The notes beneath the pieces were generated by a model. The model was not told the DNA's origin and did not search any database. It saw only the letters and a list, made by a program, of their open reading frames with translations. The translations under genes and the position numbers were made by a program. From Arthrobacter sp. MYb23 (GTDB lineage: Bacteria > Actinomycetota > Actinomycetes > Actinomycetales > Micrococcaceae), in NCBI RefSeq assembly GCF_002979775.1, contig NZ_PCPR01000005.1, positions 146,192 through 210,191 of the forward strand: a stretch of DNA of 64,000 nucleotides. Reading direction: 5' to 3'. Position 1 is the stretch's first letter; the number at the start of each line of letters is the position of its first letter. Of this stretch, positions 1-64,000 are shown piece after piece.

Positions 1-2120
1 TCATGGCCCCCTACCGCGGAGCCGGCCGCCGGGACGGGGTGGGAAATTTCGTCGCGGACATTCCCGCCAATGCCTCCCACCCCAGCTTCCCAGCGCTGAC
101 TCACGTAGCGGACGGCTTGCGCGGGCTGAAGGTTCCTGCCCTGATGCTCTGGGGCCCGAAGGATCCGATCTTCTCCGACCGGTACCTCAAGGACCTCATC
201 AGCCGGCTTCCGCACGCGGATGTGCATCGATTCGAAGGCGCAGGACACCTCGTGGCGGAGGACAAAGACATCGCCGGGCCGGTCTTTGATTGGCTTGCTG
301 TGCACGGCACGGACATCAGTGGGAGCGCCGTTAGTGGCGATGACTCCCGGTTGGTCGGAGCTAACGGCGCGCCACTGCTGCCAAATAAGCCTGCCGAGGA
401 AGAGAAGACAGCATTCCGTCCCCTCTGGGACTCGCTCGGCCAGCTGGCCGCGGGATCGGCCAAAGAAGAGATCGCTGTAGCTGAAATGGCGCCCGACGGC
501 ACCGTAAGCCGCTCACTCAGCTGGCGGCAGCTGGACCAAGGCGTTCTGGATCTGGTGGAGGGACTGCGGGAAGCCGGCGTGGGACACGGCAGTCGCGTGA
601 GCCTGATGGTTCCTCCCGGAACCGACTTGACCGTTGCGCTATACGCCTGCCTGAAGTTGGGTGCGATAGTAGTTGTGGCCGACGCCGGATTGGGAACCAA
701 AGGCATGAGCCGCGCCGTAAAGGGCGCTACCGCCGACTTCCTGATCGGCATCGACAAGGCACTGGCAGCAGCCTCGGTGCTGGGGTGGCCGGGACGCCGG
801 ATCAGCGTTCAGGATCTCCCAACCGCCCGCCGTCGAATCCTGGGTGTTGAGACCTCGCTCCATGCCTTGGCAGAGAGCGGTTCACGAAGCGGCGTCGCAC
901 AAGGGAATGCCGGGCGTCGGGAAGATCATCCGTTGGTCATGGTGGACCCTGATGCGCCGTCCGCGGTGCTTTTTACCTCCGGTTCCACCGGTCCCGCCAA
1001 GGGCGTCGTCTACACACACCGGCAGCTTGCCGCGATGCGTGACACGGTTGCCGCTACGTTCGGGATACACTCCGGTGCCCGTCTCGTGGCGGGTTTCGCG
1101 CCGTTCGCGTTGCTGGGGCCGGCGCTGGGAGCCGTTTCGGTGACCCCTGCCATGGACGTCACTGCCCCCCGCACGTTGACGGCCCGAGCCCTGGCAGAAG
1201 CGGTCGCTGCCATTGACGCTACCGTGGTCTTTGCTTCGCCGGCGGCGTTGCGTAACGTCGTCGCCACCCGGGATGACCTCAGCGGCTCGCTGATGAGGGC
1301 TCTTGCAAACGTGGAGCTGCTCTTGTCCGCCGGTGCGCCCGTCCCCGAGCCCCTCCTTGCGGAGGTGCAACAGCTGATGCCGCAAGCTTCCTTGCATACC
1401 CCCTACGGAATGACTGAGGCGTTGCCGGTCACTGACATCAGCTTTGAGGAGATTCGGGCGGCTGGCGCCGATGTGGCTACCGGGGCTGTCCTTGGAGCCG
1501 GCAATGGGGTTTGCGTGGGCACGCCCGTGCACGGAGCCCGATTGGCGATCGTCGCGTTGGCGGCTGACGGAACGGCGCCAGGAGAGAACTGTGTGACCGA
1601 GGCGGGGGTGACCGGGGAAATCGTGGTCAGCGCGCCGCACGTCAAAAAAACTTATGACAGGCTCTGGCTGACCGAACAAGAGAGCGCCGGCCTGACCGGA
1701 TGGCACAGAACAGGCGATGTCGGCCACTTCGACGCCGCTGGCCGTCTGTGGGTGGAGGGGCGTCTTGCCCACGTCGTGACGGCGCCTGGGGCTGTAGTGA
1801 CTCCCGTCGGTGCCGAGCAATCCATCGAACGCCTGGACGCCGTGCGGCTGGCCGCCATCGCCGGCGTGGGACCAACAGGGACGCAGGCCGTGGTGGCCGT
1901 CGTCGAGACCGAGCCTCCTGTCCCTAAAGCGGGTCCCGCAACGCCGCAACTCGCTGGGCGTGTCCGGCGAGCAGCCTCCGAGGCCGGCGTCCACGTCAGC
2001 GCTGTGCTGGTAGTCCCGGCACAGCCCACCGACGTCAGGCATAACGCCAAGATCGACAGGACACGTCTGGCCCGATGGGCTTCGCGGGTGCTGGCCGGCG
2101 GCCGCCCGGGCAAGCCATGA
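1..2120 (+). CDS. oleBC: OleBC fusion, C-terminal part: alpha/beta hydrolase plus AMP-dependent beta-lactone synthetase
   Basis: The gene runs in from the left edge, so its start is missing. Residue numbers here count from the in-frame ATG at position 3. Residues 1-100 look like the C-terminal half of an alpha/beta hydrolase, with a likely acid Asp54 (GPKDPIF) and catalytic His82 (GAGHLV). From about residue 135 an ANL-superfamily adenylating domain follows, with the P-loop LFTSGSTGPAKG near residues 323-334 and a YGMTEALP motif later. This hydrolase-adenylase order is the OleB-OleC fusion known from actinobacteria such as Micrococcus and Arthrobacter. By family knowledge OleC converts beta-hydroxy acids from OleA/OleD to beta-lactones, and OleB decarboxylates these to cis-olefins. 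The next gene is oleD, in a 4-bp ATGA overlap, which strongly supports the call. oleA is expected just left of the window. Confidence 0.88.
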   Translation, partial: MAPYRGAGRRDGVGNFVADIPANASHPSFPALTHVADGLRGLKVPALMLWGPKDPIFSDRYLKDLISRLPHADVHRFEGAGHLVAEDKDIAGPVFDWLAVHGTDISGSAVSGDDSRLVGANGAPLLPNKPAEEEKTAFRPLWDSLGQLAAGSAKEEIAVAEMAPDGTVSRSLSWRQLDQGVLDLVEGLREAGVGHGSRVSLMVPPGTDLTVALYACLKLGAIVVVADAGLGTKGMSRAVKGATADFLIGIDKALAAASVLGWPGRRISVQDLPTARRRILGVETSLHALAESGSRSGVAQGNAGRREDHPLVMVDPDAPSAVLFTSGSTGPAKGVVYTHRQLAAMRDTVAATFGIHSGARLVAGFAPFALLGPALGAVSVTPAMDVTAPRTLTARALAEAVAAIDATVVFASPAALRNVVATRDDLSGSLMRALANVELLLSAGAPVPEPLLAEVQQLMPQASLHTPYGMTEALPVTDISFEEIRAAGADVATGAVLGAGNGVCVGTPVHGARLAIVALAADGTAPGENCVTEAGVTGEIVVSAPHVKKTYDRLWLTEQESAGLTGWHRTGDVGHFDAAGRLWVEGRLAHVVTAPGAVVTPVGAEQSIERLDAVRLAAIAGVGPTGTQAVVAVVETEPPVPKAGPATPQLAGRVRRAASEAGVHVSAVLVVPAQPTDVRHNAKIDRTRLARWASRVLAGGRPGKP

Positions 2121-3121
2121 GGGTCCTCGTCACAGGGGCCAGCGGGCTCCTCGGAGGGGACGTTGCGCGGCAACTGGTCCGTCAAGGACATAGCGTGGGC
2201 ACGTTTCAGCGGCGCCCGTCGGGGGTCGACGGCGTGGAGGACTTCCGCGGGTCCATCAACGATGACGCGGCTCTCCGCCGGGCATTGGCCGGTGCGGAAG
2301 GGGTCATTCACCTCGCAGCCAAAGTGTCCATTACCGGGCGTGCCGAGGAGTTCGACGCTGTAAATGTTGAAGGAACCCGCCGGCTACTCCACCTGGCCCG
2401 CGAGGCTGAGGTACGGGACGTGGTGTTTGTCTCGTCACCATCGGTGGCCCACTCCGGCGCGGCCATCATGGGGCTGGGTGCGGAGCAGGCTGACCCACAG
2501 CATGCGCGCGGAGACTATGCGCGCACCAAGGCTGAGGCTGAACTGCTGGCCCTCGCCGCGGACCGTCCTGATTTCCGGGTGGCAGCAGTGCGCCCCCACA
2601 TTGTGTGGGGCCCAGGAGACACCCAGCTGGTGGAACGCGTCCTGGCACGCGCCAGCCACAGCCGGCTGCCACTGCTCGATTCCGGCGCTGCCCTGATCGA
2701 CACAACATATGTGGACAACGCCGCGTCGGCCATCGTCGCAGCCCTGCACCGTATGGAGCACGTCCATGGCAGGGCCGTGGTGGTGAGCAACGGCGAGCCC
2801 CGGCCAATTGGTGAGCTGTTGGCGGGCATTTGCGCAGCGGGTGGTGTGGCTCCGCCGTCGTGGTCTGTACCCGGTGGGCTGGCACGGGCAGTAGGAGCGG
2901 CAGTGGAAAGGGTGTGGACCTGGGCGGGACGCAAAGAGGAGCCGCCCATGACGCGTTTCCTCGCTGAGCAGCTCTCCACCGCCCACTGGTTCGACCAACG
3001 CGTCACGCGTGAGCTCCTCAACTGGACACCTGCTGTGTCGATTGATGAAGGACTGGCCAGGCTGGCTGAGCATTACGGTCCACGTGCTTCGGAGACCGGC
3101 GAAACGGACCGACTTCGCTAA
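2117..3121 (+). CDS. oleD: OleD, NAD(P)-dependent 2-alkyl-3-ketoacid reductase
   Basis: This is a 334-residue short-chain dehydrogenase of the extended NAD-dependent epimerase type. The N-terminus MRVLVTGASGLLGG is a Rossmann glycine motif, and the catalytic YxxxK is visible as YARTK. The ATG at 2117 overlaps the stop of oleBC (ATGA), so translation is probably coupled. An upstream in-frame ATG at 2075 lies inside oleBC and would place extra residues before the Rossmann strand, so I reject it. In the olefin pathway OleD reduces the 2-alkyl-3-keto acid made by OleA to the beta-hydroxy acid used by OleC. Length and position fit this role better than a sugar epimerase or sterol dehydrogenase, which are the main alternatives by homology. 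Confidence 0.87.
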   Translation: MRVLVTGASGLLGGDVARQLVRQGHSVGTFQRRPSGVDGVEDFRGSINDDAALRRALAGAEGVIHLAAKVSITGRAEEFDAVNVEGTRRLLHLAREAEVRDVVFVSSPSVAHSGAAIMGLGAEQADPQHARGDYARTKAEAELLALAADRPDFRVAAVRPHIVWGPGDTQLVERVLARASHSRLPLLDSGAALIDTTYVDNAASAIVAALHRMEHVHGRAVVVSNGEPRPIGELLAGICAAGGVAPPSWSVPGGLARAVGAAVERVWTWAGRKEEPPMTRFLAEQLSTAHWFDQRVTRELLNWTPAVSIDEGLARLAEHYGPRASETGETDRLR

Positions 3122-3196
3122 GGCTGTTTCAGCTTTTCGCCGGACAGTGTTGCCAAACCCGGACCTCAGGATCAAAGTGAGATGAATCAGATCACT

Positions 3197-3218
3197 TACA
3201 CGGTTTGAGGACCGTGTA
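3197..3218. promoter_or_regulatory. Perfect 8-bp inverted repeat before the APC permease gene
   Basis: TACACGGT (3197-3204) and ACCGTGTA (3211-3218) are exact reverse complements around the 6-nt spacer TTGAGG. The right arm ends 17 nt before the ATG at 3236. No T-run follows, so an operator or a 5'-UTR hairpin is more likely than a terminator for oleD. Confidence 0.5.
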
Positions 3219-3235
3219 CGGGCCGGGGGTGGACC

Positions 3236-4690
3236 ATGAGCACCACGTCAGACAACGCCTTGGAAGCAACACCTGCAGGTGAGGAGCCAGAGCTTAAACG
3301 CGTGCTGGGACCCAAACTGCTCCTCCTCTTCATTGTTGGGGACATTCTGGGGGCCGGGGTCTACGCGGTCACCGGGACCATGGCGGGAACAGTTGGCGGC
3401 ATCGTCTGGTTGCCGTTCCTGCTCGCCTTTGTTGTAGCGACCCTCACCGCGTTTTCCTACCTTGAATTGGTGACGCAATACCCCCAGGCGGCCGGAGCAG
3501 CGCTCTACACGCACAAGGCCTTCGGGATCCATTTCGTCACTTTCCTCGTGGCGTTCGCCGTCGTTTGCTCCGGCATCACCAGTGCCTCGACATCGGCCAA
3601 CGTCCTTGCCCAGAACTTCTTTGGTGGCCTTGCTATCAACGGCTGGATGGACGTGCCGGACCGCGGCGTGATCACCGCAGTGGCACTGGGTTTCATGCTG
3701 CTGCTGGCGGCGATCAACCTGCGTGGAGTGGGAGAGAGTGTGAAGTTCAACGTCATTCTCACCGCGGTGGAGGTCATTGCCCTGTGCGTCGTCATCGGGG
3801 TTGGCTTCTTCGTCATGGCGCAGGGGACCGGCAACGTCCAGGAAATCTTCGTGTTCACCGACTACCAGGACAAGGGATTGTTCCTGGCCGTTACGGCAGC
3901 CACATCCATTGCCTTCTTCGCCATGGTTGGTTTTGAGGACTCCGTCAACATGGTTGAAGAGACCAGGAACCCGGAGCGGATTTTCCCCCGCACCATGCTG
4001 ACTGGCCTTGGCATCGCGGTGATCCTCTACATGCTGGTAGCTGTGTCTGTGGTGAGTGTGCTCACTCCGGCAGAGCTCGGCCAGATCAGGGAGGCCGAAG
4101 GTGCGGCCCTCCTTGAAGTGGTGCACAAGGGCTCCCCGGATTTTCCCATCGACAAAATCTTTCCTTTCCTGGCTGTGTTCGCCGTTGCCAACACAGCCTT
4201 GATCAACATGCTGATGGCCAGCCGGCTGATTTACGGCATGGCACGCCAGCACGTTCTACCGCGGTCCTTGGGACGGGTCCTGCCGGGCCGCAGGTCACCA
4301 TGGGCCGGAATCGTGTTCTCCACCGTCCTTGCCCTGGGGCTGATCTGGTACGTCAGCAGCGATCCCTCAAGCAACATCGTGGCTAATCTTTCCGGGACCA
4401 CGGCATTTCTGCTGCTGTGCGTGTTCACACTGGTCAACGTGGCATGCGTCGTTCTCCGCCGAAAGCGCGATCCTCACCGGAAGGTGTTCTTCACCTCTCC
4501 CGGACAACTCCCGCTGGTTGCCGCCGTGCTGTGCGCGTTCCTCGCTGGTCCGTGGGTGGGCAGGAACCCCATCCAGTACCAAGTGGCCGGCGGGCTGATG
4601 GCCATCGGCGTAGTGCTGTGGTTCGTCACCTGGCTGATTACCAGGAAGGCCAACACCGGCGGGGGAGCACAGCAACCGCCCCGGGACTGA
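3236..4690 (+). CDS. APC-family amino acid permease
   Basis: This 484-residue polytopic membrane protein has about 12 hydrophobic segments. After a short polar N-terminus it carries the typical APC start GPKLLLLFIVGDILGAGVYAVTG, in which the GAGVY region matches the substrate-backbone-binding helix 1 of the family. The conserved GFEDSVNMVEETRNPER loop lies mid-protein. It should import an amino acid or amine by proton symport; the substrate cannot be read from sequence. The ATG at 3236 follows a purine-rich GGGGGTGGA. The gene stands alone between oleD and a convergent MBL gene. Confidence 0.85.
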   Translation: MSTTSDNALEATPAGEEPELKRVLGPKLLLLFIVGDILGAGVYAVTGTMAGTVGGIVWLPFLLAFVVATLTAFSYLELVTQYPQAAGAALYTHKAFGIHFVTFLVAFAVVCSGITSASTSANVLAQNFFGGLAINGWMDVPDRGVITAVALGFMLLLAAINLRGVGESVKFNVILTAVEVIALCVVIGVGFFVMAQGTGNVQEIFVFTDYQDKGLFLAVTAATSIAFFAMVGFEDSVNMVEETRNPERIFPRTMLTGLGIAVILYMLVAVSVVSVLTPAELGQIREAEGAALLEVVHKGSPDFPIDKIFPFLAVFAVANTALINMLMASRLIYGMARQHVLPRSLGRVLPGRRSPWAGIVFSTVLALGLIWYVSSDPSSNIVANLSGTTAFLLLCVFTLVNVACVVLRRKRDPHRKVFFTSPGQLPLVAAVLCAFLAGPWVGRNPIQYQVAGGLMAIGVVLWFVTWLITRKANTGGGAQQPPRD

Positions 4691-4697
4691 CTTGCCT

Positions 4698-5510
4698 TCA
4701 GGTCAGGGGGTCAAAGTCTCCCCGCGTCCATGCTGCATGCCGCTGTGCAGAGTCGTGCAGAATAGTCTTCGCTCCAGTGGCTATCACATTGTTGAAGTTG
4801 CCGTAGATCCGGTCGAACTCAAGCTCTTCCAGCTGGGCGGCGATACGTAACGCCACTGCGCCGGAAAGCGGTAAGCGATTGGGATAGCTGCGCATGAACG
4901 CAACCGTGCGCCGATCAGGATTGGGAAAGACGCTGTCACCGGTCAGGAGTACCCCTTTGCCGCCAGCACCGGCTGCCCAGTGCGCCACCGCGCTTCCCGG
5001 GAAGTGCCCGCCAGTCTGATGCAGGGTCAGCCCTTCGGCAATTGTCATGCTGCCGGTCCAGTAGGCGACGCTTGGGTCATTGCGGCCAAGCCAGTGGCGA
5101 TCTGCCTCGGCCACCAGGACAGGGACGCCTCCAAGACGCCGCGACCATTCCACCTGCACGCCAAACATGTGGGGATGGCTGGCGGCGATCGCCACAACGG
5201 GACCATGCTCAAGGACCGATTTCACTGCGTTCTCATCGATGTAACCCGCGGGGTCCCACAACAGTGAGCCCTGGGGTGTCACTACCAGCTGGGCAGTCTG
5301 GCCGATACCCACCTTGGGCTCAGTCCTGATCCCTATGAGCCCGGGTTCATTGTGCTCCATCAGCGTGTGCTGGCCAGCCCGCGCCAGCTCGTCCAAGGTG
5401 AGCCATTGCTGTCCGTCCTCGGGGACGTACTGCCGTTCGTCGGCACAGATCGGACAGAGGTCCGGCACGGGTTCATCGCGTTCTACGGCGCAGGTAGCGC
5501 AGATCAGCAT
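4698..5510 (-). CDS. Zinc-ribbon protein with a degenerate metallo-beta-lactamase fold domain
   Basis: This 270-residue protein begins with a short zinc ribbon (Cys4, Cys7, Cys19, Cys22) and continues as an MBL-fold hydrolase-like domain. The usual HxHxDH metal motif appears as SHPHMFG: His112 and His114 remain, but the Asp-His pair is replaced by Phe-Gly. A GGHFPGS motif (His169) and a GDSVF motif (Asp192) persist. The site may therefore hold one metal or a different one. The ATG at 5510 has a GAAGGA ribosome site. It converges with the permease gene (7-nt gap) and diverges from the DUF2945 gene. The function is unknown; glyoxalase-II-like hydrolase or flavodiiron-like scaffold are possibilities. 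Confidence 0.72.
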   Translation of the reverse strand: MLICATCAVERDEPVPDLCPICADERQYVPEDGQQWLTLDELARAGQHTLMEHNEPGLIGIRTEPKVGIGQTAQLVVTPQGSLLWDPAGYIDENAVKSVLEHGPVVAIAASHPHMFGVQVEWSRRLGGVPVLVAEADRHWLGRNDPSVAYWTGSMTIAEGLTLHQTGGHFPGSAVAHWAAGAGGKGVLLTGDSVFPNPDRRTVAFMRSYPNRLPLSGAVALRIAAQLEELEFDRIYGNFNNVIATGAKTILHDSAQRHAAWTRGDFDPLT

Positions 5511-5630
5511 TTGGACGTCCTTCTCGCAGTACGGTATTCCGGCTGCTCCGTCGGGTGACCATAAATGATCATCATGCTTACTATTGTGGAGCAGTCGAAG
5601 TTGGAGAGGGACACCACACTAGGAGCGGAC

Positions 5631-5837
5631 ATGGCACTGAGCAAGGGAACACGCGTGGAGTGGAACACCCCGCAGGGTAAGACGCACGGGACAATCGTTG
5701 AAAAGAAGACCAGCAACTTTGAACTGGACGGAAATAGGCACGTTGCCAGTGAGGACGAGCCGCAGTACGTGGTGGAATCAGCGAAAACCGGCGCCAGGGC
5801 AGCGCACAAGAGCTCCGCGTTGACTGAGAAGAGCTAG
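5631..5837 (+). CDS. DUF2945 / HVA1-type small Tudor-like protein
   Basis: This 68-residue protein starts at the ATG at 5631 behind AGGAG. It contains the pattern KGTRVEWNTPQGKTHGTIVEKK, then FELDGNRHVASEDEPQYVVES, which is characteristic of the hypervirulence-associated (HVA1, DUF2945) family: a single small beta-barrel with conserved G-x-VEW, HG and DEPQY positions. Such proteins are common in soil actinobacteria and proteobacteria; no biochemical role is established. It ends 4 nt before the start of the sulfide:quinone oxidoreductase gene, so the two are probably co-transcribed. Confidence 0.82.
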   Translation: MALSKGTRVEWNTPQGKTHGTIVEKKTSNFELDGNRHVASEDEPQYVVESAKTGARAAHKSSALTEKS

Positions 5838-5841
5838 CGGC

Positions 5842-7038
5842 ATGGAACGCGCGCACGAGGTTGCCATCATCGGCGGTGGCAATGCAGGCGTGTCCCTGGC
5901 CGCCCGGTTGAAGCGGTATGGCGTCAAGGACATCGCCCTGATCGAGCCCAAGGAACACCACCTCTACCAGCCCCTGTTCTCGCATATCGCCGGCGGCCGG
6001 GCCGAGGTGAAAGAAGCCGTCCGGAGTCAGGAGTCCGTAACCCCCAAGGGCGTGGCATGGATCAAGGACAAAGCAGCGAAGGTGGACGCGAAGGCTAATT
6101 CGGTGACGCTCGCGTCCGGTTCCACGGTGAGCTACGAGCACCTTGTTGTGTGCCCCGGGCTGCAGTACAACTGGGACGCCGTGCCGGGGCTGGCGGAGGC
6201 AGTGCACTCACCGTATGGCGCCTCCCACTACGAGTTTGAGCTTGCGCCGAAGCTCTGGACACTCTTGAGTTCCCTGACATCCGGCACAGTCATCTTCACC
6301 ATGCCCGCAGGGCCCGTTAAATGCGCAGGGGCCAGCCAGAAACCTATGTACCTGGCCTGCGACTACTGGAGGGAGCAGGGAGTCCTGGAGAACATCCGGG
6401 TAGTCATGGTCCAGCCTTATCCCACAGCCTTCGGCGTCCCCGAGGTGGACGTTGAGCTTGACCGCAAGATCGCCGAATACGGCATAGAACTGCGGACCAA
6501 CAGCGAACTCGTGGCAGTTAACAATGCTGATCGCACGGCCACCATCCGTAACATCACGGACCACACCTCGGAGGACCTGCCCTACGATGTCCTCAATGCT
6601 GTTCCGCCCCAGTCGGCGCCGGACTGGCTCAAAGCCACGGACTTGCCTGCGGAAGGAGAACAGAACGGCTTCGTGGAGGTAGACACGGAGACCTTGCGGC
6701 ATCCCAGGTATCCCAATGTCTGGTCACTGGGCGACGCCGCAGGTACTTCCAACTCGAAGGCCGGTGGGGCGCTCCGCCAGCAGACCAAAGTTCTCGCGAA
6801 AAACCTGCTTTCGGCACGCAAGGGCGAAGCCCTCCGCGCGAAGTACAACGGATACTCCGTTTGTCCGTTCACCGTATCGCGGAACACTGTTGTCTTTGCC
6901 GAGTTTGATGATCGGTACAAGCCCATGCCAACCATCCCGAAGGTGCCAACGTGGAAGGAAAGCCGGCTCGCCTGGTGGGTGGACCGGGATATGTTCCCCC
7001 AGGTTTACTGGCATCTGATCCTCAAAGGCCGGGCGTAG
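5842..7038 (+). CDS. sqr: Type II sulfide:quinone oxidoreductase
   Basis: This 398-residue flavoprotein has an N-terminal FAD motif (AIIGGGNAG, residues 9-17) and the SQR signature MPAGPVKCAGASQKPMYL with Cys161. A second redox cysteine lies in YNGYSVCPFTV (Cys341). This Cys spacing and the CAGA..K and GY..CP motifs match type II SQR, as in mitochondrial SQOR, and not bacterial type I. By family it oxidises sulfide to protein-bound persulfide and passes electrons to menaquinone or ubiquinone at the membrane; here it probably detoxifies sulfide. It lies 4 nt after the DUF2945 gene and ends before a strong bidirectional terminator. A general NDH-2-like oxidoreductase is the weaker alternative. 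Confidence 0.85.
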   Translation: MERAHEVAIIGGGNAGVSLAARLKRYGVKDIALIEPKEHHLYQPLFSHIAGGRAEVKEAVRSQESVTPKGVAWIKDKAAKVDAKANSVTLASGSTVSYEHLVVCPGLQYNWDAVPGLAEAVHSPYGASHYEFELAPKLWTLLSSLTSGTVIFTMPAGPVKCAGASQKPMYLACDYWREQGVLENIRVVMVQPYPTAFGVPEVDVELDRKIAEYGIELRTNSELVAVNNADRTATIRNITDHTSEDLPYDVLNAVPPQSAPDWLKATDLPAEGEQNGFVEVDTETLRHPRYPNVWSLGDAAGTSNSKAGGALRQQTKVLAKNLLSARKGEALRAKYNGYSVCPFTVSRNTVVFAEFDDRYKPMPTIPKVPTWKESRLAWWVDRDMFPQVYWHLILKGRA

Positions 7039-7061
7039 CGTCGCCAAGAGAGTACGGACGC

Positions 7062-7101
7062 CAAGAGACCGGCCAGGCCAATTGGCCCGACCGGTCTCTT
7101 G
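7062..7101. terminator. Bidirectional terminator between sqr and the cold-shock gene
   Basis: CAAGAGACCGG (7062-7072) and CCGGTCTCTTG (7091-7101) form an 11-bp perfect stem, with an inner GGCC/GGCC pairing around AATT. It sits between convergent genes and can serve both. Confidence 0.8.
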
Positions 7102-7123
7102 TGGTGAACTTTAAGTTGTGAAC

Positions 7124-7327
7124 TTAGGCGGGTTGAATGTTTTCCGCCTGCGGACCTTTGGGGCCCTGCGTGATGTCGAATTGGACCTTCTGGTTCTCCT
7201 CCAGCGAACGGTATCCGCTCGACGTAATCGCTGAGTAGTGAGCAAATACGTCGGGGCCTCCATCGTCCGGGGCGATGAATCCGAAACCCTTTTCAGCGTT
7301 AAACCACTTGACTGTTCCTGTTGCCAT
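7124..7327 (-). CDS. Cold-shock protein (CspA family)
   Basis: This 67-residue OB-fold protein starts [18 protein letters not shown], with RNP-1 (KGFGFI) and RNP-2 (VFAHYSAI) both present and complete. It is an RNA chaperone that binds single-stranded RNA or DNA. The family normally starts at MA(T/Q)GTVKWFN, so I use the ATG at 7327 and not the longer frame to 7393. The start is separated from the antiporter gene by about 155 nt, which probably holds its promoter and 5'-UTR. Confidence 0.95.
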
Positions 7328-7483
7328 GCCTTTATTTCCTTCACCCGGTCGCCGGTCGGTCCCGCTGGTCGGTTTGCCGTCCCTGCCACTCACGATACGA
7401 GCCTATGGGCCTGTTCCGCCTGGGGCAACACATTTGGCAGGGCAACACATCAAAAGGGGCTGGTTCAGAGCAGCCTCGCCGCC

Positions 7484-8686
7484 TCAGGCCTTCGGCGTGT
7501 GTTGCTTGGGGTCTGCCGATTCCGGGCGGCGCAGTCGGCGAAGCGCCAGCAACGGAAACAGGAGTACCGAGAGCATCCCCGCGCCGATGAGGGCGGAGGA
7601 GATTCCACTGGTGATCAGGCCATGTTCCCGGCCAACGGTGGTCACGGCCACGATGATGGGCAACGCTGTGGCCCCGAACAGGATGAGGGCAGTTTTTTCC
7701 GCTCGGCTGGATCCGCGGGGCGCTGCGAGTAATGATGGCAGGCCACGGATGATCAGCAGAAGGGCGAGGAACAGCGGGACCATAGCCAAGGTAATGGGGC
7801 TGGAGGTCAAGGCGCCAAGATCGAAGTCAATGCCGGTGTCGATGAAGAAGATGGGAACAAGAAACCCGAAAGCTACGGCGTCGATCTTTGTCTCAATAAC
7901 CTTCCGGTCCACCTCGGGAGCGCGCGCTATGGTGACCTTCCAGAGGACCCCGGCAGCGAAGGCGCCCAGCAGCATGTCGAGCCCCAAGACCATGCTGAGC
8001 ACCACCAGCGTGCTGAGAATCAACAGAATGGACCGCATGGCGAACTGGCTGCTGGTGTGCAGAGTGGCAGTGACTTGGGCGTGGAAAAGCGTGTGTCGGG
8101 CCTGGGAGGCCAGGTAGATTGCCACGCCGGTCAAGAGAACGAAGCCCAGAAGGACTCCTGACGCCACTCCAAGTTGTTTGCCACTGAAAAACAGGGAGAT
8201 GGCTATCAACGGACCAAACTCGCCAGCAGCGCCCACGGCGGTAACGGCCACACCGATGGGCGACTTGGAAGCGCCGGCGTCCCGGAGGATCGGCAGCAAA
8301 GCACCCAGAGCCGTTGAGCACAGGGCTACGCCGATGATCACGGCAGCCTCGGGGGAGGGAACCAGGATAAGACCTGCGCCGATGCCCGCCGCCAAGGACA
8401 TAACCCAGCCAGCAGAGGCGCGGTAAATGGGACGGCCGCGGATTGCCGTGAAATCGATCTCGTTGCCTGCCACGAAGAACAGCATTGCCAGTCCGAAATC
8501 AGCCAGTGTATCGGTGAATGCAGTGGATTGGACCCAGCCCAGAAGACTGGGACCCAAGAGGATGCCAAGGATGATCTCGAACACCACGATTGGAACTTTG
8601 ACCCAACGGCCAAGGACCCGGGTGGCAAGAGGAGCCACCACCGCCATGAGGGCTATGAGGACCAGCGACGTGGACAAGCCTTGCAT
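7484..8686 (-). CDS. CPA2-family cation:proton antiporter
   Basis: This 400-residue membrane protein has 11-13 hydrophobic segments and no C-terminal TrkA-N domain. It matches the Na+/H+ exchanger fold of the KefB/NapA type (for example PIVVFEIILGILLGPSLLG, and FVAGNEIDF in place of the usual FxAGLE(I/L)D). The start is the ATG at 8686 because GGAGG lies 8 nt upstream on that strand; the open frame extends to 8833 but that part is low in hydrophobicity and overlaps the promoter side of the next gene. It should exchange monovalent cations (Na+ or K+) for protons in pH and ion homeostasis. The substrate is uncertain. Confidence 0.85.
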   Translation of the reverse strand: MQGLSTSLVLIALMAVVAPLATRVLGRWVKVPIVVFEIILGILLGPSLLGWVQSTAFTDTLADFGLAMLFFVAGNEIDFTAIRGRPIYRASAGWVMSLAAGIGAGLILVPSPEAAVIIGVALCSTALGALLPILRDAGASKSPIGVAVTAVGAAGEFGPLIAISLFFSGKQLGVASGVLLGFVLLTGVAIYLASQARHTLFHAQVTATLHTSSQFAMRSILLILSTLVVLSMVLGLDMLLGAFAAGVLWKVTIARAPEVDRKVIETKIDAVAFGFLVPIFFIDTGIDFDLGALTSSPITLAMVPLFLALLLIIRGLPSLLAAPRGSSRAEKTALILFGATALPIIVAVTTVGREHGLITSGISSALIGAGMLSVLLFPLLALRRLRRPESADPKQHTPKA

Positions 8687-8898
8687 CGGCAGTGCCTCCG
8701 GTACCTCGGCTGCTTCAAGGAAAAGTACTCCAAAGCTACCGCCACCTCCCGCCGGGCGCCATAACCCTTGACCTGAAAGTCCGGCAACTCCCATCACCAG
8801 ACCCGGGTTCCCCGCGCACCCGGGAAGCAGCATACTTATTCGAGGAAGACGCCACCGCCCCGCGGCATCCGGCCGCTACTCAGGAGAAGGAGTGCACC

Positions 8899-9507
8899 GT
8901 GGGAATCCTCACCGCCAACCTGTTCATTACCCTTGACGGCGTCTATCAAGCCCCGGGCGGCCCGGAAGAAGACAGGGAAGGCGGCTTTGAATTCGGCGGC
9001 TGGCAGGCAGCCTATTTTGACGACGAGACCGGCGAAGCCATCGGGGCGGGAATTGACCGAATGGACGCACTGCTGCTCGGGCGAAAGACCTACGACATCT
9101 TCGCGGGGTTTTGGCCCCACCAGGAGGATCACATTGGCACCACCTTCAACACCTTGCCGAAGTTTGTTGTGTCAGAATCCCTCACCAAACCGGAGTGGGA
9201 AGGGACCACCTCCGCGTCAGAAATCTCTGAGCTGGAGGACGTCAAGGAGCGGTTCGATGACATCCACATGTTCGGCAGTGGCCACCTTATTCGCTCGCTG
9301 CTTGAGGCTGAGCTCCTGGATCGACTGAATCTTTTCCTCTACCCACTCACCTTCGGCTCCGGCAAGCGACTATTTGCCGATGGCTCCGGAGTCCCCGCGG
9401 CCTTCCGGTTCGCCGAACCACCCAGAGCGTTCCCGAAAGGTGCGGTGTTGCTCTCCTATGAGCGTGCCGGCACGCCGATTACCGGAATCACCATCGGCCA
9501 GGACTAG
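8899..9507 (+). CDS. Dihydrofolate reductase-like (RibD C-terminal domain) protein
   Basis: This 202-residue protein starts at the GTG at 8899 behind AGGAGAAGGAG. It reads GILTANLFITLDGVYQAPGG, the typical N-terminus of the DHFR-like RibD_C family, followed by LLLGRKTYDIF and FGSGHLIRSLLEAELLDRLNLFLYPLTFGSGKRLF. These are the family's NADPH-binding and C-terminal strands. The family reduces pterin- or pyrimidine-like compounds, but most stand-alone members, including this one, have no assigned substrate. A second, distant paralogue lies at 41195-41815. Confidence 0.85.
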   Translation: MGILTANLFITLDGVYQAPGGPEEDREGGFEFGGWQAAYFDDETGEAIGAGIDRMDALLLGRKTYDIFAGFWPHQEDHIGTTFNTLPKFVVSESLTKPEWEGTTSASEISELEDVKERFDDIHMFGSGHLIRSLLEAELLDRLNLFLYPLTFGSGKRLFADGSGVPAAFRFAEPPRAFPKGAVLLSYERAGTPITGITIGQD

Positions 9508-9535
9508 CTGAACCTTCTCAGGTTTCCGGCAGACC

Positions 9536-10780
9536 TCAGGACGCAGGCAGGCCCGGCCATTCCTTGCCAGCCCACGGGTCATAGTCTGCGATCAACTCCT
9601 CCTGGGGCGGGCGCCGGTCCTCGGGGATGTTGTGAAGATTCACCCGTACCCGATACCAGAGGGAGCTCGATCCCCGCATCCCGTCGATGAGGACATCCGC
9701 CGGATGCAGCAGGGAAACAACGTCCACGTGCCGGTCCTTCCACTCCTCAAGTGCTGCCTCGGCCTCGGGCTTGGTCTTAGTCCGGGCCACCTCGATGAGC
9801 GGCATCACCGACACCCGGCGACCCGATCCATCTGCGCTCCTGGGGGCTTTCTCGGCGGGACCAAGCTCGGCAGCCAGAGTGAGAAGCCCGTCGAGCGAGC
9901 CGGCGGCGTCGTCGATTCCTGCGTGCGGGTCACCCAAGTCCGCGAAACGTGCGGGCACTGAGCGCACCGTGAACTGCTCGGGCCGTGCGGAGCGCACTTC
10001 TTCCCAGGTGAGCGGGGTTGAGACACGGGCGTCCGGGCGCGAACGTACCGAGTAAGCGGAGGCTACGGTACGGTCTTTGGCATTCTGGTTGAAGTCCACA
10101 AAAACACTTTCGCCACGTTCTTCCTTCCACCATTTGGCTGTTGCCAGTCCTGGAGCGCGAATTTCCACCTCACGGGCAAGGGTTTCGGCGGCGAGGCGCA
10201 CCTCCTTGTAGGACCACCGTGGCTCTATGCGGACCAGGATGTGGAGCCCGCGGGAGCCGCTGGTTTTGGGCCAGCCCACCAGCCCGACGTCGTCCAGAAC
10301 CTCCTGGGCTACATAGGCGGTGTCCACAATCCGGGACCACTCGACTCCCGGCATGGGGTCCAGGTCCACGCGGAGCTCGTCGGGGTGATCAAGGTCCTCT
10401 GCGCGCACCGGATGCGGGTTGAGATCCAGGCATCCCAGGTTCACCACCCATGCAAGGCCCGCGGCATCCCGGATCACCGTTTCCTCAGCGGAGGTACCGG
10501 AGGAATAGTGGAGGGTTGCCGTGTCAATAAAGCCAGGGTGGTTCTCGGGCACACGTTTCTGAAAGAACGGCTCGGCGTCGATGCCTTTGGGGAAACGCTT
10601 GAGCACCATGGGACGTCCGCCTGCACCGCGCAGTGCCCCTTCCGCGACGGCAAGGTAGTAGTTCACCAGATCGAGCTTGGTCAACCCTGGCTCGGGAAAA
10701 ACCACCTTGCCCGGGTTGGAGATGCGGACCTCTTGGCCGGCGATATCCAGGATCTCGGCCGGGGGCTTCGACGGGTTCAT
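9536..10780 (-). CDS. LigD-type polymerase/primase domain protein (NHEJ)
   Basis: This 414-residue protein is an archaeo-eukaryotic primase-type polymerase domain as found in LigD. The visible parts are ISNPGKVVFPEPGLTKLDLVNYYLAVAE, the metal-binding DLDP, the SGSRGLHILV motif (nucleotide and template contacts) and VFVDFNQNAKDRT near the end of the catalytic domain. About 130 C-terminal residues lie beyond the core. Ligase and nuclease domains are absent here, so this is a stand-alone Pol subunit that would work with a separate ligase and Ku in end joining. No Ku or ligase is in the window. No clear ribosome site precedes the ATG, so a leaderless transcript is possible. Confidence 0.87.
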   Translation of the reverse strand: MNPSKPPAEILDIAGQEVRISNPGKVVFPEPGLTKLDLVNYYLAVAEGALRGAGGRPMVLKRFPKGIDAEPFFQKRVPENHPGFIDTATLHYSSGTSAEETVIRDAAGLAWVVNLGCLDLNPHPVRAEDLDHPDELRVDLDPMPGVEWSRIVDTAYVAQEVLDDVGLVGWPKTSGSRGLHILVRIEPRWSYKEVRLAAETLAREVEIRAPGLATAKWWKEERGESVFVDFNQNAKDRTVASAYSVRSRPDARVSTPLTWEEVRSARPEQFTVRSVPARFADLGDPHAGIDDAAGSLDGLLTLAAELGPAEKAPRSADGSGRRVSVMPLIEVARTKTKPEAEAALEEWKDRHVDVVSLLHPADVLIDGMRGSSSLWYRVRVNLHNIPEDRRPPQEELIADYDPWAGKEWPGLPAS

Positions 10781-10934
10781 GCGGCAACGCTAGCAATTAC
10801 CAGCCCTCCCAGCCAGAGTGGCGGTGGAAAAAAGCATAAAAGGGCTGTGAAATCGAGTCGCTGAATTCGGTAACTGGCTTTAAAAATATAAGTAGGTATG
10901 GTGATGTCATAGCCAAATACCGAAGGAGCAAGAA

Positions 10935-11069
10935 ATGTCCGGGAAATCGCCGAGTCGTGTCACTTCGAAGAAGACAGGTAAGACAATTCTCGAGAAACGT
11001 GCCGAAAAACGAGCCAAGGCTGAGGGCAGCGAAGTCCTCTTTTCCAAACCAAGGAAAAGCCAAAGGTAA
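10935..11069 (+). CDS. Small, highly basic 44-residue protein
   Basis: A short open frame starts at the ATG at 10935, 8 nt after AAGGAG, and ends TAA at 11069. The product begins MSGKSPSRVTSKKTGKTILE and continues with KRAEKRAKAE. It has 13 Lys/Arg in the first 30 residues, an apparent amphipathic helix and a tail FSKPRKSQR. The strong ribosome site and clear coding look argue that it is real. Its charge suggests nucleic-acid or ribosome binding. No family is recognised. The DNA here is noticeably less GC-rich than the neighbours. Confidence 0.6.
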   Translation: MSGKSPSRVTSKKTGKTILEKRAEKRAKAEGSEVLFSKPRKSQR

Positions 11070-11175
11070 GTCAGTGAGGGGCGACACGGCAGTGAAGGGA
11101 CTACAGCGCCCAGGCCGCGCGCCATGTTTGCGCGAACGAGCGCCGGATTGTGAAAAGAATCGATAATTGAAGACC

Positions 11176-11529
11176 ATGCAACAACAATTAGTTACTGTTC
11201 TGATCATCCCTGCCCGCCTCAGTGAGCGCATCCGGATGGAACAAATTGAACCCGCAATGGAAATGTGCCAATCAATCGTTGCGGGGAATGTAGAAGCCAT
11301 CTCCGGCCGCGGATGGCATGTTCTCCTGAACGACCAGGCAATCCACATCCCGTTGCCTCTGAACCCGCGGGCAGAGGTCTTGATCCGAGAGGCAGGAACC
11401 CCCTTGGAAGACACCGTCAGCGGCACTGCCGTTTTCCTCGGTCATGGGAGAAGCGGCACGGACCAGGATGTGCCGGGCCATCTGCTGAGCTTGGCGGAGC
11501 GGCTGTTCCAGACTCGGCTGGCAGCTTAA
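11176..11529 (+). CDS. DUF3846-like protein
   Basis: This is a 117-residue soluble protein. The pattern VLIIPARLSERIRMEQIE, then IVAGNVEAISG, VLLNDQA, LPLNPRAEVLI, TVSGTAVFLG and DVPGHLL resembles DUF3846, small proteins common on phages, plasmids and in actinobacterial genomes. In that family the order is a first strand, a short helix over 'vGG.ie', and 'lp.Np.A..l'. I use the ATG at 11176; a TTG at 11167 is also in frame and neither has a strong ribosome site. It follows the small basic gene by about 100 nt. The function is unknown. Confidence 0.6.
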   Translation: MQQQLVTVLIIPARLSERIRMEQIEPAMEMCQSIVAGNVEAISGRGWHVLLNDQAIHIPLPLNPRAEVLIREAGTPLEDTVSGTAVFLGHGRSGTDQDVPGHLLSLAERLFQTRLAA

Positions 11530-11616
11530 GTACCGGGCGTTCCAAGGTGGGGCCGGGACAGGCCGACTATATTGGCCCTGTCAGCCCACCACCACCATTG
11601 AGGGAGCCTGCACACC

Positions 11617-13365
11617 ATGGCCAAGGAACTTGCCACCCAACTCATCGAACAACTCCAGGCTGCCGGAGTGCAGCGCATCTACGGAATTGTGGGCGACAGC
11701 CTGAATCCAATCGTGGACGCTGTCCGGCAAACAGGAGGCTCCACGAAGGGCGGCATCGATTGGATCCATGTCCGTCACGAGGAAGCTGCCGCCTTTGCTG
11801 CTGCTGCGGAAGCTCAATTAACGGGAAAGCTGGCGGTCTGCGCAGGGTCATGCGGCCCGGGCAACCTGCACCTGATCAATGGGCTGTATGACGCCAACCG
11901 CACCGGAGCGCCGGTGCTGGCCATCGCCTCACACATCCCCAGCAAGCAGATTGGCAGCGGCTTCTTCCAGGAAACCCATCCGGACCGCTTGTTCAACGAG
12001 TGCTCTGTGTATTCGGAAATGATCAGTACCGCCGAGCAAGCACCTCGGGTGATGCACAGCGCCATTCAGAACGCCCTGGGTCTTGGGGGAGTTGCAGTGG
12101 TCACCCTGCCCGGCGACATCGCCGGGCTTGAAGCCACCGCCCCAACCCCGCTTCCGGCCACCTTCCGGCCGGCCTCCTTGATTCCGGATCCGGCAAGCGT
12201 CCGCGAACTGGCGGACGCCATTAACGACGCCGGCAAGGTCGCCATTTTTGCCGGCGCAGGTGTGGAGGGCGCCCATGACGAACTGATCGCCTTGGCTGAG
12301 CTGGTCAATGCCCCCATTGGCCATTCCCTGCGAGGCAAGGACTTCGTCCAGTACAACAACCCCTACGATATTGGGATGACCGGGCTGCTTGGCTATGGCG
12401 CGGCGGCTGAGGGCATTGAAGACGCGGACTTGCTGATCCTTTTGGGCACCGACTTTCCCTATGACCAATTTCTCCCTGACACCCGGACGGCGCAGGTTGA
12501 CCGGGCCGCACAGCGGCTGGGGCGGCGGACCGACGTCGACGTTGCAGTCCATGGCGACGTCTTGCCAACACTGACGGCGCTGTTGCCGCTGGTGACGCCG
12601 AAGAAGAGCCGGCGCTTCCTTGACCAGATGCTGAAGAAGCACGACCGTTTGATGAACAAAGCCGTGGGCGCCTACACGCGCAAGGTGGAGAAGAAACAGC
12701 CGATCCACCCCGAATACGCAGCGTCGCTGCTTGACCAGGTTGCGGCCGAAGATGCCATTTTCACGGCCGATACCGGCATGTGCAACGTCTGGACGGCGCG
12801 CTACATCAACCCGTTGGGCACGCGGCGGCTGATTGGCTCTTACCTCCACGGGTCCATGGCCAACGCACTCCCGCACGCGATTGGCGCGCAGGTGGCTTAT
12901 CCGGGACGCCAGGTAATTTCCGTATCCGGGGATGGCGGACTGTCCATGCTGCTGGGCGAACTGATCACCGTGGCCGCGCACCAGCTGCCGGTGAACGTGG
13001 TGGTCTTCAATAACTCAACCTTGGGCATGGTCAAGTTGGAGATGCTGGTTGATGGCCTTCCTGACTTCGGTGTGGACGTACCGGACGCCAACTATGCCGG
13101 GGTGGCCAAGGCCTTGGGCTTCCACGCCGTCCGAGTCACGGATCCCGCTGACATCGAAGCTGCGTACCGGGCTGCGTTTGCCCATCCTGGTCCGTCATTG
13201 GTGGAGCTCATCACCGACCCCAATGCGCTGTCCATCCCACCGAAGATTTCCGGTTCCCAGGTCATCGGCTTCGCCACTGCCATGTCCAAAGTGGTGTTGA
13301 ACCGCGGTGCCGGGGAGGCTGTCAGCATGGCGCGCAGCAACCTGCGGAACATTCCCCGGCGTTAG
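11617..13365 (+). CDS. poxB: Pyruvate oxidase / quinone-dependent pyruvate dehydrogenase (PoxB-like)
   Basis: This 582-residue ThDP enzyme has the three-domain layout of the acetolactate synthase/pyruvate oxidase family. The N-terminal Pyr domain contains VRHEEAAAFAAAAEAQLTG (conserved Glu), the middle domain binds FAD, and the C-terminal PP domain carries VSGDGGLSMLLGELITVA with NN..LG (ThDP/Mg2+ motif). The best match is PoxB, which decarboxylates pyruvate to acetate and CO2 and gives electrons to the quinone pool at the membrane. Actinobacteria often annotate it as a ThDP-requiring enzyme. The ATG at 11617 has GAGGGAG upstream. Its stop codon abuts the stop of the convergent uvrA-like gene with no spacing. 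Confidence 0.83.
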   Translation: MAKELATQLIEQLQAAGVQRIYGIVGDSLNPIVDAVRQTGGSTKGGIDWIHVRHEEAAAFAAAAEAQLTGKLAVCAGSCGPGNLHLINGLYDANRTGAPVLAIASHIPSKQIGSGFFQETHPDRLFNECSVYSEMISTAEQAPRVMHSAIQNALGLGGVAVVTLPGDIAGLEATAPTPLPATFRPASLIPDPASVRELADAINDAGKVAIFAGAGVEGAHDELIALAELVNAPIGHSLRGKDFVQYNNPYDIGMTGLLGYGAAAEGIEDADLLILLGTDFPYDQFLPDTRTAQVDRAAQRLGRRTDVDVAVHGDVLPTLTALLPLVTPKKSRRFLDQMLKKHDRLMNKAVGAYTRKVEKKQPIHPEYAASLLDQVAAEDAIFTADTGMCNVWTARYINPLGTRRLIGSYLHGSMANALPHAIGAQVAYPGRQVISVSGDGGLSMLLGELITVAAHQLPVNVVVFNNSTLGMVKLEMLVDGLPDFGVDVPDANYAGVAKALGFHAVRVTDPADIEAAYRAAFAHPGPSLVELITDPNALSIPPKISGSQVIGFATAMSKVVLNRGAGEAVSMARSNLRNIPRR

Positions 13366-15939
13366 CTACAGTCGGCTGGCGGCGGCGAGATAGGGTGCTG
13401 TCCGGCTCGCGTCGGAACCCGCGACGACGGCCGGCGGGCCTGCGACCATAATCCCGCCGCCGGCGTCGCCCCCGCCCGGACCTAAATCGATCACCCAGTC
13501 GGCGCCCGCGACGACGTCCATCTCATGCTCCACCACGACCACCGTGTTACCGGCGTCCACCAGCCTGTGCAACTGCGCCATCAGAAGTTGGACGTCGGCA
13601 GGGTGCAATCCGGTGGTGGGCTCGTCCAGCAAATACAGCGTGTGGCCGCGTTGGATCCGTTGCAGCTCGGAGGCGAGTTTGATGCGCTGAGCTTCACCCC
13701 CGGACAGCTCCGTGGCGGGTTGACCCAGCCGGAGATAGCCCAGGCCCACCTCGCGAAGGGTTTGGAGGCTGCGGGCAACGCCGGGGAGATCAGCCAGGAA
13801 TTCGGAGGCTGCGTTCACGGTCATGCCCAGGACCTCGGCAATATTGCGTCCACGGTAGGTGACTTCCAGGGTTTCAGGATTGAACCGCGATCCGTGGCAT
13901 TCGGGGCAGGGGCCGTAGCTCCCCGGCAGGAACAGCAGTTCAACGGCAACAAACCCTTCTCCCTGGCAGGTTTCGCAGCGTCCGCCGGCCACGTTGAAGG
14001 AGAACCGTCCAGCTCCGAAGCCTCGGGAGCGGGCGCCTTGAGTGGCGGCGAATTCCTTCCGGACTCCATCGAAGAGCCCTGTGTAGGTGGCCAGGTTGGA
14101 GCGCGGGGTCCGGCCGATGGGCTTCTGATCGACCTTGACAAGCCGATCCAACTGGTGAAGCCCGGAGATCAGGCCCACAGCGTCCGGCGTCTGCGGGATG
14201 TCTGAATCAAGGGCTTCGGGATGCAGCGCTGCCCCCACCACCTCAGCAAGAACGTGGCTGACCAAGGTGGACTTACCCGAGCCGGACACGCCTGTCACTG
14301 CAGTCAGCACGCCCAACGGGAACTCAGCGTGAACGTCGCGAAGGTTGTGCCTGTTGATGTTCTGTAAGGTGAGCCATTCTTTTGGTTCCCTGGGCGAGGA
14401 GCGCCTGGTCCCGGCGGTGACCAAACCGTCGTCGTGAGTTACCTCAGTACCCTCGGCAGCGCCGCGGCGCTCAGGGAACAGGAAGGGCCTCGTCACGGAG
14501 TCCTGTACGTCCGCCAATCCGGCCACAGGGCCGCTGTAGAGAATTTTTCCTCCACCCTCGCCTGCGTGCGGCCCAACATCAACCAACCAGTCGGCCGCCC
14601 TGACCAGGTCCATGTTGTGTTCCACCACGAACACAGAGTTACCGGAGCTTTTAAGCTGGTCCAGCACGGCAAGGAGCGGCTCGGCATCGGCTGGATGAAG
14701 CCCGGCAGACGGTTCATCAAGCACATAGATGACGCCGAAAAGCCCGGAACGCAGCTGCGTGGCTATCCGGAGTCGTTGCATTTCACCGGGGGAGAGCGTG
14801 GGTGTGGGGCGGCTCAGCGCCAAGTAGCCCAGTCCCAGATCAAGGAGTACCGTGATCCGGCCCAGCAGGTCACGGGTGATGGCAAGGGCTACCTCGTTGA
14901 CTTCGCCGGAGGTTTGGGTGCGTGAGGCTGTGCTGGCTGCCGTCAACTGCGTGGTGGGGCGGATGATGTCGGCCAGCTCGGTCATGGGCAGGGAATTGAG
15001 TTCGGCGATGTTTTTTCCGGCGAAGGTGACAGCAAGTGCGTCCGGACGGAGCCCACTGCCACCACATTGCGGGCACTGCCCTGTTTCCATGAAGCGCAAC
15101 ACCCTGTCACGCATTGTGGAGCTTTTTGAGTCGGCCAGAGTGTGGAGCACGTAGCTTTTGGCGCTCCAGAACCGGCCCTTGTAGGGCTTGGCGACGCGAT
15201 CGCGTTGCGGCGTCACCTCCACTACGGGCTGCTCGTCGGTGAAGAGGATCCAGTCGCGGTCCCTTTTGGGGAGCTTCCGCCATGGCGTGTCAACGTCATA
15301 GCCCAGGTGCGTGAGGATGTCACGGAGATTCTTGCCTTGCCAGGCGCCGGGCCACGCGGCGATCGCACCATCCCGGATGCTGAGCGAAGGGTCCGGAACC
15401 AAGGACTCTTCCGTGACCGTGTGGGCAACACCCAGTCCGTGGCATTCGGGGCAGGCGCCGGCAGCAGTGTTGGGGGAGAACGCATCAGAGTCCAGCTGAC
15501 TGGCCCCTTCAGGGTAACTTCCGGCCCGGGAGAAGAGCATGCGCAGTGAGTTGGACAGTGTGGTCAGTGTTCCAACACTGGACCGTGCGGTTGCGGTGCC
15601 GCGGCGCTGTTGAAGGGCGACGGCGGGAGGCAACCCCGTGATGGACTCCACCTTGGGGTTGTGGCCCTGTTGGATGAGGCGGCGGGCGTAGGGAGCAACC
15701 GATTCGAAGTACCGGCGTTGGGCTTCGGCAAAAATGGTGCCGAACGCCAAGGACGATTTTCCGGAGCCTGACACTCCGGTGAACGCGACGATTGAGTCGC
15801 GGGGCACGTCCACGTCCACGTTTCGAAGGTTGTTCTCGCGGGCTCCACGGACCCTGACGAATCCGTCCTCAGGCTCTGCCGACTGTGGTTTCGGCGGGTT
15901 GCTACCGGGCTGCCGGGCGATTGTCAGTTCACTGTCCAT
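13366..15939 (-). CDS. Class II UvrA-like ABC ATPase lacking the UvrB-binding domain
   Basis: This 857-residue protein has two ABC ATPase modules of the UvrA type. The Walker A motifs are GVSGSGKSSL (Lys61) and GVSGSGKSTL, the signatures LSPGE and LSGGEAQRI, and the zinc modules CPECHG, CPQCGGSG and CETCQGEG...CPECHG. After NSLRMLFSRAG it jumps almost directly to FSPNTAAGACPECHG, so the UvrB-binding domain and first CxxC of canonical UvrA (about 940-950 residues) are missing. That is the hallmark of UvrA2-type proteins linked to drug tolerance or damage binding without UvrB loading. I chose the ATG at 15939 because the upstream extension is low complexity and overlaps the IclR gene. Confidence 0.88.
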   Translation of the reverse strand: MDSELTIARQPGSNPPKPQSAEPEDGFVRVRGARENNLRNVDVDVPRDSIVAFTGVSGSGKSSLAFGTIFAEAQRRYFESVAPYARRLIQQGHNPKVESITGLPPAVALQQRRGTATARSSVGTLTTLSNSLRMLFSRAGSYPEGASQLDSDAFSPNTAAGACPECHGLGVAHTVTEESLVPDPSLSIRDGAIAAWPGAWQGKNLRDILTHLGYDVDTPWRKLPKRDRDWILFTDEQPVVEVTPQRDRVAKPYKGRFWSAKSYVLHTLADSKSSTMRDRVLRFMETGQCPQCGGSGLRPDALAVTFAGKNIAELNSLPMTELADIIRPTTQLTAASTASRTQTSGEVNEVALAITRDLLGRITVLLDLGLGYLALSRPTPTLSPGEMQRLRIATQLRSGLFGVIYVLDEPSAGLHPADAEPLLAVLDQLKSSGNSVFVVEHNMDLVRAADWLVDVGPHAGEGGGKILYSGPVAGLADVQDSVTRPFLFPERRGAAEGTEVTHDDGLVTAGTRRSSPREPKEWLTLQNINRHNLRDVHAEFPLGVLTAVTGVSGSGKSTLVSHVLAEVVGAALHPEALDSDIPQTPDAVGLISGLHQLDRLVKVDQKPIGRTPRSNLATYTGLFDGVRKEFAATQGARSRGFGAGRFSFNVAGGRCETCQGEGFVAVELLFLPGSYGPCPECHGSRFNPETLEVTYRGRNIAEVLGMTVNAASEFLADLPGVARSLQTLREVGLGYLRLGQPATELSGGEAQRIKLASELQRIQRGHTLYLLDEPTTGLHPADVQLLMAQLHRLVDAGNTVVVVEHEMDVVAGADWVIDLGPGGGDAGGGIMVAGPPAVVAGSDASRTAPYLAAASRL

Positions 15940-16015
15940 TGATATGACTCTATCCGCCCCATGGACCGGCGGGCACACTTCTGACTCCGGAACACGCGGC
16001 CGTCGCGGAGGGACT

Positions 16016-16840
16016 TCAGCGCATCCGTACGCTCTCGCTGGGGCCGGCGTTGTAGCCGAGGTTTCGGGACACTGCCCTGGCCGTGGCCTGAACTGCAGGC
16101 GCCAAAACGTTGGGCGGCGTGGCGCCGTCGGGTACCACGATGGACAGCGCAGCCACCACCAAACCCTCGGCGCCAAAAATGGGTGACGCAACCGATACTG
16201 TGCGCGACGGTGCTGACCGCCGGATCATGGCCAGGCCCGTTCGCCGCACGTCGGACAAAGTGCGCCGCAATTGACCCTCCGGCAGGGACTCAACGCCCAC
16301 CTCGAGGTCAGGGGGTTGGTTGATGACTGATTCCTGGAATGCTGCTTCGGCCCCCGACAACAGGACCAGGCCCACCGCCGTCGACCTCAGCGGCGCACGT
16401 CCACCCACGCGATAGGCAACTTCGGTTGCTTCCTTGGAAGACAGCCGTTCGATCAGGACTGCTTCGTTCTTGTCGCGTACGGCCAGCAGTACGTGGTGGC
16501 GGGTCACTGCGAAGAGGTCCTCGAGGTAGGGCAGCGCGATTTCGCGGACGCCGTGACCTCGGGGCGACAATGATGCCACTTCCCACAAGCGGACGCCCAC
16601 CACGTAGCGGCCATCCTCCAGCCGTTCCAGGGCGCCCCACGCAACCAACCGCGCGATGAGGCGCAGGGCGGTGGGGGCTGGCATGTCAGCGAGTCGCGCC
16701 ATTTCGGATAACGTCAACGCCCGACGCCGGTCACTGAAGACGGCGAGCAGGCTCAAGGCGCGGTCAATGACGGGTTCGCCCTGTTTGGGCCGCTTACCGC
16801 GCTGCGCTTTTTCGGGTGGAGTTCCCACTTCGTTGGGCAA
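16016..16840 (-). CDS. IclR-family transcriptional regulator
   Basis: This 274-residue regulator has an N-terminal winged helix (IDRALSLLAVFSDRRRALTLSEMARLADMPAPTALRLIARLV) and a C-terminal effector domain of IclR type (VREIALPYLEDLF..TRHHVLLAVRD through RRTGLAMIRRSAPSRTVSVASPIFG). I prefer the TTG start at 16840, 9 nt after AAAGGA, over an ATG at 16894 with no ribosome site. With that start, the palindrome at 16889-16903 lies outside the coding region as an operator. It is divergent from the ABC importer genes, so it most likely senses an aromatic or other catabolite and controls the plus-strand catabolic genes and itself. Confidence 0.85.
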   Translation of the reverse strand: MPNEVGTPPEKAQRGKRPKQGEPVIDRALSLLAVFSDRRRALTLSEMARLADMPAPTALRLIARLVAWGALERLEDGRYVVGVRLWEVASLSPRGHGVREIALPYLEDLFAVTRHHVLLAVRDKNEAVLIERLSSKEATEVAYRVGGRAPLRSTAVGLVLLSGAEAAFQESVINQPPDLEVGVESLPEGQLRRTLSDVRRTGLAMIRRSAPSRTVSVASPIFGAEGLVVAALSIVVPDGATPPNVLAPAVQATARAVSRNLGYNAGPSESVRMR

Positions 16841-16888
16841 GAATCTGAATCCTTTCAACTCAAACCAGTGACCCCCACCACAATACTG

Positions 16889-16903
16889 TTTCAACCAATG
16901 AAA
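16889..16903. promoter_or_regulatory. Candidate IclR operator, site A
   Basis: TTTCAACCAATGAAA has inverted arms TTTCA/TGAAA and lies 49 nt upstream of the TTG start of the IclR gene, in the divergent region before the ABC importer. Similar sequences occur at 23738-23752 and 29813-29827. Confidence 0.45.
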
Positions 16904-17077
16904 TTCACGTGGGGCGACAGGCTGCCCGCCTACGACTCTTGAAGAAGCCGGTTACCGGAAGCCATCTGACGAGAGGGCGCCGACGGATCGGTCCGAACAG
17001 GTCACAGCCGACCATGTCCAGGCCGCCGGTCCAACATCTCGACTCACGATTCCATCACGAATGCGAAGGCGCAGCAC

Positions 17078-18634
17078 ATGAATCTCCTCACCTCACCTGC
17101 ACGTCGGAGCGCGGCCGTCCTGGCCGGGGCGCTCCTCTTGGGATCCCTGACAGCTTGTGGCGGAGGTACAGCAGCCACGTCCTCCGTGGACAAGAGCACG
17201 CTCACCATCGCCACCGACAGTGACAGCGCATCGTTCGGCTACGATCCGTTGCGGGTCTCGGACGCCCAGCGGCAGTTCTTCGAAGGCCTGTACGAAAACC
17301 TGATGACGCTTCAGCCTGACGGCAGCGTCGGTCCGGGCCTGGCCAAGGAATTCAGCTACAACGCGGACAACACAGTCCTCACCTTGACCCTCAAGGAAGG
17401 CGTGACGTTCACGGACGGCTCCACGCTGGATGCTGCGTTGGTCAAGGCCAACCTGGATCGACGCAGCGATACTGCCCTCAGCGCTTACTCCGCCATCGCC
17501 AAGGGCGGAGCGCAGGAGATTGCCGCTGTTGACGTGGTCAACCCCACGCAGGTGGCCATCACGTTCGCCAAGGCACAGCCGGGCTTCGAGAAGAACCTGA
17601 CCTCCACTTTGGGCATGATCGTGGGCAAGAACGCTGTCTCTGACACCGCGAGCCTGGCCACCATTCCGGATGGCTCCGGCCCCTACACCCTGGATAGCGC
17701 CACAACAGTCAAGGGCAACAAGTACGTGTTCACTAAGAACGAGAAGAACGCGGACGCGTCCAAGTACCCCTACAACAAGATCACTTTCAGCGTCATCATG
17801 GATCCCCAAGCCCGGGCGAATGCACTGGTGTCCGGCCAGGCGGACGTTGCCTCACTGACCTCGCCCACGGTGGACTTCGCAAAGTCCAAGGGCGTGGGCG
17901 TGTCCCAAATCGGCGGCACCGTCCAGACCATGATCTCCTTCGACAAGACCGGCAAGACATCGCCGGCCTTCGCCAGCGAGAAAGTCCGCCAGGCCTTCCA
18001 ATACGCCATCAACCGCAAGGCTCTGGTGGATGCCCTCCACAAGGGGGACATCCCAGCATGGAACGCACTGCCCAAGGACTCCGCAGGCTTTTCTGAAGAG
18101 CTGAACACCACCTACGCCTATGATCCGGCCAAGGCAAAGAGCCTCCTGGCCGAGGCTGGCTACGCCGATGGCTTCGACTTCCCTATCATCGCCGGACCCC
18201 AGACGCAGACGGATCTGCAGGCAGTTCAAAAGGACCTGGCCGCGGTGGGGATCACCATGAACGTTAAGCTCGCGGCTTCAACTGACGAAGCCTTCGCCGC
18301 GGTTGCCACCACCCCGCTGGGCTACGCCCCCTTGGGCTGGGACAACCCGGTGGGACTGATGTATGGCGCTATCCTCAGCGGCTTCACCAACGTCCAGAAG
18401 GCTACGGACGATCAGCTGAACGCAGCAACTGCCGAAGCGGCAGCAGCAAAAGATGACGCCGCGAAGAAGACGGCACTGACCAAGCTCAATACCCGCTTGG
18501 TGGAGTCCGGCTGGATGATCCCACTCTATGAGTCCCTCACCAACCAGGGCTACAACACCAAGAAGGTCCAGCAAGTGAAGTTCGCCGGAAGCAACGTCTA
18601 CCCGCTGCTCTCCTCCTACGCACCCACCAACTGA
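17078..18634 (+). CDS. ABC transporter substrate-binding lipoprotein (SBP family 5)
   Basis: This 518-residue lipoprotein has the signal peptide RRSAAVLAGALLLGSLTAC ending in a lipobox LTAC (Cys27), so it is anchored outside the membrane. The mature part is a family 5 solute-binding protein (DppA/OppA type): YDPLRVSDAQRQFFEGLYENLMTL and VRQAFQYAINRKALVDAL are typical. Such proteins bind oligopeptides, but many actinobacterial members bind oligosaccharides, glycosides or plant compounds. It is the first gene of an importer operon, divergent from the IclR regulator. A stem-loop after the stop could keep its mRNA more abundant than that of the permeases. Confidence 0.87.
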   Translation: MNLLTSPARRSAAVLAGALLLGSLTACGGGTAATSSVDKSTLTIATDSDSASFGYDPLRVSDAQRQFFEGLYENLMTLQPDGSVGPGLAKEFSYNADNTVLTLTLKEGVTFTDGSTLDAALVKANLDRRSDTALSAYSAIAKGGAQEIAAVDVVNPTQVAITFAKAQPGFEKNLTSTLGMIVGKNAVSDTASLATIPDGSGPYTLDSATTVKGNKYVFTKNEKNADASKYPYNKITFSVIMDPQARANALVSGQADVASLTSPTVDFAKSKGVGVSQIGGTVQTMISFDKTGKTSPAFASEKVRQAFQYAINRKALVDALHKGDIPAWNALPKDSAGFSEELNTTYAYDPAKAKSLLAEAGYADGFDFPIIAGPQTQTDLQAVQKDLAAVGITMNVKLAASTDEAFAAVATTPLGYAPLGWDNPVGLMYGAILSGFTNVQKATDDQLNAATAEAAAAKDDAAKKTALTKLNTRLVESGWMIPLYESLTNQGYNTKKVQQVKFAGSNVYPLLSSYAPTN

Positions 18635-18643
18635 TCCACAAAA

Positions 18644-18679
18644 GGCCGGGCGCCTGTTCCCAGGGACTGGCGTCCGGCC
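18644..18679 (+). promoter_or_regulatory. Intercistronic stem-loop after the binding-protein gene
   Basis: GGCCGGGCGCC (18644-18654) pairs with GGCGTCCGGCC (18669-18679), with one G-U wobble. It lies between the binding-protein stop and the ribosome site of the permease gene and lacks a T-run, so mRNA stabilisation or partial attenuation is likely. Confidence 0.55.
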
Positions 18680-18697
18680 CGAGCAATGGAGGTCACC

Positions 18698-19639
18698 ATG
18701 GCTATGTTCGTCACCAAGCGCCTGCTGATGGCGCTTGCCACCGTGTTGGTGGTGGCGGTGCTGGCGTTCCTGCTGGTCCACGCCATGCCTGGCAGCCCGG
18801 GCGCAGTATCACTCGGGGCAGGTGCTTCGCAGGACGCGATCGATCAATTGAACCAAACCCTTGGTTGGAATGATCCGTTGCTGGTCCAGTTCTTCCGTTG
18901 GCTGGGCGAGGCCGCGCAGGGCAATTTTGGCAACTCCCTCGTTGACGGACGATCCATCAGTTCTGACCTTGCCAACAGGCTTCCGGTCACGGCGTCCCTC
19001 GCCGCTGGCGCTACTGTTCTCAGCGCCCTCTTCGGCATCGTCCTCGGAGTCACCGCAGCTGTCCGGGGCGGTTTCCTGGATCAGCTGATCGGCGGGTTTG
19101 TTGGACTTCTGGTCGCCCTGCCCGCCTTCTGGATCGGCGTCATTTTCGTCTATCTCTTCGCCGTCCAGTCGACCGTTTTCCCGGCGACCGGCTACGTCCC
19201 GTTCGAAGTCTCCCCCCGGGATTGGGCGATGTCCCTCGCGTTGCCGGTCATTACCTTGGCCGTTGGTGGCGCAGCCTTTATAGCTCGGCAGACCAGGGCG
19301 TCGATGCTCGAGGCGTTGCAGCAGGAACACATCCGGACCCTTCGGGCAACGGCAACACCAACGTGGAAGATCCTTTACGTTCACGCCCTGCGCTATGCCA
19401 GCCTGCCGATCGTGGCTGGAATAGCGCTGCAGTTCATCGGCCTTTTCGGGGGCTCCGTCATTGCCGAGCAGCTGTTCGCCATGCCCGGCCTCGGCCAAGC
19501 CGTTCAGACCTCCGTCAGCACCCACGATGCCCCCGCCGTCCAGGGCGTGGTGGTCATCGCCACGGTTGTGGTGGTGGCCGTCAATCTGGTGCTTGAACTC
19601 GCCACCAAATTCCTTGATCCGAAGTTGCGTGCCTCATGA
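18698..19639 (+). CDS. ABC transporter permease (DppB/OppB type)
   Basis: This 313-residue membrane protein has six hydrophobic segments. The conserved N-terminal pattern MFVTKRLLMALATVLVVAVLAFLLVHAMPGSP and the EAA-like loop EHIRTLRATATPTWKILYVHALR mark the DppB class. I chose the ATG at 18698 because GGAGGT precedes it; an ATG at 18686 overlaps that ribosome site. The gene ends in an ATGA overlap with the next gene. It forms half of the translocation channel of the importer. Confidence 0.88.
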   Translation: MAMFVTKRLLMALATVLVVAVLAFLLVHAMPGSPGAVSLGAGASQDAIDQLNQTLGWNDPLLVQFFRWLGEAAQGNFGNSLVDGRSISSDLANRLPVTASLAAGATVLSALFGIVLGVTAAVRGGFLDQLIGGFVGLLVALPAFWIGVIFVYLFAVQSTVFPATGYVPFEVSPRDWAMSLALPVITLAVGGAAFIARQTRASMLEALQQEHIRTLRATATPTWKILYVHALRYASLPIVAGIALQFIGLFGGSVIAEQLFAMPGLGQAVQTSVSTHDAPAVQGVVVIATVVVVAVNLVLELATKFLDPKLRAS

Positions 19640-21687
19640 TTCCCACACTTCCAGCAACCACTCCGGCAATCCAGCGCAAGGCAGCACTCACAAAGCTCTC
19701 CAGACATCGTCTGCTCGCTTCCCCTGCCGGGCTTGCCGGTACGTTATGGCTGGCTGCGATGATCACTGCCTCGCTCACAGCGCCATGGTGGTTGCCTTTC
19801 CAGACCGAAGACCAGGATTTCACCGCGGTCTTGTCCGGCCCCACAGCAACGCATTGGTTGGGCACGGACGAACTGGGCCGCGACATCCTCAGCCGCATCT
19901 TCGCCTCAGCAGCCGAGACCCTGGGGACATCGTTCATCGCGGTGGTTGTCGGCGTCGGGCTTGGAACGCTGCTTGCGTTGGCTGCAGCCTCCAGTCAACG
20001 CGGCGAGGGTGTCATCAGCCGCGTCACCGAAGTCATGATGTCCCTGCCGGGAACGGTGATCATTCTGGCTGTCATCGGTGCCGTGGGAACCAACATCCCG
20101 CTGATCATGGCCATACTGGGCGTGTTGATTTCCGCTGGCATTTACCGGGTGATGCTCGGCCAGGCCAAGTCCTTGCAGAACCAACTGTATGTGGACGCTG
20201 CAAAGGTGGATGGCCTGGGTCCGCTGGCCATCAGTGCTCGTCACGTGCTGCCCGGACTGGCCACCACCATCGTGGTGCAGTCCGCGCTGATCTTCGCGGT
20301 GGGCCTGCTGATCCAGGCCGGCCTGGCCTTTATCGGCTTTGGCCCGCCCCTGCCGCAGCCCAGCTGGGGCGGCATGATCCAGAGCGCGTCACAGCACGTC
20401 TACGACGCACCTTGGCTCATGGTTCCCACGGGCGTGGTGCTTGCACTGACGGTTCTTTCCGCAAACGCGATCGGCAACGCGTTAGGTAAAGGTCCCAATG
20501 ACACGGCATCTCACCTTCCATCAGCAGCCATCCGTCGCAAGCGGGCAGGCCAGGCAGTTGCGGCTGCTGCAGCAGCGCCCGCCGTCGGGAATCCTCCGGC
20601 TGCCGGCAAGCTCAGCGTGCGCGGCCTCTCGGTAGGGGTCGACGGCGGCACTCCTCTGGTCACCGATGTCTCCTTCGACGTCGAACCCGGCATTGTCCTG
20701 GGGCTGGTTGGGGAGTCAGGCTGCGGTAAGACGATGACTGCTTTGTCACTCATGGGGCTTCTGCCGTCCGGCGTGGCGGTGACGGGTGGGCAGATCCTCT
20801 GGAACGGCAAGAACCTGGCCGCCGCCACGGATAAGGACATGGAAAGCATCCGTGGGCGCGATGTGGCCCTCATCTCGCAGGAGCCCATGAGGGCCCTGGA
20901 TCCGATGTTTACCGTGGGCTATCAGTTGACCTCCGCCATCCGCCGGCTACGCTCCATGGGCAAAGCCGCAGCCAGCGCCGAAGCCTTGAGCCTGCTGGAA
21001 AAGGTTGGCATTGTGGACGCCAAACGCATTCTGAAGACCTACCCGCACCAGATCTCCGGCGGTATGGCCCAGCGTGTGGCCATCGCATTGGCCCTGTCCG
21101 GGCGGCCGCGGCTACTGGTAGCAGATGAGCCCACCACCGCCCTCGACGTCACCGTCCAAGCCGAGATTCTCTCCTTGCTCCGGTCGCTGGTGAAGGACAC
21201 GGGCATGTCCGTGGTCATGGTGACCCACGACCTCGGCGTAGTTGCCGATATCTGCGACCAGGTAGCGGTGATGTACGCAGGCCAAGTAGTGGAGAACGGC
21301 GCCACAGCCAGCATCTTGGACGACCCGCGGCACCCCTACACGCTGGCCCTGCTCGCTGCGGATCCGCACGCCAACTCCGGTCACGATATGCCAGAGCGCC
21401 TGGCAACCATCAAGGGCCAGGTTCCGCAGCCGAAGGACTGGCCGGGCGGTTGCCGGTTCGCGGCACGTTGCCAGTTCGCCGGCTCAGCTTGCCTTGTACC
21501 GGTTCCCTTACTTCCCACGGGCACCGGCGTAGGCCTGGTGCGCTGCGTCAAGGCCGACGAACTGGCCACGGAGGGGCTCGCATGGGTGGCGACCGACGTT
21601 CCCAGTGACCTTTCGCCTGAACTCGGTGTTCCTGCCGAAGTTCCCGCCCGTCACCGGTTGGACATCATTGAAAAGGACATGGCATGA
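19636..21687 (+). CDS. Fused ABC permease (DppC type) and ATPase (DppD type)
   Basis: This is a single 683-residue chain. Residues 1-285 are a DppC-type permease with the [14 protein letters not shown] motif and the EAA loop [15 protein letters not shown] (185-199). Residues 290-325 are an Ala-rich linker. Residues 326-683 are an ABC ATPase with Walker A GESGCGKT (359-366), signature ISGGMAQR, Walker [14 protein letters not shown] and a C-terminal oligopeptide-ABC Cys motif ([14 protein letters not shown]). In most bacteria these are two proteins (DppC and DppD); the fusion fixes one permease to one ATPase. There is no frame break in the join, so the fusion is real in this sequence. Both gene junctions are ATGA overlaps. 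Confidence 0.9.
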
Positions 21688-22691
21688 GCATCGAAACCCC
21701 ACTGCGCAGCGAACAGGAAACCACAGTTCAGCGGAAGCCCATGTTGGAGGTGCAGGACCTCGTGGTCCGCTACGGCCACGGGCGGAAGACTGCCGCCGCG
21801 CCAGCTGCCGTGGACGGCGTCAGCTTCACCATTCAGTCCGGCGAAACCGTGGGGCTGGTAGGGGAGTCCGGCTCCGGCAAGTCGACCATAGGCAAGGCGA
21901 TCCTGGGCTTGCAGAAGATCTCCGGCGGCTCCGTGGGGTTCCAAGGCGAGGACATCACCCACACCACCTCCGGCAAGCGGCGCGCCATCGGCAGTGAGCT
22001 CCGGGCCGTCTTCCAAGATCCCAACTCGTCCCTGAATCCCCGCAAGACCATTGGCGCTTCCCTGGCCGAGCCGTTGCGGGTCCGCGGCATCTCCGCGGCA
22101 GCTGCCCGCACCAAGGCCGAAGACATGCTGGAACGTGTTGGCCTGCCACGGGAAGCCGTGGACCGGTATCCAAGCCAGTTCTCCGGCGGCCAGCGTCAAC
22201 GCATTTCCGTTGCCCGCGCATTGATCTGCGAGCCCAAGCTCGTGGTCTGCGACGAAGCAGTGAGTGCCTTGGACCTCTCCACACAGGCGCAAGTGCTGAA
22301 TCTCCTGGCTGACCTAAGGGACGAGCGCGGGCTGAGCTACCTGTTCATCGCCCATGACATCTCGGTGGTCCAGTTCCTGGCTCAGCGGGTAGTGGTGCTC
22401 TACCGGGGGCAGGTCATGGAATCAGGCCCCGCCGCCGCTGTGACAGAGAACCCGAAGCACCCTTTCACCCAGGCCTTGGTGGCGGCGTCTCCGGTTCCAC
22501 GGCCCGCGGAGCAGGCGGAGCGGCGGGCTGTCCGGGAAGCGCTCGGCGTTCGCACCGCCTCGGCCGTTGCGGCTGGACCGGGTGGCTGCCCGTTCCGTCA
22601 GCGCTGCCCCCTGGCCACCGAACTCTGCGCCACCGAACGACCGGCCCTACGGCGCATGGGTGAAGCGGATGTCGCCTGCCACCATGCCTGA
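21684..22691 (+). CDS. ABC transporter ATP-binding protein (DppF/OppF type)
   Basis: This 335-residue ATPase shows Walker A GESGSGKST, signature FSGGQRQRI, Walker B KLVVCDEAVSALD and an H-loop FIAHDISVV. The C-terminal oligopeptide-ABC extension has Cys residues (CPFRQRCPLATELC) that in several relatives bind an iron-sulfur cluster or metal. It starts in an ATGA overlap with the fused permease-ATPase gene and pairs with it to drive import. It completes a four-function importer encoded by four genes. Confidence 0.9.
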   Translation: MSIETPLRSEQETTVQRKPMLEVQDLVVRYGHGRKTAAAPAAVDGVSFTIQSGETVGLVGESGSGKSTIGKAILGLQKISGGSVGFQGEDITHTTSGKRRAIGSELRAVFQDPNSSLNPRKTIGASLAEPLRVRGISAAAARTKAEDMLERVGLPREAVDRYPSQFSGGQRQRISVARALICEPKLVVCDEAVSALDLSTQAQVLNLLADLRDERGLSYLFIAHDISVVQFLAQRVVVLYRGQVMESGPAAAVTENPKHPFTQALVAASPVPRPAEQAERRAVREALGVRTASAVAAGPGGCPFRQRCPLATELCATERPALRRMGEADVACHHA

Positions 22692-22744
22692 ACACATCCG
22701 TTGGCCTCTCAAACCAACATCCCCGAATCTTCCAGGAGGAACAC

Positions 22745-23704
22745 ATGACACTCGAAACCACCGAACACCGCGCGCCCACCCCGCCTCCGTTTCCCGCCTT
22801 CCATGCGCCAGGCCAGCCAGTGGAAGTGTCCGATGACTCGTTGGTCCACCGCGAGCTGAGCTATGCCATTGCTGTGGGCTTCCGACGTCTCTCCATGGAC
22901 ATCTGGCTTCCGCGCAAGGCAGCGGCCACGGCCGTACCCCTGGTGGTGTGGATCCATGGAGGCGCCTTCCAGCTGGGGGACCGAAGGGAACTGCCCCCAA
23001 CGTTCGCACCGGACTCGGTGTTCCGCCTTCTCAACCAAGCCGGCATTGCCTGCGCCACAGTGGACTACCGCCATTCTTTGGAGGCCCCCTTCCCGGCGCA
23101 GCTTCACGACATCAAGGCCGCAGTCCGCTACCTCCGCCACCACGCTGATGAACTGGGAATCGATCCGGACAGGATCGGAGCCTGGGGAGAGTCCGCCGGC
23201 GGGCATCTCGCTGCCTTGCTGGGCCTCACCGGTTCCCGCGAAGACCTGGAAGGTGGCCTTGGTGTTCAGGGACAAGCCAGCTCCGTGAGCGCGGTAGTGG
23301 ACTTCTACGGCGTGTCCTCACTGAACGATATGCCGCCGATGACGGCGGCCAACGACTTCATGGGCCCTGCACTCCTGGCCGCTGTGCCCGATGGCATGTC
23401 ACTTCATCCGGAGACCATGCTGGTGGGTGGTTCCACGGATCCCGTGGCCCTGGACGCGGCAAGCCCGCGCAGTTATGTCACGCCGGACGCCGCAACGTTC
23501 CTGTTGGTGCACGGAGATTCGGACGGTTTGGTGCCGCTGTGCCAGAGTGAAATCCTGGCCGGCCTGTTAAGCCAGGCGGGAGTCGAAAACGAGCTCATGG
23601 TCATCCCCGGCGCAGACCATTGCTTCTTCTTCGCTGTGGACCAGATTGACCGGATCCTGGACATGTCGGTTGAGTTCTTCCGGCGCGAATTCCGACTCCC
23701 ATGA
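22745..23704 (+). CDS. Alpha/beta hydrolase (HSL/BD-FAE-type esterase) 1
   Basis: This 319-residue protein starts at the ATG at 22745 behind AGGAGGA. The oxyanion motif HGGAF, nucleophile GESAGGH, acid region HGDSDGLVP and His in GADHCFFF place it in the hormone-sensitive-lipase/feruloyl-esterase-like class. No signal peptide is visible, so it acts in the cytoplasm. Its place directly after the importer suggests that it hydrolyses an ester in the imported or processed substrate. In a flavonoid pathway the logical substrate would be the depside released by quercetinase, or an acylated glycoside. That assignment is inference. Confidence 0.83.
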   Translation: MTLETTEHRAPTPPPFPAFHAPGQPVEVSDDSLVHRELSYAIAVGFRRLSMDIWLPRKAAATAVPLVVWIHGGAFQLGDRRELPPTFAPDSVFRLLNQAGIACATVDYRHSLEAPFPAQLHDIKAAVRYLRHHADELGIDPDRIGAWGESAGGHLAALLGLTGSREDLEGGLGVQGQASSVSAVVDFYGVSSLNDMPPMTAANDFMGPALLAAVPDGMSLHPETMLVGGSTDPVALDAASPRSYVTPDAATFLLVHGDSDGLVPLCQSEILAGLLSQAGVENELMVIPGADHCFFFAVDQIDRILDMSVEFFRREFRLP

Positions 23705-23737
23705 GTCCTCGCGCGGGCCTGGGAATCGCTGCGCCAG

Positions 23738-23752
23738 TTTCAATGATTGAAA
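23738..23752. promoter_or_regulatory. Candidate IclR operator, site B
   Basis: TTTCAATGATTGAAA is a perfect 7-1-7 palindrome in the 136-nt gap between the two hydrolase genes. It resembles sites A (16889-16903) and C (29813-29827). Confidence 0.55.
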
Positions 23753-23840
23753 TCGGCGGTTCAGCTGCGGGCGCAGAACCTACATTCTTGGATGAACAGG
23801 CCGGGACGTCATGATCCCGCCGAGGCAACAGAGGGAGTCA

Positions 23841-24704
23841 ATGATGACGGATGGTCGCGTACTGAAGGGTGTCGAATACGCCAGCACCGGCGACGACGGT
23901 ACGCGCCCGCTCCTGCTTGACCTCTACCTGCCGGCCGGGCACGTGACGCCCGACGCGCAAGGCCGCCCCGCCGTCGTTCACTTCCACGGTGGGGGTTGGC
24001 GCGTGGGCGAGCGTTCCTCCCTGGGACCGGTAGGTGACGGTTTTGGGTTGACTCCGTTCGAGGTTCTGGCAGAGGCAGGGTTCGTGGTGGCGTCCGCCGA
24101 TTACCGGCTCAGCGACGAGGCACAGTTCCCGGCACAGCTGCACGATGCCCTGACCGCAGTGGGCTGGCTCCGGGACCATGCAGAGGAGTACGGCGTGGAC
24201 CCCGGGCGCATCTACGCGTGGGGTGACTCGGCGGGCGGACACCTCGCCAGCCTGGTTGGACTCGCGGCCTCCGAGTACGGCAAAGACAGCAGCATCGCAG
24301 CGGTCGCCGCCTGGTACCCGCCCACGGACCTGGTGCACATGGGGGAGCAAGCATTGCCCAACGCCGTTGCCCGGGCCAGTGATCCCGGCTCCCGCGAGGA
24401 GCTCCTGGTAGGCGCCGTGCTGGCAGAGAACCCGGACAAAGCAGCCGCCGCGAGCCCCATCAGCTACGTCAGCCCCGCCGCTCCGCCCTTCCTCTTGATC
24501 CACGGCACGGCCGACCGCTTCGTTCCAGCCGCCCAATCACAATCCCTGGCGAGCGAACTTAAGAAGGCCGGCGCCGACGTCGAACTTCTCCTCATCGAGG
24601 ATGCGGACCACATGTGGCAGCTCCCGGACGGAAGCCCGGCTGCGGCTGAGAAGGCGCTCGCCGCAACGGTCTCGTTCTTCCGTCAACAAGCGGCACACCC
24701 ATAA
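23841..24704 (+). CDS. Alpha/beta hydrolase (HSL-type esterase) 2
   Basis: This 287-residue protein starts at the ATG at 23841 after GAGGGAG; an adjacent ATG at 23844 is equally possible. It has HGGGW, nucleophile GDSAGGH, acid region HGTADRFVP and His in DADHMW. It is clearly related to the preceding hydrolase (same fold, HSL-like GDSAG/GESAG), so the pair probably arose by duplication and may cleave two different esters of the pathway. It is preceded by a palindrome that may start a separate transcript with the FAH, hydroxylase and DUF3500 genes. Confidence 0.82.
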   Translation: MMTDGRVLKGVEYASTGDDGTRPLLLDLYLPAGHVTPDAQGRPAVVHFHGGGWRVGERSSLGPVGDGFGLTPFEVLAEAGFVVASADYRLSDEAQFPAQLHDALTAVGWLRDHAEEYGVDPGRIYAWGDSAGGHLASLVGLAASEYGKDSSIAAVAAWYPPTDLVHMGEQALPNAVARASDPGSREELLVGAVLAENPDKAAAASPISYVSPAAPPFLLIHGTADRFVPAAQSQSLASELKKAGADVELLLIEDADHMWQLPDGSPAAAEKALAATVSFFRQQAAHP

Positions 24705-24795
24705 ATTTCCATCACCAACCGGCATCACCCCATGGGGTCTTGTTGCCATGCCCATCTACCAAATATCGCCTGCGGGCGAAGCTGAAAGGCCCACT

Positions 24796-25653
24796 ATGCA
24801 GTACATAGGCATCAACCACGACGGCGGAACCTGGGTCGCAGCGCTCAGCGGCGAGCGCGTTTTCCCCCTGGCGTCCGTGACGGACTTTTGGGCCGATGCT
24901 GCCCGTTGGCAGGAGAAGGCTCCCGCGATCATCACCGATCCTGCCTCCGGCGGCGAGCGCGAAGCGTTTTCCGAGGTGCCCTTGGTCCCGGCGTCGGCGC
25001 GCGTGATCTGCGTGGGCCTGAACTACAGGGCGCACGCGGCGGAGGGTAGTTACAAGGACCAGGAATTGCCGTCACACCCCACTCTGTTCGGGCGTTGGAC
25101 GGCATCGTTGTCCGTAGGGAACGTTCCCGTTCCCGTGCCCGGAAGTGAAGCGGGCCTGGACTGGGAAGGAGAGGTGGCGGCGTACATCGGCAAACGCACC
25201 GAGTCAGTGGACGAGGCCACAGCGGAGAACGCTGTGTTCGGGTACTCAACGTTCAATGACATCACTGCCCGCCGCGCACAGAAGCTGACCTCTCAATGGA
25301 CGCTGGGCAAGAACGGAGACTTCTCCGGTCCGCTTGGTCCCTTGGTCAGCTGCGACGAAGTTGGCGACCTGCGCGGTGGCCTCCAGGTACGGACGCGTGT
25401 TAATGGGACCGAGGTGCAGAGCGGCAATACGAGGGACATGATCTTTTCCGTCCCGGCCATCATTGCGTTTATCAGCCAGACCTTCACGCTTCACCCCGGT
25501 GATGTGATCGCCTCGGGTACCCCGGAGGGCGTGGGTTACGCCAGGACACCGCAATGGCTCCTCCAGGCAGGAGATACCGTGGAAGTTGAGATTGATAAGT
25601 TGGGCACCTTGGTGACTCCCATCGGTGATCCTTCTCTCCGGGCGAGGGCCTGA
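24796..25653 (+). CDS. Fumarylacetoacetate hydrolase (FAH)-family protein
   Basis: This 285-residue enzyme has the FAH fold: ICVGLNYRAHAAEG, LDWEGEVAAYIGK (metal-binding Glu), FNDITARRAQ, SGNTRDMIFSVPAIIAFISQTFTLHPGDVIASGTPEGVG. This is the typical catechol-pathway type (acylpyruvate hydrolase, HpcE-like or 2-keto-4-pentenoate hydratase-like) that uses Mg2+ or Mn2+ to cleave or hydrate 2,4-dioxo acids made by ring cleavage. I used the ATG at 24796 with AAAGG upstream; longer forms overlap the previous gene. The stop and the start of the next gene share TGATG. It fits a late step after aromatic ring opening. Confidence 0.86.
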   Translation: MQYIGINHDGGTWVAALSGERVFPLASVTDFWADAARWQEKAPAIITDPASGGEREAFSEVPLVPASARVICVGLNYRAHAAEGSYKDQELPSHPTLFGRWTASLSVGNVPVPVPGSEAGLDWEGEVAAYIGKRTESVDEATAENAVFGYSTFNDITARRAQKLTSQWTLGKNGDFSGPLGPLVSCDEVGDLRGGLQVRTRVNGTEVQSGNTRDMIFSVPAIIAFISQTFTLHPGDVIASGTPEGVGYARTPQWLLQAGDTVEVEIDKLGTLVTPIGDPSLRARA

Positions 25654-27374
25654 TGGGTGCCGTCCCCAGTGCACGTCTGGCAGACCTCCCGGATGAAGTA
25701 CCGGTTCTGATCGCCGGTGGCGGACCCAGCGGGTTGTTCCTCGCTCTGGACCTGGCCCAACGGGGGATCCGCAGCCTGGTGATTGAGCCACGCACCAGCA
25801 TCGATCAGGATCGACCGCGTGCCAAGACCACCAATGCGCGCACCATGACGCATCTTCGGAGGATCGGGCTGGCTGAGGCGCTGCGGAAGGCGGCACCGCT
25901 CCCGGTGGAGTTCGCACAGGACGTCATCTTCTGTTCCTCGTTGACGGGCAGGGAGATCCGGCGGTTCCCCCAAGCCTTCCAGCTTGAGACCGGCCGCTAT
26001 GAACCTCAACCCGAATGTGGCCAGCAGGTGCCGCAGCCGGTGCTCGAATCCCTGCTGCGCCGTTCCGTGGAAGACTCTGCCCACGCCATGTTGCTGACGG
26101 GGCTCCGGGTGGAGTCCCACGCGACGTCGGCCATGGGGCAGGAGGTCACCGTGGTTGACCAGGCGGGCACCTCCCGGACTGTTCGCAGCAGTTTTCTGGC
26201 AGCGGCCGACGGCGGTTCATCCACCGTTCGCCGTGGCTTGGGAATCCGTCTCGAGGGAGGGTCAGCAACCCTGTCCAACATCAGCATCCTGTTCCGCTCC
26301 GGAGACCTCGCTGACACCATCAGCCTGGACCCGGCAGTGCAGTACTGGGTTCTTGGTCCCGGGACGGCCGGCATGGTGGGACGCATGAACATGGACCAGA
26401 CGTGGTGGGCCATTGTCCAAGGGGTGGACGGTTCCGCCGGTGGCCAGGACGTGGATGCTGTGGCGCTGGTTCGTTCGCTGGTAGGTGCCGACGTCGAGGT
26501 AGACGTGATCGCCACGGATCCTTGGACTGCCCGTATGCTCCTGGCTCCCAGCTATGGCCGTGATGGTGTGTTCCTGGTGGGCGATGCTGCGCACCAGAAC
26601 CCGCCGTGGGGTGGGCATGGATTCAACACGTGCATCGGGGACGCCGCGAATTTGGCGTGGAAGATTGCTGCCGCCTTGGAAGGGTGGGCCGGGCCGGATT
26701 TGCTGGATAGTTACGGCGTTGAACGCCGGCCCGTTGCAGAGCGGACCATCGGTGACGCCGCAGCCAACGGCAAGGCCTTGGCGTACCATTTTGCGGATCC
26801 TGCCTTGGAACTTGACGGAGAAGCCGGCCATGCCGCACGGGCAAACGCCCGCGAAGCCCTGAGCGTGAAGCAAAGCGAGTTCGACTCGTTGGGTCTGGTG
26901 CTTGGCTACTCCTACTCAGGGTCTCCTCTGGTGGTCCCGGACGGATCTCCAGTACCTGCCGAACACCCCATCCGTTACACGCCCACAGCCACCCCGGGTG
27001 CACTTCTTCCCCATGTATGGCTGGATCATTCGACGTCCATCTATGACGTTCTGGGGCCGGTCTTTACGCTGCTGGTGGACGCCGAAACCCTGGCTGGCGC
27101 CGCCGTCGAGAGTGTTTACGCTCCAGTTTTAGAAACAGCAGCAGAACAGCGAGTGCCGGTGACCGTGGTGGCCTTACAGCAGGCGGACAACGGGATTCCG
27201 ATGACGGATCTCTGGGCCGCCGACGCTGTACTCGTCCGTCCCGACCAGCACGTTGCCTGGCGGGGTTCCTCCGCCGAGGCAGCGGCACACGCCCTCGTCA
27301 TCGCCGCGGGATGGACCCGTTCCGAATCATCGCATCTCAAGGAGAGTGCACATGCCGACGCCGTCATTTCGTGA
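25653..27374 (+). CDS. FAD-dependent aromatic hydroxylase (PheA/MhpA class)
   Basis: This 573-residue class A flavoprotein monooxygenase has VLIAGGGPSGLFLALDLAQRG (FAD dinucleotide motif), the DG motif FLAAADGGSSTVRR and the second FAD motif GDAAHQNPPWGGHGFNTCIGDAANLAWKI. It should hydroxylate a phenolic ring with NAD(P)H and O2. Related enzymes act on phenols, resorcinols, 3-hydroxyphenylpropionate and phloroglucinol-like rings; the substrate here is not readable. It overlaps the FAH gene by 1 nt (TGATG) and the DUF3500 gene by 23 nt, so it belongs to one transcript with them. Confidence 0.87.
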   Translation: MGAVPSARLADLPDEVPVLIAGGGPSGLFLALDLAQRGIRSLVIEPRTSIDQDRPRAKTTNARTMTHLRRIGLAEALRKAAPLPVEFAQDVIFCSSLTGREIRRFPQAFQLETGRYEPQPECGQQVPQPVLESLLRRSVEDSAHAMLLTGLRVESHATSAMGQEVTVVDQAGTSRTVRSSFLAAADGGSSTVRRGLGIRLEGGSATLSNISILFRSGDLADTISLDPAVQYWVLGPGTAGMVGRMNMDQTWWAIVQGVDGSAGGQDVDAVALVRSLVGADVEVDVIATDPWTARMLLAPSYGRDGVFLVGDAAHQNPPWGGHGFNTCIGDAANLAWKIAAALEGWAGPDLLDSYGVERRPVAERTIGDAAANGKALAYHFADPALELDGEAGHAARANAREALSVKQSEFDSLGLVLGYSYSGSPLVVPDGSPVPAEHPIRYTPTATPGALLPHVWLDHSTSIYDVLGPVFTLLVDAETLAGAAVESVYAPVLETAAEQRVPVTVVALQQADNGIPMTDLWAADAVLVRPDQHVAWRGSSAEAAAHALVIAAGWTRSESSHLKESAHADAVIS

Positions 27375-28587
27375 CTACCTCTACGCGCCGGATCATCCGC
27401 GCGTAGCGAAACTCCGCGGCCTGGACGCACGCTCCTACGCGGAAGCCGCCAAGGACGATTCCTTCGCCGGGCCCATGATCGAAGGCTGGAAGAAGCTATA
27501 CCCCGAACCGTTCCTGGGCGTGACCAACGATGGTGTGGTGCGTGAAGGCTTGTTCCCGCTGACAGAAGCCCGTCCCGGCGAGGAGGCGCCGACGTCGGAC
27601 ATGGTGACCGCCGCGGACAAACTGCTTGCGTTGCTGAGCTCAACGCAGCGGGAGCTGTTGACCTACGCGGTGGACGCTCACGAATGGCGCAGCTGGGCCA
27701 ACCCGGAATTCATGCAGCATGACACCGGGTTGCGCCTGGACGAGCTCGACGTTGCGGTCAGGGACGCTGCCTTGGCCGTGGTCGAGGCCAGCCTCAGCGC
27801 GGAGGGATACGCCCTGGTCCGGAATCTCATGCGGATCAATGGGTTCCTTGGTGATCTGGTGGACCTGCCATTGCTCATGAACGAGTTCAGCTACAACTTT
27901 GCGCTCTTCGGAGCACCTTCCGGAACGGAACCATGGGGCTGGCAGCTGTTCGGCCACCACGTGGCACTTAACTGTTTGGTGATTGGTACCCGGTTGGTGA
28001 TCTCGCCGGTCTTTTTGGGTGCGGAACCGGACGTGATCGACGTCGGTCCTCATCAGGGCGTCAAGGTTTTCAAAGAGCGCATCCAGTGGGCCCGGGAACT
28101 GATGGAGGCCCTGCCGGAGGCGCTCCGTGACGAGGCGGTGATCTTCGAGCATATGCAGGACCCCTCCATGCCCGCAGGGCGGCTGCATGCAGGGGACGAA
28201 CGGCACCTCGCTGGGTGCTTCCAGGACAACAGGGTGATTCCCTATGAGGGCATCCCAGTCAGCTCCATGCCAGCCTCCGCGCTGGCTCTTTTAGAGAAGA
28301 TCATGGGGGATGCCCTTGCCTACCTGCCGGCCGGGCCACGGGCTGCCCGGATCCGTGAGATCCAAGAGCACTACGGGGAGACGTTCTTCTCGTGGATCGG
28401 TAGCTGGCAGGGCGGGGAAGCCTTCTACTTCCGCATCCAGAGCCCCGTGGTCATCCTTGAGCTTGATCACCACACGGGCGTCTTTCTCGATAACCAGCAC
28501 CCCGCGCCTTTCCACATGCACACCGTGGTGCGGACTCCCAACGGCAACGATTACGGGCGGGCGCTGGTCAACGAGTTCATCGGCTAA
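27352..28587 (+). CDS. DUF3500 protein
   Basis: This is a 411-residue cytoplasmic-looking protein with no signal peptide or membrane segment. The ATG at 27352 follows AAGGAG and lies inside the end of the hydroxylase gene. Conserved-looking parts are FLGVTNDGVVREGLFPL (about 45-60), WGWQLFGHHVALNCLVIGTRLVISPVFLGAEPD, a run with YFRIQSPVVILELDHHTG and a C-terminal HPAPFHMHTVVRTPNGNDYGRALVNEF. The HH and HxH clusters could bind a metal. The family has no assigned biochemical function that I know. Its tight coupling to a flavin hydroxylase and an FAH enzyme suggests a catalytic step in the same aromatic or polyphenol pathway. A strong terminator follows. Confidence 0.82.
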   Translation: MPTPSFRDYLYAPDHPRVAKLRGLDARSYAEAAKDDSFAGPMIEGWKKLYPEPFLGVTNDGVVREGLFPLTEARPGEEAPTSDMVTAADKLLALLSSTQRELLTYAVDAHEWRSWANPEFMQHDTGLRLDELDVAVRDAALAVVEASLSAEGYALVRNLMRINGFLGDLVDLPLLMNEFSYNFALFGAPSGTEPWGWQLFGHHVALNCLVIGTRLVISPVFLGAEPDVIDVGPHQGVKVFKERIQWARELMEALPEALRDEAVIFEHMQDPSMPAGRLHAGDERHLAGCFQDNRVIPYEGIPVSSMPASALALLEKIMGDALAYLPAGPRAARIREIQEHYGETFFSWIGSWQGGEAFYFRIQSPVVILELDHHTGVFLDNQHPAPFHMHTVVRTPNGNDYGRALVNEFIG

Positions 28588-28619
28588 GCAGTTCGGCGTG
28601 AATTTGCTGCTCGAAGAAC

Positions 28620-28660
28620 GCAGAAGGCCCGGATCCTTTCGAGGGATCCGGGCCTTCTGC
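28620..28660. terminator. Strong bidirectional terminator
   Basis: A 17-bp perfect stem (28620-28636 with 28644-28660) around a 7-nt loop, with a central GGATCC in each arm. It separates the convergent DUF3500 and quercetinase-like genes and closes both operons. Confidence 0.88.
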
Positions 28661-28668
28661 CGTCAGTA

Positions 28669-29736
28669 CTAGATATCCAGTGCAATTCGCCGCTGCGGGG
28701 GAGGACCAACCACTGTCAGGTCCATCTCGGCTTGGGCGCGGCCGAAACCTTCCATGTCCATGTACGGTTCGCCGCCCTCGGTGTAGATGTAGTCTTCCGT
28801 GGGCTTGTTGAAGTATTCGAAGAAGCCGTTGAAGACCGATGGCGTCAGGAAGCCCACCATCTGGGTGTTGTGCGCATCGAACGCGAAGGAATGGATGGTG
28901 CCGGCCGGAGCGTGGACAAAGTCGCCCTTGGTCAACAGCATTTCGCGGCCGTTGGCGTAGAGCCACATCCGGCCCTCCGTGCACAGGAAGTTCTCAGTGT
29001 GCTCGGAATGGAAGTGCAGCGGAATGTACGGCGACTTGGCGCCCTTGGTGTGCACCGCGAAGTAGTTATCACCGGTGTTCTGCGGACGCGAGAGGTAGGA
29101 GAACATGGTCTGGTAGCTGACCAACCGTTCTCCTTCGCCGGCACTGAGGAAGTACGGGGCCAACGACGCCGGGAGTCCTGCACTGTGCTGGAGGCCCGGT
29201 TGTACGCGTTCAATGTCAGGGAAAGTGAGGCCGAATTCGGCGCCCACCTCCGCCTGCTCCTGGAGGCTCGGTTTGTGGCCGGCGTGGGCGGGCGGAACGT
29301 GGGAATCCAAGGGTGTCCCAATGCGCTCGTAGTACGCCTCGGCCCCGCCCGGAGTCATCCAGTTGAGGAACCGCGTGTAGTGGCTGGCCATCCGGTAAGC
29401 GTGGGGTGTACCCGGGGGAATGACCACCGAATCCCCCGGGGTTAGGATGCGGCTTTCGCCGGGCAGCCAGACGTGGAGAATTCCGTCGAAGACGTACAGG
29501 GTTTTATGTTCGATCGCGTGGGTGACAAAGGGGGATTCAGCTCCCATGCCGCCTGAGACGTACGCGGCGCTGAAGATGCCGCCGGTGTCCGCTGCGCGGG
29601 CTATGAACGTGATCAACTGACCGTTGATCTCATACCTGGCTCCTTCACCGGAAGCCATGTAATAGGGGACCGCTTCGCCCGGGAGCGTGTTGGACAGGGG
29701 GAGTGCTTTGTTGATTTCCTCGACGCTGAGGGACAT
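28669..29736 (-). CDS. Bicupin dioxygenase, quercetin 2,3-dioxygenase-like
   Basis: This 355-residue protein has two cupin domains. Cupin 1 carries His73, His77 and His112 (THAIEH, PPGTPH). Cupin 2 has the full set His241-x-His243-x4-Glu248 (HFHSEHTE) and His282 in PAGTIH, after the pattern G-x5-HxH-x3,4-E-x6-G. Length and two-domain layout match bacterial quercetinases such as B. subtilis YxaG and Streptomyces QueD-like enzymes. These open the central ring of flavonols with O2, releasing CO and a depside (2-protocatechuoyl-phloroglucinol carboxylate from quercetin). The ATG follows GAAGGAAAGAAGGA. It is the last gene of the MFS-GH1-GH78 operon, which supports a flavonoid-glycoside substrate. 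Confidence 0.78.
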   Translation of the reverse strand: MSLSVEEINKALPLSNTLPGEAVPYYMASGEGARYEINGQLITFIARAADTGGIFSAAYVSGGMGAESPFVTHAIEHKTLYVFDGILHVWLPGESRILTPGDSVVIPPGTPHAYRMASHYTRFLNWMTPGGAEAYYERIGTPLDSHVPPAHAGHKPSLQEQAEVGAEFGLTFPDIERVQPGLQHSAGLPASLAPYFLSAGEGERLVSYQTMFSYLSRPQNTGDNYFAVHTKGAKSPYIPLHFHSEHTENFLCTEGRMWLYANGREMLLTKGDFVHAPAGTIHSFAFDAHNTQMVGFLTPSVFNGFFEYFNKPTEDYIYTEGGEPYMDMEGFGRAQAEMDLTVVGPPPQRRIALDI

Positions 29737-29812
29737 GTGTTCCTTCTTTCCTTCGTCGGACTGTGTGCCTGCTAGTAGCTTTGCTCATTGCGACCGCGGC
29801 GCAGAGCGGTGT

Positions 29813-29827
29813 TTTCAATCATTGGAA
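29813..29827. promoter_or_regulatory. Candidate IclR operator, site C
   Basis: TTTCAATCATTGGAA, near-palindromic and close to site B (TTTCAATGATTGAAA), lies 77-91 nt upstream of the quercetinase start. It also spans the last codons of the rhamnosidase gene, so it may be chance. Confidence 0.35.
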
Positions 29828-32098
29828 GGTGAGCTCAGCGGGGTGTCCGCTCCGGACATGCTGGCCCGGGCCCACAAGTTCCTCGTCCAGACCAGGAAGC
29901 CGCAGGACGGCTTCGCTGCCCTCCGGCACGGTGGCTGTGACTTCGAGGCGTCCGTCAACCAACTCCCACCGGACCGAAGCCTGTCCCAGTGGTGTTTCCA
30001 CGCTGGTCTCCGCCCACTCCAAGCCGCCGCCGGGCCTGGGAGCGATGAGGATGCGCCGGTATCCCGGTTCCAGTGGTGCGAGGCCGCCGATGGTCCTGTG
30101 CATCCAATCCACCACAGCACCCAGCGCATAGTGGTTGAAGCTGGTCATTTCGCCGGGGTTGATGGTGCCGTCGGGGAGCATTGAGTCCCAGCGCTCCCAG
30201 ATGGTGGTGGCGCCCATGGTCACCGAGTACAGCCATGAAGGGTTTTCGGTCTGGAGCAGCAGGCGGTACGCCTCATCGAGGTGGCCTGTGTCCGTCAGCG
30301 CATCGGTGACAAAGGGTGTTCCCGCAAAGCCGGTGGAGATCCGGAAGCCTGACTTTGCCACCAGTTCCGCCAGCCGTTCACCGGCAAAATCACGGTCAGC
30401 GTCGCCGAGGATTCCGAACACGATAGCCAGCGCATAGACGGTAGTGCAGTCGCTAAGGATGACCCCGTCCGATACGTAGTGCTCCGTGAATGAGGTTCGG
30501 AGCGCACCTGCCATCTCGCCAAACTCGGCGGCGGCGGCATCATCGCCCAGGACGGCTGCTGCGGAAGCCACCAATGATGCGGTCCGGAAGGCGCACAAGG
30601 TAGCCACCACGTGTTTGTCGGCCTTGGCAGCCCAGGGCTGGTCCGGGGCGGCGTCGGGATCAAGCCAGTCACCAAACTGGAAGCCGGTGTCCCACAAACC
30701 GTTGGGGGAGAGCTTGCTCCGAAGCCGCCGGGCGTGCCCGGTCATGGAGTCGAATTGTTCCTCCAGCACACGCTTGTCCCCGTATGCAGTCCAGAGGGCC
30801 CACGGAACCCATACAGCGGCATCGCTCCACACCGCTGCTGTATCCGGGGCACCGAACTCGGCGGGCTGCTCGATGTACTTCAGGACGTTGGGGACCACGA
30901 AGGGCACCAAATCGTTGTCATGCTTTTGCTCCAGCGCCAGGTCCCGCAGCCAATCCCTCAGAAAGTCGCGGCTGTCGAACAAGAACGCCGCACTGGGTGC
31001 AAAGGCCGAAAGATCACCAGTCCAGCCCAGGCGTTCGTCGCGTTGAGGGCAGTCGGTGGGCACGTCCACAAAGTTGCCCCTCATGCCCCAGACGGCATTC
31101 TGGTGAAGGCGGTTGAGCAGCGGATCGGAGGAAGCGAAGTGACCGATCCGCTTCATGTCAGAGCTGATAACGACGGCGGTCAGGCCGCCCTGGTCCCGGA
31201 GCGCGTTGATACCGCCGGGCCATCCTTCAACTTCGGCGTAGCGGAAACCATGAAAGGTCAGGGTCGGCTCAAAGACGTCTTCTCCGCCTGACAACGTGAA
31301 GCGGTCCGTCGCTTCCGCCGAACGCAGCGGCCGGGTGCCCAGTTCATTCTCTTCCAGCACCTCCGCGTGGCGGATCGTCACCACATCACCTGGAGCGCCG
31401 GTCACCGATGCTTGGACCCAACCCACCAGGTTCTGGCCAAAGTCAACCAAGACCTTCCCCGCCGGCGACGTCCACACCTTCACCGGCCGCAGCTCCATTT
31501 GGCGGCGTACCGGAGGGCCGATGTAGGGCTCAAGGCGGCTGAGGTCATCGTCGAGCGTGTGCACAGCGGACCACGCACCCGAGGTGAATCCGGGTGCCAG
31601 CCACGCGTCGTCGGAACGCCGGGCGTCAATGGACTGGCCATCGTAGAGGTCATTGGCAGTGGTGGCCGACGGCCCGGCGGTCCATGAGTCATCAGTGCCG
31701 ATGATTTGCTGGTGGCCGTCGGAAAAGAGGACGCGGAGCTCCGCGAACGCGCCGAGTTCCTGACCGTAGTACTTGGACCCGCCGGACCACGCCAGCCGCC
31801 CCCGGTACCAGCCGTTTCCCAGCGCCAGCCCAATGACCGTCGTCGTGCCGACCATATCGGTGACGTCGAGTTCGCTGTACCTGACGCGCCACTCAAAGCT
31901 CGACCAGCCGGGCGTCAGGAGGTCCTCGGAAGCACGTTGGCCGTTGACCCATGCCTCCACCACTCCGAGTGCGGAGAGGAACAAAGTGGCGGACTCAACA
32001 TCGCCGTGGCCTTCATCAAGAATGAACTCGCCACGGATCAGCGGTGCTCCGTCGAACTCTTTGTCCGGGGCGATCATGCGGGCATGCCAGGTAGTCAT
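29819..32098 (-). CDS. Alpha-L-rhamnosidase, GH78
   Basis: This 759-residue protein follows GH78 order: an N-terminal beta-sandwich with SALGVVEAWVNGQ and LTPGWSSFEWRVRY, then LALGNGWYRGRLAW, a concanavalin-like domain (VLVDFGQNLVGWVQ), the (alpha/alpha)6 catalytic barrel with VDVPTDCPQRDERLGWTGD (residues 344-362, including the catalytic-region Asp/Glu cluster), and a C-terminal beta domain. It is shorter than many GH78 enzymes because the most N-terminal accessory domain is missing. No signal peptide is present, so terminal rhamnose is removed inside the cell. With the adjoining GH1 enzyme it can strip a rhamnosyl-glucose unit such as rutinose from a flavonol. Confidence 0.87.
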   Translation of the reverse strand: MTTWHARMIAPDKEFDGAPLIRGEFILDEGHGDVESATLFLSALGVVEAWVNGQRASEDLLTPGWSSFEWRVRYSELDVTDMVGTTTVIGLALGNGWYRGRLAWSGGSKYYGQELGAFAELRVLFSDGHQQIIGTDDSWTAGPSATTANDLYDGQSIDARRSDDAWLAPGFTSGAWSAVHTLDDDLSRLEPYIGPPVRRQMELRPVKVWTSPAGKVLVDFGQNLVGWVQASVTGAPGDVVTIRHAEVLEENELGTRPLRSAEATDRFTLSGGEDVFEPTLTFHGFRYAEVEGWPGGINALRDQGGLTAVVISSDMKRIGHFASSDPLLNRLHQNAVWGMRGNFVDVPTDCPQRDERLGWTGDLSAFAPSAAFLFDSRDFLRDWLRDLALEQKHDNDLVPFVVPNVLKYIEQPAEFGAPDTAAVWSDAAVWVPWALWTAYGDKRVLEEQFDSMTGHARRLRSKLSPNGLWDTGFQFGDWLDPDAAPDQPWAAKADKHVVATLCAFRTASLVASAAAVLGDDAAAAEFGEMAGALRTSFTEHYVSDGVILSDCTTVYALAIVFGILGDADRDFAGERLAELVAKSGFRISTGFAGTPFVTDALTDTGHLDEAYRLLLQTENPSWLYSVTMGATTIWERWDSMLPDGTINPGEMTSFNHYALGAVVDWMHRTIGGLAPLEPGYRRILIAPRPGGGLEWAETSVETPLGQASVRWELVDGRLEVTATVPEGSEAVLRLPGLDEELVGPGQHVRSGHPAELTFQ

Positions 32099-32125
32099 CA
32101 GGTGGTCTCCAGTTTTAGGGTGTGG

Positions 32126-32167
32126 GCGGGCGAACTCAGGCGGGCGAACTCAGGCGGGCGCTGCTAG
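32126..32167. repeat. 14-bp tandem repeat, two exact units plus a decayed third
   Basis: GCGGGCGAACTCAG occurs at 32126-32139 and 32140-32153, followed by GCGGGCGCTGCTAG (32154-32167) with 10 of 14 bases kept. It lies between the GH78 start and the GH1 stop; the third unit holds the GH1 stop codon. Confidence 0.75.
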
Positions 32168-33453
32168 GCGGGCTGGTTGACGAGGGCAGCGGATTCGGTG
32201 ACCTCAAGCGATGCACCGTTGTTCTGCGCTACTCCACCCAGCCAAGAGGCGCTGGGCTTGGGCGTTCGCTCCTGCGTGGTGCGGTCCACTGCGATCAGGC
32301 CGAACTTGGGGACGTATCCAAAGATCCATTCGAAGTTATCGAACGCTGTCCAGGCGATGTAGCCCCGAACATCGATGCCGTCAGCCAAGCAAGACGCGAC
32401 GCCGGAAACTGCTGTCCGAAGATAGTCCAGGCGCTGGGTGTCGTCCTCGGTTGCCAGGCCGTTCTCGGTGACGATGACCGGGATCTGTGCAACCCGCGCA
32501 GCCTCGCGGATGGTCGCTTCCAGGCCCTCAGGGTAGATCTCCTCACCCATCTGATTGGTGGGGACGCCGTCCTCGGCGTGGACAAGGCCATCGGCTCCAA
32601 ACACAGTGCGGCCGTAGGTCTGGATACCCACAAAGTCGTCTCCGCGGGAAGCTTCCAGGAAGCGCTCGTTAACTTCGCGGCGGATACGCTCTGCGTTGAC
32701 TTCCCCTCCGGCTGCGGCATGAATGTCCGTGTTGGCCAAGGTCCAGCCCACCATGAGTTCGGGGTAGCGGGCCTTGATGGCATCGCGCCCGGCACGGTGC
32801 GCTGCGAGCTTCACATCGAAGCCTGCCGTGGAGACGGTGAATTGGAACGGGGCCACCCTTGCTGCGTCAATGTTGAGCCGTTCTGCGGCGGCCGCCCAGA
32901 TCGGTACCTGGCCGCGGCTCTCGGCAGGACCGCCACCGATGCCGATCTCCTTCAGCAGCCACGGGAGGTTCGGTTCATTGAGCGTGCAGGCAACGCCGAT
33001 CAGCTCGCCGAGGTGCTCGGTAACACGCTCGCAATAGCGTGCGAAGCGTTCCGGGGTGGCCGGGTCTTCCCAGCCGCCGGCGGCGAGCAGCCACAGGGGC
33101 GAGGTGAAGTGATGGAACGTGACCACCGGCGTCAATCCGTGCTCGTGGCAGGCCTCCAGGACGCGGCGGTAGTGGTTCAGGGCCGCCGTCGAGAACTGCC
33201 CTTCCTCGGGTTCGATGCGTGCCCATTCCAGGGAGAAACGGTAGGTGGTGAATCCCAGGCTCGCGATGAGTGCCACATCCTCGCGGTACCGGTGGTAATG
33301 GTCGATCGCGTCGCCGGAAGGCTCAGCGAAGATGGTGCCGGGCAATTGCTCCAGGAACCACGTGTCGCTGTTGACGTTGTTCCCTTCCACCTGGTGGGCT
33401 GCGGTGGCTACTCCCCAGAGGAAGCCATCAGGGAAGGACTGGGAGGTGGTCAT
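32164..33453 (-). CDS. Beta-glucosidase, GH1
   Basis: This 429-residue TIM-barrel glycosidase starts FPDGFLWGVATAAHQVEG, the GH1 N-terminal signature. The acid/base Glu160 lies in TLNEPN and the nucleophile Glu330 in VTENG. The C-terminal region DNFEWIFGYVPKFGLIAVD is intact. It should hydrolyse beta-glucosides in the cytoplasm, since no signal peptide is present. The ATG at 33453 follows AAAGGA. Placed between the transporter and the rhamnosidase, it fits removal of the inner glucose of a rhamnoglucoside after the rhamnosidase. Confidence 0.9.
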   Translation of the reverse strand: MTTSQSFPDGFLWGVATAAHQVEGNNVNSDTWFLEQLPGTIFAEPSGDAIDHYHRYREDVALIASLGFTTYRFSLEWARIEPEEGQFSTAALNHYRRVLEACHEHGLTPVVTFHHFTSPLWLLAAGGWEDPATPERFARYCERVTEHLGELIGVACTLNEPNLPWLLKEIGIGGGPAESRGQVPIWAAAAERLNIDAARVAPFQFTVSTAGFDVKLAAHRAGRDAIKARYPELMVGWTLANTDIHAAAGGEVNAERIRREVNERFLEASRGDDFVGIQTYGRTVFGADGLVHAEDGVPTNQMGEEIYPEGLEATIREAARVAQIPVIVTENGLATEDDTQRLDYLRTAVSGVASCLADGIDVRGYIAWTAFDNFEWIFGYVPKFGLIAVDRTTQERTPKPSASWLGGVAQNNGASLEVTESAALVNQPA

Positions 33454-33516
33454 GTAAGTTCCTTTACGAGTCTGTGAATCGGTTGGTCTGTGAGGCAGTG
33501 GAGAGGCAGCCCGCTT

Positions 33517-34863
33517 CTAGCGGACACCCTTGATGAACGTGACGGTGATGCTGCCCATGGCGCACAGCGCGGCGGCCGCGAACCAGAGGAAGCCGTAGTT
33601 GTGGCCGCTGCCGATAGCGAGGATCGCCGGGGCAGCGGCGGGGACGATGATGTTGGGGATGCTCAGTGCGAGGCTGAAAACTGCCATGTCCTTGCCGGTG
33701 TCCCGGGCGTCGGGGAGGACAGCGGCGCAAAGGGCCAGATCGACGGTGAGGTACATGGCCTGACCCATGGCGAAGATGATCCAGGCCACCACGAACTGCT
33801 CGAAGGACGTTGCCGTGGCGCCGATGACCAGGGCGGTGGCCATGAGGAGCGCCGCGCCAATCACAAACGGCTTGCGCCGACCCATCTTGTCGGAGAGCCA
33901 CCCTGATGCGGTAAAGAACAGGATGCTGACGGGGGCGGAAATCAAGGTGAGCAGGCCGGCGCTCTTCCCGGCTTCGGCGATCGGCATGCCGAGCCCGTCC
34001 ATCAGGAAGAAGATGAAGTAGGCAAAGAGCGCCGTCATCGCAATGCCTGCCAGGAATCGTGAAACCCAGGCCCAGGCGAAGTTGGGGTGCTTGCGCGGAT
34101 CAACGAGGAAAGACTTGGCCAAACCCTTGAGATCAAGCGGCGGCAGCTCGGCACGTGTCTTCGCAGGATCCTTGTAGAGGACCAACAGCGGAATGCTGCA
34201 GACGAGAGCCAGCAAAACGGGAACGCACATCATGAGCAGCGGCGCGTCCACCAGCCAAGCGGCAAGGTAGGATCCCGCGGACATTGCCAGCGCACCGGCC
34301 ATGCCCATGGCGCCCATGACGCGGGCGCGCTTGTTGTCCGGAAGGGCCTCGATGGGAATGACTGCGTAGGCGTTGAACGCTGCCTGTGCCGACACCAGGG
34401 CAACGACGTAGGCCGCGACAATGACCGGCGTCGACGGCACGGTACCTATGACGGCTGCGGCAAGCAGCGCCGGGACCAGTCCGCCAATGATCCATGGACG
34501 ACGACGGCCGAACCGGCCCGCTGTGCGGTCGGACAGCGCGCCGGTGAGCGGGATCGTGACCAGCAGGAGAAGCGAGCTGATGGAAACGGCCATGCCGTAG
34601 CTCGTCTCTTTGCTTGCCGGATCAACTGCGGCAAGGCGCAGCGAGAGTGCTGTGCCCAAAGTCAGGCTCATGATGTACATGCCCAACGCGGCGATGAGGA
34701 CCAACGCCATGGTCCTTTTGATGGACACCGGCTGCTTCGGCACAGTGCCCGACGGCGATGCGGCGGCTTTTGTGGCGACTGTTGCGCCAAGTTCAGCACG
34801 CCCGGCAGGTCCCGTGACCTGGGACGGGGCTGTTTCCATGAATTGCGATGTGGGGTCACCCAT
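33517..34863 (-). CDS. MFS / GPH-type sugar or glycoside transporter
   Basis: This 448-residue membrane protein has 12 predicted helices. The loop between helices 2 and 3 reads GALSDRTAGRFGRRRPWI, the typical (G/S)xxSDRTxxxxGRRRP motif shared by MFS and GPH disaccharide carriers. A long polar N-terminus precedes the first helix. I chose the ATG at 34863 because AAAGGAGG stands 7 nt upstream; an earlier in-frame start at 34890 has none. It should bring the intact glycoside into the cell, because both glycosidases lack signal peptides. It heads the operon and is divergent from the TetR regulator. Confidence 0.85.
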   Translation of the reverse strand: MGDPTSQFMETAPSQVTGPAGRAELGATVATKAAASPSGTVPKQPVSIKRTMALVLIAALGMYIMSLTLGTALSLRLAAVDPASKETSYGMAVSISSLLLLVTIPLTGALSDRTAGRFGRRRPWIIGGLVPALLAAAVIGTVPSTPVIVAAYVVALVSAQAAFNAYAVIPIEALPDNKRARVMGAMGMAGALAMSAGSYLAAWLVDAPLLMMCVPVLLALVCSIPLLVLYKDPAKTRAELPPLDLKGLAKSFLVDPRKHPNFAWAWVSRFLAGIAMTALFAYFIFFLMDGLGMPIAEAGKSAGLLTLISAPVSILFFTASGWLSDKMGRRKPFVIGAALLMATALVIGATATSFEQFVVAWIIFAMGQAMYLTVDLALCAAVLPDARDTGKDMAVFSLALSIPNIIVPAAAPAILAIGSGHNYGFLWFAAAALCAMGSITVTFIKGVR

Positions 34864-34964
34864 GAGAATCCTCCTTTGGACCAGAGCCACCGTTGGCTCT
34901 TTGTGACCGGTGATGCGGGCCGTTGAGGGACCGGCCCGTGATGTCTTCCAGCAACGTTAACTAA

Positions 34965-35021
34965 ACTTTGACCACATTGGAATATTTTCGACAAGATTTC
35001 TTTACCAAAGTGGAAAAGAAA
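34965..35021. promoter_or_regulatory. Divergent promoter/operator region for the MFS operon and TetR gene
   Basis: This is an AT-rich stretch in otherwise GC-rich DNA. It contains TTTCTTT (34997-35003) facing AAAGAAA (35015-35021), and ACTTTG (34965-34970) facing CAAAGT (35006-35011). It probably holds both promoters and the TetR binding site. Confidence 0.5.
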
Positions 35022-35052
35022 CTTGATAGCCTCGTTCAGAGGAGGTCTATCC

Positions 35053-35664
35053 ATGGATCAGGAAACCCGCACCCCGGGCCGCACGGGGAAGCGCGCCCCC
35101 TACGCGAACGGTGCAAAGAAGCGCGCTGAATTGGTGGAAGCAGCCTTCCAGGTGTTCGCCGAAAAGGGATATCTGGGCTTGTCCATCCGCCAGATCGCTG
35201 AAGCTGTTGGCACCAGCCACACTGCCCTTCTCCACCACTTCGGAAGCAAGGAAGCACTACTGGAGGCCGTGCTGGTCCTCCGCGAAGAACGCGAAGGACC
35301 CTGGCGCAAGGAGCTCATCAGCGAGCAGGGGCTCCTTGAAACGGTGCCGGCAGTCATGAGGCACAACGCCGGGATCCGCGGAGTGATCCACCTCGACGCA
35401 ACACTGCGGGCTGAAGCCATCAGCCCAGACCATCCGGCCCACCACTTCCTCCTCCGGCGCAATCAGGACTTTGTGGATTCAGTCCAATCCGAACTCGAAC
35501 GCGAACTCGCCGCCGGACGCCTCAGGGAGGGTTTTACGCCGTCGATTCTGGCGCGGCAAATCACAGCCCTCGTTGACGGGATCCAGTTGAGCTGGCTCTA
35601 CGACGAGTCGGTGGACATGGCCGAACATCTCCAAGGGTTCATGGACCTGATCAGAAAGCACTGA
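35053..35664 (+). CDS. TetR-family regulator
   Basis: This 203-residue regulator has an N-terminal helix-turn-helix (ELVEAAFQVFAEKGYLGLSIRQIAEAVGTSHTALLHHFGSKEALLEAVL), exactly the TetR pattern. The rest is an all-helical ligand domain. The ATG at 35053 is preceded by AGGAGG; the frame could begin at 35023, but that lies upstream of the ribosome site. It is divergent from the MFS-GH1-GH78-quercetinase operon and almost certainly represses it until a sugar or flavonoid ligand binds. Confidence 0.88.
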   Translation: MDQETRTPGRTGKRAPYANGAKKRAELVEAAFQVFAEKGYLGLSIRQIAEAVGTSHTALLHHFGSKEALLEAVLVLREEREGPWRKELISEQGLLETVPAVMRHNAGIRGVIHLDATLRAEAISPDHPAHHFLLRRNQDFVDSVQSELERELAAGRLREGFTPSILARQITALVDGIQLSWLYDESVDMAEHLQGFMDLIRKH

Positions 35665-35708
35665 TTTCAGCTGCAAGGCCGTGGCGATCCCCGGCTCCCA
35701 GGAGGAGA

Positions 35709-36104
35709 ATGCGGTTCATGGGTGAACAAAACGTCAATGAAAACGTGGTCAAGCGGCTCATCGACTGCATCAATGATCGCCACATAGAGGTCATGGACGA
35801 GTTGTTCCACGACGACGCCGTGATGCATTGGCCGCAATCCGGAGAGGTGGTGCGCGGCGCCGAGAACCGCAGGGGCATCTACAACGCCTTCCCCAAGCTG
35901 CCCACCATCACGCCCCGACGCCTGCTCAGCAGTGGAGACCTGGTGGTAGCCGAGGCGCTGCTGGACTACGACGGGCCCACGTTTGAAACAGTCTTCATCT
36001 TCGAGTTCCGCGACGGCAAAATTGCCAGGGAAACGGCCTACTGGAGTGAGGGCTTCGAGCCACCTGAATGGCGTTCCCGGTGGGTTGAGATCAGCACCAC
36101 CTAG
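35709..36104 (+). CDS. SnoaL-like / NTF2-fold protein
   Basis: This 131-residue protein has a single NTF2-like cone: NVNENVVKRLIDCINDRHIEVMDELFHDDAVMHWPQSGEVVRGAENRRGIYNAFP, then a beta sheet ending ETVFIFEFRDGKIARETAYWSEGFEPPEWR. It resembles SnoaL-type isomerases and general small-molecule-binding proteins. Start choice is open: ATG 35709 is 4 nt from AGGAGG, ATG 35718 is 13 nt from it. It converges with arfB with a 4-nt overlap of stops. The substrate is unknown. Confidence 0.75.
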   Translation: MRFMGEQNVNENVVKRLIDCINDRHIEVMDELFHDDAVMHWPQSGEVVRGAENRRGIYNAFPKLPTITPRRLLSSGDLVVAEALLDYDGPTFETVFIFEFRDGKIARETAYWSEGFEPPEWRSRWVEISTT

Positions 36105-36520
36105 TCGGCGGCAGGTCGCCGTCGTTGTTGCTTGGTGGCAGACCTTAGTTCTTTTGCTGCACGGTGTCGGCGGGCGGAACCACGCGTCGGCTTGGAAGCG
36201 CGACGGACGGATTCCGGAACGAGGCCCGCCCTGATGAGATCAGCGAGCTTGGCCATGGCGATCTCGCGATTGCGCAACTGGGAACGCTCCTCCGAGGCCG
36301 TCACGGTGATGGCGCCACCGACGAGTTTTCGTCCCAGGCGCTTGAGCAGCATCTGCCGCTGCTCCTCTGTCAGGGTTGCGGATCCGGCAACATTGAACGT
36401 GAGTTCCGCCCGACTGTCCGTGGTGTTGACGTGTTGGCCGCCCGGTCCGGACGAGCGGGAGAATCGCCAGCTGAGCTCCGAGGCGGGGATAGTCAGCGAA
36501 GGTGGGATTTCCAGGTCCAT
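36101..36520 (-). CDS. arfB: Alternative ribosome-rescue factor ArfB (peptidyl-tRNA hydrolase)
   Basis: This 139-residue protein has the class I release-factor-like GGQ motif at residues 27-29 (SSGPGGQHVNTT) and a long basic C-terminal tail (RRASKPTRGSARRHRAAKELRSATKQQRRRP), which in ArfB/YaeJ reaches into the empty mRNA channel. It hydrolyses peptidyl-tRNA on stalled ribosomes. The region upstream of the ATG lacks a ribosome site, so the message may be leaderless. Confidence 0.92.
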   Translation of the reverse strand: MDLEIPPSLTIPASELSWRFSRSSGPGGQHVNTTDSRAELTFNVAGSATLTEEQRQMLLKRLGRKLVGGAITVTASEERSQLRNREIAMAKLADLIRAGLVPESVRRASKPTRGSARRHRAAKELRSATKQQRRRPAAD

Positions 36521-36594
36521 GCATTAAGCCTTGCACGTCTCCCAGGCCCGCGCGGGCAGGACGGCGATGACATCCTCCGACACGTTTTTAGAAA

Positions 36595-36613
36595 TTAGGT
36601 AAGCCTAAGCTAA
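36595..36613 (+). promoter_or_regulatory. DtxR/IdeR-type iron box
   Basis: TTAGGTAAGCCTAAGCTAA matches 16 of 19 positions of the DtxR/IdeR consensus (TTAGGTTAGGCTAACCTAA). It ends 11 nt before the GTG start of the siderophore ATPase gene, so iron-bound repressor would block this operon. Confidence 0.85.
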
Positions 36614-36624
36614 TCTTTCATTTT

Positions 36625-37449
36625 GTGATTGAACTGAGTGAACTCTCCGGGCTTGAGGCCACAGATCTGGTCCTCCGCTATGGGGACAGGGACGTGGTCC
36701 ATGGAGCGGGGCTCCACCTGGAGCCAGGACGCATCGTTGCGTTGGTGGGTCCGAATGGCAGCGGCAAGTCCACCCTGCTTCGCGCACTGGCACGATTGCA
36801 CGAGGCGGCTTCCGGAACCGTTACGGTCAAACCTGCCGACGGCGAAGCAACAGATGCGTTGATGATGAAGCGCAGCGACTTCGCCCGGCATGTGACCTTG
36901 CTCTCGCAGAGCAGGCCGGTGCCGCACGGCCTCAGCGTTCGCGACGTGGTCGAATTCGGTCGCCACCCCTACCGCGGACGGTGGCGTGCTGCGGACCCCG
37001 AAGGGCCCGCCGCCGTCGATCGCGCCATGGATCTGACCGGTGTGGCAGAACTCGCCAGCCGGGGTGTCCACGAACTTTCGGGTGGACAACTCCAGCGGGT
37101 GTGGCTGGCCAGCTGCCTGGCCCAGGACACGTCGGTGCTGTTGCTCGATGAGCCAACCAACCACTTGGATCTCCGCTACAAGGTGGAGATCTTCGACCTC
37201 GTGTACGACCTCGCCCGCATTCACGGTGTAGCGATTGGCGTGGTTCTGCACGACCTCGATGAGGCAGCCGCACTTGCCGATCATGTGGTGGTTCTCTCCG
37301 AAGGCCGCATTGCTGCAGCTGGTCCCGCCCATGAAGCACTGGATGCGGCCCTTCTCAGTGACGTCTACTCCATTCCGATCGTTACCCACACTGATCCGCT
37401 GACCGGCAGGCTGCGCACCCGCGCGGTTGGTCGGCACAGCGACAGCTGA
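36625..37449 (+). CDS. Siderophore ABC transporter ATPase (FepC/FhuC type)
   Basis: This 274-residue ATPase has Walker A GPNGSGKST, signature LSGGQLQR, Walker B VLLLDEPTNHLD and H-loop HDLDEA. The YRGRW and LSVRDVVEFGR elements match the FepC/FhuC class. The GTG start lies only 11 nt after the iron box, which leaves little room for a leader, so the transcript may be leaderless or nearly so. It is the first gene of a three-gene iron-siderophore importer with the lipoprotein and fused permease genes that follow. Confidence 0.88.
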   Translation: MIELSELSGLEATDLVLRYGDRDVVHGAGLHLEPGRIVALVGPNGSGKSTLLRALARLHEAASGTVTVKPADGEATDALMMKRSDFARHVTLLSQSRPVPHGLSVRDVVEFGRHPYRGRWRAADPEGPAAVDRAMDLTGVAELASRGVHELSGGQLQRVWLASCLAQDTSVLLLDEPTNHLDLRYKVEIFDLVYDLARIHGVAIGVVLHDLDEAAALADHVVVLSEGRIAAAGPAHEALDAALLSDVYSIPIVTHTDPLTGRLRTRAVGRHSDS

Positions 37450-37494
37450 AAACCCCCTTAATGACGTAAGCCCCCCAAAACGAAAGGGACCCCT

Positions 37495-38475
37495 GTGTCC
37501 ATGAAGATCCACAAAGCCCTGGCAGCCACCGCTGCCTTGGCAGTCCTGCTCACCGGCTGCGGCACCACTGAAGGCCCCGCGAGCTCGGCTTCGAACAGTG
37601 CCGGCGCCGGCGAAGCGATCACTGTGACCGATGCCCGCGGCACCGAGGTTAAGCTCGACGGCCCCGCCAAGCGCGTGGTTGGCACGGAATGGAACGTGGT
37701 GGAGAACCTCACCACGCTCGGCGTCATGCCGGTGGGCGTCGCCGACGTCAAGGGCTACAGCGCCTGGGTTACTGCCGGCAAACTGGACAGCACCCCCACG
37801 GACATCGGAACCCGCAACGAGCCGAGCTTCGACACCATTGCCTCCCTCGATCCTGACCTGATCGTAGCCACCACCGACCTCGCCGAGCCCGTCATCAAGC
37901 AGCTCGAAGAGTTGGCTCCGGTGGTTGTGGTGAAGTCCGCCGCTGGCAGCCGCCAGATTGCGCAGGCCGAGGACAACCTGAAGCTCGTCGCCAAGGCAAC
38001 CGGCACGGAGAAGAAGGCTGATGAGGCCATTGCAGCATTCGATGCCGCCGTTGCCAAGGGTAAAGCTGACCTTGAGAAGGCCGGCCTCGGCGGATCCCGC
38101 GTGGCTTTCGCTGATGGCTGGGTTGCTGACGGCAAGGTCTCCATCCGCCCATTCACCAAGGGTTCCCTGCTCGCCGATATCAATACTGAATTGGGCCTCG
38201 TAAACCCTTGGACGGTTGAAGGCGATCCGGCTTACGGGCTGGGCTCCACCGACGTCGAAGGCCTGACCGCTGTCAACGCCGAGCACTTCGTTTACATCAC
38301 CAACAGCGCCGATGGCGATTTCACCGAGCAGTTGACCGACAACGCCGTCTGGAAGTCTCTTCCCTTCGTCTCAGCCGGCAAGGTGCACCGCCTTTCTGAC
38401 GGCATCTGGATGTTCGGTGGCCCTGCCTCGATGACCCAGTACGTCGACGCAATCGTCGCGTCCCTGACCAAGTAG
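37495..38475 (+). CDS. Iron-siderophore-binding lipoprotein (FepB/FhuD class)
   Basis: This 326-residue protein starts at the GTG at 37495 after AAAGGGA. The signal peptide MKIHKALAATAALAVLLTGC ends in a lipobox LTGC. The mature part is a class III periplasmic-binding fold (VTDARGTEVKLDGPAKRVVGTEWNVVENLTTLGVMPVGVAD through SLDPDLIV). It captures ferric siderophore and delivers it to the permease. Similar proteins bind hydroxamates or catecholates; the ligand is not evident. It sits 45 nt after the ATPase gene, under the same iron box. Confidence 0.88.
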   Translation: MSMKIHKALAATAALAVLLTGCGTTEGPASSASNSAGAGEAITVTDARGTEVKLDGPAKRVVGTEWNVVENLTTLGVMPVGVADVKGYSAWVTAGKLDSTPTDIGTRNEPSFDTIASLDPDLIVATTDLAEPVIKQLEELAPVVVVKSAAGSRQIAQAEDNLKLVAKATGTEKKADEAIAAFDAAVAKGKADLEKAGLGGSRVAFADGWVADGKVSIRPFTKGSLLADINTELGLVNPWTVEGDPAYGLGSTDVEGLTAVNAEHFVYITNSADGDFTEQLTDNAVWKSLPFVSAGKVHRLSDGIWMFGGPASMTQYVDAIVASLTK

Positions 38476-38485
38476 TCCCACCCGC

Positions 38486-40624
38486 ATGACCGACACTGTG
38501 AAGAGGCCCGCCATGACCGTACCCACGGCCGTGGCGGGTGCTCCCGTACCATCCACGCCTTCCGGACGAGATGCCCGCTTTCGTTCCGGCCCAGCCCTGG
38601 TGGCTGGCGTTGGAGTAGTTATCCTGGCCCTGTTTTCGATGATCCACCTCACCCAAGGAACGGCCGACGTCGGCCCTTTCCAGTTGTTGGGGCTCCTTAC
38701 TGGAGATGGAACAGACCAGGAAACCGCAGTGTTGCTTGCCTCGCGGGTACCGCGCCTTTTCGCCGGCCTGCTGGTCGGTATCGCGTTGGGGGTGGCCGGT
38801 GCAGCCTTGCAGTCGGCCACCCGCAACGTCCTCGCTTCCCCTGACACACTGGCTGTCAATGCGGGCGCGCATTTCGCGATTGTGGCTGTGGCTGCGTTCG
38901 GCCTGACTCTTCCGGCTCTCTTATCCGGTGGCATCGCGTTCATCGGCGGCCTCGCCGCAGCAGTGTTGGTTCTTGCCCTCTCGGGCGGAGGTGCCAACGG
39001 AAACGGCGGCCCGATCCGCCTGGTGCTCGCAGGCACAGCTTTGGCGTTGGGCCTGCATTCGGCCACCAGCGCACTCCTGCTCTTGTTTAGTCAGGAAACC
39101 ACTGGCTTGTACGCGTGGGGCCAGGGCAGCCTTGCCCAGTCACGCACCGATGAGCTGATCCAGTTCACGCCCATCATCCTCGTGGCTATTAGCGCTCTTC
39201 TTCTTCTCGCACGTCGCATGGATCTGCTCGGCCTCGGGGACGACGCCTCACGGCTGGCAGGTGCGGATCCGCGCCTGGCCCGGGTGGGCGCCGTCGTTCT
39301 TGCCGTCGTCCTGTCAGCCGCTGCTGTAACCATTGCCGGACCGATCGGATTCGTGGGCCTCTGTGCTCCTGCGATCGTGCGCCTGCTGGCCTCCCGCCTT
39401 CGCGGACTGGGCCGGCACAGGGCGCTGCTGCCCATCTCCGGCCTGGCCGGTGCCGTGGTTGTCATCGGAGCGGACGTCCTGGTTCGTGGACTATTCGGCG
39501 CCCAAGCAGGGGTTGAAGTGCCCACCGGCGCGGTCACGACTGTCTTCGGAGCCATCTTCCTGGTGATCCTGGCCATGCGGATGTCCGACGCCGGATTAAG
39601 TGTTGCCGGTGACGCCCTGGCGAGGCTTCGATCCCGCAGGTTCTTCGTTGGCGTGTTGATCGGGCTTCTGGTTTTGCTCACCGGATTGCTGGTGGCCGGA
39701 GCACTCCTGGGCGACGCGAAGCTACTCCTGGGGGACCTGGTCAATTGGCTCACCGGTCAGTCAGGAAACCGCGTCAGCGCTGTGCTGGGAACCCGGATGC
39801 CGCGTGTCGTGGCGGCAGTACTTGCCGGAGCTGCCTTGGCTCTGGCCGGCGCCTTGATTCAGGCGGTATCCCGCAATTCCCTGGCTGAGCCTGGCATCCT
39901 TGGCGTCTCCGGCGGCGGCGGCCTCGCAGCAATCATCGTCATCACCACAGTCCCCACTGCAGGTTCCTGGGTGGTGACCGGCTCCGCGCTGGGGGGAGCG
40001 GCACTGTCCGCGCTGCTGGTCTTCGGGCTGGCTTTCCGGGGCGGGCTTCAACAAAACAAGCTGGTCTTGATCGGTATCGGCATCTCCGCAGGACTGGCAG
40101 CCGCAATCACCGTTCTCCTGGTGACCACTGACCCGTTCAACCAGACGAAGGCCCTGACGTGGCTGTCAGGCTCCACCTACGGCCGCAACTTTGCCTCCGT
40201 CCTGCCGCCGCTGCTGGCCCTGGTGCTTGCACTGCCAGTGCTCGCGGGCATGAGGCGGGATCTGGATCTGATAGCAGTGGATGACGATTCTCCCCGCGTG
40301 CTCGGAATCGGGCTGTCCGGGTCCCGGTTGCTCCTCCTCTCCGTAGCGGTGCTTTTGACCGCTGGTGCCGTCTCTTCGGTAGGCGTCATTGCCTTCGTTG
40401 GGCTTGTGGCGCCCCATGCGGCCCGCACTTTGGTGGGCGCACGACACTCCCGCGTCCTACCGGTGGCCGCGCTGATTGGCGCCTGCACAGTGGTGCTGGC
40501 CGACATCATCGGCCGCACGTTGATCGCACCAGCCCAGATACCTGCCGGAATCATGACGGCGCTGGTGGGCGCGCCCTACTTCGTATATCTGCTGTGGCGT
40601 TCCCGCGTGGACCGTACCGTCTGA
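38486..40624 (+). CDS. Fused siderophore permease (FepD-FepG, FecCD duplicated)
   Basis: This 712-residue membrane protein consists of two FecCD permease halves, about residues 30-345 and 380-712, each with about 9-10 helices. Each half has the permease pattern LASRVPRLFAGLLVGIALGVAGAALQSATRN...P (first) and LGTRMPRVVAAVLAGAALALAGALIQAVSRN..AEP (second). In most systems FepD and FepG are separate proteins that pair; here they are joined, as in FhuB. It starts 10 nt after the binding-protein stop. Together the three genes form a complete importer. Confidence 0.9.
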   Translation: MTDTVKRPAMTVPTAVAGAPVPSTPSGRDARFRSGPALVAGVGVVILALFSMIHLTQGTADVGPFQLLGLLTGDGTDQETAVLLASRVPRLFAGLLVGIALGVAGAALQSATRNVLASPDTLAVNAGAHFAIVAVAAFGLTLPALLSGGIAFIGGLAAAVLVLALSGGGANGNGGPIRLVLAGTALALGLHSATSALLLLFSQETTGLYAWGQGSLAQSRTDELIQFTPIILVAISALLLLARRMDLLGLGDDASRLAGADPRLARVGAVVLAVVLSAAAVTIAGPIGFVGLCAPAIVRLLASRLRGLGRHRALLPISGLAGAVVVIGADVLVRGLFGAQAGVEVPTGAVTTVFGAIFLVILAMRMSDAGLSVAGDALARLRSRRFFVGVLIGLLVLLTGLLVAGALLGDAKLLLGDLVNWLTGQSGNRVSAVLGTRMPRVVAAVLAGAALALAGALIQAVSRNSLAEPGILGVSGGGGLAAIIVITTVPTAGSWVVTGSALGGAALSALLVFGLAFRGGLQQNKLVLIGIGISAGLAAAITVLLVTTDPFNQTKALTWLSGSTYGRNFASVLPPLLALVLALPVLAGMRRDLDLIAVDDDSPRVLGIGLSGSRLLLLSVAVLLTAGAVSSVGVIAFVGLVAPHAARTLVGARHSRVLPVAALIGACTVVLADIIGRTLIAPAQIPAGIMTALVGAPYFVYLLWRSRVDRTV

Positions 40625-40697
40625 GAATTCCTGACATCCCGGTCCCAGGCCAGACAGAGAGTCCCGATCCGCGCCCTTGGACGCATAGGATCGACTC

Positions 40698-41093
40698 ATG
40701 GCCGGATCCCTGGAATTTCTTGGCCCCATCCTGGAAATGATGACGTGGGTGGGGTTCGTTCCGGGCGTGCCACTGTTGATCAGCGCCTGGATCATTGCCA
40801 GGCGTCGTTGCGTTTGGGCCACCGCGGATGGAACACAGTTCGCCGCAGGTGGTTTCCTGGGTCTTCAGTGGCAGGACCAGTCGAACGAGGAACAAAAAGT
40901 CTTACTGGACATTCCTGCCCGCGACGACACCGTTGATTCAGGCACCGTGGTGGTCCACTACGACCTCTGCCATCCGTCCCGATGCTCGCTCAGGCCACCC
41001 CGCCACGACAACACAGTATTGATCTTGGGCTGGATCCTCACCGGGGTTGGGATACTCAGCACCCTCGGCGGATTCGTCCTTCTCCTCCTCTAG
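40698..41093 (+). CDS. Small membrane protein, DUF3592-like
   Basis: This 131-residue protein has a membrane segment near each end (about residues 12-35 and 107-130) with a soluble loop of about 70 residues between them. The loop holds CVWATADGTQ, LDIPARDDTVDSGTVVVHYDLCHPSRC, which resembles the extracytoplasmic domain of DUF3592 proteins. The function is unknown. It stands alone after the siderophore operon. Confidence 0.6.
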   Translation: MAGSLEFLGPILEMMTWVGFVPGVPLLISAWIIARRRCVWATADGTQFAAGGFLGLQWQDQSNEEQKVLLDIPARDDTVDSGTVVVHYDLCHPSRCSLRPPRHDNTVLILGWILTGVGILSTLGGFVLLLL

Positions 41094-41194
41094 CCCAGAC
41101 TCTCCTCTAGTCCGGACCTCTTGAACACCGGATCGCTCAGGACTAGCGTTTCCCGCGCACGGTCAATGCGCACGGCACAACCGAGGAGACTGCT

Positions 41195-41815
41195 ATGAGT
41201 GAGACCACCGCAACCTTGATGGTGGACCTGATCATTTCCCTGGACGGCTACGCTTCTGCCGAAGGGTGGCCCGGTTGGTGGGGATTGGAGGGCCCGGAGT
41301 ACCTGGCTTGGCTCGATGAGGAGGGAAAGAAGGAATTCACCATGCTCATGGGGGCCACCACCTATCGGGTGATGTCCAGTATGTCGGAGCAAGCCTCTGA
41401 AGATAGTTCCGGGTTTTCGGAGGAAGAGGGCGCCAGCTTGGGCGGATTGGCCGCCATGCCGAAGATCATCTTTTCCTCCACGTTGAAAGAGCCCCTGGCG
41501 TGGCCCAACTCGGAGCTCATTTCCGGTGACGCCGTAGAGGCCGTGAGGGAATTGAAGACGACCAGATCCGGTACCTTCAGCACACTGGGCAGCCTTAGCC
41601 TCTGCCGTTCCTTGCTGACGGCCGGGCTGGTGGACAGATACCGCCTGGTGGTCTTTCCCGTGATCACCGGCAGGACCGGAAGCGAGCGGATCTTCGATGG
41701 ATACCCGGATGTTTCCCTGGAGTTGGTGGAAAGCCGGACGTTTGATGGCAGGTCGCAACTACTGGAGTACATTCCCACTGTTATTGATGGCCCACCGCCA
41801 GCAAGGCAGGGCTGA
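41195..41815 (+). CDS. Dihydrofolate reductase-like (RibD C-terminal domain) protein, second copy
   Basis: This 206-residue protein starts at the ATG at 41195 behind GAGGAG. It has LMVDLIISLDGYASAEGW (the family's first strand and turn), FTMLMGATTYRVM and a C-terminal DRYRLVVFPVITGRTGSERIF. It is a distant paralogue of 8899-9507. It lies 6 nt before the MBL gene, so the two are probably co-transcribed. The substrate is unknown. Confidence 0.83.
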   Translation: MSETTATLMVDLIISLDGYASAEGWPGWWGLEGPEYLAWLDEEGKKEFTMLMGATTYRVMSSMSEQASEDSSGFSEEEGASLGGLAAMPKIIFSSTLKEPLAWPNSELISGDAVEAVRELKTTRSGTFSTLGSLSLCRSLLTAGLVDRYRLVVFPVITGRTGSERIFDGYPDVSLELVESRTFDGRSQLLEYIPTVIDGPPPARQG

Positions 41816-41821
41816 TTCCCT

Positions 41822-42532
41822 GTGCGCCAAGACCCAGTAACCCATCCGCAGACTCCTGAATCCCCGTCCGAGCTGGAAACAATAGCCCAGCAAGTCCATC
41901 TGCCTGCAGGCGTAGCGGGCCCCACGGAAATCAGTTTCGACGTTCGCTGCTTCCTGCTGCCCGTGGCCGATGGGATTGTTGTGATCGACACCGGCATGGG
42001 AGACAACGCCACGGATATCCACCAGGCTCTGGAACGTCTAGGCGCGGGCTGGGCTGACATCTCCGACGTCGTGATTACCCATGCCCATGCTGATCATGTG
42101 GGCGGTTTGAAGGAGATCCTTTCGAAGGCAGGCAATGCTCTGGTGTGGGCGGGCGAAGCCGATGCCGGCGCCGTAGCCTCGGGCATTTCTTCCGGCACAG
42201 CATCCTCCGAAGTGCAGGTCCGGGCCGCCGTCGATGGCGCATCCCTTCGCGGGTTGCGCATCATCCACACGCCGGGGCACACTCAAGGCCACATCAGCCT
42301 GCTGCATGAAGGAGAAGGCCTGCTGTTCACAGGTGACGCTGTGGGCACCATGAACGGGGTCATGGTGCGGCCGCCGGCTCCCTTTACGGCTGACCCGGTG
42401 GAGGCTGAATTGTCGCTCCGGAAAATCGCCCGCTTGTCACCCCGCAGAATGCTGTTCTCCCATGGTGCCGAGATTCCCGACGCCCTCAGCCAGCTCCGCG
42501 AGCTCATCGAACGGTCCGCGCCCCAGCAATAA
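41822..42532 (+). CDS. MBL-fold metallo-hydrolase
   Basis: This 236-residue protein starts at the GTG at 41822. It has the complete metal motif ITHAHADH (His87, His89, Asp91, His92), then HTPGHTQGH and LLFTGDAV (Asp bridging two metals) and a C-terminal LFSHGAE. It should be an active di-zinc hydrolase of the glyoxalase II/lactonase class; the substrate is not predictable. It follows the DHFR-like gene by 6 nt. A second, degenerate MBL protein occurs at 4698-5510. Confidence 0.87.
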   Translation: MRQDPVTHPQTPESPSELETIAQQVHLPAGVAGPTEISFDVRCFLLPVADGIVVIDTGMGDNATDIHQALERLGAGWADISDVVITHAHADHVGGLKEILSKAGNALVWAGEADAGAVASGISSGTASSEVQVRAAVDGASLRGLRIIHTPGHTQGHISLLHEGEGLLFTGDAVGTMNGVMVRPPAPFTADPVEAELSLRKIARLSPRRMLFSHGAEIPDALSQLRELIERSAPQQ

Positions 42533-42552
42533 ACCTTCACAGGAGAAACGAT

Positions 42553-42586
42553 GCTGAGCTATCTGGAGTGCTGAGCTACCTGGAGT
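42553..42586. repeat. 17-bp tandem duplication
   Basis: GCTGAGCTATCTGGAGT (42553-42569) and GCTGAGCTACCTGGAGT (42570-42586) differ at one base. They lie in the gap after the MBL gene and run into the last codons of the minus-strand gene at 42576. An AGGAG-ATG unit at 42540-42553 leads only to a 7-codon frame. Confidence 0.75.
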
Positions 42587-43016
42587 ATTGCTCCTGGTGG
42601 CCGCTGGCGTGTTCGAGCAGCGGTGACAGGCACTCAGCGTAGTACGCCATGATTTCGGCGAAAGTGAGCAACTCCGGCCCGTCGACTGATGCACCTTGCG
42701 CGTGCTGCGGTACTGCCGGGTCCACTCGGCAGAGAACAGGTTCGCGGCTGACATCGTTGGCCGTCAAGGTTGCAATTCCCCAGGGGCGGCTGGGCTCGGA
42801 CACGGAAATGCCTGCCGCGTCTAAGGTATCCCGCAGGACATAGTGGGTGACTGTGCGCCATGACTGGAGAAACGGCGGCTGCAACTGTTCTATGAGGTCA
42901 TCGTCCTGGCGGCGATAGGCGTCCGCGAGAGCAGCCGTTAATCCGTCCCACTCATTGGCGTCCCGGACCATAAGGTGCGCGGTCCTCAAGCGGTCGATGG
43001 TTTCACTGAACGTCAT
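42576..43016 (-). CDS. Hypothetical protein, possibly alpha-helical
   Basis: This 146-residue soluble protein has no signal or membrane segment. The start MTFSETIDRLRTAHLMVRDANEWDGLTAALADAYRR and later ILxxMAYYAECL-like stretches suggest helices; PWGIATLTANDVSREPVLCRVDP looks beta-rich. I used the ATG at 43016 with GGGGA upstream; a TTG at 43028 is also in frame. I do not recognise a family. Its codon usage (high GC3) supports that it is real. Confidence 0.55.
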   Translation of the reverse strand: MTFSETIDRLRTAHLMVRDANEWDGLTAALADAYRRQDDDLIEQLQPPFLQSWRTVTHYVLRDTLDAAGISVSEPSRPWGIATLTANDVSREPVLCRVDPAVPQHAQGASVDGPELLTFAEIMAYYAECLSPLLEHASGHQEQYSR

Positions 43017-43267
43017 GGCAGTCCCCAAACTTCCCGTCGTTTTTACCTGCCCCGAGGGGCAAGCCTGACCGCCGTCGGCATGTCACTATCAAGAGAACGG
43101 ATGAAGCCGCAGCATGATTCCCGGAAACTCCCAGCGCTCTGCTTGTTGGCCTGCCAGCGACATTCCTCGTCCGCCTAGCAAATCAGTAGCCTTACTAATA
43201 GGGTGGCTGTGGGGAAAGACCCCCGGACATGAAGTTGAGTCCAGGCACAAGGAGAAGTGAGGCCCGA

Positions 43268-43750
43268 ATGACTGAAGAACAAGCCATCAGCAAAGTCACT
43301 GACATCATCAACGACTCCAAGATCGGAATGCTGACTACCGTCAACGAGTCCGGCGCACTGGTCAGCCGGCCACTGGCTGTTCAGGAAGTCAAGGACGACG
43401 GCGACATGTGGTTCTTTACGGGACTGGGAACCTCGCAGGTTGCCCACGTCCGCCAGGACCCGCGAGTCAATATTTCCTTTGGCAACAAGACCGAGTGGGT
43501 CTCCGTGGCAGGAACTGCCGAGGTAGTCACCGATCGGCAGAAGATCCACGAGATGTGGAATCAGGTGGTGGAGGCATGGTTCCCCGATGGCCCTGACACT
43601 CCTGAGGTTTGCCTGCTGCGCGTTGACTCGGACTCGGCAGAGTACTGGACCAGCCCGGGTGGAACGGCTGCTACGGTTCTTCAATGGGTCAAGTCCAAGG
43701 TCACAAATTCCCGGTTCAGCGTGGGCGAGAGCGGCACTGTGGAACTATGA
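43268..43750 (+). CDS. Pyridoxamine 5'-phosphate oxidase-family (general stress protein 26-like) protein
   Basis: This 160-residue protein is a split-barrel flavin-binding fold: AISKVTDIINDSKIGMLTTVNESGALVSRPLAVQEVKDDGDMWFFTGLGTSQVAHVRQDPRVNISFGNKTEWVSVAGTAEVV. This matches the PNPOx-like general stress FMN protein group more than biosynthetic PdxH. It should bind FMN or F420-like cofactors. I used the ATG at 43268; a longer frame to 43229 has no ribosome site. The gene precedes the DksA-like gene by 6 nt, so they may be co-transcribed as stress genes. Confidence 0.83.
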   Translation: MTEEQAISKVTDIINDSKIGMLTTVNESGALVSRPLAVQEVKDDGDMWFFTGLGTSQVAHVRQDPRVNISFGNKTEWVSVAGTAEVVTDRQKIHEMWNQVVEAWFPDGPDTPEVCLLRVDSDSAEYWTSPGGTAATVLQWVKSKVTNSRFSVGESGTVEL

Positions 43751-43756
43751 GCCGCC

Positions 43757-44113
43757 GTGGTTGACGCCGAGCGGTTTCGGGTTCTCCTGGAGGAGGAACG
43801 GAATCGAAAACTCGAGCTGCTGAAGGCGCTGCGAAGCGACATTACCTCAGTGAGTCTCGCCCGTCAGGATTCCAATGTGGACGACGAACACGATCCCGAA
43901 GGCAGCACCATAGCGTTCGAGCTATCTCAGGCGTCTGCCCTCATGGGCCAAAGCCGGGTTGGTTTGGAGCAGATTGAAGAGGCGCTGGCGAGGATCGCGG
44001 ATGGAAGCTATGGGCGGTGTGCAATCTGCGGCGTCACCATTCCCGAAGGCAGGCTCGAGGCCCGGCCCTGGACTCCCTTTTGCGTCGATCATGCCTCAGG
44101 AAAGCGAAATTAG
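43757..44113 (+). CDS. TraR/DksA-type zinc-finger protein
   Basis: This 118-residue protein starts at the GTG at 43757. It has a helical hairpin (RFRVLLEEERNRKLELLKALRSDI ... GLEQIEEALARIADGSYGRC) and a C-terminal zinc site Cys88, Cys91, Cys109 and His112 (CAIC-x17-CVDH). The fourth ligand is His instead of Cys of the C4 TraR/DksA finger. The family binds the RNA polymerase secondary channel. It overlaps the stress-protein context of the previous gene. Confidence 0.85.
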   Translation: MVDAERFRVLLEEERNRKLELLKALRSDITSVSLARQDSNVDDEHDPEGSTIAFELSQASALMGQSRVGLEQIEEALARIADGSYGRCAICGVTIPEGRLEARPWTPFCVDHASGKRN

Positions 44114-44130
44114 CTGACGAAGAAGCTGGT

Positions 44131-44391
44131 TCAGCTGGACATGCCCGGTGACACCGGGACGAATTCAATGCCCTGCTGGACCTTCTTTTTGGGGCCCCTG
44201 TCAAAGCCTTTGGCGTCCAGATGATTCGCCGCACGGTAAGTCGCGAGCGCTTCGTCATAGATCTCGTTGAGCCGCCGCGCGGTGAAGACCTCCTCGGTCC
44301 CGTCAGCAAAAACTACGGACACCTCGGTACTGGCGGGGAAGTGCCTTTTCATCCGGATGAATCCTTGGGCGTCCTGGTGCAGGGAGATCAC
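44131..44391 (-). CDS. Small hypothetical protein
   Basis: This 86-residue protein starts at a GTG at 44391; an internal ATG at 44352 with AAGGA 10 nt upstream is the alternative and would give 73 residues. It has TEVSVVFADGTEEVFTARRLNEIYDEALATYRAANHLDAKGFDRGPKKKVQQGIEFVPVSPGMSS, with one beta strand, a long helix and a basic tail. No family recognised. It is convergent with the DksA-like gene. Confidence 0.5.
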   Translation of the reverse strand: MISLHQDAQGFIRMKRHFPASTEVSVVFADGTEEVFTARRLNEIYDEALATYRAANHLDAKGFDRGPKKKVQQGIEFVPVSPGMSS

Positions 44392-44439
44392 GTGGCAACC
44401 GCGCTTTCAGTAGTGGTGGTTGATGTCAGTCTTCCGTAC

Positions 44440-45726
44440 TTAAGGCGCATCCGCAGCAACGGCCCGATCGGCCGCTGCGCTCTGCTTCCTGCTGGCCAGC
44501 AGGAACGGAACAGCTATGAGCTCGATGACGCCCGCCATTGCCAGTGATGCCGGGTAGCCGTAGAGATCGGCTCCCCGGCCCAGGACCGGCTGGATTACTA
44601 CGCCGCCGCTGGAACCCATCAGTGAATCAAAACTCAGGACGGTGGCCCGCTGCTTGGACGGGATCATGTCGTTGACGTACGCCTGCCGGACGGGCGTGGC
44701 CGCGGAACCCACAATGGCCCAGAGTGCGAGCAGAACCAGCGCCACCCAGAAGATCCGAGTGAATCCCAGGATCAGCAGGATGAGGGCGCCAACCACTGCA
44801 CTGATGATGAGCACGGACGTTCGCTTGTGGAACAGTTGCCGTGCGTGCGGGGCCAGCCAGCCCCCGAGGACCTGCGATCCGGCCACGATCGCCGCGGCCA
44901 AACCCGCGATGGAATAGGCCTTCGGGTCGCCAAAGAGGTCCAGCAGGTAGGGCTGCAGTGCGTAGAAAACATAGAACCCGACACCGGCAGTGAAGGGCGC
45001 TGCCAACATCACGTAGCGGACGGGCGGGTTCTTCAATCCGTTCTCGATCGACGCCGACAGCACCGCGCGCGTGGCACGGAGGGGGTGCGTCGAACGTTCA
45101 GGCGAGAAGCCGACGTCGTGCATGAGCCCAAAAGCGACAGCAAACATGGCGAGCAGCACCAGCACGCGCAGGAGGAACGGGACGCCTAGGTTTGTGGCTT
45201 GGGCTATGACCCCGCCTGCCACCGAACCAAGAAGCATCGCTACCCCCTGAACCATTTGCCCACGGCCTAGCACTGATTCCAATCCGCCGTGGTACCCCGA
45301 AAAGCGCAGGGCATCGACGAGCCAGGCCTCAACAGCGCCGGAAAAGAACGTGAAGCCGAGGCCCAGGAGGACCGAGACCACAGCCCACATCCAGAACGGC
45401 GCGGAGATCTGCCACATCACAAAATACAGATAGGTGGACACAGCCAACGTCACCGTTCCCAGCAGGAACGAGACGCGCCGTCCCCACCCATCAGCAATCA
45501 CGCCCGTGGGTACTTCGAAAAGAACCATGCCTGCAGTGAAGAAGGCATTGGCGGCAAACGCCTCCAGATTACTCAAGCCCGCATCCAGCAGGAAAAGGGT
45601 GTTGATGCCCCAAATGAAGGAGGCCGCAATGGTATTGCCCAGCGTCAATGTCAGGTAGACGCGTTGGATCTTTCGGGCGGCGTCATTCAGGGTGTCGCCG
45701 CCCTCACCGGTGCGGGGAGGGACCAC
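44440..45726 (-). CDS. MFS transporter
   Basis: This 428-residue membrane protein has 12 hydrophobic segments and a motif near helix 2-3 (PTGVIADGWGRRVSFLLGT), the MFS motif A (GxxxDxxGRR). Length and topology fit a drug or metabolite exporter of the DHA/UMF class; the substrate is unknown. It uses a GTG start at 45726 with no clear ribosome site. It lies after the VWA operon on the same strand with a gap of 55 nt, and may be separate. Confidence 0.78.
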   Translation of the reverse strand: MVPPRTGEGGDTLNDAARKIQRVYLTLTLGNTIAASFIWGINTLFLLDAGLSNLEAFAANAFFTAGMVLFEVPTGVIADGWGRRVSFLLGTVTLAVSTYLYFVMWQISAPFWMWAVVSVLLGLGFTFFSGAVEAWLVDALRFSGYHGGLESVLGRGQMVQGVAMLLGSVAGGVIAQATNLGVPFLLRVLVLLAMFAVAFGLMHDVGFSPERSTHPLRATRAVLSASIENGLKNPPVRYVMLAAPFTAGVGFYVFYALQPYLLDLFGDPKAYSIAGLAAAIVAGSQVLGGWLAPHARQLFHKRTSVLIISAVVGALILLILGFTRIFWVALVLLALWAIVGSAATPVRQAYVNDMIPSKQRATVLSFDSLMGSSGGVVIQPVLGRGADLYGYPASLAMAGVIELIAVPFLLASRKQSAAADRAVAADAP

Positions 45727-45781
45727 CAGCTAATTCTCGTCCCGTCTGCTGTGCTCCGCCAGAGCTTCCGGTGACTGCCTG

Positions 45782-47008
45782 CTAGTTTTCGTGACTGGTT
45801 GGGATGTCCTGGGAGGCTGCCCATTCGCTGACATCCCGGCGTTCAATGGCCGCAGCCATCATGTCCGGGAAAAGATCCGGAGTGCATGCGAACGCGGGCA
45901 CACCGATGCCGGCAAGCGCTGCCGCGTGGCTGGAGTCGAAGGATGGATGGCCGCTGTCGCTCAAGGCCAGCAACGCGACCATGGTTGTGCCGCCGCCCAC
46001 AATGGAAGCGGCACGACGCAGCATTTCTTCGGCTATCCCGCCCTCGTAGAGGTCGCTGATCAGCACCAGGATGGTTTCGGCGGGTTTGGTGATCTGGTCC
46101 TGACAGTAGGCGAGTGCTCGGTTGATGTCCGTGCCACCGCCCAGTTGCACGCCGAACAGCACGTCCACCGGATCGTCCAGGTCCTCGGTCAGATCCACCA
46201 CTTCGGTGTCAAAGACCACCAACCTGGTACTCACTGACTTGAGCGAGCTAAGGACAGCTCCAAAGACGCTGGAATACACCACTGATTCAGCCATGGAGCC
46301 CGACTGGTCGATGCACAAAATGATCTCGCGCTGAATTTCAGTGCTGCGTCGTGCGTGTCCATGGAGCCGCTCGGGCACCACCGTCCGGTATTCGGGCTGG
46401 TAGTGCTTGAGGTTAGCGGCGATGGTCCTGTTCCAGTCGATATCCCTGTGGCGTGGCCGGCGTGTCCTTGCGGAGCGGTTGAGCGCCCCTGAAACTGCCT
46501 GAATCGTCTTGGCACGCAAGCGTTCTTCAAGCTCCTTGGTAACCTGCCGAATCACCGATCTGGCAGTTTCCCGGGACTCCTCGGGAATGACCCGCCCCAG
46601 ACCTACCAAGGTGCTCACCAAGCCGATATCGGGTTGGACTGTCCGGAGCATTTCCGGTTCCAGAAGCAGCTGCCTCAGTCCGAGCCGGTCCATGGCATCG
46701 GCCTGCATGACCTGGACCACCGAGGAGGGAAAGTACCCACGGATGTCGCCAAGCCATCGGGCCACGCGTGGACTGGACGAGCCCAGTCCACCGCGCCGGT
46801 TGGACCCTTCACCGTAGAGCTCTTCCAGCGCCTGATCGCGTCGCACATCATCCTCTGAGAGCTGCACCGGCACACCTTCCCCTGTCGAGATGCCGTCAGC
46901 ATCGTGCCCGCCCAGGACCAAACGCCAACGGCTCAACCGGTCACGCCCGGACCCGGGTGAATCATCCGGTGCGTCCGGGCTACCTGCCACAGCTGCATCG
47001 TCGCTCAT
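45782..47008 (-). CDS. VWA-domain protein (CoxE/ViaA-like)
   Basis: This 408-residue protein has a long N-terminal helical region and a C-terminal von Willebrand factor A domain with the MIDAS motif ILCIDQSGSM (Asp234, Ser236, Ser238), GGGTDIN (Thr293, Asp294) and VLISDLYEGG. The ATG at 47008 overlaps the DUF5682 stop (ATGA). VWA proteins paired with MoxR-type AAA+ ATPases (as ViaA with RavA, or CoxE-type) recruit substrates for remodelling. It is the last gene of the five-gene operon. Confidence 0.86.
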   Translation of the reverse strand: MSDDAAVAGSPDAPDDSPGSGRDRLSRWRLVLGGHDADGISTGEGVPVQLSEDDVRRDQALEELYGEGSNRRGGLGSSSPRVARWLGDIRGYFPSSVVQVMQADAMDRLGLRQLLLEPEMLRTVQPDIGLVSTLVGLGRVIPEESRETARSVIRQVTKELEERLRAKTIQAVSGALNRSARTRRPRHRDIDWNRTIAANLKHYQPEYRTVVPERLHGHARRSTEIQREIILCIDQSGSMAESVVYSSVFGAVLSSLKSVSTRLVVFDTEVVDLTEDLDDPVDVLFGVQLGGGTDINRALAYCQDQITKPAETILVLISDLYEGGIAEEMLRRAASIVGGGTTMVALLALSDSGHPSFDSSHAAALAGIGVPAFACTPDLFPDMMAAAIERRDVSEWAASQDIPTSHEN

Positions 47009-49431
47009 GCGATCGCCTTCCATCCCAGAATTCGTGCCATGGTTCCCAGCGCCGGGCCCGCTCCGGACAGGTCCATGGGGGAGGGCTCAACGTCGACGCC
47101 GGCAGAACCGACCCGGCTCAACTGCTCGCCGATTTCGCGCCGCTCAGGCCTGCTGAACGCCGAGAACGTTCTCCGGATCAAAGGCAAGACGTCCTCAAAC
47201 ACGTCATCGTGCACGCCGTCCACCCAATCATCAACGATCTGCAGGAGCCGCCGATCATGGATCATCAAGGTCGCGTCGCCGGACAGGAGGCCATCCAGCC
47301 AGGCAGCGGCATCAGGGGCCGGTGTGGCAATCGACAAACGTCTGCTCAGACGTGACGCAACATCAGTTCCTTCCACCAGCCCCGCATCCAGCAGGAGCCG
47401 GGTGGCCCGTCCGGCCACCGAGCCATGAATCGTGTCCGAGTGTGCCACCGCTGAGAGGGCAGCATGCCAGTCATCCAACGGCAACTCGGGCAGGAGGGTC
47501 ATGCCATCTTGTGCCCGGTCAATGGCCCGGCGCATCACACCAGCAGCATCGTCATCCAAGCCGGCGCAGGCAGTGGGCAGTCCAACACACGCACGGACTA
47601 CAGTCGCCTGCAGGATTTTCCGGACATCGCTCACGTCCACCCCGCGCACGTTGCCGTACCTGCAGGTGCGGGCCAGCGGGGCGATGGTTTCCAAGAGGGG
47701 AGGAGCGTCCTGCTGCAGCGCAGTACGTTCAGCCAAAGCGGACACGACGCCGGCGATGCCGTCGGGTAATTCGGCCAGGAGGCAACTCTCCAGCAGTCTG
47801 CTCAGAACGGGCAGGCTTTCGGCCGCCTGCGCCTGCTCGGAGACGTACGTGGCTGCTGCTGAGGCGACGGTGGTGCCGTAGCGGCTCGCTTCCACCACTG
47901 AAACAGCCAACTCGGGTTTCCACGCCAACGTCCATGCTTCTTTGAAGGTGCCAGTGGTCCTGCCGGCGTCAGCTGGCTGTCCCCAGTCCACGCCCAGCAG
48001 TGACAAACGGTGGAGGAGCACCGAACGGGCCAACTGGTTCGGCTTGCGCAGGTCCAGGACCATGACCTCTTCCATGGCACTGGGCTTCATGCGTAGCTTG
48101 CGCTGCGTGGCGCTAAGGTCCGCTGCCAGCGGGAGCGTAGGTACGGAGTCGGGAACGTTCCCGAGCTTGCGCCCAACAGTCAGTTCACGGTGAACCAGGG
48201 CCAACGGCAGGGGCGAACCGTCGCACAGGACGGTCTGCGCGGCATCGTCCAACTCCGGTAAACCAGGGCTTGGCCGTCCACGGACGGCAGCCAACGCCGT
48301 AGCCATCCTGCTGGCCTCCACAATGGAGGCCGTGGAGGCGTCCAGGTTCTCTTTGCGCAACGCATGGGCTACCCGGACAAGCCACGTGGTGGCAACATCC
48401 TTCGTGGGTTCCTTGGCCGTCCAGTGTGCGAACAGGTGCTGGTACCAGCCCGGCGCAGTGACCCCTGCTCCGTATCCGCTGCCCAGGCTGAGCCGGTCCG
48501 AGGTCCATGGAACCCAGGTGACTGACACTTTGGCCTTGGGCAAACCGGCGAGGACTTTGTTGTCGGCGGACACCGAAGGGAAACCGGCGGGTACCAAGGC
48601 CGGTGCGTGATAGGCGCCGCATACCACTGCGATGCGTTCATGCCCTTCGCGCATGGCAGCGCGCAACAAGCGCCGCATGGCAGCTTCCCGGCGGTTATTC
48701 TCCAGGACGTCAGGATGTTCCGGGGGACGCTGATCCATGGCTCGGATTTCCGTGATCGCCTCGATGAGAGCTTCAAAGCGTTCAACGGGGTCCGTGTTCC
48801 GGTGCTCCACGGCGTCTTCCCACCATCGTTCCGCGTCGCTGTAGCCTGCAGCTTCGGCCAACATACCAATCGCGTCGGGCCGGTACGCCTGCTGCTGGAT
48901 GACTGAATGATCCTTGCCGCCGTCCGGATGGTTCACGACGACGGCGGCGGGCTTAGCGTCGACGTCCGGATGGTTCCCGACGACGGCGGCAAGCCCCCCG
49001 CCGTCGTCGTCGGAGGAGGCTACCGCAGGTTCCGTCGTCGCCGACGCGTCAGTGGAATCTTCCTCGGCCGAAGCCGCCGCCGCTGTCGCGGCGCGTTCCT
49101 CTGAGGCCCTGAGTGCGAACGTGTGTGCGGCGGGCAGATCGATGGCACGCACAGGTTTTCCGGTTGACAGAGCCCAGCGGATTGCCACCCACTCCGGTGA
49201 GAAGGAGGCCATGGGGTAGAAGGAGGCCAATCGAGGCTCGTCCACCGCGTAGATCAAGCCTGCGACGGGTGGCACCATGTCCGGATCCGTGACCAGCGGG
49301 ATGACCTGGTCAAGCTCCGGTGGCCCTTCCACCAGCACCACATCAGGCCTAAGGGTCGCCAGGGCTTCCGCGACGGAATGGGCCGAACCCGGACCGTGGT
49401 GCCGGATCCCCAGAATGTGGACGTCTGTCAT
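47005..49431 (-). CDS. DUF5682 protein
   Basis: This 808-residue protein has an N-terminal domain with LGIRHHGPGSAHSV (His11, His12), ATLRPDVVLVEGPPEL (Glu35) and, after a low-complexity linker (about residues 108-178), NRREAAMRRLL and RIAVVCGAYHAPAL (His275). The order GxxH, PDxVxxE, and a final VVxGxxH resembles the TraB/ChaN/EreA (TIKI-like) superfamily, which suggests a metal-dependent hydrolase fold. About 500 residues of helical repeat-like sequence follow. The linker contains a duplicated 14-residue unit. It is 3 nt after the MoxR gene and overlaps the VWA gene, so it is co-expressed with both. The function is unknown. Confidence 0.83.
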   Translation of the reverse strand: MTDVHILGIRHHGPGSAHSVAEALATLRPDVVLVEGPPELDQVIPLVTDPDMVPPVAGLIYAVDEPRLASFYPMASFSPEWVAIRWALSTGKPVRAIDLPAAHTFALRASEERAATAAAASAEEDSTDASATTEPAVASSDDDGGGLAAVVGNHPDVDAKPAAVVVNHPDGGKDHSVIQQQAYRPDAIGMLAEAAGYSDAERWWEDAVEHRNTDPVERFEALIEAITEIRAMDQRPPEHPDVLENNRREAAMRRLLRAAMREGHERIAVVCGAYHAPALVPAGFPSVSADNKVLAGLPKAKVSVTWVPWTSDRLSLGSGYGAGVTAPGWYQHLFAHWTAKEPTKDVATTWLVRVAHALRKENLDASTASIVEASRMATALAAVRGRPSPGLPELDDAAQTVLCDGSPLPLALVHRELTVGRKLGNVPDSVPTLPLAADLSATQRKLRMKPSAMEEVMVLDLRKPNQLARSVLLHRLSLLGVDWGQPADAGRTTGTFKEAWTLAWKPELAVSVVEASRYGTTVASAAATYVSEQAQAAESLPVLSRLLESCLLAELPDGIAGVVSALAERTALQQDAPPLLETIAPLARTCRYGNVRGVDVSDVRKILQATVVRACVGLPTACAGLDDDAAGVMRRAIDRAQDGMTLLPELPLDDWHAALSAVAHSDTIHGSVAGRATRLLLDAGLVEGTDVASRLSRRLSIATPAPDAAAWLDGLLSGDATLMIHDRRLLQIVDDWVDGVHDDVFEDVLPLIRRTFSAFSRPERREIGEQLSRVGSAGVDVEPSPMDLSGAGPALGTMARILGWKAIA
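48921..48990. repeat. 28-bp direct repeat inside the DUF5682 gene
   Basis: Two 28-nt units, 48921-48948 and 48963-48990, differ at one base and are spaced 42 nt start to start, exactly 14 codons. In the protein they give AAVVGNHPDVDAK and AAVVVNHPDGGKD in the variable linker. Confidence 0.85.
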
Positions 49432-49434
49432 GTT

Positions 49435-50541
49435 TCAGTTGGACGATTCGAGGTCGCGGCAGGCACGGTACAGGTCTTTCCATTCGGGCCGGTTCCTCAC
49501 CACGGTCTCCAAGTACTCCTGCCAGACCACACGGTCCTGCACGGGGTCCTTGATTACTGCGCCCACCAAGCTGGCGGCCACATCCTCCGCACGGACTGTG
49601 CCGTCTCCAAAGTGTGCGGCCAGTGACAGCCCGTTGGTCATCACGGAAATGGCCTCCGCTGTGGACAACGTGGCCGACGGCGACTTGATGGTGGTGCGCT
49701 GATCCTGCGTCACTCCTGACCGGAGCTCGCGCATCACGGTCACCACCCTGCGGATCTCGGACAGTGCAGCCAAGTCTGCCGGCAGCTCCAGGGACTCACC
49801 CAGGCTGCGGACACGGGTGGTGACGATCTCCACCTCTTGGTCAATGCTGTCCGGAAGCGGCAGGACCACCGTGTTGAACCGGCGGCGAAGGGCGGAGGAG
49901 AGATCGTTGACGCCCTTATCGCGATTGTTCGCCGTGGCAATCACGTTGAAGCCCTTCCGTGCCTGGACTTCCTCGTTGAGTTCTGGAATGGGCAGCGTCT
50001 TCTCGCTCAGAATCGTGATGAGGGAGTCCTGCACATCGGAGGGGATGCGGGTCAGTTCCTCCACGCGCACCAGGCTTCCTGTCTCCATGGCGCGCATCAC
50101 CGGCCCCGGAACCATGGCGGCGCGGGAAGGGCCATCGGCCAACAAGCGGGCGTAGTTCCATCCATACCGCAAGGCCTCTTCGGGGGTACCCGCGGTGCCT
50201 TGCACCACCAAGGTGGACGAGCCGGAGATGGCTGCCGCCAGGTGCTCACCAAGCCAGGTCTTCGCGGTTCCCGGAACACCGAGCAACAGCAGTGCGCGGT
50301 CTGTTGCCAGTGACGCCACGGCGATTTCAACCAGGCGTTCGGAGCCAAGATACTTCGGAGTGATCTGAACACCGTTGGCTAAGGTTCCACCGAGGATATA
50401 AGTGGTGACTGCCCATGGGGAAAGACGCCAGCTGGGTGGGAGGGGGCGATCGTCAACAGCATCCAAAGCGCTGAGTTCATCGGCGTACGCGTTCTCTGCG
50501 TGGGCGCGAAGAACCTCCGTGGCGTTCTGGGCATCGGTCAT
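49435..50541 (-). CDS. MoxR-family AAA+ ATPase
   Basis: This 368-residue AAA+ protein has Walker A GVPGTAKT (residues 88-95), a Walker B-like segment GSLVRVEELTRIPSDVQ (about 155-171) in which Glu-Glu replaces the usual Asp-Glu, sensor 1 VIATANNRDKG, and an arginine-finger region LRRRFNTVVLPLP. These are MoxR features. The variant Walker B is worth noting. It overlaps the DUF5691 gene by 4 nt and precedes the DUF5682 gene by 3 nt. The neighbours make a MoxR-VWA chaperone pair likely. Confidence 0.87.
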   Translation of the reverse strand: MTDAQNATEVLRAHAENAYADELSALDAVDDRPLPPSWRLSPWAVTTYILGGTLANGVQITPKYLGSERLVEIAVASLATDRALLLLGVPGTAKTWLGEHLAAAISGSSTLVVQGTAGTPEEALRYGWNYARLLADGPSRAAMVPGPVMRAMETGSLVRVEELTRIPSDVQDSLITILSEKTLPIPELNEEVQARKGFNVIATANNRDKGVNDLSSALRRRFNTVVLPLPDSIDQEVEIVTTRVRSLGESLELPADLAALSEIRRVVTVMRELRSGVTQDQRTTIKSPSATLSTAEAISVMTNGLSLAAHFGDGTVRAEDVAASLVGAVIKDPVQDRVVWQEYLETVVRNRPEWKDLYRACRDLESSN

Positions 50542-51977
50542 CGGAAAGCCTCCGTCAGGGATTGTTTGAATGATTGGTATTGGACCGCATCGCGCAGAAC
50601 ACGGCGCCGTGCAGCGTCTTTATCTGTTTCTGCCAAAAGCAGCCGGCAACGTTCGGTTGCCTCGGGCGGCAGCGCCGTGGGTAAGTCTTCGGACAGCATG
50701 GCGGCCAAACGGCCCCCGTCCTTGCCGGAAATTACTGTCAGTACCGCATCCGCCAACGGCACGGACCACGGTTGCGGCAGGTCTTGCAGGAGCGGTGCCA
50801 AGGTCAGCGGTTGGTCGTTGCTTATCCTGACATGCCTCTCCAACCAATGGGCCCGCTCCGCCGGAGGGAGACAATCCAACAGCCTCCTGTCCGTCACGAC
50901 GGTGAGAAGCCCACGGGCCCACTCAACATCGTTACGGGCAGCAGTTGCAGCAATCATCGCGTCCAGGATGCGGGGTTCGTCCTTCAGCAAGGAGGCGGTG
51001 GCCGAACGGTTACGGCCTGTCACCGACGTCCATACGTCCAGCGGCGCCCCCTTAATGATGGCTTCCAGCCGGGCCATCCGATCCGGTTCGCCCTTGCGGG
51101 GGTCCGCGGGTACTCCGTCCCGCAATGCGTCCTTGTCGGGGTCCGGAGGGAGATCGATTTCCAGCCGTTTGCTCAGAAGCCCCTTGACCTGCAGCAAGGG
51201 TTTTAGCCGGGCGGCCATGCGGGTAGCGCGTGCACTCCTGGGGAGCTGGTCCAAAAGCCGAAGAGCCACTTCCCGTACGCCCTTGGCTTTGTCATCCAAG
51301 GCCCGCTCCAACAAGGCTTCGTCCTCGTCAAGGAGGTTTCCAGCGAACAGCGCCAGATTACCTGCCCGCTCCCTGGCGCTGAGCGACGTCCAGTTCTCTT
51401 GGAGCTGGACCCGCGCAGCTGATGCATCACGGTTTCTGAGGACGTCATAGTCCGCCGCCGCGTCAGAACTTGGTGCGCCGGTCCTTTGGCTGGCAGGCTC
51501 TTGTGAAGTCGGGCTCTTGATCTCCTGCATCCACCGGCCACGGGTTCCTATGGCCGGCTCCAGGCTCCTGAAAACAGTGGATTTAGTCTCAGCCAACGTC
51601 AGCAACGCCGGCAGCAGCCGGTGAGGGACCCGGCGTCGTGATTCTTCGGCTAACTTCAGCCAGTCCGCTACCAGCTGGGTCCTCAGCTCAAGACCCACGG
51701 GTGGCTGGGTCAGTAAAAGGTCCAAGAGCCTGGCGGCTTCGCCGCTGGCTTGTGGCTCCATATCAGCGGGGGCCGGCGAGAAAACTCCGGTGATGGGCAC
51801 GGCGGAGGCTGACCGTGTGGCCCGGGTAACAACGTCTGCCAAGGCGGCTTGATCCAACAGGAATTCCTCCCGGCTTTGGCCCTCGGGGGCGTGAAACCCC
51901 ATCTCAGCGGGCGGAAGGGGAGCCTCATGCCGGCCCGTACCCACTAACGCTGCCGTTCGCAGATCCGTCAACCACAT
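50538..51977 (-). CDS. DUF5691 protein
   Basis: This 479-residue protein starts MWLTDLRTAALVGTGRHEAPLP, a typical DUF5691 N-terminus. The rest is mostly helical with repeat-like pairs (NLALFAGNLLDEDEALLERALDDKAKGVREVALRLLDQLP), suggesting a HEAT-like scaffold. It shares a TGATG junction with the SWIM gene and a 4-nt overlap with the MoxR gene. No catalytic motif is evident. The family is defined mainly by this gene neighbourhood. The function is unknown. Confidence 0.82.
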   Translation of the reverse strand: MWLTDLRTAALVGTGRHEAPLPPAEMGFHAPEGQSREEFLLDQAALADVVTRATRSASAVPITGVFSPAPADMEPQASGEAARLLDLLLTQPPVGLELRTQLVADWLKLAEESRRRVPHRLLPALLTLAETKSTVFRSLEPAIGTRGRWMQEIKSPTSQEPASQRTGAPSSDAAADYDVLRNRDASAARVQLQENWTSLSARERAGNLALFAGNLLDEDEALLERALDDKAKGVREVALRLLDQLPRSARATRMAARLKPLLQVKGLLSKRLEIDLPPDPDKDALRDGVPADPRKGEPDRMARLEAIIKGAPLDVWTSVTGRNRSATASLLKDEPRILDAMIAATAARNDVEWARGLLTVVTDRRLLDCLPPAERAHWLERHVRISNDQPLTLAPLLQDLPQPWSVPLADAVLTVISGKDGGRLAAMLSEDLPTALPPEATERCRLLLAETDKDAARRRVLRDAVQYQSFKQSLTEAFR

Positions 51978-53275
51978 CACGGGGTCACCACCATGGAGTC
52001 GACGACGACGGTCAACGGACGCAGGCGGCCATCTTCCAGTTCACCGAAAATATCGGCCGCATGGCCGCCGGTCAGTGCCAGCAGCGAGTCCAGGGGAGCA
52101 TCCACCAAGGGAAGTGCCTCGCCATTCGGATCGTGCAGCCACCCCCTGTCCTCGGGGTTGATGATGACTCCTTCCAACAGCACGGGATGCCTGGTCCGCC
52201 ACGGCGAGACGGCAACTGCAGCAGACTCCTGTTTGAGGGCCTGCCCGATGCTGTTGCCCTGTCCAAGGCTAGGGGCCGCGCCCAGGGGATTAACGGGGCC
52301 AGTGAACATGGCGCGCTGCGGTGCTGTACCGGGGTAGCGGGCAATTGTGACATCCAGCAGAGCCCCGGCAAGTTGCGGGGCAGCCAAACCCTGGCCCTGT
52401 GCGGCGAAGTCGAGGACCACCACTACCGTCCCGTCCGGGCCTTGAAGCCAGGTCCGTTGTTGCTGCAGTCGTCCGTCATCGCTCCGGTGGGCACCCAGAA
52501 CCAGCCAAGGACCCGGCAACTGCTCAGTGTCCTGTACATCGGCCGACGCCGTGGACCACCCGAGGGCAGCCTTGACGTCAGCGAACTCATCCGGAGATAG
52601 ATTGTCCCTGGCTGACCAGGCCTTGGTGAGTGCCCACCAGCGGCCCGCATGGAGGAGAAGATGGTCAGACCAGTCCGTCCTGCCATGGATTTGGGAAGCC
52701 ATGTCACGTACTTGCTCGGCCAAACCAGGAAGTTGGGAGTCCACCAAACGGGCTGCGACGCCATCCCACCACGAATACGGTTGCTTGCGGGCGGCGGCGA
52801 GGCCTGTCCGGACCAGGTCCGTCAGCCAGCGCGAAAAATCATCTACCCCCGCGTCCATCAGCGCGAGCCGCGCAGCGAGACGTTTTGCCTGCGCTTCCGG
52901 ATCGGCGGGCTGCTCGCTTTGCCGGCGTTCCTTGGCAGTGGCGCGGTCGGCCCGTTGATCGGCCCACTCCTTGGCGAAATCCGCAGTGGCGGCTCCTGCT
53001 TCGGCTGCTTCACCCCGGGACCACAGGAGGAGCAGTGCCAAGGCATGCTTGCAGGGGAACTTCCGACTGGGGCACGAGCAGCGGTAGGCGGGCGCTACGA
53101 TGTCAACGCTGACTTGGTACGGCGTTTTTCCGCTGCCTTGGCACCTGCCCCAGACAAGGACATCATTGCTGCCGGAGTCCGACCATGGGCCGGGATGCGC
53201 CAGCTTCCGTGCCGCCGCCAAGGAAGATGCGTCCGGGGCGGCTTTGATGACTGTCTCTTCGCTCCAACGCCCCAT
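51977..53275 (-). CDS. SWIM zinc-finger protein
   Basis: This 432-residue protein has an N-terminal SWIM finger CSCPSRKFPCKH (Cys66, Cys68, Cys75, His77; CxCx6CxH) and a long helical C-terminal part. SWIM fingers bind DNA or proteins. It is the first gene of the coupled five-gene operon and overlaps the DUF5691 gene by 1 nt. The upstream region has no clear ribosome site. It probably targets the AAA+/VWA machinery. Confidence 0.85.
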   Translation of the reverse strand: MGRWSEETVIKAAPDASSLAAARKLAHPGPWSDSGSNDVLVWGRCQGSGKTPYQVSVDIVAPAYRCSCPSRKFPCKHALALLLLWSRGEAAEAGAATADFAKEWADQRADRATAKERRQSEQPADPEAQAKRLAARLALMDAGVDDFSRWLTDLVRTGLAAARKQPYSWWDGVAARLVDSQLPGLAEQVRDMASQIHGRTDWSDHLLLHAGRWWALTKAWSARDNLSPDEFADVKAALGWSTASADVQDTEQLPGPWLVLGAHRSDDGRLQQQRTWLQGPDGTVVVVLDFAAQGQGLAAPQLAGALLDVTIARYPGTAPQRAMFTGPVNPLGAAPSLGQGNSIGQALKQESAAVAVSPWRTRHPVLLEGVIINPEDRGWLHDPNGEALPLVDAPLDSLLALTGGHAADIFGELEDGRLRPLTVVVDSMVVTP

Positions 53276-53382
53276 GAGTTTTATTCTGCCTGACGGCTAC
53301 GACAGTTTCACACAGGACCCGCTGAGCAGCTGTGGCCCTGCGCAATGCTGGCTCTATGCAATGCTCTCCAACAAAGCAAGAA

Positions 53383-53420
53383 CGGCCCGGATGCTCACAG
53401 CTGTGCGAGCATCCGGGCCG
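53383..53420 (-). terminator. Terminator of the DUF3100 operon
   Basis: CGGCCCGGATGCTC (53383-53396) pairs with GAGCATCCGGGCCG (53407-53420), 14 bp, around a 10-nt loop. On the minus strand it is followed by a T-rich run (TTCTTGCTTTGTT), so it is a rho-independent terminator for the genes to its right. Confidence 0.85.
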
Positions 53421-53438
53421 AAGCCTGCCGGGCATTTG

Positions 53439-54809
53439 TTAGTGCCAGAGTCCCAACGCAAACTCCGCGATGACCGTGGAGAGCAGGAAGGACGCCGTGA
53501 TCGCCACCAAGCCAACGGGAATGATCTTCCACCCGATGTTCCGCAACAACGGAATGTCCTTCCCGAGTGACAAGCCAGCCAAGGTCAGCATCACGGTGGC
53601 TATGGAGAGGAAGTCGACAGTCTTGACGGCCTCATTCAAGACGCCGGACCCAAAGAACCACGGGCTCGAAACATAGGCGCCAATAGTGGTGATGAAGACA
53701 ATGGCCGAAACCTTCCGGGTGATCTTGGCCAGCAGCAAACTGACCAAGACCAGAGCCAACATGATGCCGTATCCAGCCAGGATGGAGACACTCAGGCCCT
53801 TTGCGGCCACGGCTGCAGTGCCAATACCCAACACCGTCAAGACAGACAGGGAAAGCCATAGCGGCAACTTCATTGCCGCGGAAGACTTCGCTACCTCTTC
53901 ACGGAAGCGGCGGTTCTCCTCGGCCTGGACCTCGTCCTGTTCCAGCTCAGCTGCGGTGCGGGCCTGTGGAGCCGTGCCGGCTCCGACCTTCTGCGATTCC
54001 TTGTTGCGGGTGAGTACCTTATAGAACTTGTCAGCAACGGGCAGTGCGATATAGATGCCTACGTAGACACCCAGGATGGTGGTGATCAGGTTGGAGACTG
54101 CTGCCATGCCCAGAATGGCTTCCTGGTCACCCGGGTAGGCGGCAATGATGCTCGCGGCAGAGGCCGCCATCATGGAACCCGAACCAACGCCCGCACCCAT
54201 CGCAAGGGCCAGGGGATCGAAGATCTTCCAGTTGGCCACCAACGATGTCAGGAGTGTGATGAAGATGGCGCCGAACAGGGTACCGAAAACATACATGGCC
54301 AGCACGCCGCGGTATTGGTCGGAGTCAGGACCGTACTTCTCAGAGACCATGGCGAACGACGGTTCGCGGTCCAGCGAGAACGTGGCGCCCACAGTGGCCT
54401 TGCCCATACGCAGCAACACAGCGAGCGGCAGTGCCAACACGATGGTCCCCAGCAGATGGCCCACTTCCTGGAGGAGCAGCGCGGGGCCGGCCTTGATCAG
54501 ACTCGGCAGGCTTGGGCCGATATTGAAGGCGAGCCTGGCCACCAGGAGCAGGACTGCCACGCCAACAAGGGCGGCGGCCACACGCTGGAGGTCCAGGCCC
54601 AGCGGCTTGAACTTCTGGATGGAAACCAGCAAGCCAAGGATCAAGCCCCAAACCATGGGGAAAATGATGATCGCACCAATGCCGAGATCAATCTTGGCCT
54701 GGCCGATGAACTGGACCGCAAGGGCAATGACAAACGCCAGCGCGGCAACAGGAAGCGTCAGCCGTGTGCCGGCCTTGTCCGTCCGCGTGGTTTCGGTGCT
54801 GGTGCTCAT
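53439..54809 (-). CDS. DUF3100 membrane protein, probable transporter
   Basis: This 456-residue protein has about 10-12 hydrophobic segments, with a central charged stretch (RTAAELEQDEVQAEENRRFREEV) that splits it into two halves of similar size. GAGVGSGSMMAASAASIIAAYPGDQE in the middle resembles a re-entrant pore loop. The DUF3100 family has no assigned substrate. It overlaps the M20 amidohydrolase gene (ATGA), a pairing that suggests it imports the amide substrate of that enzyme. It is the last gene of the RpiR-type operon. Confidence 0.8.
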   Translation of the reverse strand: MSTSTETTRTDKAGTRLTLPVAALAFVIALAVQFIGQAKIDLGIGAIIIFPMVWGLILGLLVSIQKFKPLGLDLQRVAAALVGVAVLLLVARLAFNIGPSLPSLIKAGPALLLQEVGHLLGTIVLALPLAVLLRMGKATVGATFSLDREPSFAMVSEKYGPDSDQYRGVLAMYVFGTLFGAIFITLLTSLVANWKIFDPLALAMGAGVGSGSMMAASAASIIAAYPGDQEAILGMAAVSNLITTILGVYVGIYIALPVADKFYKVLTRNKESQKVGAGTAPQARTAAELEQDEVQAEENRRFREEVAKSSAAMKLPLWLSLSVLTVLGIGTAAVAAKGLSVSILAGYGIMLALVLVSLLLAKITRKVSAIVFITTIGAYVSSPWFFGSGVLNEAVKTVDFLSIATVMLTLAGLSLGKDIPLLRNIGWKIIPVGLVAITASFLLSTVIAEFALGLWH

Positions 54810-56032
54810 GATGATGCTTCCTGAATCGTGGCTTCGCGACGGTAGGCCGCCTTAACGAAGCGATCTCTCTGTTGGGGATTGGTTGCAGCGCCCGCCACCG
54901 TCCAAGCCAGTGCGATGGCTGCCTCGAACATCACGGCGTACGCCTCGGGTGTGTTCGCAAGGGCCGCGAAGCCATGCGAATGGATGGGAACGTTCGCGCC
55001 GGGAATACTGAGCCATGGATGCAGCGATGGAATCACTTGGGAGATATTTCCCATGTCCGTGGAGCCTCCGCCCATACCCGCCGCCGGAGAAGTGTCCTTA
55101 CCGAACGCGTCCATGGCTTCTGTCCAGTGGGCGGCAAGTTCCGCATCCTGGATCAGCGGCTCGTAGAGCGGTTCCGCGGCAGTGATTTCCAAAGTGGTTC
55201 CTGTGGCAATTGCTGCGCCTTCAAAACACCGCCTGACCCGCTCGAGCAACGCTTCGTACTCCGGAAGAGTAAAAGCTCGGCACTCGAACGGAACAACGGC
55301 GTGATCCGGGATGATGTTGGTGACATGCCCGGCCTCAGCCACATAGCAGGCAACCCGGTGATCACCGGGAATCTGCTGACGAAGCAAACCGATGGCTACC
55401 TGACTGAGCACGGCCGCGTCGCCGGCATTGACCCCCATATGCGGGGCGGCCGCAGCGTGGGCGGCCTTACCCGTGAAGACAGCCTCGTAGCGGCCCACAG
55501 CTTGGGCGGTGGTCCCCGCGGGGTTGTACGTAACGCCGTCCTGCACAGGGTGGACCATCAGAGCCAGCCCAACTCCGTCAAAGGCACCGCGCTCCAGCAT
55601 CAGCACTTTGCCGCCGCCATGCTCCTCAGCCGGCGTGCCGATCGCCTTCAACGTAATGCCGAGGTCGTCCACGTGGGGAAGGAGAGCGAGCGCAGCAGCT
55701 ACAGACGCACCCGCGATGAGGTTGTGTCCGCAGGCGTGGCCCACAGACGGCAGCGCGTCGTACTCGACGCACAGGGCAACAGCCAGGTCACCGCTTCCCG
55801 CGCTCGCAGTAAAGGCTGTGGGCAAATCAGCCGTTCCTTGGGTGACATCAAAGCCCCCTTCAGACAAAAGGGACGTAATTGCCTCAGCTGCACGGACTTC
55901 CTCGAAGGAGATCTCAGGATTGGCGTGCAGATCCTCTGACAGTGCCCGCACTCGTGGCTTCCACGTTGCGACGCCATCCGCGAGCGCTGTGCGAAGGCCT
56001 TCATCCGGGGGTGTTGTGTTGGTGGTTTCCAT
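54806..56032 (-). CDS. M20-family amidohydrolase (AbgB-like)
   Basis: This 408-residue metallo-hydrolase has the M20 elements VEYDALPSVGHACGHN (Asp92, His99, Cys101, His103), GTPAEEHGGGK (Glu pair) and a dimerisation domain starting about GKAAHAAAAPHMGVNAGDAAVL. This is the amidohydrolase subgroup that includes p-aminobenzoyl-glutamate hydrolase subunit B and N-acyl-amino-acid hydrolases. The substrate is not fixed by sequence. It is coupled to the DUF3100 gene and follows the aldehyde dehydrogenase gene. Confidence 0.86.
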   Translation of the reverse strand: METTNTTPPDEGLRTALADGVATWKPRVRALSEDLHANPEISFEEVRAAEAITSLLSEGGFDVTQGTADLPTAFTASAGSGDLAVALCVEYDALPSVGHACGHNLIAGASVAAALALLPHVDDLGITLKAIGTPAEEHGGGKVLMLERGAFDGVGLALMVHPVQDGVTYNPAGTTAQAVGRYEAVFTGKAAHAAAAPHMGVNAGDAAVLSQVAIGLLRQQIPGDHRVACYVAEAGHVTNIIPDHAVVPFECRAFTLPEYEALLERVRRCFEGAAIATGTTLEITAAEPLYEPLIQDAELAAHWTEAMDAFGKDTSPAAGMGGGSTDMGNISQVIPSLHPWLSIPGANVPIHSHGFAALANTPEAYAVMFEAAIALAWTVAGAATNPQQRDRFVKAAYRREATIQEASS

Positions 56033-56043
56033 GGTTCTTCCTG

Positions 56044-57591
56044 CTAGTAGGACAGGGACGGGAAGGGGGAGCCGGCCGCCCGTGTGGGCACCCAGACTGC
56101 TTTCGTCTGGGTGTATTCGTCCAGGACACCCGGGCCGGAGGAGCGGCCGTGTCCGGAATCGCCGAAGCCACCAAAAGGAACAGCAACGTGGATGGTCTTG
56201 TACGAGTTGATCCAGAAGGTCCCGGCCTTCACTTCGCGGGCGATGTGATGGGCCCGGGAAATGTCCGATGTCCAGACGGCGCCGGCCAATCCGAAGGTGG
56301 TGTTGTTGGCCCTGGCGATGGCCTCAGCCTCGGTGTCGAAAGCGTCGGCCCCCACCACGGGACCAAATACTTCAGTGGTCTCCAAACGGTTCGCTGGCGA
56401 TACGCCGTCCAGGAGCGTGGGCATGACCCAGTGCCCGCCGGCGAGGTTGGAGCCAGCCAATGATTCCGGCAGCGCTGCCTCCGTAAGGCGGCGGCCGCCG
56501 TCGTTCATTCCTGCCTCAATCAGCGAGGTGACGGTGGCAAACTGAGGGGCCGTGATGATGGGGCCAACCTCGGTGTCGGGGTCCAGCGGGTCGCCGACGC
56601 GGAGCCGGGCAGCGCGTTCGGCCACCATTTCCACGAAGCGGGCATGCACGCTGCGCTCTACAAGGAGACGGGAGCCGGCGACGCACGACTGGCCCGCGCC
56701 GGAGAAGATCGCGGAGATGGCACCATCGGCAGCCCGCTCCAAATCGGCATCTGCGAACACGATGTTGGCGCTTTTGCCGCCAAGTTCCAGCAATGCTGGA
56801 ATGCCGGCCTGCGCGGCAGTTACGGCGACACGGCGTCCTGTGGGGACGGAACCAATGAAGCTGACTTTGCCGACGCGTCGATCCGAGGTCAGCGTGGCTC
56901 CAACGGTTTGTCCCAAGCCTGCAGCGACGTTGAAGACGCCGTCGGGGAGTCCGGCCTGGTGAGCTAACTGGGCGAGCCGGACGGTGGTGGCGGGCGTGAA
57001 TTCACTGGGCTTGATGATGACGGCGTTGCCTGCAGCCAGCGGAGCGGCTGAGTTCCAGCCTGCGGTGAAGAGCGGAGCATTCCAGGGCGTAATGGCCACC
57101 ACCACACCCCAGGGCACGCGCTCGGTGTAGGTATGCCAGGGGCCCGGGACGGGAATCGTCTGGCCTGTCAGCTTGTCTGCCCAGCCTGCGTAATAGCCGA
57201 ACATTTCAGCAACCTTGGACGCTTCGACGCGGGCATCGCGGATGGGTTTCCCCGTGGTGGCGGATTCGAGGATCGCCAATTCTTCGGTGTGGGCTTCCAC
57301 TACCAGGCTGACGTTGCGGAGGATGGCGGCTCGTTCGAAGCCATTCAGGGCCCCCCAGGCGGCGGCGCCGCGGACGGAGCTCTCCAGGATGGCGTTGGCG
57401 CCTTCACTGCCAGGATCGGCGTACGTCGCAAACGGTTCACCCGTGGCCGCCGACGTCAGGGTAATGGTGTCGCCAGATCCCGGCACCACCTTTCCGTCCA
57501 GGAAGGGGCCAAAACCTGCGGGGAAAGCTGCGCTCAGGACTTCACGTGCTGTGGTTGTGGATGATGCAGCGGGGGCTATGGTGATGCTCAA
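56044..57591 (-). CDS. NAD(P)-dependent aldehyde dehydrogenase
   Basis: This 515-residue enzyme has VPWGVVVAITPWNAPL (cofactor fold), FIGSVPTGRRVA, catalytic Glu in LELGGKSANIVF and nucleophile Cys in GQSCVAGSRL. It oxidises an aldehyde to the acid. I chose a TTG start at 57591 with GAAGGA 6 nt upstream, because the open frame to 57732 overlaps the previous gene by over 100 nt and its extension is low in family similarity. In this operon it may act on the aldehyde made by the dehydrogenase encoded upstream. Confidence 0.85.
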   Translation of the reverse strand: MSITIAPAASSTTTAREVLSAAFPAGFGPFLDGKVVPGSGDTITLTSAATGEPFATYADPGSEGANAILESSVRGAAAWGALNGFERAAILRNVSLVVEAHTEELAILESATTGKPIRDARVEASKVAEMFGYYAGWADKLTGQTIPVPGPWHTYTERVPWGVVVAITPWNAPLFTAGWNSAAPLAAGNAVIIKPSEFTPATTVRLAQLAHQAGLPDGVFNVAAGLGQTVGATLTSDRRVGKVSFIGSVPTGRRVAVTAAQAGIPALLELGGKSANIVFADADLERAADGAISAIFSGAGQSCVAGSRLLVERSVHARFVEMVAERAARLRVGDPLDPDTEVGPIITAPQFATVTSLIEAGMNDGGRRLTEAALPESLAGSNLAGGHWVMPTLLDGVSPANRLETTEVFGPVVGADAFDTEAEAIARANNTTFGLAGAVWTSDISRAHHIAREVKAGTFWINSYKTIHVAVPFGGFGDSGHGRSSGPGVLDEYTQTKAVWVPTRAAGSPFPSLSY

Positions 57592-57617
57592 AGTAGTTCC
57601 TTCTCTTGCTGGAATGG

Positions 57618-58523
57618 CTACACTGCGTGCGTGGTGTTCGGGGCGCCGGCAGGAGTCACCGCGGGCGCCACCGTCCTTGCGATCTCGGTGAAATCGGCGG
57701 CCGGGCCAAGGGCTGCGAGGGCTGCCTGCCATTGGCCGGCGGCCGCCGCCAGAAGGTCAGGCTGTTCGCCGACCTGCCGGGCCATGTCGATGGCGAGTGC
57801 CGCGTCCCGTGCCATCAGGCCGAGGGAGAATCCGGAATTGTGGGTACCGGACAGTACCCAGTTGGGGTACATCGCGGCGGAGACTTTGCTCCCGCCGGAG
57901 GCGTTGCTGATGCTGGCTGCCGCTACGGCGGGGTCGATGCCGTAGGCCTTTGCCACACCGAGGGCTTCTCCGACGGACACCAGATTGGCTGCAGCGAGGA
58001 CGTTGTTCAACAGTTTGACCACGTTGCCGCTTCCGGGGCCGCCAATGTGGGCGTACCTGCCACCTGTGAGGGCGTCAAGGACGGGTTGCGCGGCCACCAC
58101 GGCAGTTTCAGTTGCTCCTACGAATGCGCTCAGGGTGCCGGTTGCTGCTCCGTCACGTCCGCCCGACACTGGGGCATCCACGAACGCTGCCCCTTTGGAT
58201 TCGGCCAGGGCATCCATGGCCTTGCTGGTGCCTGGCTCGGAGGTAGTGGTGTCAATGATCGCGATGGTCCCGGGTGCCGAGAGGAGCGTGGGAACTGTTG
58301 CTTCGACGATCTTGGCCGAGGGGAGCGACAGGACCACGTAGGGGGTGCCAGCGAGATCCTTGAGTTCGGCCGTCGTCGATATTCCCGTTTCGGCGGCTGC
58401 TAGTCGCGCTGCTTCCGAGGGATCGAAACCCGTGACGTCCCAGCCAGCGCTGTGGAGGGTTGCAGCCATCGCCCCTCCCATGGATCCGAGGCCGATAACG
58501 GCTATGCGTTGGTTGTTGCTCAT
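57618..58523 (-). CDS. 6PGDH/3-hydroxyisobutyrate dehydrogenase-family oxidoreductase
   Basis: This 301-residue protein has the Rossmann motif IAVIGLGSMGGAMA, the substrate motif FVDAPVSGGRDGA, and the catalytic Lys in GNVVKLLNN. It belongs to the beta-hydroxy-acid dehydrogenase family (3-hydroxyisobutyrate, tartronate semialdehyde, L-threonate and related). The ATG at 58523 follows AGGAG. It is the first enzyme gene after the RpiR regulator. The exact substrate is not readable. Confidence 0.87.
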   Translation of the reverse strand: MSNNQRIAVIGLGSMGGAMAATLHSAGWDVTGFDPSEAARLAAAETGISTTAELKDLAGTPYVVLSLPSAKIVEATVPTLLSAPGTIAIIDTTTSEPGTSKAMDALAESKGAAFVDAPVSGGRDGAATGTLSAFVGATETAVVAAQPVLDALTGGRYAHIGGPGSGNVVKLLNNVLAAANLVSVGEALGVAKAYGIDPAVAAASISNASGGSKVSAAMYPNWVLSGTHNSGFSLGLMARDAALAIDMARQVGEQPDLLAAAAGQWQAALAALGPAADFTEIARTVAPAVTPAGAPNTTHAV

Positions 58524-58580
58524 GAGGAACTCCTAGAGGGGATTTTGTAGCGGGAAGTGTCTGGGGGCCAGCCGCGGATA

Positions 58581-59471
58581 TCAATCCAGGTAGATGTCCA
58601 GGTCTTTCCAGAGTTGCTGGGTTCGCCGGATGGCAGCGCGGCTGCGCTCGGGGTGGGCCGCTTCCATGCCGGCCAGCAGTCCGTAGACCATGGAATTTGC
58701 AGCAGTCACCGATTGGAAGAAGGAGATTCCTTCCGAAGCGACAACCAGCAAGTGATCTGCCGCTGCGGCGAGGCGGCCACGGCGCATATCGCTGATGGCG
58801 ACGACGGTTGCGCCGGCTTGTTTGGCGGCTTCAGCAGTGACGATGATCTGCTGAACGGACCGCCACATATTGACCACTACCAGAACATCACCGGGACCCA
58901 GGCTGTTGGCTGCCGAGGCAAGGTGGACGCCGCCCCGATTTTCCAGGGTGATGGGGTAGCCCATGGTGGTACCGAGGTGGGCCATGACGCTTGCCGGTCC
59001 AGCGAAGGATCCGATGCCGATGGCCGTGATGGACCTTGCAGCTGCCAAGGCCGCGATGGCGGCCTCGACGTCCTCGGCGTTGTTGGACTCAAGTGTCAGC
59101 CGCAGGTTGTCGATGTCGTGATTCAGTGCGTCATGGAGGGGACTGCGGTGCTCGCCGTGTTCCAGCAGGGTGTCCTCAGTGGAGATCATCACCAGGTAGC
59201 GGGAGCGCAGTTCGCGCTGGAGGTCCGGCCAGCCTCGGTAGCCCAGGCGCTGGGCGGTGCGGACAACGGTGGAGTTGTTGACGTCTGAGCGCTGGGCAAT
59301 CTCTGCGATGTCCGCGTAGGAAGAAAGCTGGGGATTTCGGGCGATGACCTCCACTACCCGCGCCTGGGATTTGGACAGCGCAACCTCCGGAAGTGCGTCG
59401 CCCAGCCATGCATGGTCCACGGCTTCCCGTGCCATGGGGGCGGTGCCGGCCTCTTCTTGCTTGGTTGTCAC
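58581..59471 (-). CDS. RpiR/MurR-family transcriptional regulator with SIS domain
   Basis: This 296-residue regulator has an N-terminal helix-turn-helix (LSKSQARVVEVIARNPQLSSYADIAEIAQRSDVNNSTVVRTAQRLGYRGWPDLQRELR) and a C-terminal SIS domain (ARSITAIGIGSFAGPASVMAHLG through GDVLVVVNMWR). It starts at a GTG at 59471 behind AAGGAG. SIS regulators usually sense sugar phosphates or similar metabolites. It is first in the operon with the dehydrogenase, ALDH, M20 and DUF3100 genes and likely controls it through the boxes at 59502-59545. Confidence 0.87.
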   Translation of the reverse strand: MTTKQEEAGTAPMAREAVDHAWLGDALPEVALSKSQARVVEVIARNPQLSSYADIAEIAQRSDVNNSTVVRTAQRLGYRGWPDLQRELRSRYLVMISTEDTLLEHGEHRSPLHDALNHDIDNLRLTLESNNAEDVEAAIAALAAARSITAIGIGSFAGPASVMAHLGTTMGYPITLENRGGVHLASAANSLGPGDVLVVVNMWRSVQQIIVTAEAAKQAGATVVAISDMRRGRLAAAADHLLVVASEGISFFQSVTAANSMVYGLLAGMEAAHPERSRAAIRRTQQLWKDLDIYLD

Positions 59472-59501
59472 GGTCTTTACTCCTTGTAACCCACATCACT
59501 C

Positions 59502-59545
59502 TGCAAACTGCATTGCATTTAACATACTCTGCAATTTGGTTTGCG
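59502..59545. promoter_or_regulatory. Two candidate RpiR operator boxes
   Basis: TGCAAACTGCATTGCA (59502-59517) and TGCAATTTGGTTTGCG (59530-59545) share the form TGCAA-N6-TTGC(A/G), 28 bp apart centre to centre, upstream of the regulator start. Confidence 0.5.
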
Positions 59546-59657
59546 ACCAGTGTTTTGCGTTACAGGCATGTAAACCTTCTAAATTCGCAGCCAGCGGCCT
59601 TTAAACAGCAAATGCCGGGAAGCCCGCAACGGGGCTCCCCGGCACTCCTGCCAATCC

Positions 59658-61607
59658 CTAGGCCTGGTTACTCACCAAGCCGGAAGCAGCATTCCTGCCT
59701 GCAGCTGGGTTCCCCTCCTCACCCTGCGTCGACAAAAGCGGCGCGAAGAAGTCGCCGAGTTCCGCCGTCGCTGTCAAAGGCAGCACGTTGGCGACGTACT
59801 GGTCCGGGCGGACCACCACCACTACACCGTCGCGGCTGAGCCCACGTAGTTCGAAGATGTCAGCGTTGGGATCGGTGCCGAACACTTTCTCCAGGTAGGT
59901 GAGCTTGTACGGTCCAACGGTGGGTTTGAACGCCGCGGGCACGGCGTTGATGTCCACTTCGGTGTGGTCCTGTTGGTAGATCACCTTTACGTCGAACCAG
60001 GCGTCGCGGTCAGCGTCCGACGGCGTCGCGGCCAGCGGCGAATCCGGCGAGTTCGCGATCCACTCGGCGAAGTCCGCCACCGGGCCTTGCGCTCCGGCCT
60101 GCGCAGCGTCGGCGAACACGTAAATGCGCCAGCGGCCGTCCGCCTTGGCGTGGTGGCCCAAGTGCATGGGGTTGGTGTCGCAAACCCTCTGGACTGGCGC
60201 TGATTTGAAGCGTTTACCCACGGGGAAGCCAGTGGCAAGGTCCTGGTGCTGCGCCTCGGCAACGAGCATTGAGGGCGCGTATTGGGTCATGAAGCCAGCA
60301 GGGAACTCGGCGGTGCTGGTGTAGAAGGTTTCCAGTTCCGCGGGGTCTTCGAACTCTTCGGGCTTCTTAGCCATCAGCGTGGACCACTGTTTGTCGAAGT
60401 CGATGAGGTTCTTGGCCACCACCTGGCGTTCAGCCGAGTAGCTGTCCAACAAGCTTTCAGGGCTGCGGCCCTCCAGGACGTGGCCGAGCTTCCAGCCGAT
60501 GTTGAAACCGTCCTGCATGGACACGTTCATCCCTTGCCCGGCTTTGGCGCTGTGAGTATGGCATGCATCGCCGGTGATAAACACCCGCGGGGTGCGCGTA
60601 CCGCGCTCCTCCGGCAGAACGTCGTCGAACCTGTCCGTGAGCCGGTGACCAACCTCGTACACGCTGTGCCACGCCACGTTGCGAACATCCAAGGTGTACG
60701 GGTAGAGGATGTCGTTGGCTTTCTGAATGATCTGCTCAATGGTGGTTCGGCGCACGGCGCCCTTGTCGTTGGGATTGACTTCACCCAGGTCCACGTACAT
60801 GCGGAACAAGTGCCCGCCCTCGCGGGGAATCAACAGGATGCTGCCGCCGGCGCCGGACTGGATGGCGCATTTGGTGCGGATATCCGGAAAATCGGTCACA
60901 GCGAGCACATCCATGACGCCCCAGGCGTGGTTGGCCTGATCTCCGGCGAGGTGACAGCCGATCGACTCACGAACCTTGCTGCGGGCGCCGTCTGCACCCA
61001 CCACGTACTTGGCGCGGATGCTGCGCTCCTGGCCTTCGTTGGGCCCGGAGGTGTGACCCAAGGTCACCTCCACCGGGTAATCACCCTCGCCGGTGACGTT
61101 GAGGCCCTGAAACTCATAACCGTAATCCGGCGCCATGCGCGTGGGGGAGTTGGCCATGAACTCCGCGAAGTAATCCAGCACGCGGGCCTGGTTGACGATC
61201 AGGTGCGGGAATTCACTGATTCCAGCAGGGTCATCCACAGCCCGTGCAGCCCGGACAATCCGGGAATGATCGGCCGGGTCCGGCTTCCAGAACGCCATCT
61301 CCGTGATCCTGTACGCCTCTGCGATGATGCGCTCGGCAAATCCGAAGGCCTGGAATGTCTCCACACTGCGGGCCTGAATGCCGTCGGCCTGGCCGATCGC
61401 CAAACGCCCGGGGCGACGTTCAATGATTCGAGTGGTGATGTCCGGGAACTGGGAGAGCTGCGCCGCCGTGAGCATGCCCGCAGGGCCGGTGCCCACAATG
61501 AGAACATCAACCTCGTCGGGAAGCTCGGCCGGGCGGTCGATACCTACGCCGGCGGCCGGCTCAACTCGCGGGTCACCGGATACATAACCGTGATGGTGAA
61601 ACTGCAC
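59658..61607 (-). CDS. FAD-dependent aromatic hydroxylase (MobA / phenol 2-monooxygenase class)
   Basis: This 649-residue class A flavoprotein monooxygenase starts at a GTG at 61607 after GAGGAAA. It has VLIVGTGPAGMLTAAQLSQ, the DG motif YVVGADGARSKVR, GDACHTHSAKAGQGMNVSMQDGFNIGWKL and a C-terminal thioredoxin-like domain (about residues 450-640). Length and motifs are close to 3-hydroxybenzoate 4-monooxygenase (MobA, about 640 residues) and phenol hydroxylases, so protocatechuate from 3-hydroxybenzoate is a plausible product. It stands alone behind a 29-bp palindrome. Confidence 0.85.
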   Translation of the reverse strand: MQFHHHGYVSGDPRVEPAAGVGIDRPAELPDEVDVLIVGTGPAGMLTAAQLSQFPDITTRIIERRPGRLAIGQADGIQARSVETFQAFGFAERIIAEAYRITEMAFWKPDPADHSRIVRAARAVDDPAGISEFPHLIVNQARVLDYFAEFMANSPTRMAPDYGYEFQGLNVTGEGDYPVEVTLGHTSGPNEGQERSIRAKYVVGADGARSKVRESIGCHLAGDQANHAWGVMDVLAVTDFPDIRTKCAIQSGAGGSILLIPREGGHLFRMYVDLGEVNPNDKGAVRRTTIEQIIQKANDILYPYTLDVRNVAWHSVYEVGHRLTDRFDDVLPEERGTRTPRVFITGDACHTHSAKAGQGMNVSMQDGFNIGWKLGHVLEGRSPESLLDSYSAERQVVAKNLIDFDKQWSTLMAKKPEEFEDPAELETFYTSTAEFPAGFMTQYAPSMLVAEAQHQDLATGFPVGKRFKSAPVQRVCDTNPMHLGHHAKADGRWRIYVFADAAQAGAQGPVADFAEWIANSPDSPLAATPSDADRDAWFDVKVIYQQDHTEVDINAVPAAFKPTVGPYKLTYLEKVFGTDPNADIFELRGLSRDGVVVVVRPDQYVANVLPLTATAELGDFFAPLLSTQGEEGNPAAGRNAASGLVSNQA

Positions 61608-61651
61608 GGGCTTTCCTCACTTCTTTGTGGGCTACTGCACTAAAAGATGTT

Positions 61652-61680
61652 CGATAATAGAACAGCCTGTTCTATTATCG
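61652..61680. promoter_or_regulatory. Perfect 29-bp palindromic operator before the MobA-like gene
   Basis: CGATAATAGAACAG (61652-61665) and CTGTTCTATTATCG (61667-61680) are exact reverse complements around C61666. A second overlapping arm pair, TGTTC (61648-61652) and GAACA (61660-61664), has IclR-like spacing. It lies 45 nt upstream of the GTG start. Confidence 0.8.
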
Positions 61681-61776
61681 CTCAGTCAATCGTAATGCGG
61701 CTCACACCCGCGTTCAAGTCTTTGACGCGTCTTATGTAGGAACCTTGTATGGCTTCCTGCGGTTCGGGGTCCTGAC

Positions 61777-62727
61777 ATGTCAGGATCAGGTATGCCGCGA
61801 CTGATGCTCTTGGACACCGCCTCCTTGTATTTCCGCGCCTTCTACGGCGTACCCGATTCCATTCGGCGGGCCGATGGAACGCCGGTGAACGCAGTGCGGG
61901 GATTGATGGACATGATCGCCCGCCTCACCACCGACTACGAAGCCACACACTTGGTGGCCTGCTGGGACAACGATTGGCGACCCCAATGGCGCGTGGACCT
62001 CATCCCCAGCTACAAGCAGCACAGGGTGGCTGAGATCGTCCCACATGGCCCGGATGTAGAAGTTGTCCCGGACCCGCTTGAGGCGCAGATTCCCATGATC
62101 CGCCGAGTCCTGGACCTCGCCGGGATCGCTGTAGTGGGCGTTGACGAGCACGAGGCGGATGACGTGATAGGCACTTACGCGAGCCTGGCGACCTTCCCGA
62201 CGGACGTGGTAACCGGTGACCGTGACCTTTTCCAGCTTGTTGATGATGACCGCGGTGTCCGTGTCATCTACACCGCTCGTGGCATGAAGAACCTGGAAGT
62301 TCTCACCGACGTCGTAGTGGTGGGCAAGTACCGGGTCCTGCCCCAGCAATACGCCGACTTCGCAACACTTCGCGGCGATGCCTCCGACGGACTCCCCGGC
62401 GTCGCCGGAATCGGCGAAAAAACCGCGGCGTCGTTGCTCGGTACCCATGGATCGCTGGAAGGGCTGCTCGAGGCGGCGGAAGCTTCCGACGGCGATGTCT
62501 CGGCTTCGGTGAAGGCCAAGCTGTCCGCTGCGGCTGACTATCTCAAGGTGGCCCCCACGGTGGTGAAAGTAGTGCGTGACCTGGAGGTTCCGACACTTGA
62601 CGAAGCGGGCGCGGAACTACGCCCCGTCACCGGCGAGGCGAGAACTGAACTTGAACACTTAGCCACCGAGTGGAACCTGGGCGGCTCGGTCAAAAGGCTG
62701 CTGGAGGCGCTGGACCGGGCCCGCTAA
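61777..62727 (+). CDS. 5'-3' exonuclease (PolI N-terminal/FEN type)
   Basis: This 316-residue protein is a stand-alone flap-nuclease domain: LMLLDTASLYFRAFYG, VACWDNDWRPQWR, DEHEADDVIGTYASLA and VTGDRDLFQLVDD (metal Asp cluster), then a helix-hairpin-helix region GDASDGLPGVAGIGEKTAASLL. It removes 5' flaps and RNA primers in repair. The ATG at 61777 or 61792 (with AGGA) are both possible. It is separate from a full polA, which should lie elsewhere. Confidence 0.9.
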   Translation: MSGSGMPRLMLLDTASLYFRAFYGVPDSIRRADGTPVNAVRGLMDMIARLTTDYEATHLVACWDNDWRPQWRVDLIPSYKQHRVAEIVPHGPDVEVVPDPLEAQIPMIRRVLDLAGIAVVGVDEHEADDVIGTYASLATFPTDVVTGDRDLFQLVDDDRGVRVIYTARGMKNLEVLTDVVVVGKYRVLPQQYADFATLRGDASDGLPGVAGIGEKTAASLLGTHGSLEGLLEAAEASDGDVSASVKAKLSAAADYLKVAPTVVKVVRDLEVPTLDEAGAELRPVTGEARTELEHLATEWNLGGSVKRLLEALDRAR

Positions 62728-62882
62728 GGGACTCCGCTCACAGACTCCAGTTCACATTCACAGCCGAATGACAGGTTCGAAACAGCCTGGGCTGTGGTGG
62801 GTCTCCCATGGTGTTAAGAGGACGGAACCAATGACCGTCCCTCAGACGCCAGCCGCATCGACGGCTCATTGAGGAGAGGCAT

Positions 62883-63458
62883 ATGTCGAAAACCAAGAGA
62901 ATCACCCTGGGAGTTGCAGCCGGAGCACTGGCACTGGGCGCAGGTTTGGGTGCAACCGGTATAGCGACGGCGGCCACCACACCATCGCCGAGCGCTACCT
63001 CGTCACCCGGCACCACGTCGTCTACAGATGCAGGCACCCCGTCAGATCGTGGGGGAAAGCCAGGTGGACACGGCCCGGGTCGGGATCGGGGTCAGATAGC
63101 TGCTGAGTTGGCTACCAAGCTCGGCGTGGACGAAGCCAAGGTCACTGAAGCCTTGAAAGCGTTCCGTGAGGCGAACAAACCCACCACGCCTCCTGCCCAA
63201 GGAGCGGAAGGAACCAAGCCGGACCGTACAGCACAGGATGCTGCCCTGGCGAAGTCGCTCGCTGAATCATTGGGCGTCGACGAAGCCAAGGTCACCACGG
63301 CCCTGGAAGAAATCCGGGCCGCAGGCCAGGCGGAACGTTCGGCCGCTTTGAAGACCAAGCTGGACAAAGCGGTAACGGACGGCAAGCTGACCCAAGCCGA
63401 AGCTGACGCCGTGACCAAAGCTGTCGAAGCCGGGGTCATAGGGGGAGGCGGCCGCTAG
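62883..63458 (+). CDS. Secreted repeat protein
   Basis: This 191-residue protein starts at the ATG at 62883 behind GAGGAGAGG. It has a signal peptide (ITLGVAAGALALGAGLGATGIATA), a Ser/Thr/Pro/Gly-rich linker, and two related helical units, LATKLGVDEAKVTEALKAFREA and LAESLGVDEAKVTTALEEIRAA, before a third helix region ending in GVIGGGGR. It is probably exported to the wall or medium. No enzyme motif is seen. A strong terminator follows. Confidence 0.78.
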   Translation: MSKTKRITLGVAAGALALGAGLGATGIATAATTPSPSATSSPGTTSSTDAGTPSDRGGKPGGHGPGRDRGQIAAELATKLGVDEAKVTEALKAFREANKPTTPPAQGAEGTKPDRTAQDAALAKSLAESLGVDEAKVTTALEEIRAAGQAERSAALKTKLDKAVTDGKLTQAEADAVTKAVEAGVIGGGGR

Positions 63459-63480
63459 GCCACCTGAAGTCAATTTCAAC

Positions 63481-63520
63481 TAAAAAGGGTCCCACGGACA
63501 CATCCGAGGGACCCTTTTTA
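63481..63520 (+). terminator. Rho-independent terminator of the secreted-protein gene
   Basis: TAAAAAGGGTCCC (63481-63493) pairs with GGGACCCTTTTTA (63508-63520), 13 bp, around a 14-nt loop that can itself form CGGA/TCCG. The T-run completes it. Confidence 0.92.
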
Positions 63521-64000
63521 GTATCGCCTGCAGATGGTCATGCCACCGGGCCGGAACTGTTGTCGCGCATCTCACTGGGCTCCACACCCCGCACCGCTCC
63601 TCACTGGTCCCCACACCCCACCCGGCACCTCACTCCCGGGCACGCCTGACTTACGCCGCGCTGTTCCCGACGCGGCCGGGTTTGGGTTCGTTGGGGGTGG
63701 CTGCGCTGAGCATCAGGTCGCATCTCACGCCCGGGCACGGCTTTGAGTTACGCCGCGCTGTTCCTGACGCGCGCCGGGCACTGCGTGTAGGTGCGGTGGA
63801 ACTGCCGGTGAGCACATTCCGAGGCCCTAAAGAACGAGGTCGGCCCTACCCAGCTACGGACCGCGAAGGTTCACTTTCACATCCGACATCCGGGCACTGT
63901 CATCCCGCACCCGGCCGCCCCCAACCCGTCTTTGGGCGTGTTTATGTTCTTTGGGGTGTGTGGTGGTGGTTTCGTCGGGGTGTTTGGTGGGGGTCGATGT
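63521..64000. other. About 480 bp without a convincing gene
   Basis: Apart from the direct repeats, the stretch is GC-rich with no recognisable protein. A frame beginning at the ATG at 63944 (MFFGVCGGGFVGVFGGG) runs off the right edge in very G/T-rich sequence and could be the start of the next gene, but 19 codons cannot show this. Confidence 0.5.
63571..63780. repeat. Imperfect direct repeats in the terminal non-coding region
   Basis: CTCACTGGGCTCCACACCCC (63571-63590) recurs with two changes at 63600-63619. A second, longer repeat has TTACGCCGCGCTGTTCCCGA (63651-63670) and TTACGCCGCGCTGTTCCTGA (63748-63767), each preceded by CCCGGGCACG. No convincing open frame covers them. Confidence 0.7.

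Follow-up and report, generated by a model that had tools for sequence, protein, structure and literature searches.

The window, i.e. the whole 64,000-nucleotide stretch that was analysed, lies on contig 45 of the genome (5.19 Mb) of the soil bacterium Arthrobacter sp. MYb23 and contains an island of 15 genes arranged in two convergent operons (Table 1). The plus-strand operon runs from the solute-binding protein (SBP_bac_5) through a permease, a fused permease-ATPase and an ATPase to two BD-FAE esterases, an FAH-family hydrolase (FAH), a flavin hydroxylase and a DUF3500 protein, while the minus-strand operon consists, in this order, of MFS, GH1, GH78 and bicupin genes. Divergent regulators, IclR on one side and TetR on the other, mark the outer ends. 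A Pfam scan of the translations recovered all 15 genes as open frames in their stated places, and the gene list given in an earlier note on this DNA, including both divergent regulators, was thus confirmed. For its two HSL-type esterases, BD-FAE is the best-matching Pfam family. The start of the FAH gene near 24796 was picked by eye and that of the DUF3500 gene (27352, yielding 411 aa) was set as in the relative P0002; neither is the first possible start. The perfect repeat between the two halves, previously called a terminator, is real, but a terminator scan of this region did not find a stem followed by a T run, so that this label is unproven. An 11-nt inverted repeat (91% complementary) is present at 34997-35021, just upstream of the TetR gene. 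The IclR protein scores 99.5 bits against the PcaR/PcaU/PobR subfamily model, below the cut-off of 284.75.

Table 1. Genes and repeat of the island, with positions in the window.
Feature	Position	Strand	Basis and remarks
IclR-family regulator	16016..16894	-	Pfam IclR_C/HTH_IclR; divergent from importer operon; start codon provisional
Family 5 solute-binding protein, Opp-type ABC importer	17078..18634	+	Pfam SBP_bac_5, E 7e-58
ABC permease	18686..19639	+	Pfam BPD_transp_1
Fused ABC permease and ATPase, 683 aa	19636..21687	+	BPD_transp_1 107-283, ABC_tran 343-501, single frame
ABC ATPase with oligo_HPY tail	21684..22691	+	Pfam
BD-FAE type esterase 1	22745..23704	+	Pfam BD-FAE, E 2e-53; GESAG serine motif in translation
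BD-FAE type esterase 2	23811..24704	+	Pfam BD-FAE, E 8e-54
FAH-family hydrolase, 285 aa from likely start	24796..25653	+	Pfam FAA_hydrolase, E 4e-65
Class A flavin hydroxylase, PRK06126 subfamily	25653..27374	+	FAD_binding_3; NF004780 631 bits, cut-off 445
DUF3500 protein, 411 aa, putative ring-opening enzyme	27352..28587	+	PF12006, E 1.8e-101
17-bp perfect inverted repeat, 7-nt loop, between convergent halves	28620-28636 / 28644-28660	.	Repeat search
Bicupin, quercetin 2,3(2,4)-dioxygenase-like, metal site C-terminal only	28669..29736	-	Pfam, structure and alignment comparison
GH78 alpha-L-rhamnosidase	29819..32098	-	PF17389, E 1e-112; solved alpha-L-rhamnosidase 6gsz, E 1e-187
GH1 beta-glucosidase-like	32164..33453	-	PF00232, E 3e-71; NEP and TENG motifs in translation
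MFS transporter	33517..34890	-	MFS_1
TetR regulator	35023..35664	+	TetR_N; divergent from MFS-GH1-GH78-bicupin operon

The bicupin possesses two cupin domains and is homologous over its full length to characterised quercetinases. It aligns to YxaG of B. subtilis across residues 15-319 (E 3.5e-65), and three different quercetinases are its nearest neighbours in both predicted fold and sequence. In an alignment of the window protein with 65 of 120 listed homologues, the C-terminal H-x-H-x4-E ... H metal site is complete in 66/66 sequences, whereas the N-terminal site is complete in 0/66; in the window protein V71 and K78 occupy the positions of YxaG H62 and E69. The intact HxH-x4-E-H site noted earlier hence holds for the C-terminal domain, while the N-terminal site is degraded. 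Compared to YxaG, in which each domain provides four ligands, only the C-terminal set remains, and with regard to its metal sites the bicupin must therefore be considered a variant that is not of the YxaG type. The quercetin 2,3-dioxygenase of Aspergillus possesses a single copper site in its N-terminal domain, so that the lone site of the window bicupin would sit in the opposite domain; the two proteins share 15-16% identity (1juh, 1gqg).

In the GH78 protein all four Bac_rhamnosid domains score above their Pfam cut-offs, and the motifs DERLGWTGD and WERWDS, which we take to hold the GH78 catalytic acids, are common to it and to 6gsz and 3w5m. The GH1 domain likewise exceeds its Pfam cut-off but reaches only 264 bits against the TIGR03356 equivalog (cut-off 478.5), and its beta-glucosidase specificity thus stays putative. 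Inspection of the translations by eye revealed no signal peptide on either protein, suggesting that sugar removal is likely cytoplasmic. A rhamnosidase and a beta-glucosidase adjoining a quercetinase point to a flavonol rhamnoglucoside as the substrate.

The window genes were set against 45 relative loci taken from named genomes. Counts refer to 43 of them, since L074 and L075 contain under 30% of the bicupin; L072, in which the copy is broken or partial, and two loci at contig ends (L047, L060) were kept, with unseen genes scored as misses. L073 and L074 come from separate contigs of the same genome, and a 73-row bicupin table includes some genomes twice (L001-L030 overlap L031-L075). Hereby, DUF3500 and the hydroxylase were each found in 39/43 loci, an FAH orthologue in 38 and an orthologue of esterase 2 (at least 55% identical) in 37. 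The earlier interpretation is supported in this respect, as the esterase, the hydroxylase and FAH regularly accompany the bicupin. The four loci lacking DUF3500 are the contig end L047, the broken copy L072 and the distant Haloechinothrix (L068) and Nocardiopsis (L069) loci; in the latter two an esterase gene overlaps the bicupin start and a GH78 gene is nearby. By contrast, the MFS, GH1 and TetR genes of the island type are present in 4/43 loci, and while some GH78 (at least 30% identical) occurs in 23, the flank examined has none in the other 20. The reading of the locus as serving the use of a rutin-like glycoside accordingly stands as regards its gene linkages, but this particular sugar operon is rare, and we partly observe a pattern that had been named in advance as speaking against the reading, namely conservation of the neighbouring enzymes where the glycosidases are absent.

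The association of the island genes exceeds chance. Among 101 sampled genomes of the genus, the bicupin occurs in 32 (in two of them as fragments only) and DUF3500 in 35, i.e. in 32/32 bicupin genomes and 3/69 others (Fisher 3e-23, a value that ignores kinship); in one genome (G011) both genes are fragmented. Across 396 genomes of the phylum, the bicupin (E 1e-50) is found in two, both with DUF3500, and DUF3500 in 26. Strong GH78 matches (E < 1e-60; the matches listed reached about E 1e-29) are present in 31/32 bicupin genomes of the genus and 17/69 others (Fisher 1e-12). Their distance to the bicupin is at most 10 kb in 16/32 genomes (about 0.4 expected by chance) and at most 50 kb in 27/32 (about 1.8 expected); of the remaining five, G011 lacks a strong GH78 altogether, and the other four lack one on the contig that carries the bicupin. 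Thus, the proposed link to glycosidases is retained for GH78 as such, though not for the MFS-GH1-GH78 operon of the window. In a tree of 32 GH78 domains (two of 34 matches were too short), the bicupin-linked domains fall into three or more clades with full support, and that of Nocardiopsis branches outside them. A GH3 gene is present in three loci where GH1 was not seen (L046, L061 and L069; in L046 and L069 it was assigned by membership in the same family as the L061 gene). Judged by these comparisons, it is the aglycone half, comprising bicupin, esterase, hydroxylase, FAH and DUF3500, that is conserved as a unit, and the sugar half is made up of exchangeable glycosidase modules; the window operon appears local, yet its sugar-trimming function recurs in relatives.

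The earlier note gave DUF3500 no role, but this protein probably holds the key to the flavonol's second ring. It matches PF12006 over positions 2-297 of 297, its predicted model has a pLDDT of 87.5, and its nearest named relatives among the matches listed are from Paenarthrobacter/Arthrobacter. The family is large (4778 proteins at E <=0.001 among 7998 scored candidates; 69 of 240 listed proteins were aligned). DUF3500 loci were classed as close-type at 450 bits or more against a profile built in this analysis, as was the hydroxylase profile. Among seven close-type loci without an adjoining bicupin, FAH lies within about 5 kb in 7/7 (two weak matches, 112 and 115 bits) and the hydroxylase profile matches in five (two weakly, 104 and 97 bits), while one further locus of this kind has an FAD_binding_3 gene; lower-scoring DUF3500 loci have FAH in 2/19. 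The trio next to the bicupin of G040 has lost its hydroxylase and most of its DUF3500 gene and retains a truncated FAH, and a second trio (51-64% identical) is found about 20 kb away, together with GH1, IclR and binding-protein/permease genes. Going by such gene neighbourhoods, the hydroxylase-DUF3500-FAH trio is not confined to the flavonol island.

A comparable set has been reported from fungi. The tetrahydroxybenzene cluster of A. nidulans reportedly comprises a monooxygenase, an FAH-like gene, DUF3500 and a short protein, and its substrates are said to include 2,4,6-trihydroxybenzoate; the island contains both the DUF3500 gene and the linked monooxygenase and FAH-like genes. According to a review, the A. 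nidulans DUF3500 protein (AN10530) is the proposed opener of 1,2,3,5-tetrahydroxybenzene (PMC12388069), and a 2026 database paper describes this pathway as apparently confined to fungi for now (PMC13094099). By analogy, the bacterial trio may match this ring-opening route, the difference being that the island is bacterial and joined to a quercetinase.

Taken together, we consider it rather probable that the island encodes a complete route for a flavonol rhamnoglucoside such as rutin, including its phloroglucinol half via 1,2,3,5-tetrahydroxybenzene. Hereby, the glycoside would enter through the MFS or the ABC importer, and GH78 and GH1, whose family membership is clear, would remove rhamnose and glucose, respectively, inside the cell. 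The bicupin, given its family, predicted fold and single metal site, would then cleave the central ring with loss of CO. The depside formed by quercetinases gives protocatechuate and 2,4,6-trihydroxybenzoate upon ester cleavage, a step which a BD-FAE esterase could perform; esterase 2, conserved next to FAH, is the candidate. Protocatechuate may be handled by a pcaGH-like intradiol pair, which a family search located elsewhere in the genome along with one weak intradiol match. Following the fungal example, the class A hydroxylase would convert 2,4,6-trihydroxybenzoate or phloroglucinol to tetrahydroxybenzene, DUF3500 would open this ring and FAH would hydrolyse the product.

Several other explanations have to be weighed. 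The two halves could be unrelated neighbours, namely a general operon for trimming rhamnoglucosides and a flavonol or phenol operon without a common substrate, as might be expected from their separate regulators, their convergent orientation, the rarity of the island-type MFS-GH1-GH78 set and five other GH78 matches in the MYb23 genome. This appears improbable, as the bicupin directly follows the glycosidases on the same strand, linkage in other genomes involves further GH78 clades and GH3, and the same set is found on a Klebsiella plasmid at 28-38% identity. A bicupin acting on another phenolic would fit a clade that as a whole lacks the N-terminal metal site, but is likewise improbable given the invariant C-terminal site and the three quercetinases that are closest in fold and sequence.

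The trio, too, can be read differently. DUF3500 might act in the manner of a dehydratase or tautomerase once the product of an unlinked gene has cleaved the ring, with phloroglucinol handled by other chemistry; its fold relative 9x86, titled dehydratase ApmL, also has the GHH, E-x-D and H-x-H residues. We regard this as somewhat unlikely, because H374 of the invariant DUF3500 set is not shared by 9x86, the fungal protein has been proposed as a ring-opening enzyme (PMC12388069), and a search of the genome for two dioxygenase families gave no LigB and, for intradiol enzymes, nothing beyond the two matches above. Very improbable, in our view, is that FAH acts on released L-rhamnose as a 2,4-diketo-3-deoxy-L-rhamnonate hydrolase. 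Its top NCBIfam match is NF053535 (161 bits, cut-off 500), and 8gsr (E 1e-40) is second to 8sky, which is named merely FAH family; against this, FAH accompanies DUF3500 in all seven close-type loci outside the island (the two weak matches included), one such locus is in a genome without a GH78 among the matches listed (G007), and no other rhamnonate gene was noticed within the island. The flavonol-rhamnoglucoside reading is thus the best supported of those weighed.

A counterpart in another organism is a conjugative plasmid of Klebsiella variicola KV1 from banana, on which carboxylesterase, GH1, quercetinase, alpha-L-rhamnosidase and MFS genes are clustered; the identities given above refer to GH1, bicupin, GH78 and MFS. 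Unlike the window, it has an AraC regulator, and no match to DUF3500, the hydroxylase or FAH was found in the 19 kb compared. The flavonoid clusters fde of Herbaspirillum and ifc of Variovorax (PMC11069340) have a flavin hydroxylase in common with the island. There, the flavonoid A-ring is hydroxylated and cleaved, whereas the route proposed here would open the central ring first; a Pfam scan found no FdeC-type extradiol dioxygenase, which in the A-ring route would adjoin the hydroxylase, among the 15 island proteins.

We therefore view the island as a putative flavonoid catabolic cluster that combines a one-site quercetinase with a fungal-like ring-opening module, all parts belonging to known families. 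To our knowledge, no bacterial enzyme has been named that acts on the phloroglucinol half of a flavonol downstream of quercetinase. Neither such enzymes nor a bacterial cluster of this kind feature in the titles and opening abstract lines of the literature matches listed, which cover few subscription journals. The island supplies a candidate gene for every step of this breakdown and would likely let the bacterium import rutin-like compounds and degrade both their sugars and their aromatic core. Tentatively, and with slightly more doubt than confidence, we propose that the 'fungal-only' tetrahydroxybenzene pathway also exists in bacteria, that DUF3500 is a new kind of aromatic ring-opening enzyme and that it is combined here with a one-site quercetinase and interchangeable rhamnosidase/glucosidase modules, in a 20-kb island leading from the import of a flavonol rhamnoglucoside to open-chain acids. 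If true, a pathway that seems restricted to fungi according to PMC13094099 would extend into bacteria, and DUF3500, a large bacterial family, would gain a function.

The genome holding the window contains six matches in total to the GH78 domain PF17389, and two additional strong GH78 matches are located on its contig 10 (57705-67889), approximately 9 kb apart. Relative loci differ in gene content, with a third esterase gene (Abhydrolase_3) being placed between the two esterases in L032, L033, L073 and other relatives, while it is absent from both the window and the relative locus L067. In L067, CoA-transferase family III and carboxyltransferase-like genes (11144-13926) are located between the bicupin and DUF3500 genes.

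Coordinates of gene rows in the window and of the plasmid-borne gene set
Location	Coordinates	Strand	Content	Source
Window	38486-40624	+	712-aa protein, two FecCD permease stretches	
Window	45782-53275	-	VWA_CoxE, DUF5682, AAA_5, DUF5691 genes and a 432-aa gene, consecutive	Pfam
Window	53439-61607	-	DUF3100, M20 peptidase, aldehyde dehydrogenase, phenol-hydroxylase-like gene, same strand	
Klebsiella variicola KV1 plasmid (L146)	4718-15494		carboxylesterase, hypothetical protein, GH1, quercetinase, AraC, alpha-L-rhamnosidase, MFS	

Apart from the island, the window encodes a FecCD protein which is probably a fused siderophore-type importer. The row containing VWA_CoxE, in which the 432-aa gene gave no match in the Pfam scan, looks like a MoxR/VWA-type operon. 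The row containing DUF3100, judged from its genes outside 57618-59471, is possibly a second catabolic operon acting on aromatic or amide compounds.

In a gene table for Rhodococcus qingshengii RL1 (PMC8416521), closely spaced hydroxylase, MFS, helix-turn-helix, DUF3500 and FCD genes are listed (D6M20_RS19290-RS19320), and this run resembles the hydroxylase-MFS-DUF3500-FCD order of the compared locus L124. On the Alloyangia pacifica plasmid L150, consecutive genes at 6992-12521 encode a cupin, two alpha/beta hydrolases, GntR, FAH and a glutathione S-transferase, with no annotated DUF3500 in the stretch examined. The row is perhaps another flavonol-type aglycone cluster.

The Klebsiella plasmid, a conjugative IncFIB plasmid originating from banana, carries its gene set flanked on either side by IS transposase genes. 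This set represents a possibly mobile rutin-like island in Enterobacteriaceae.
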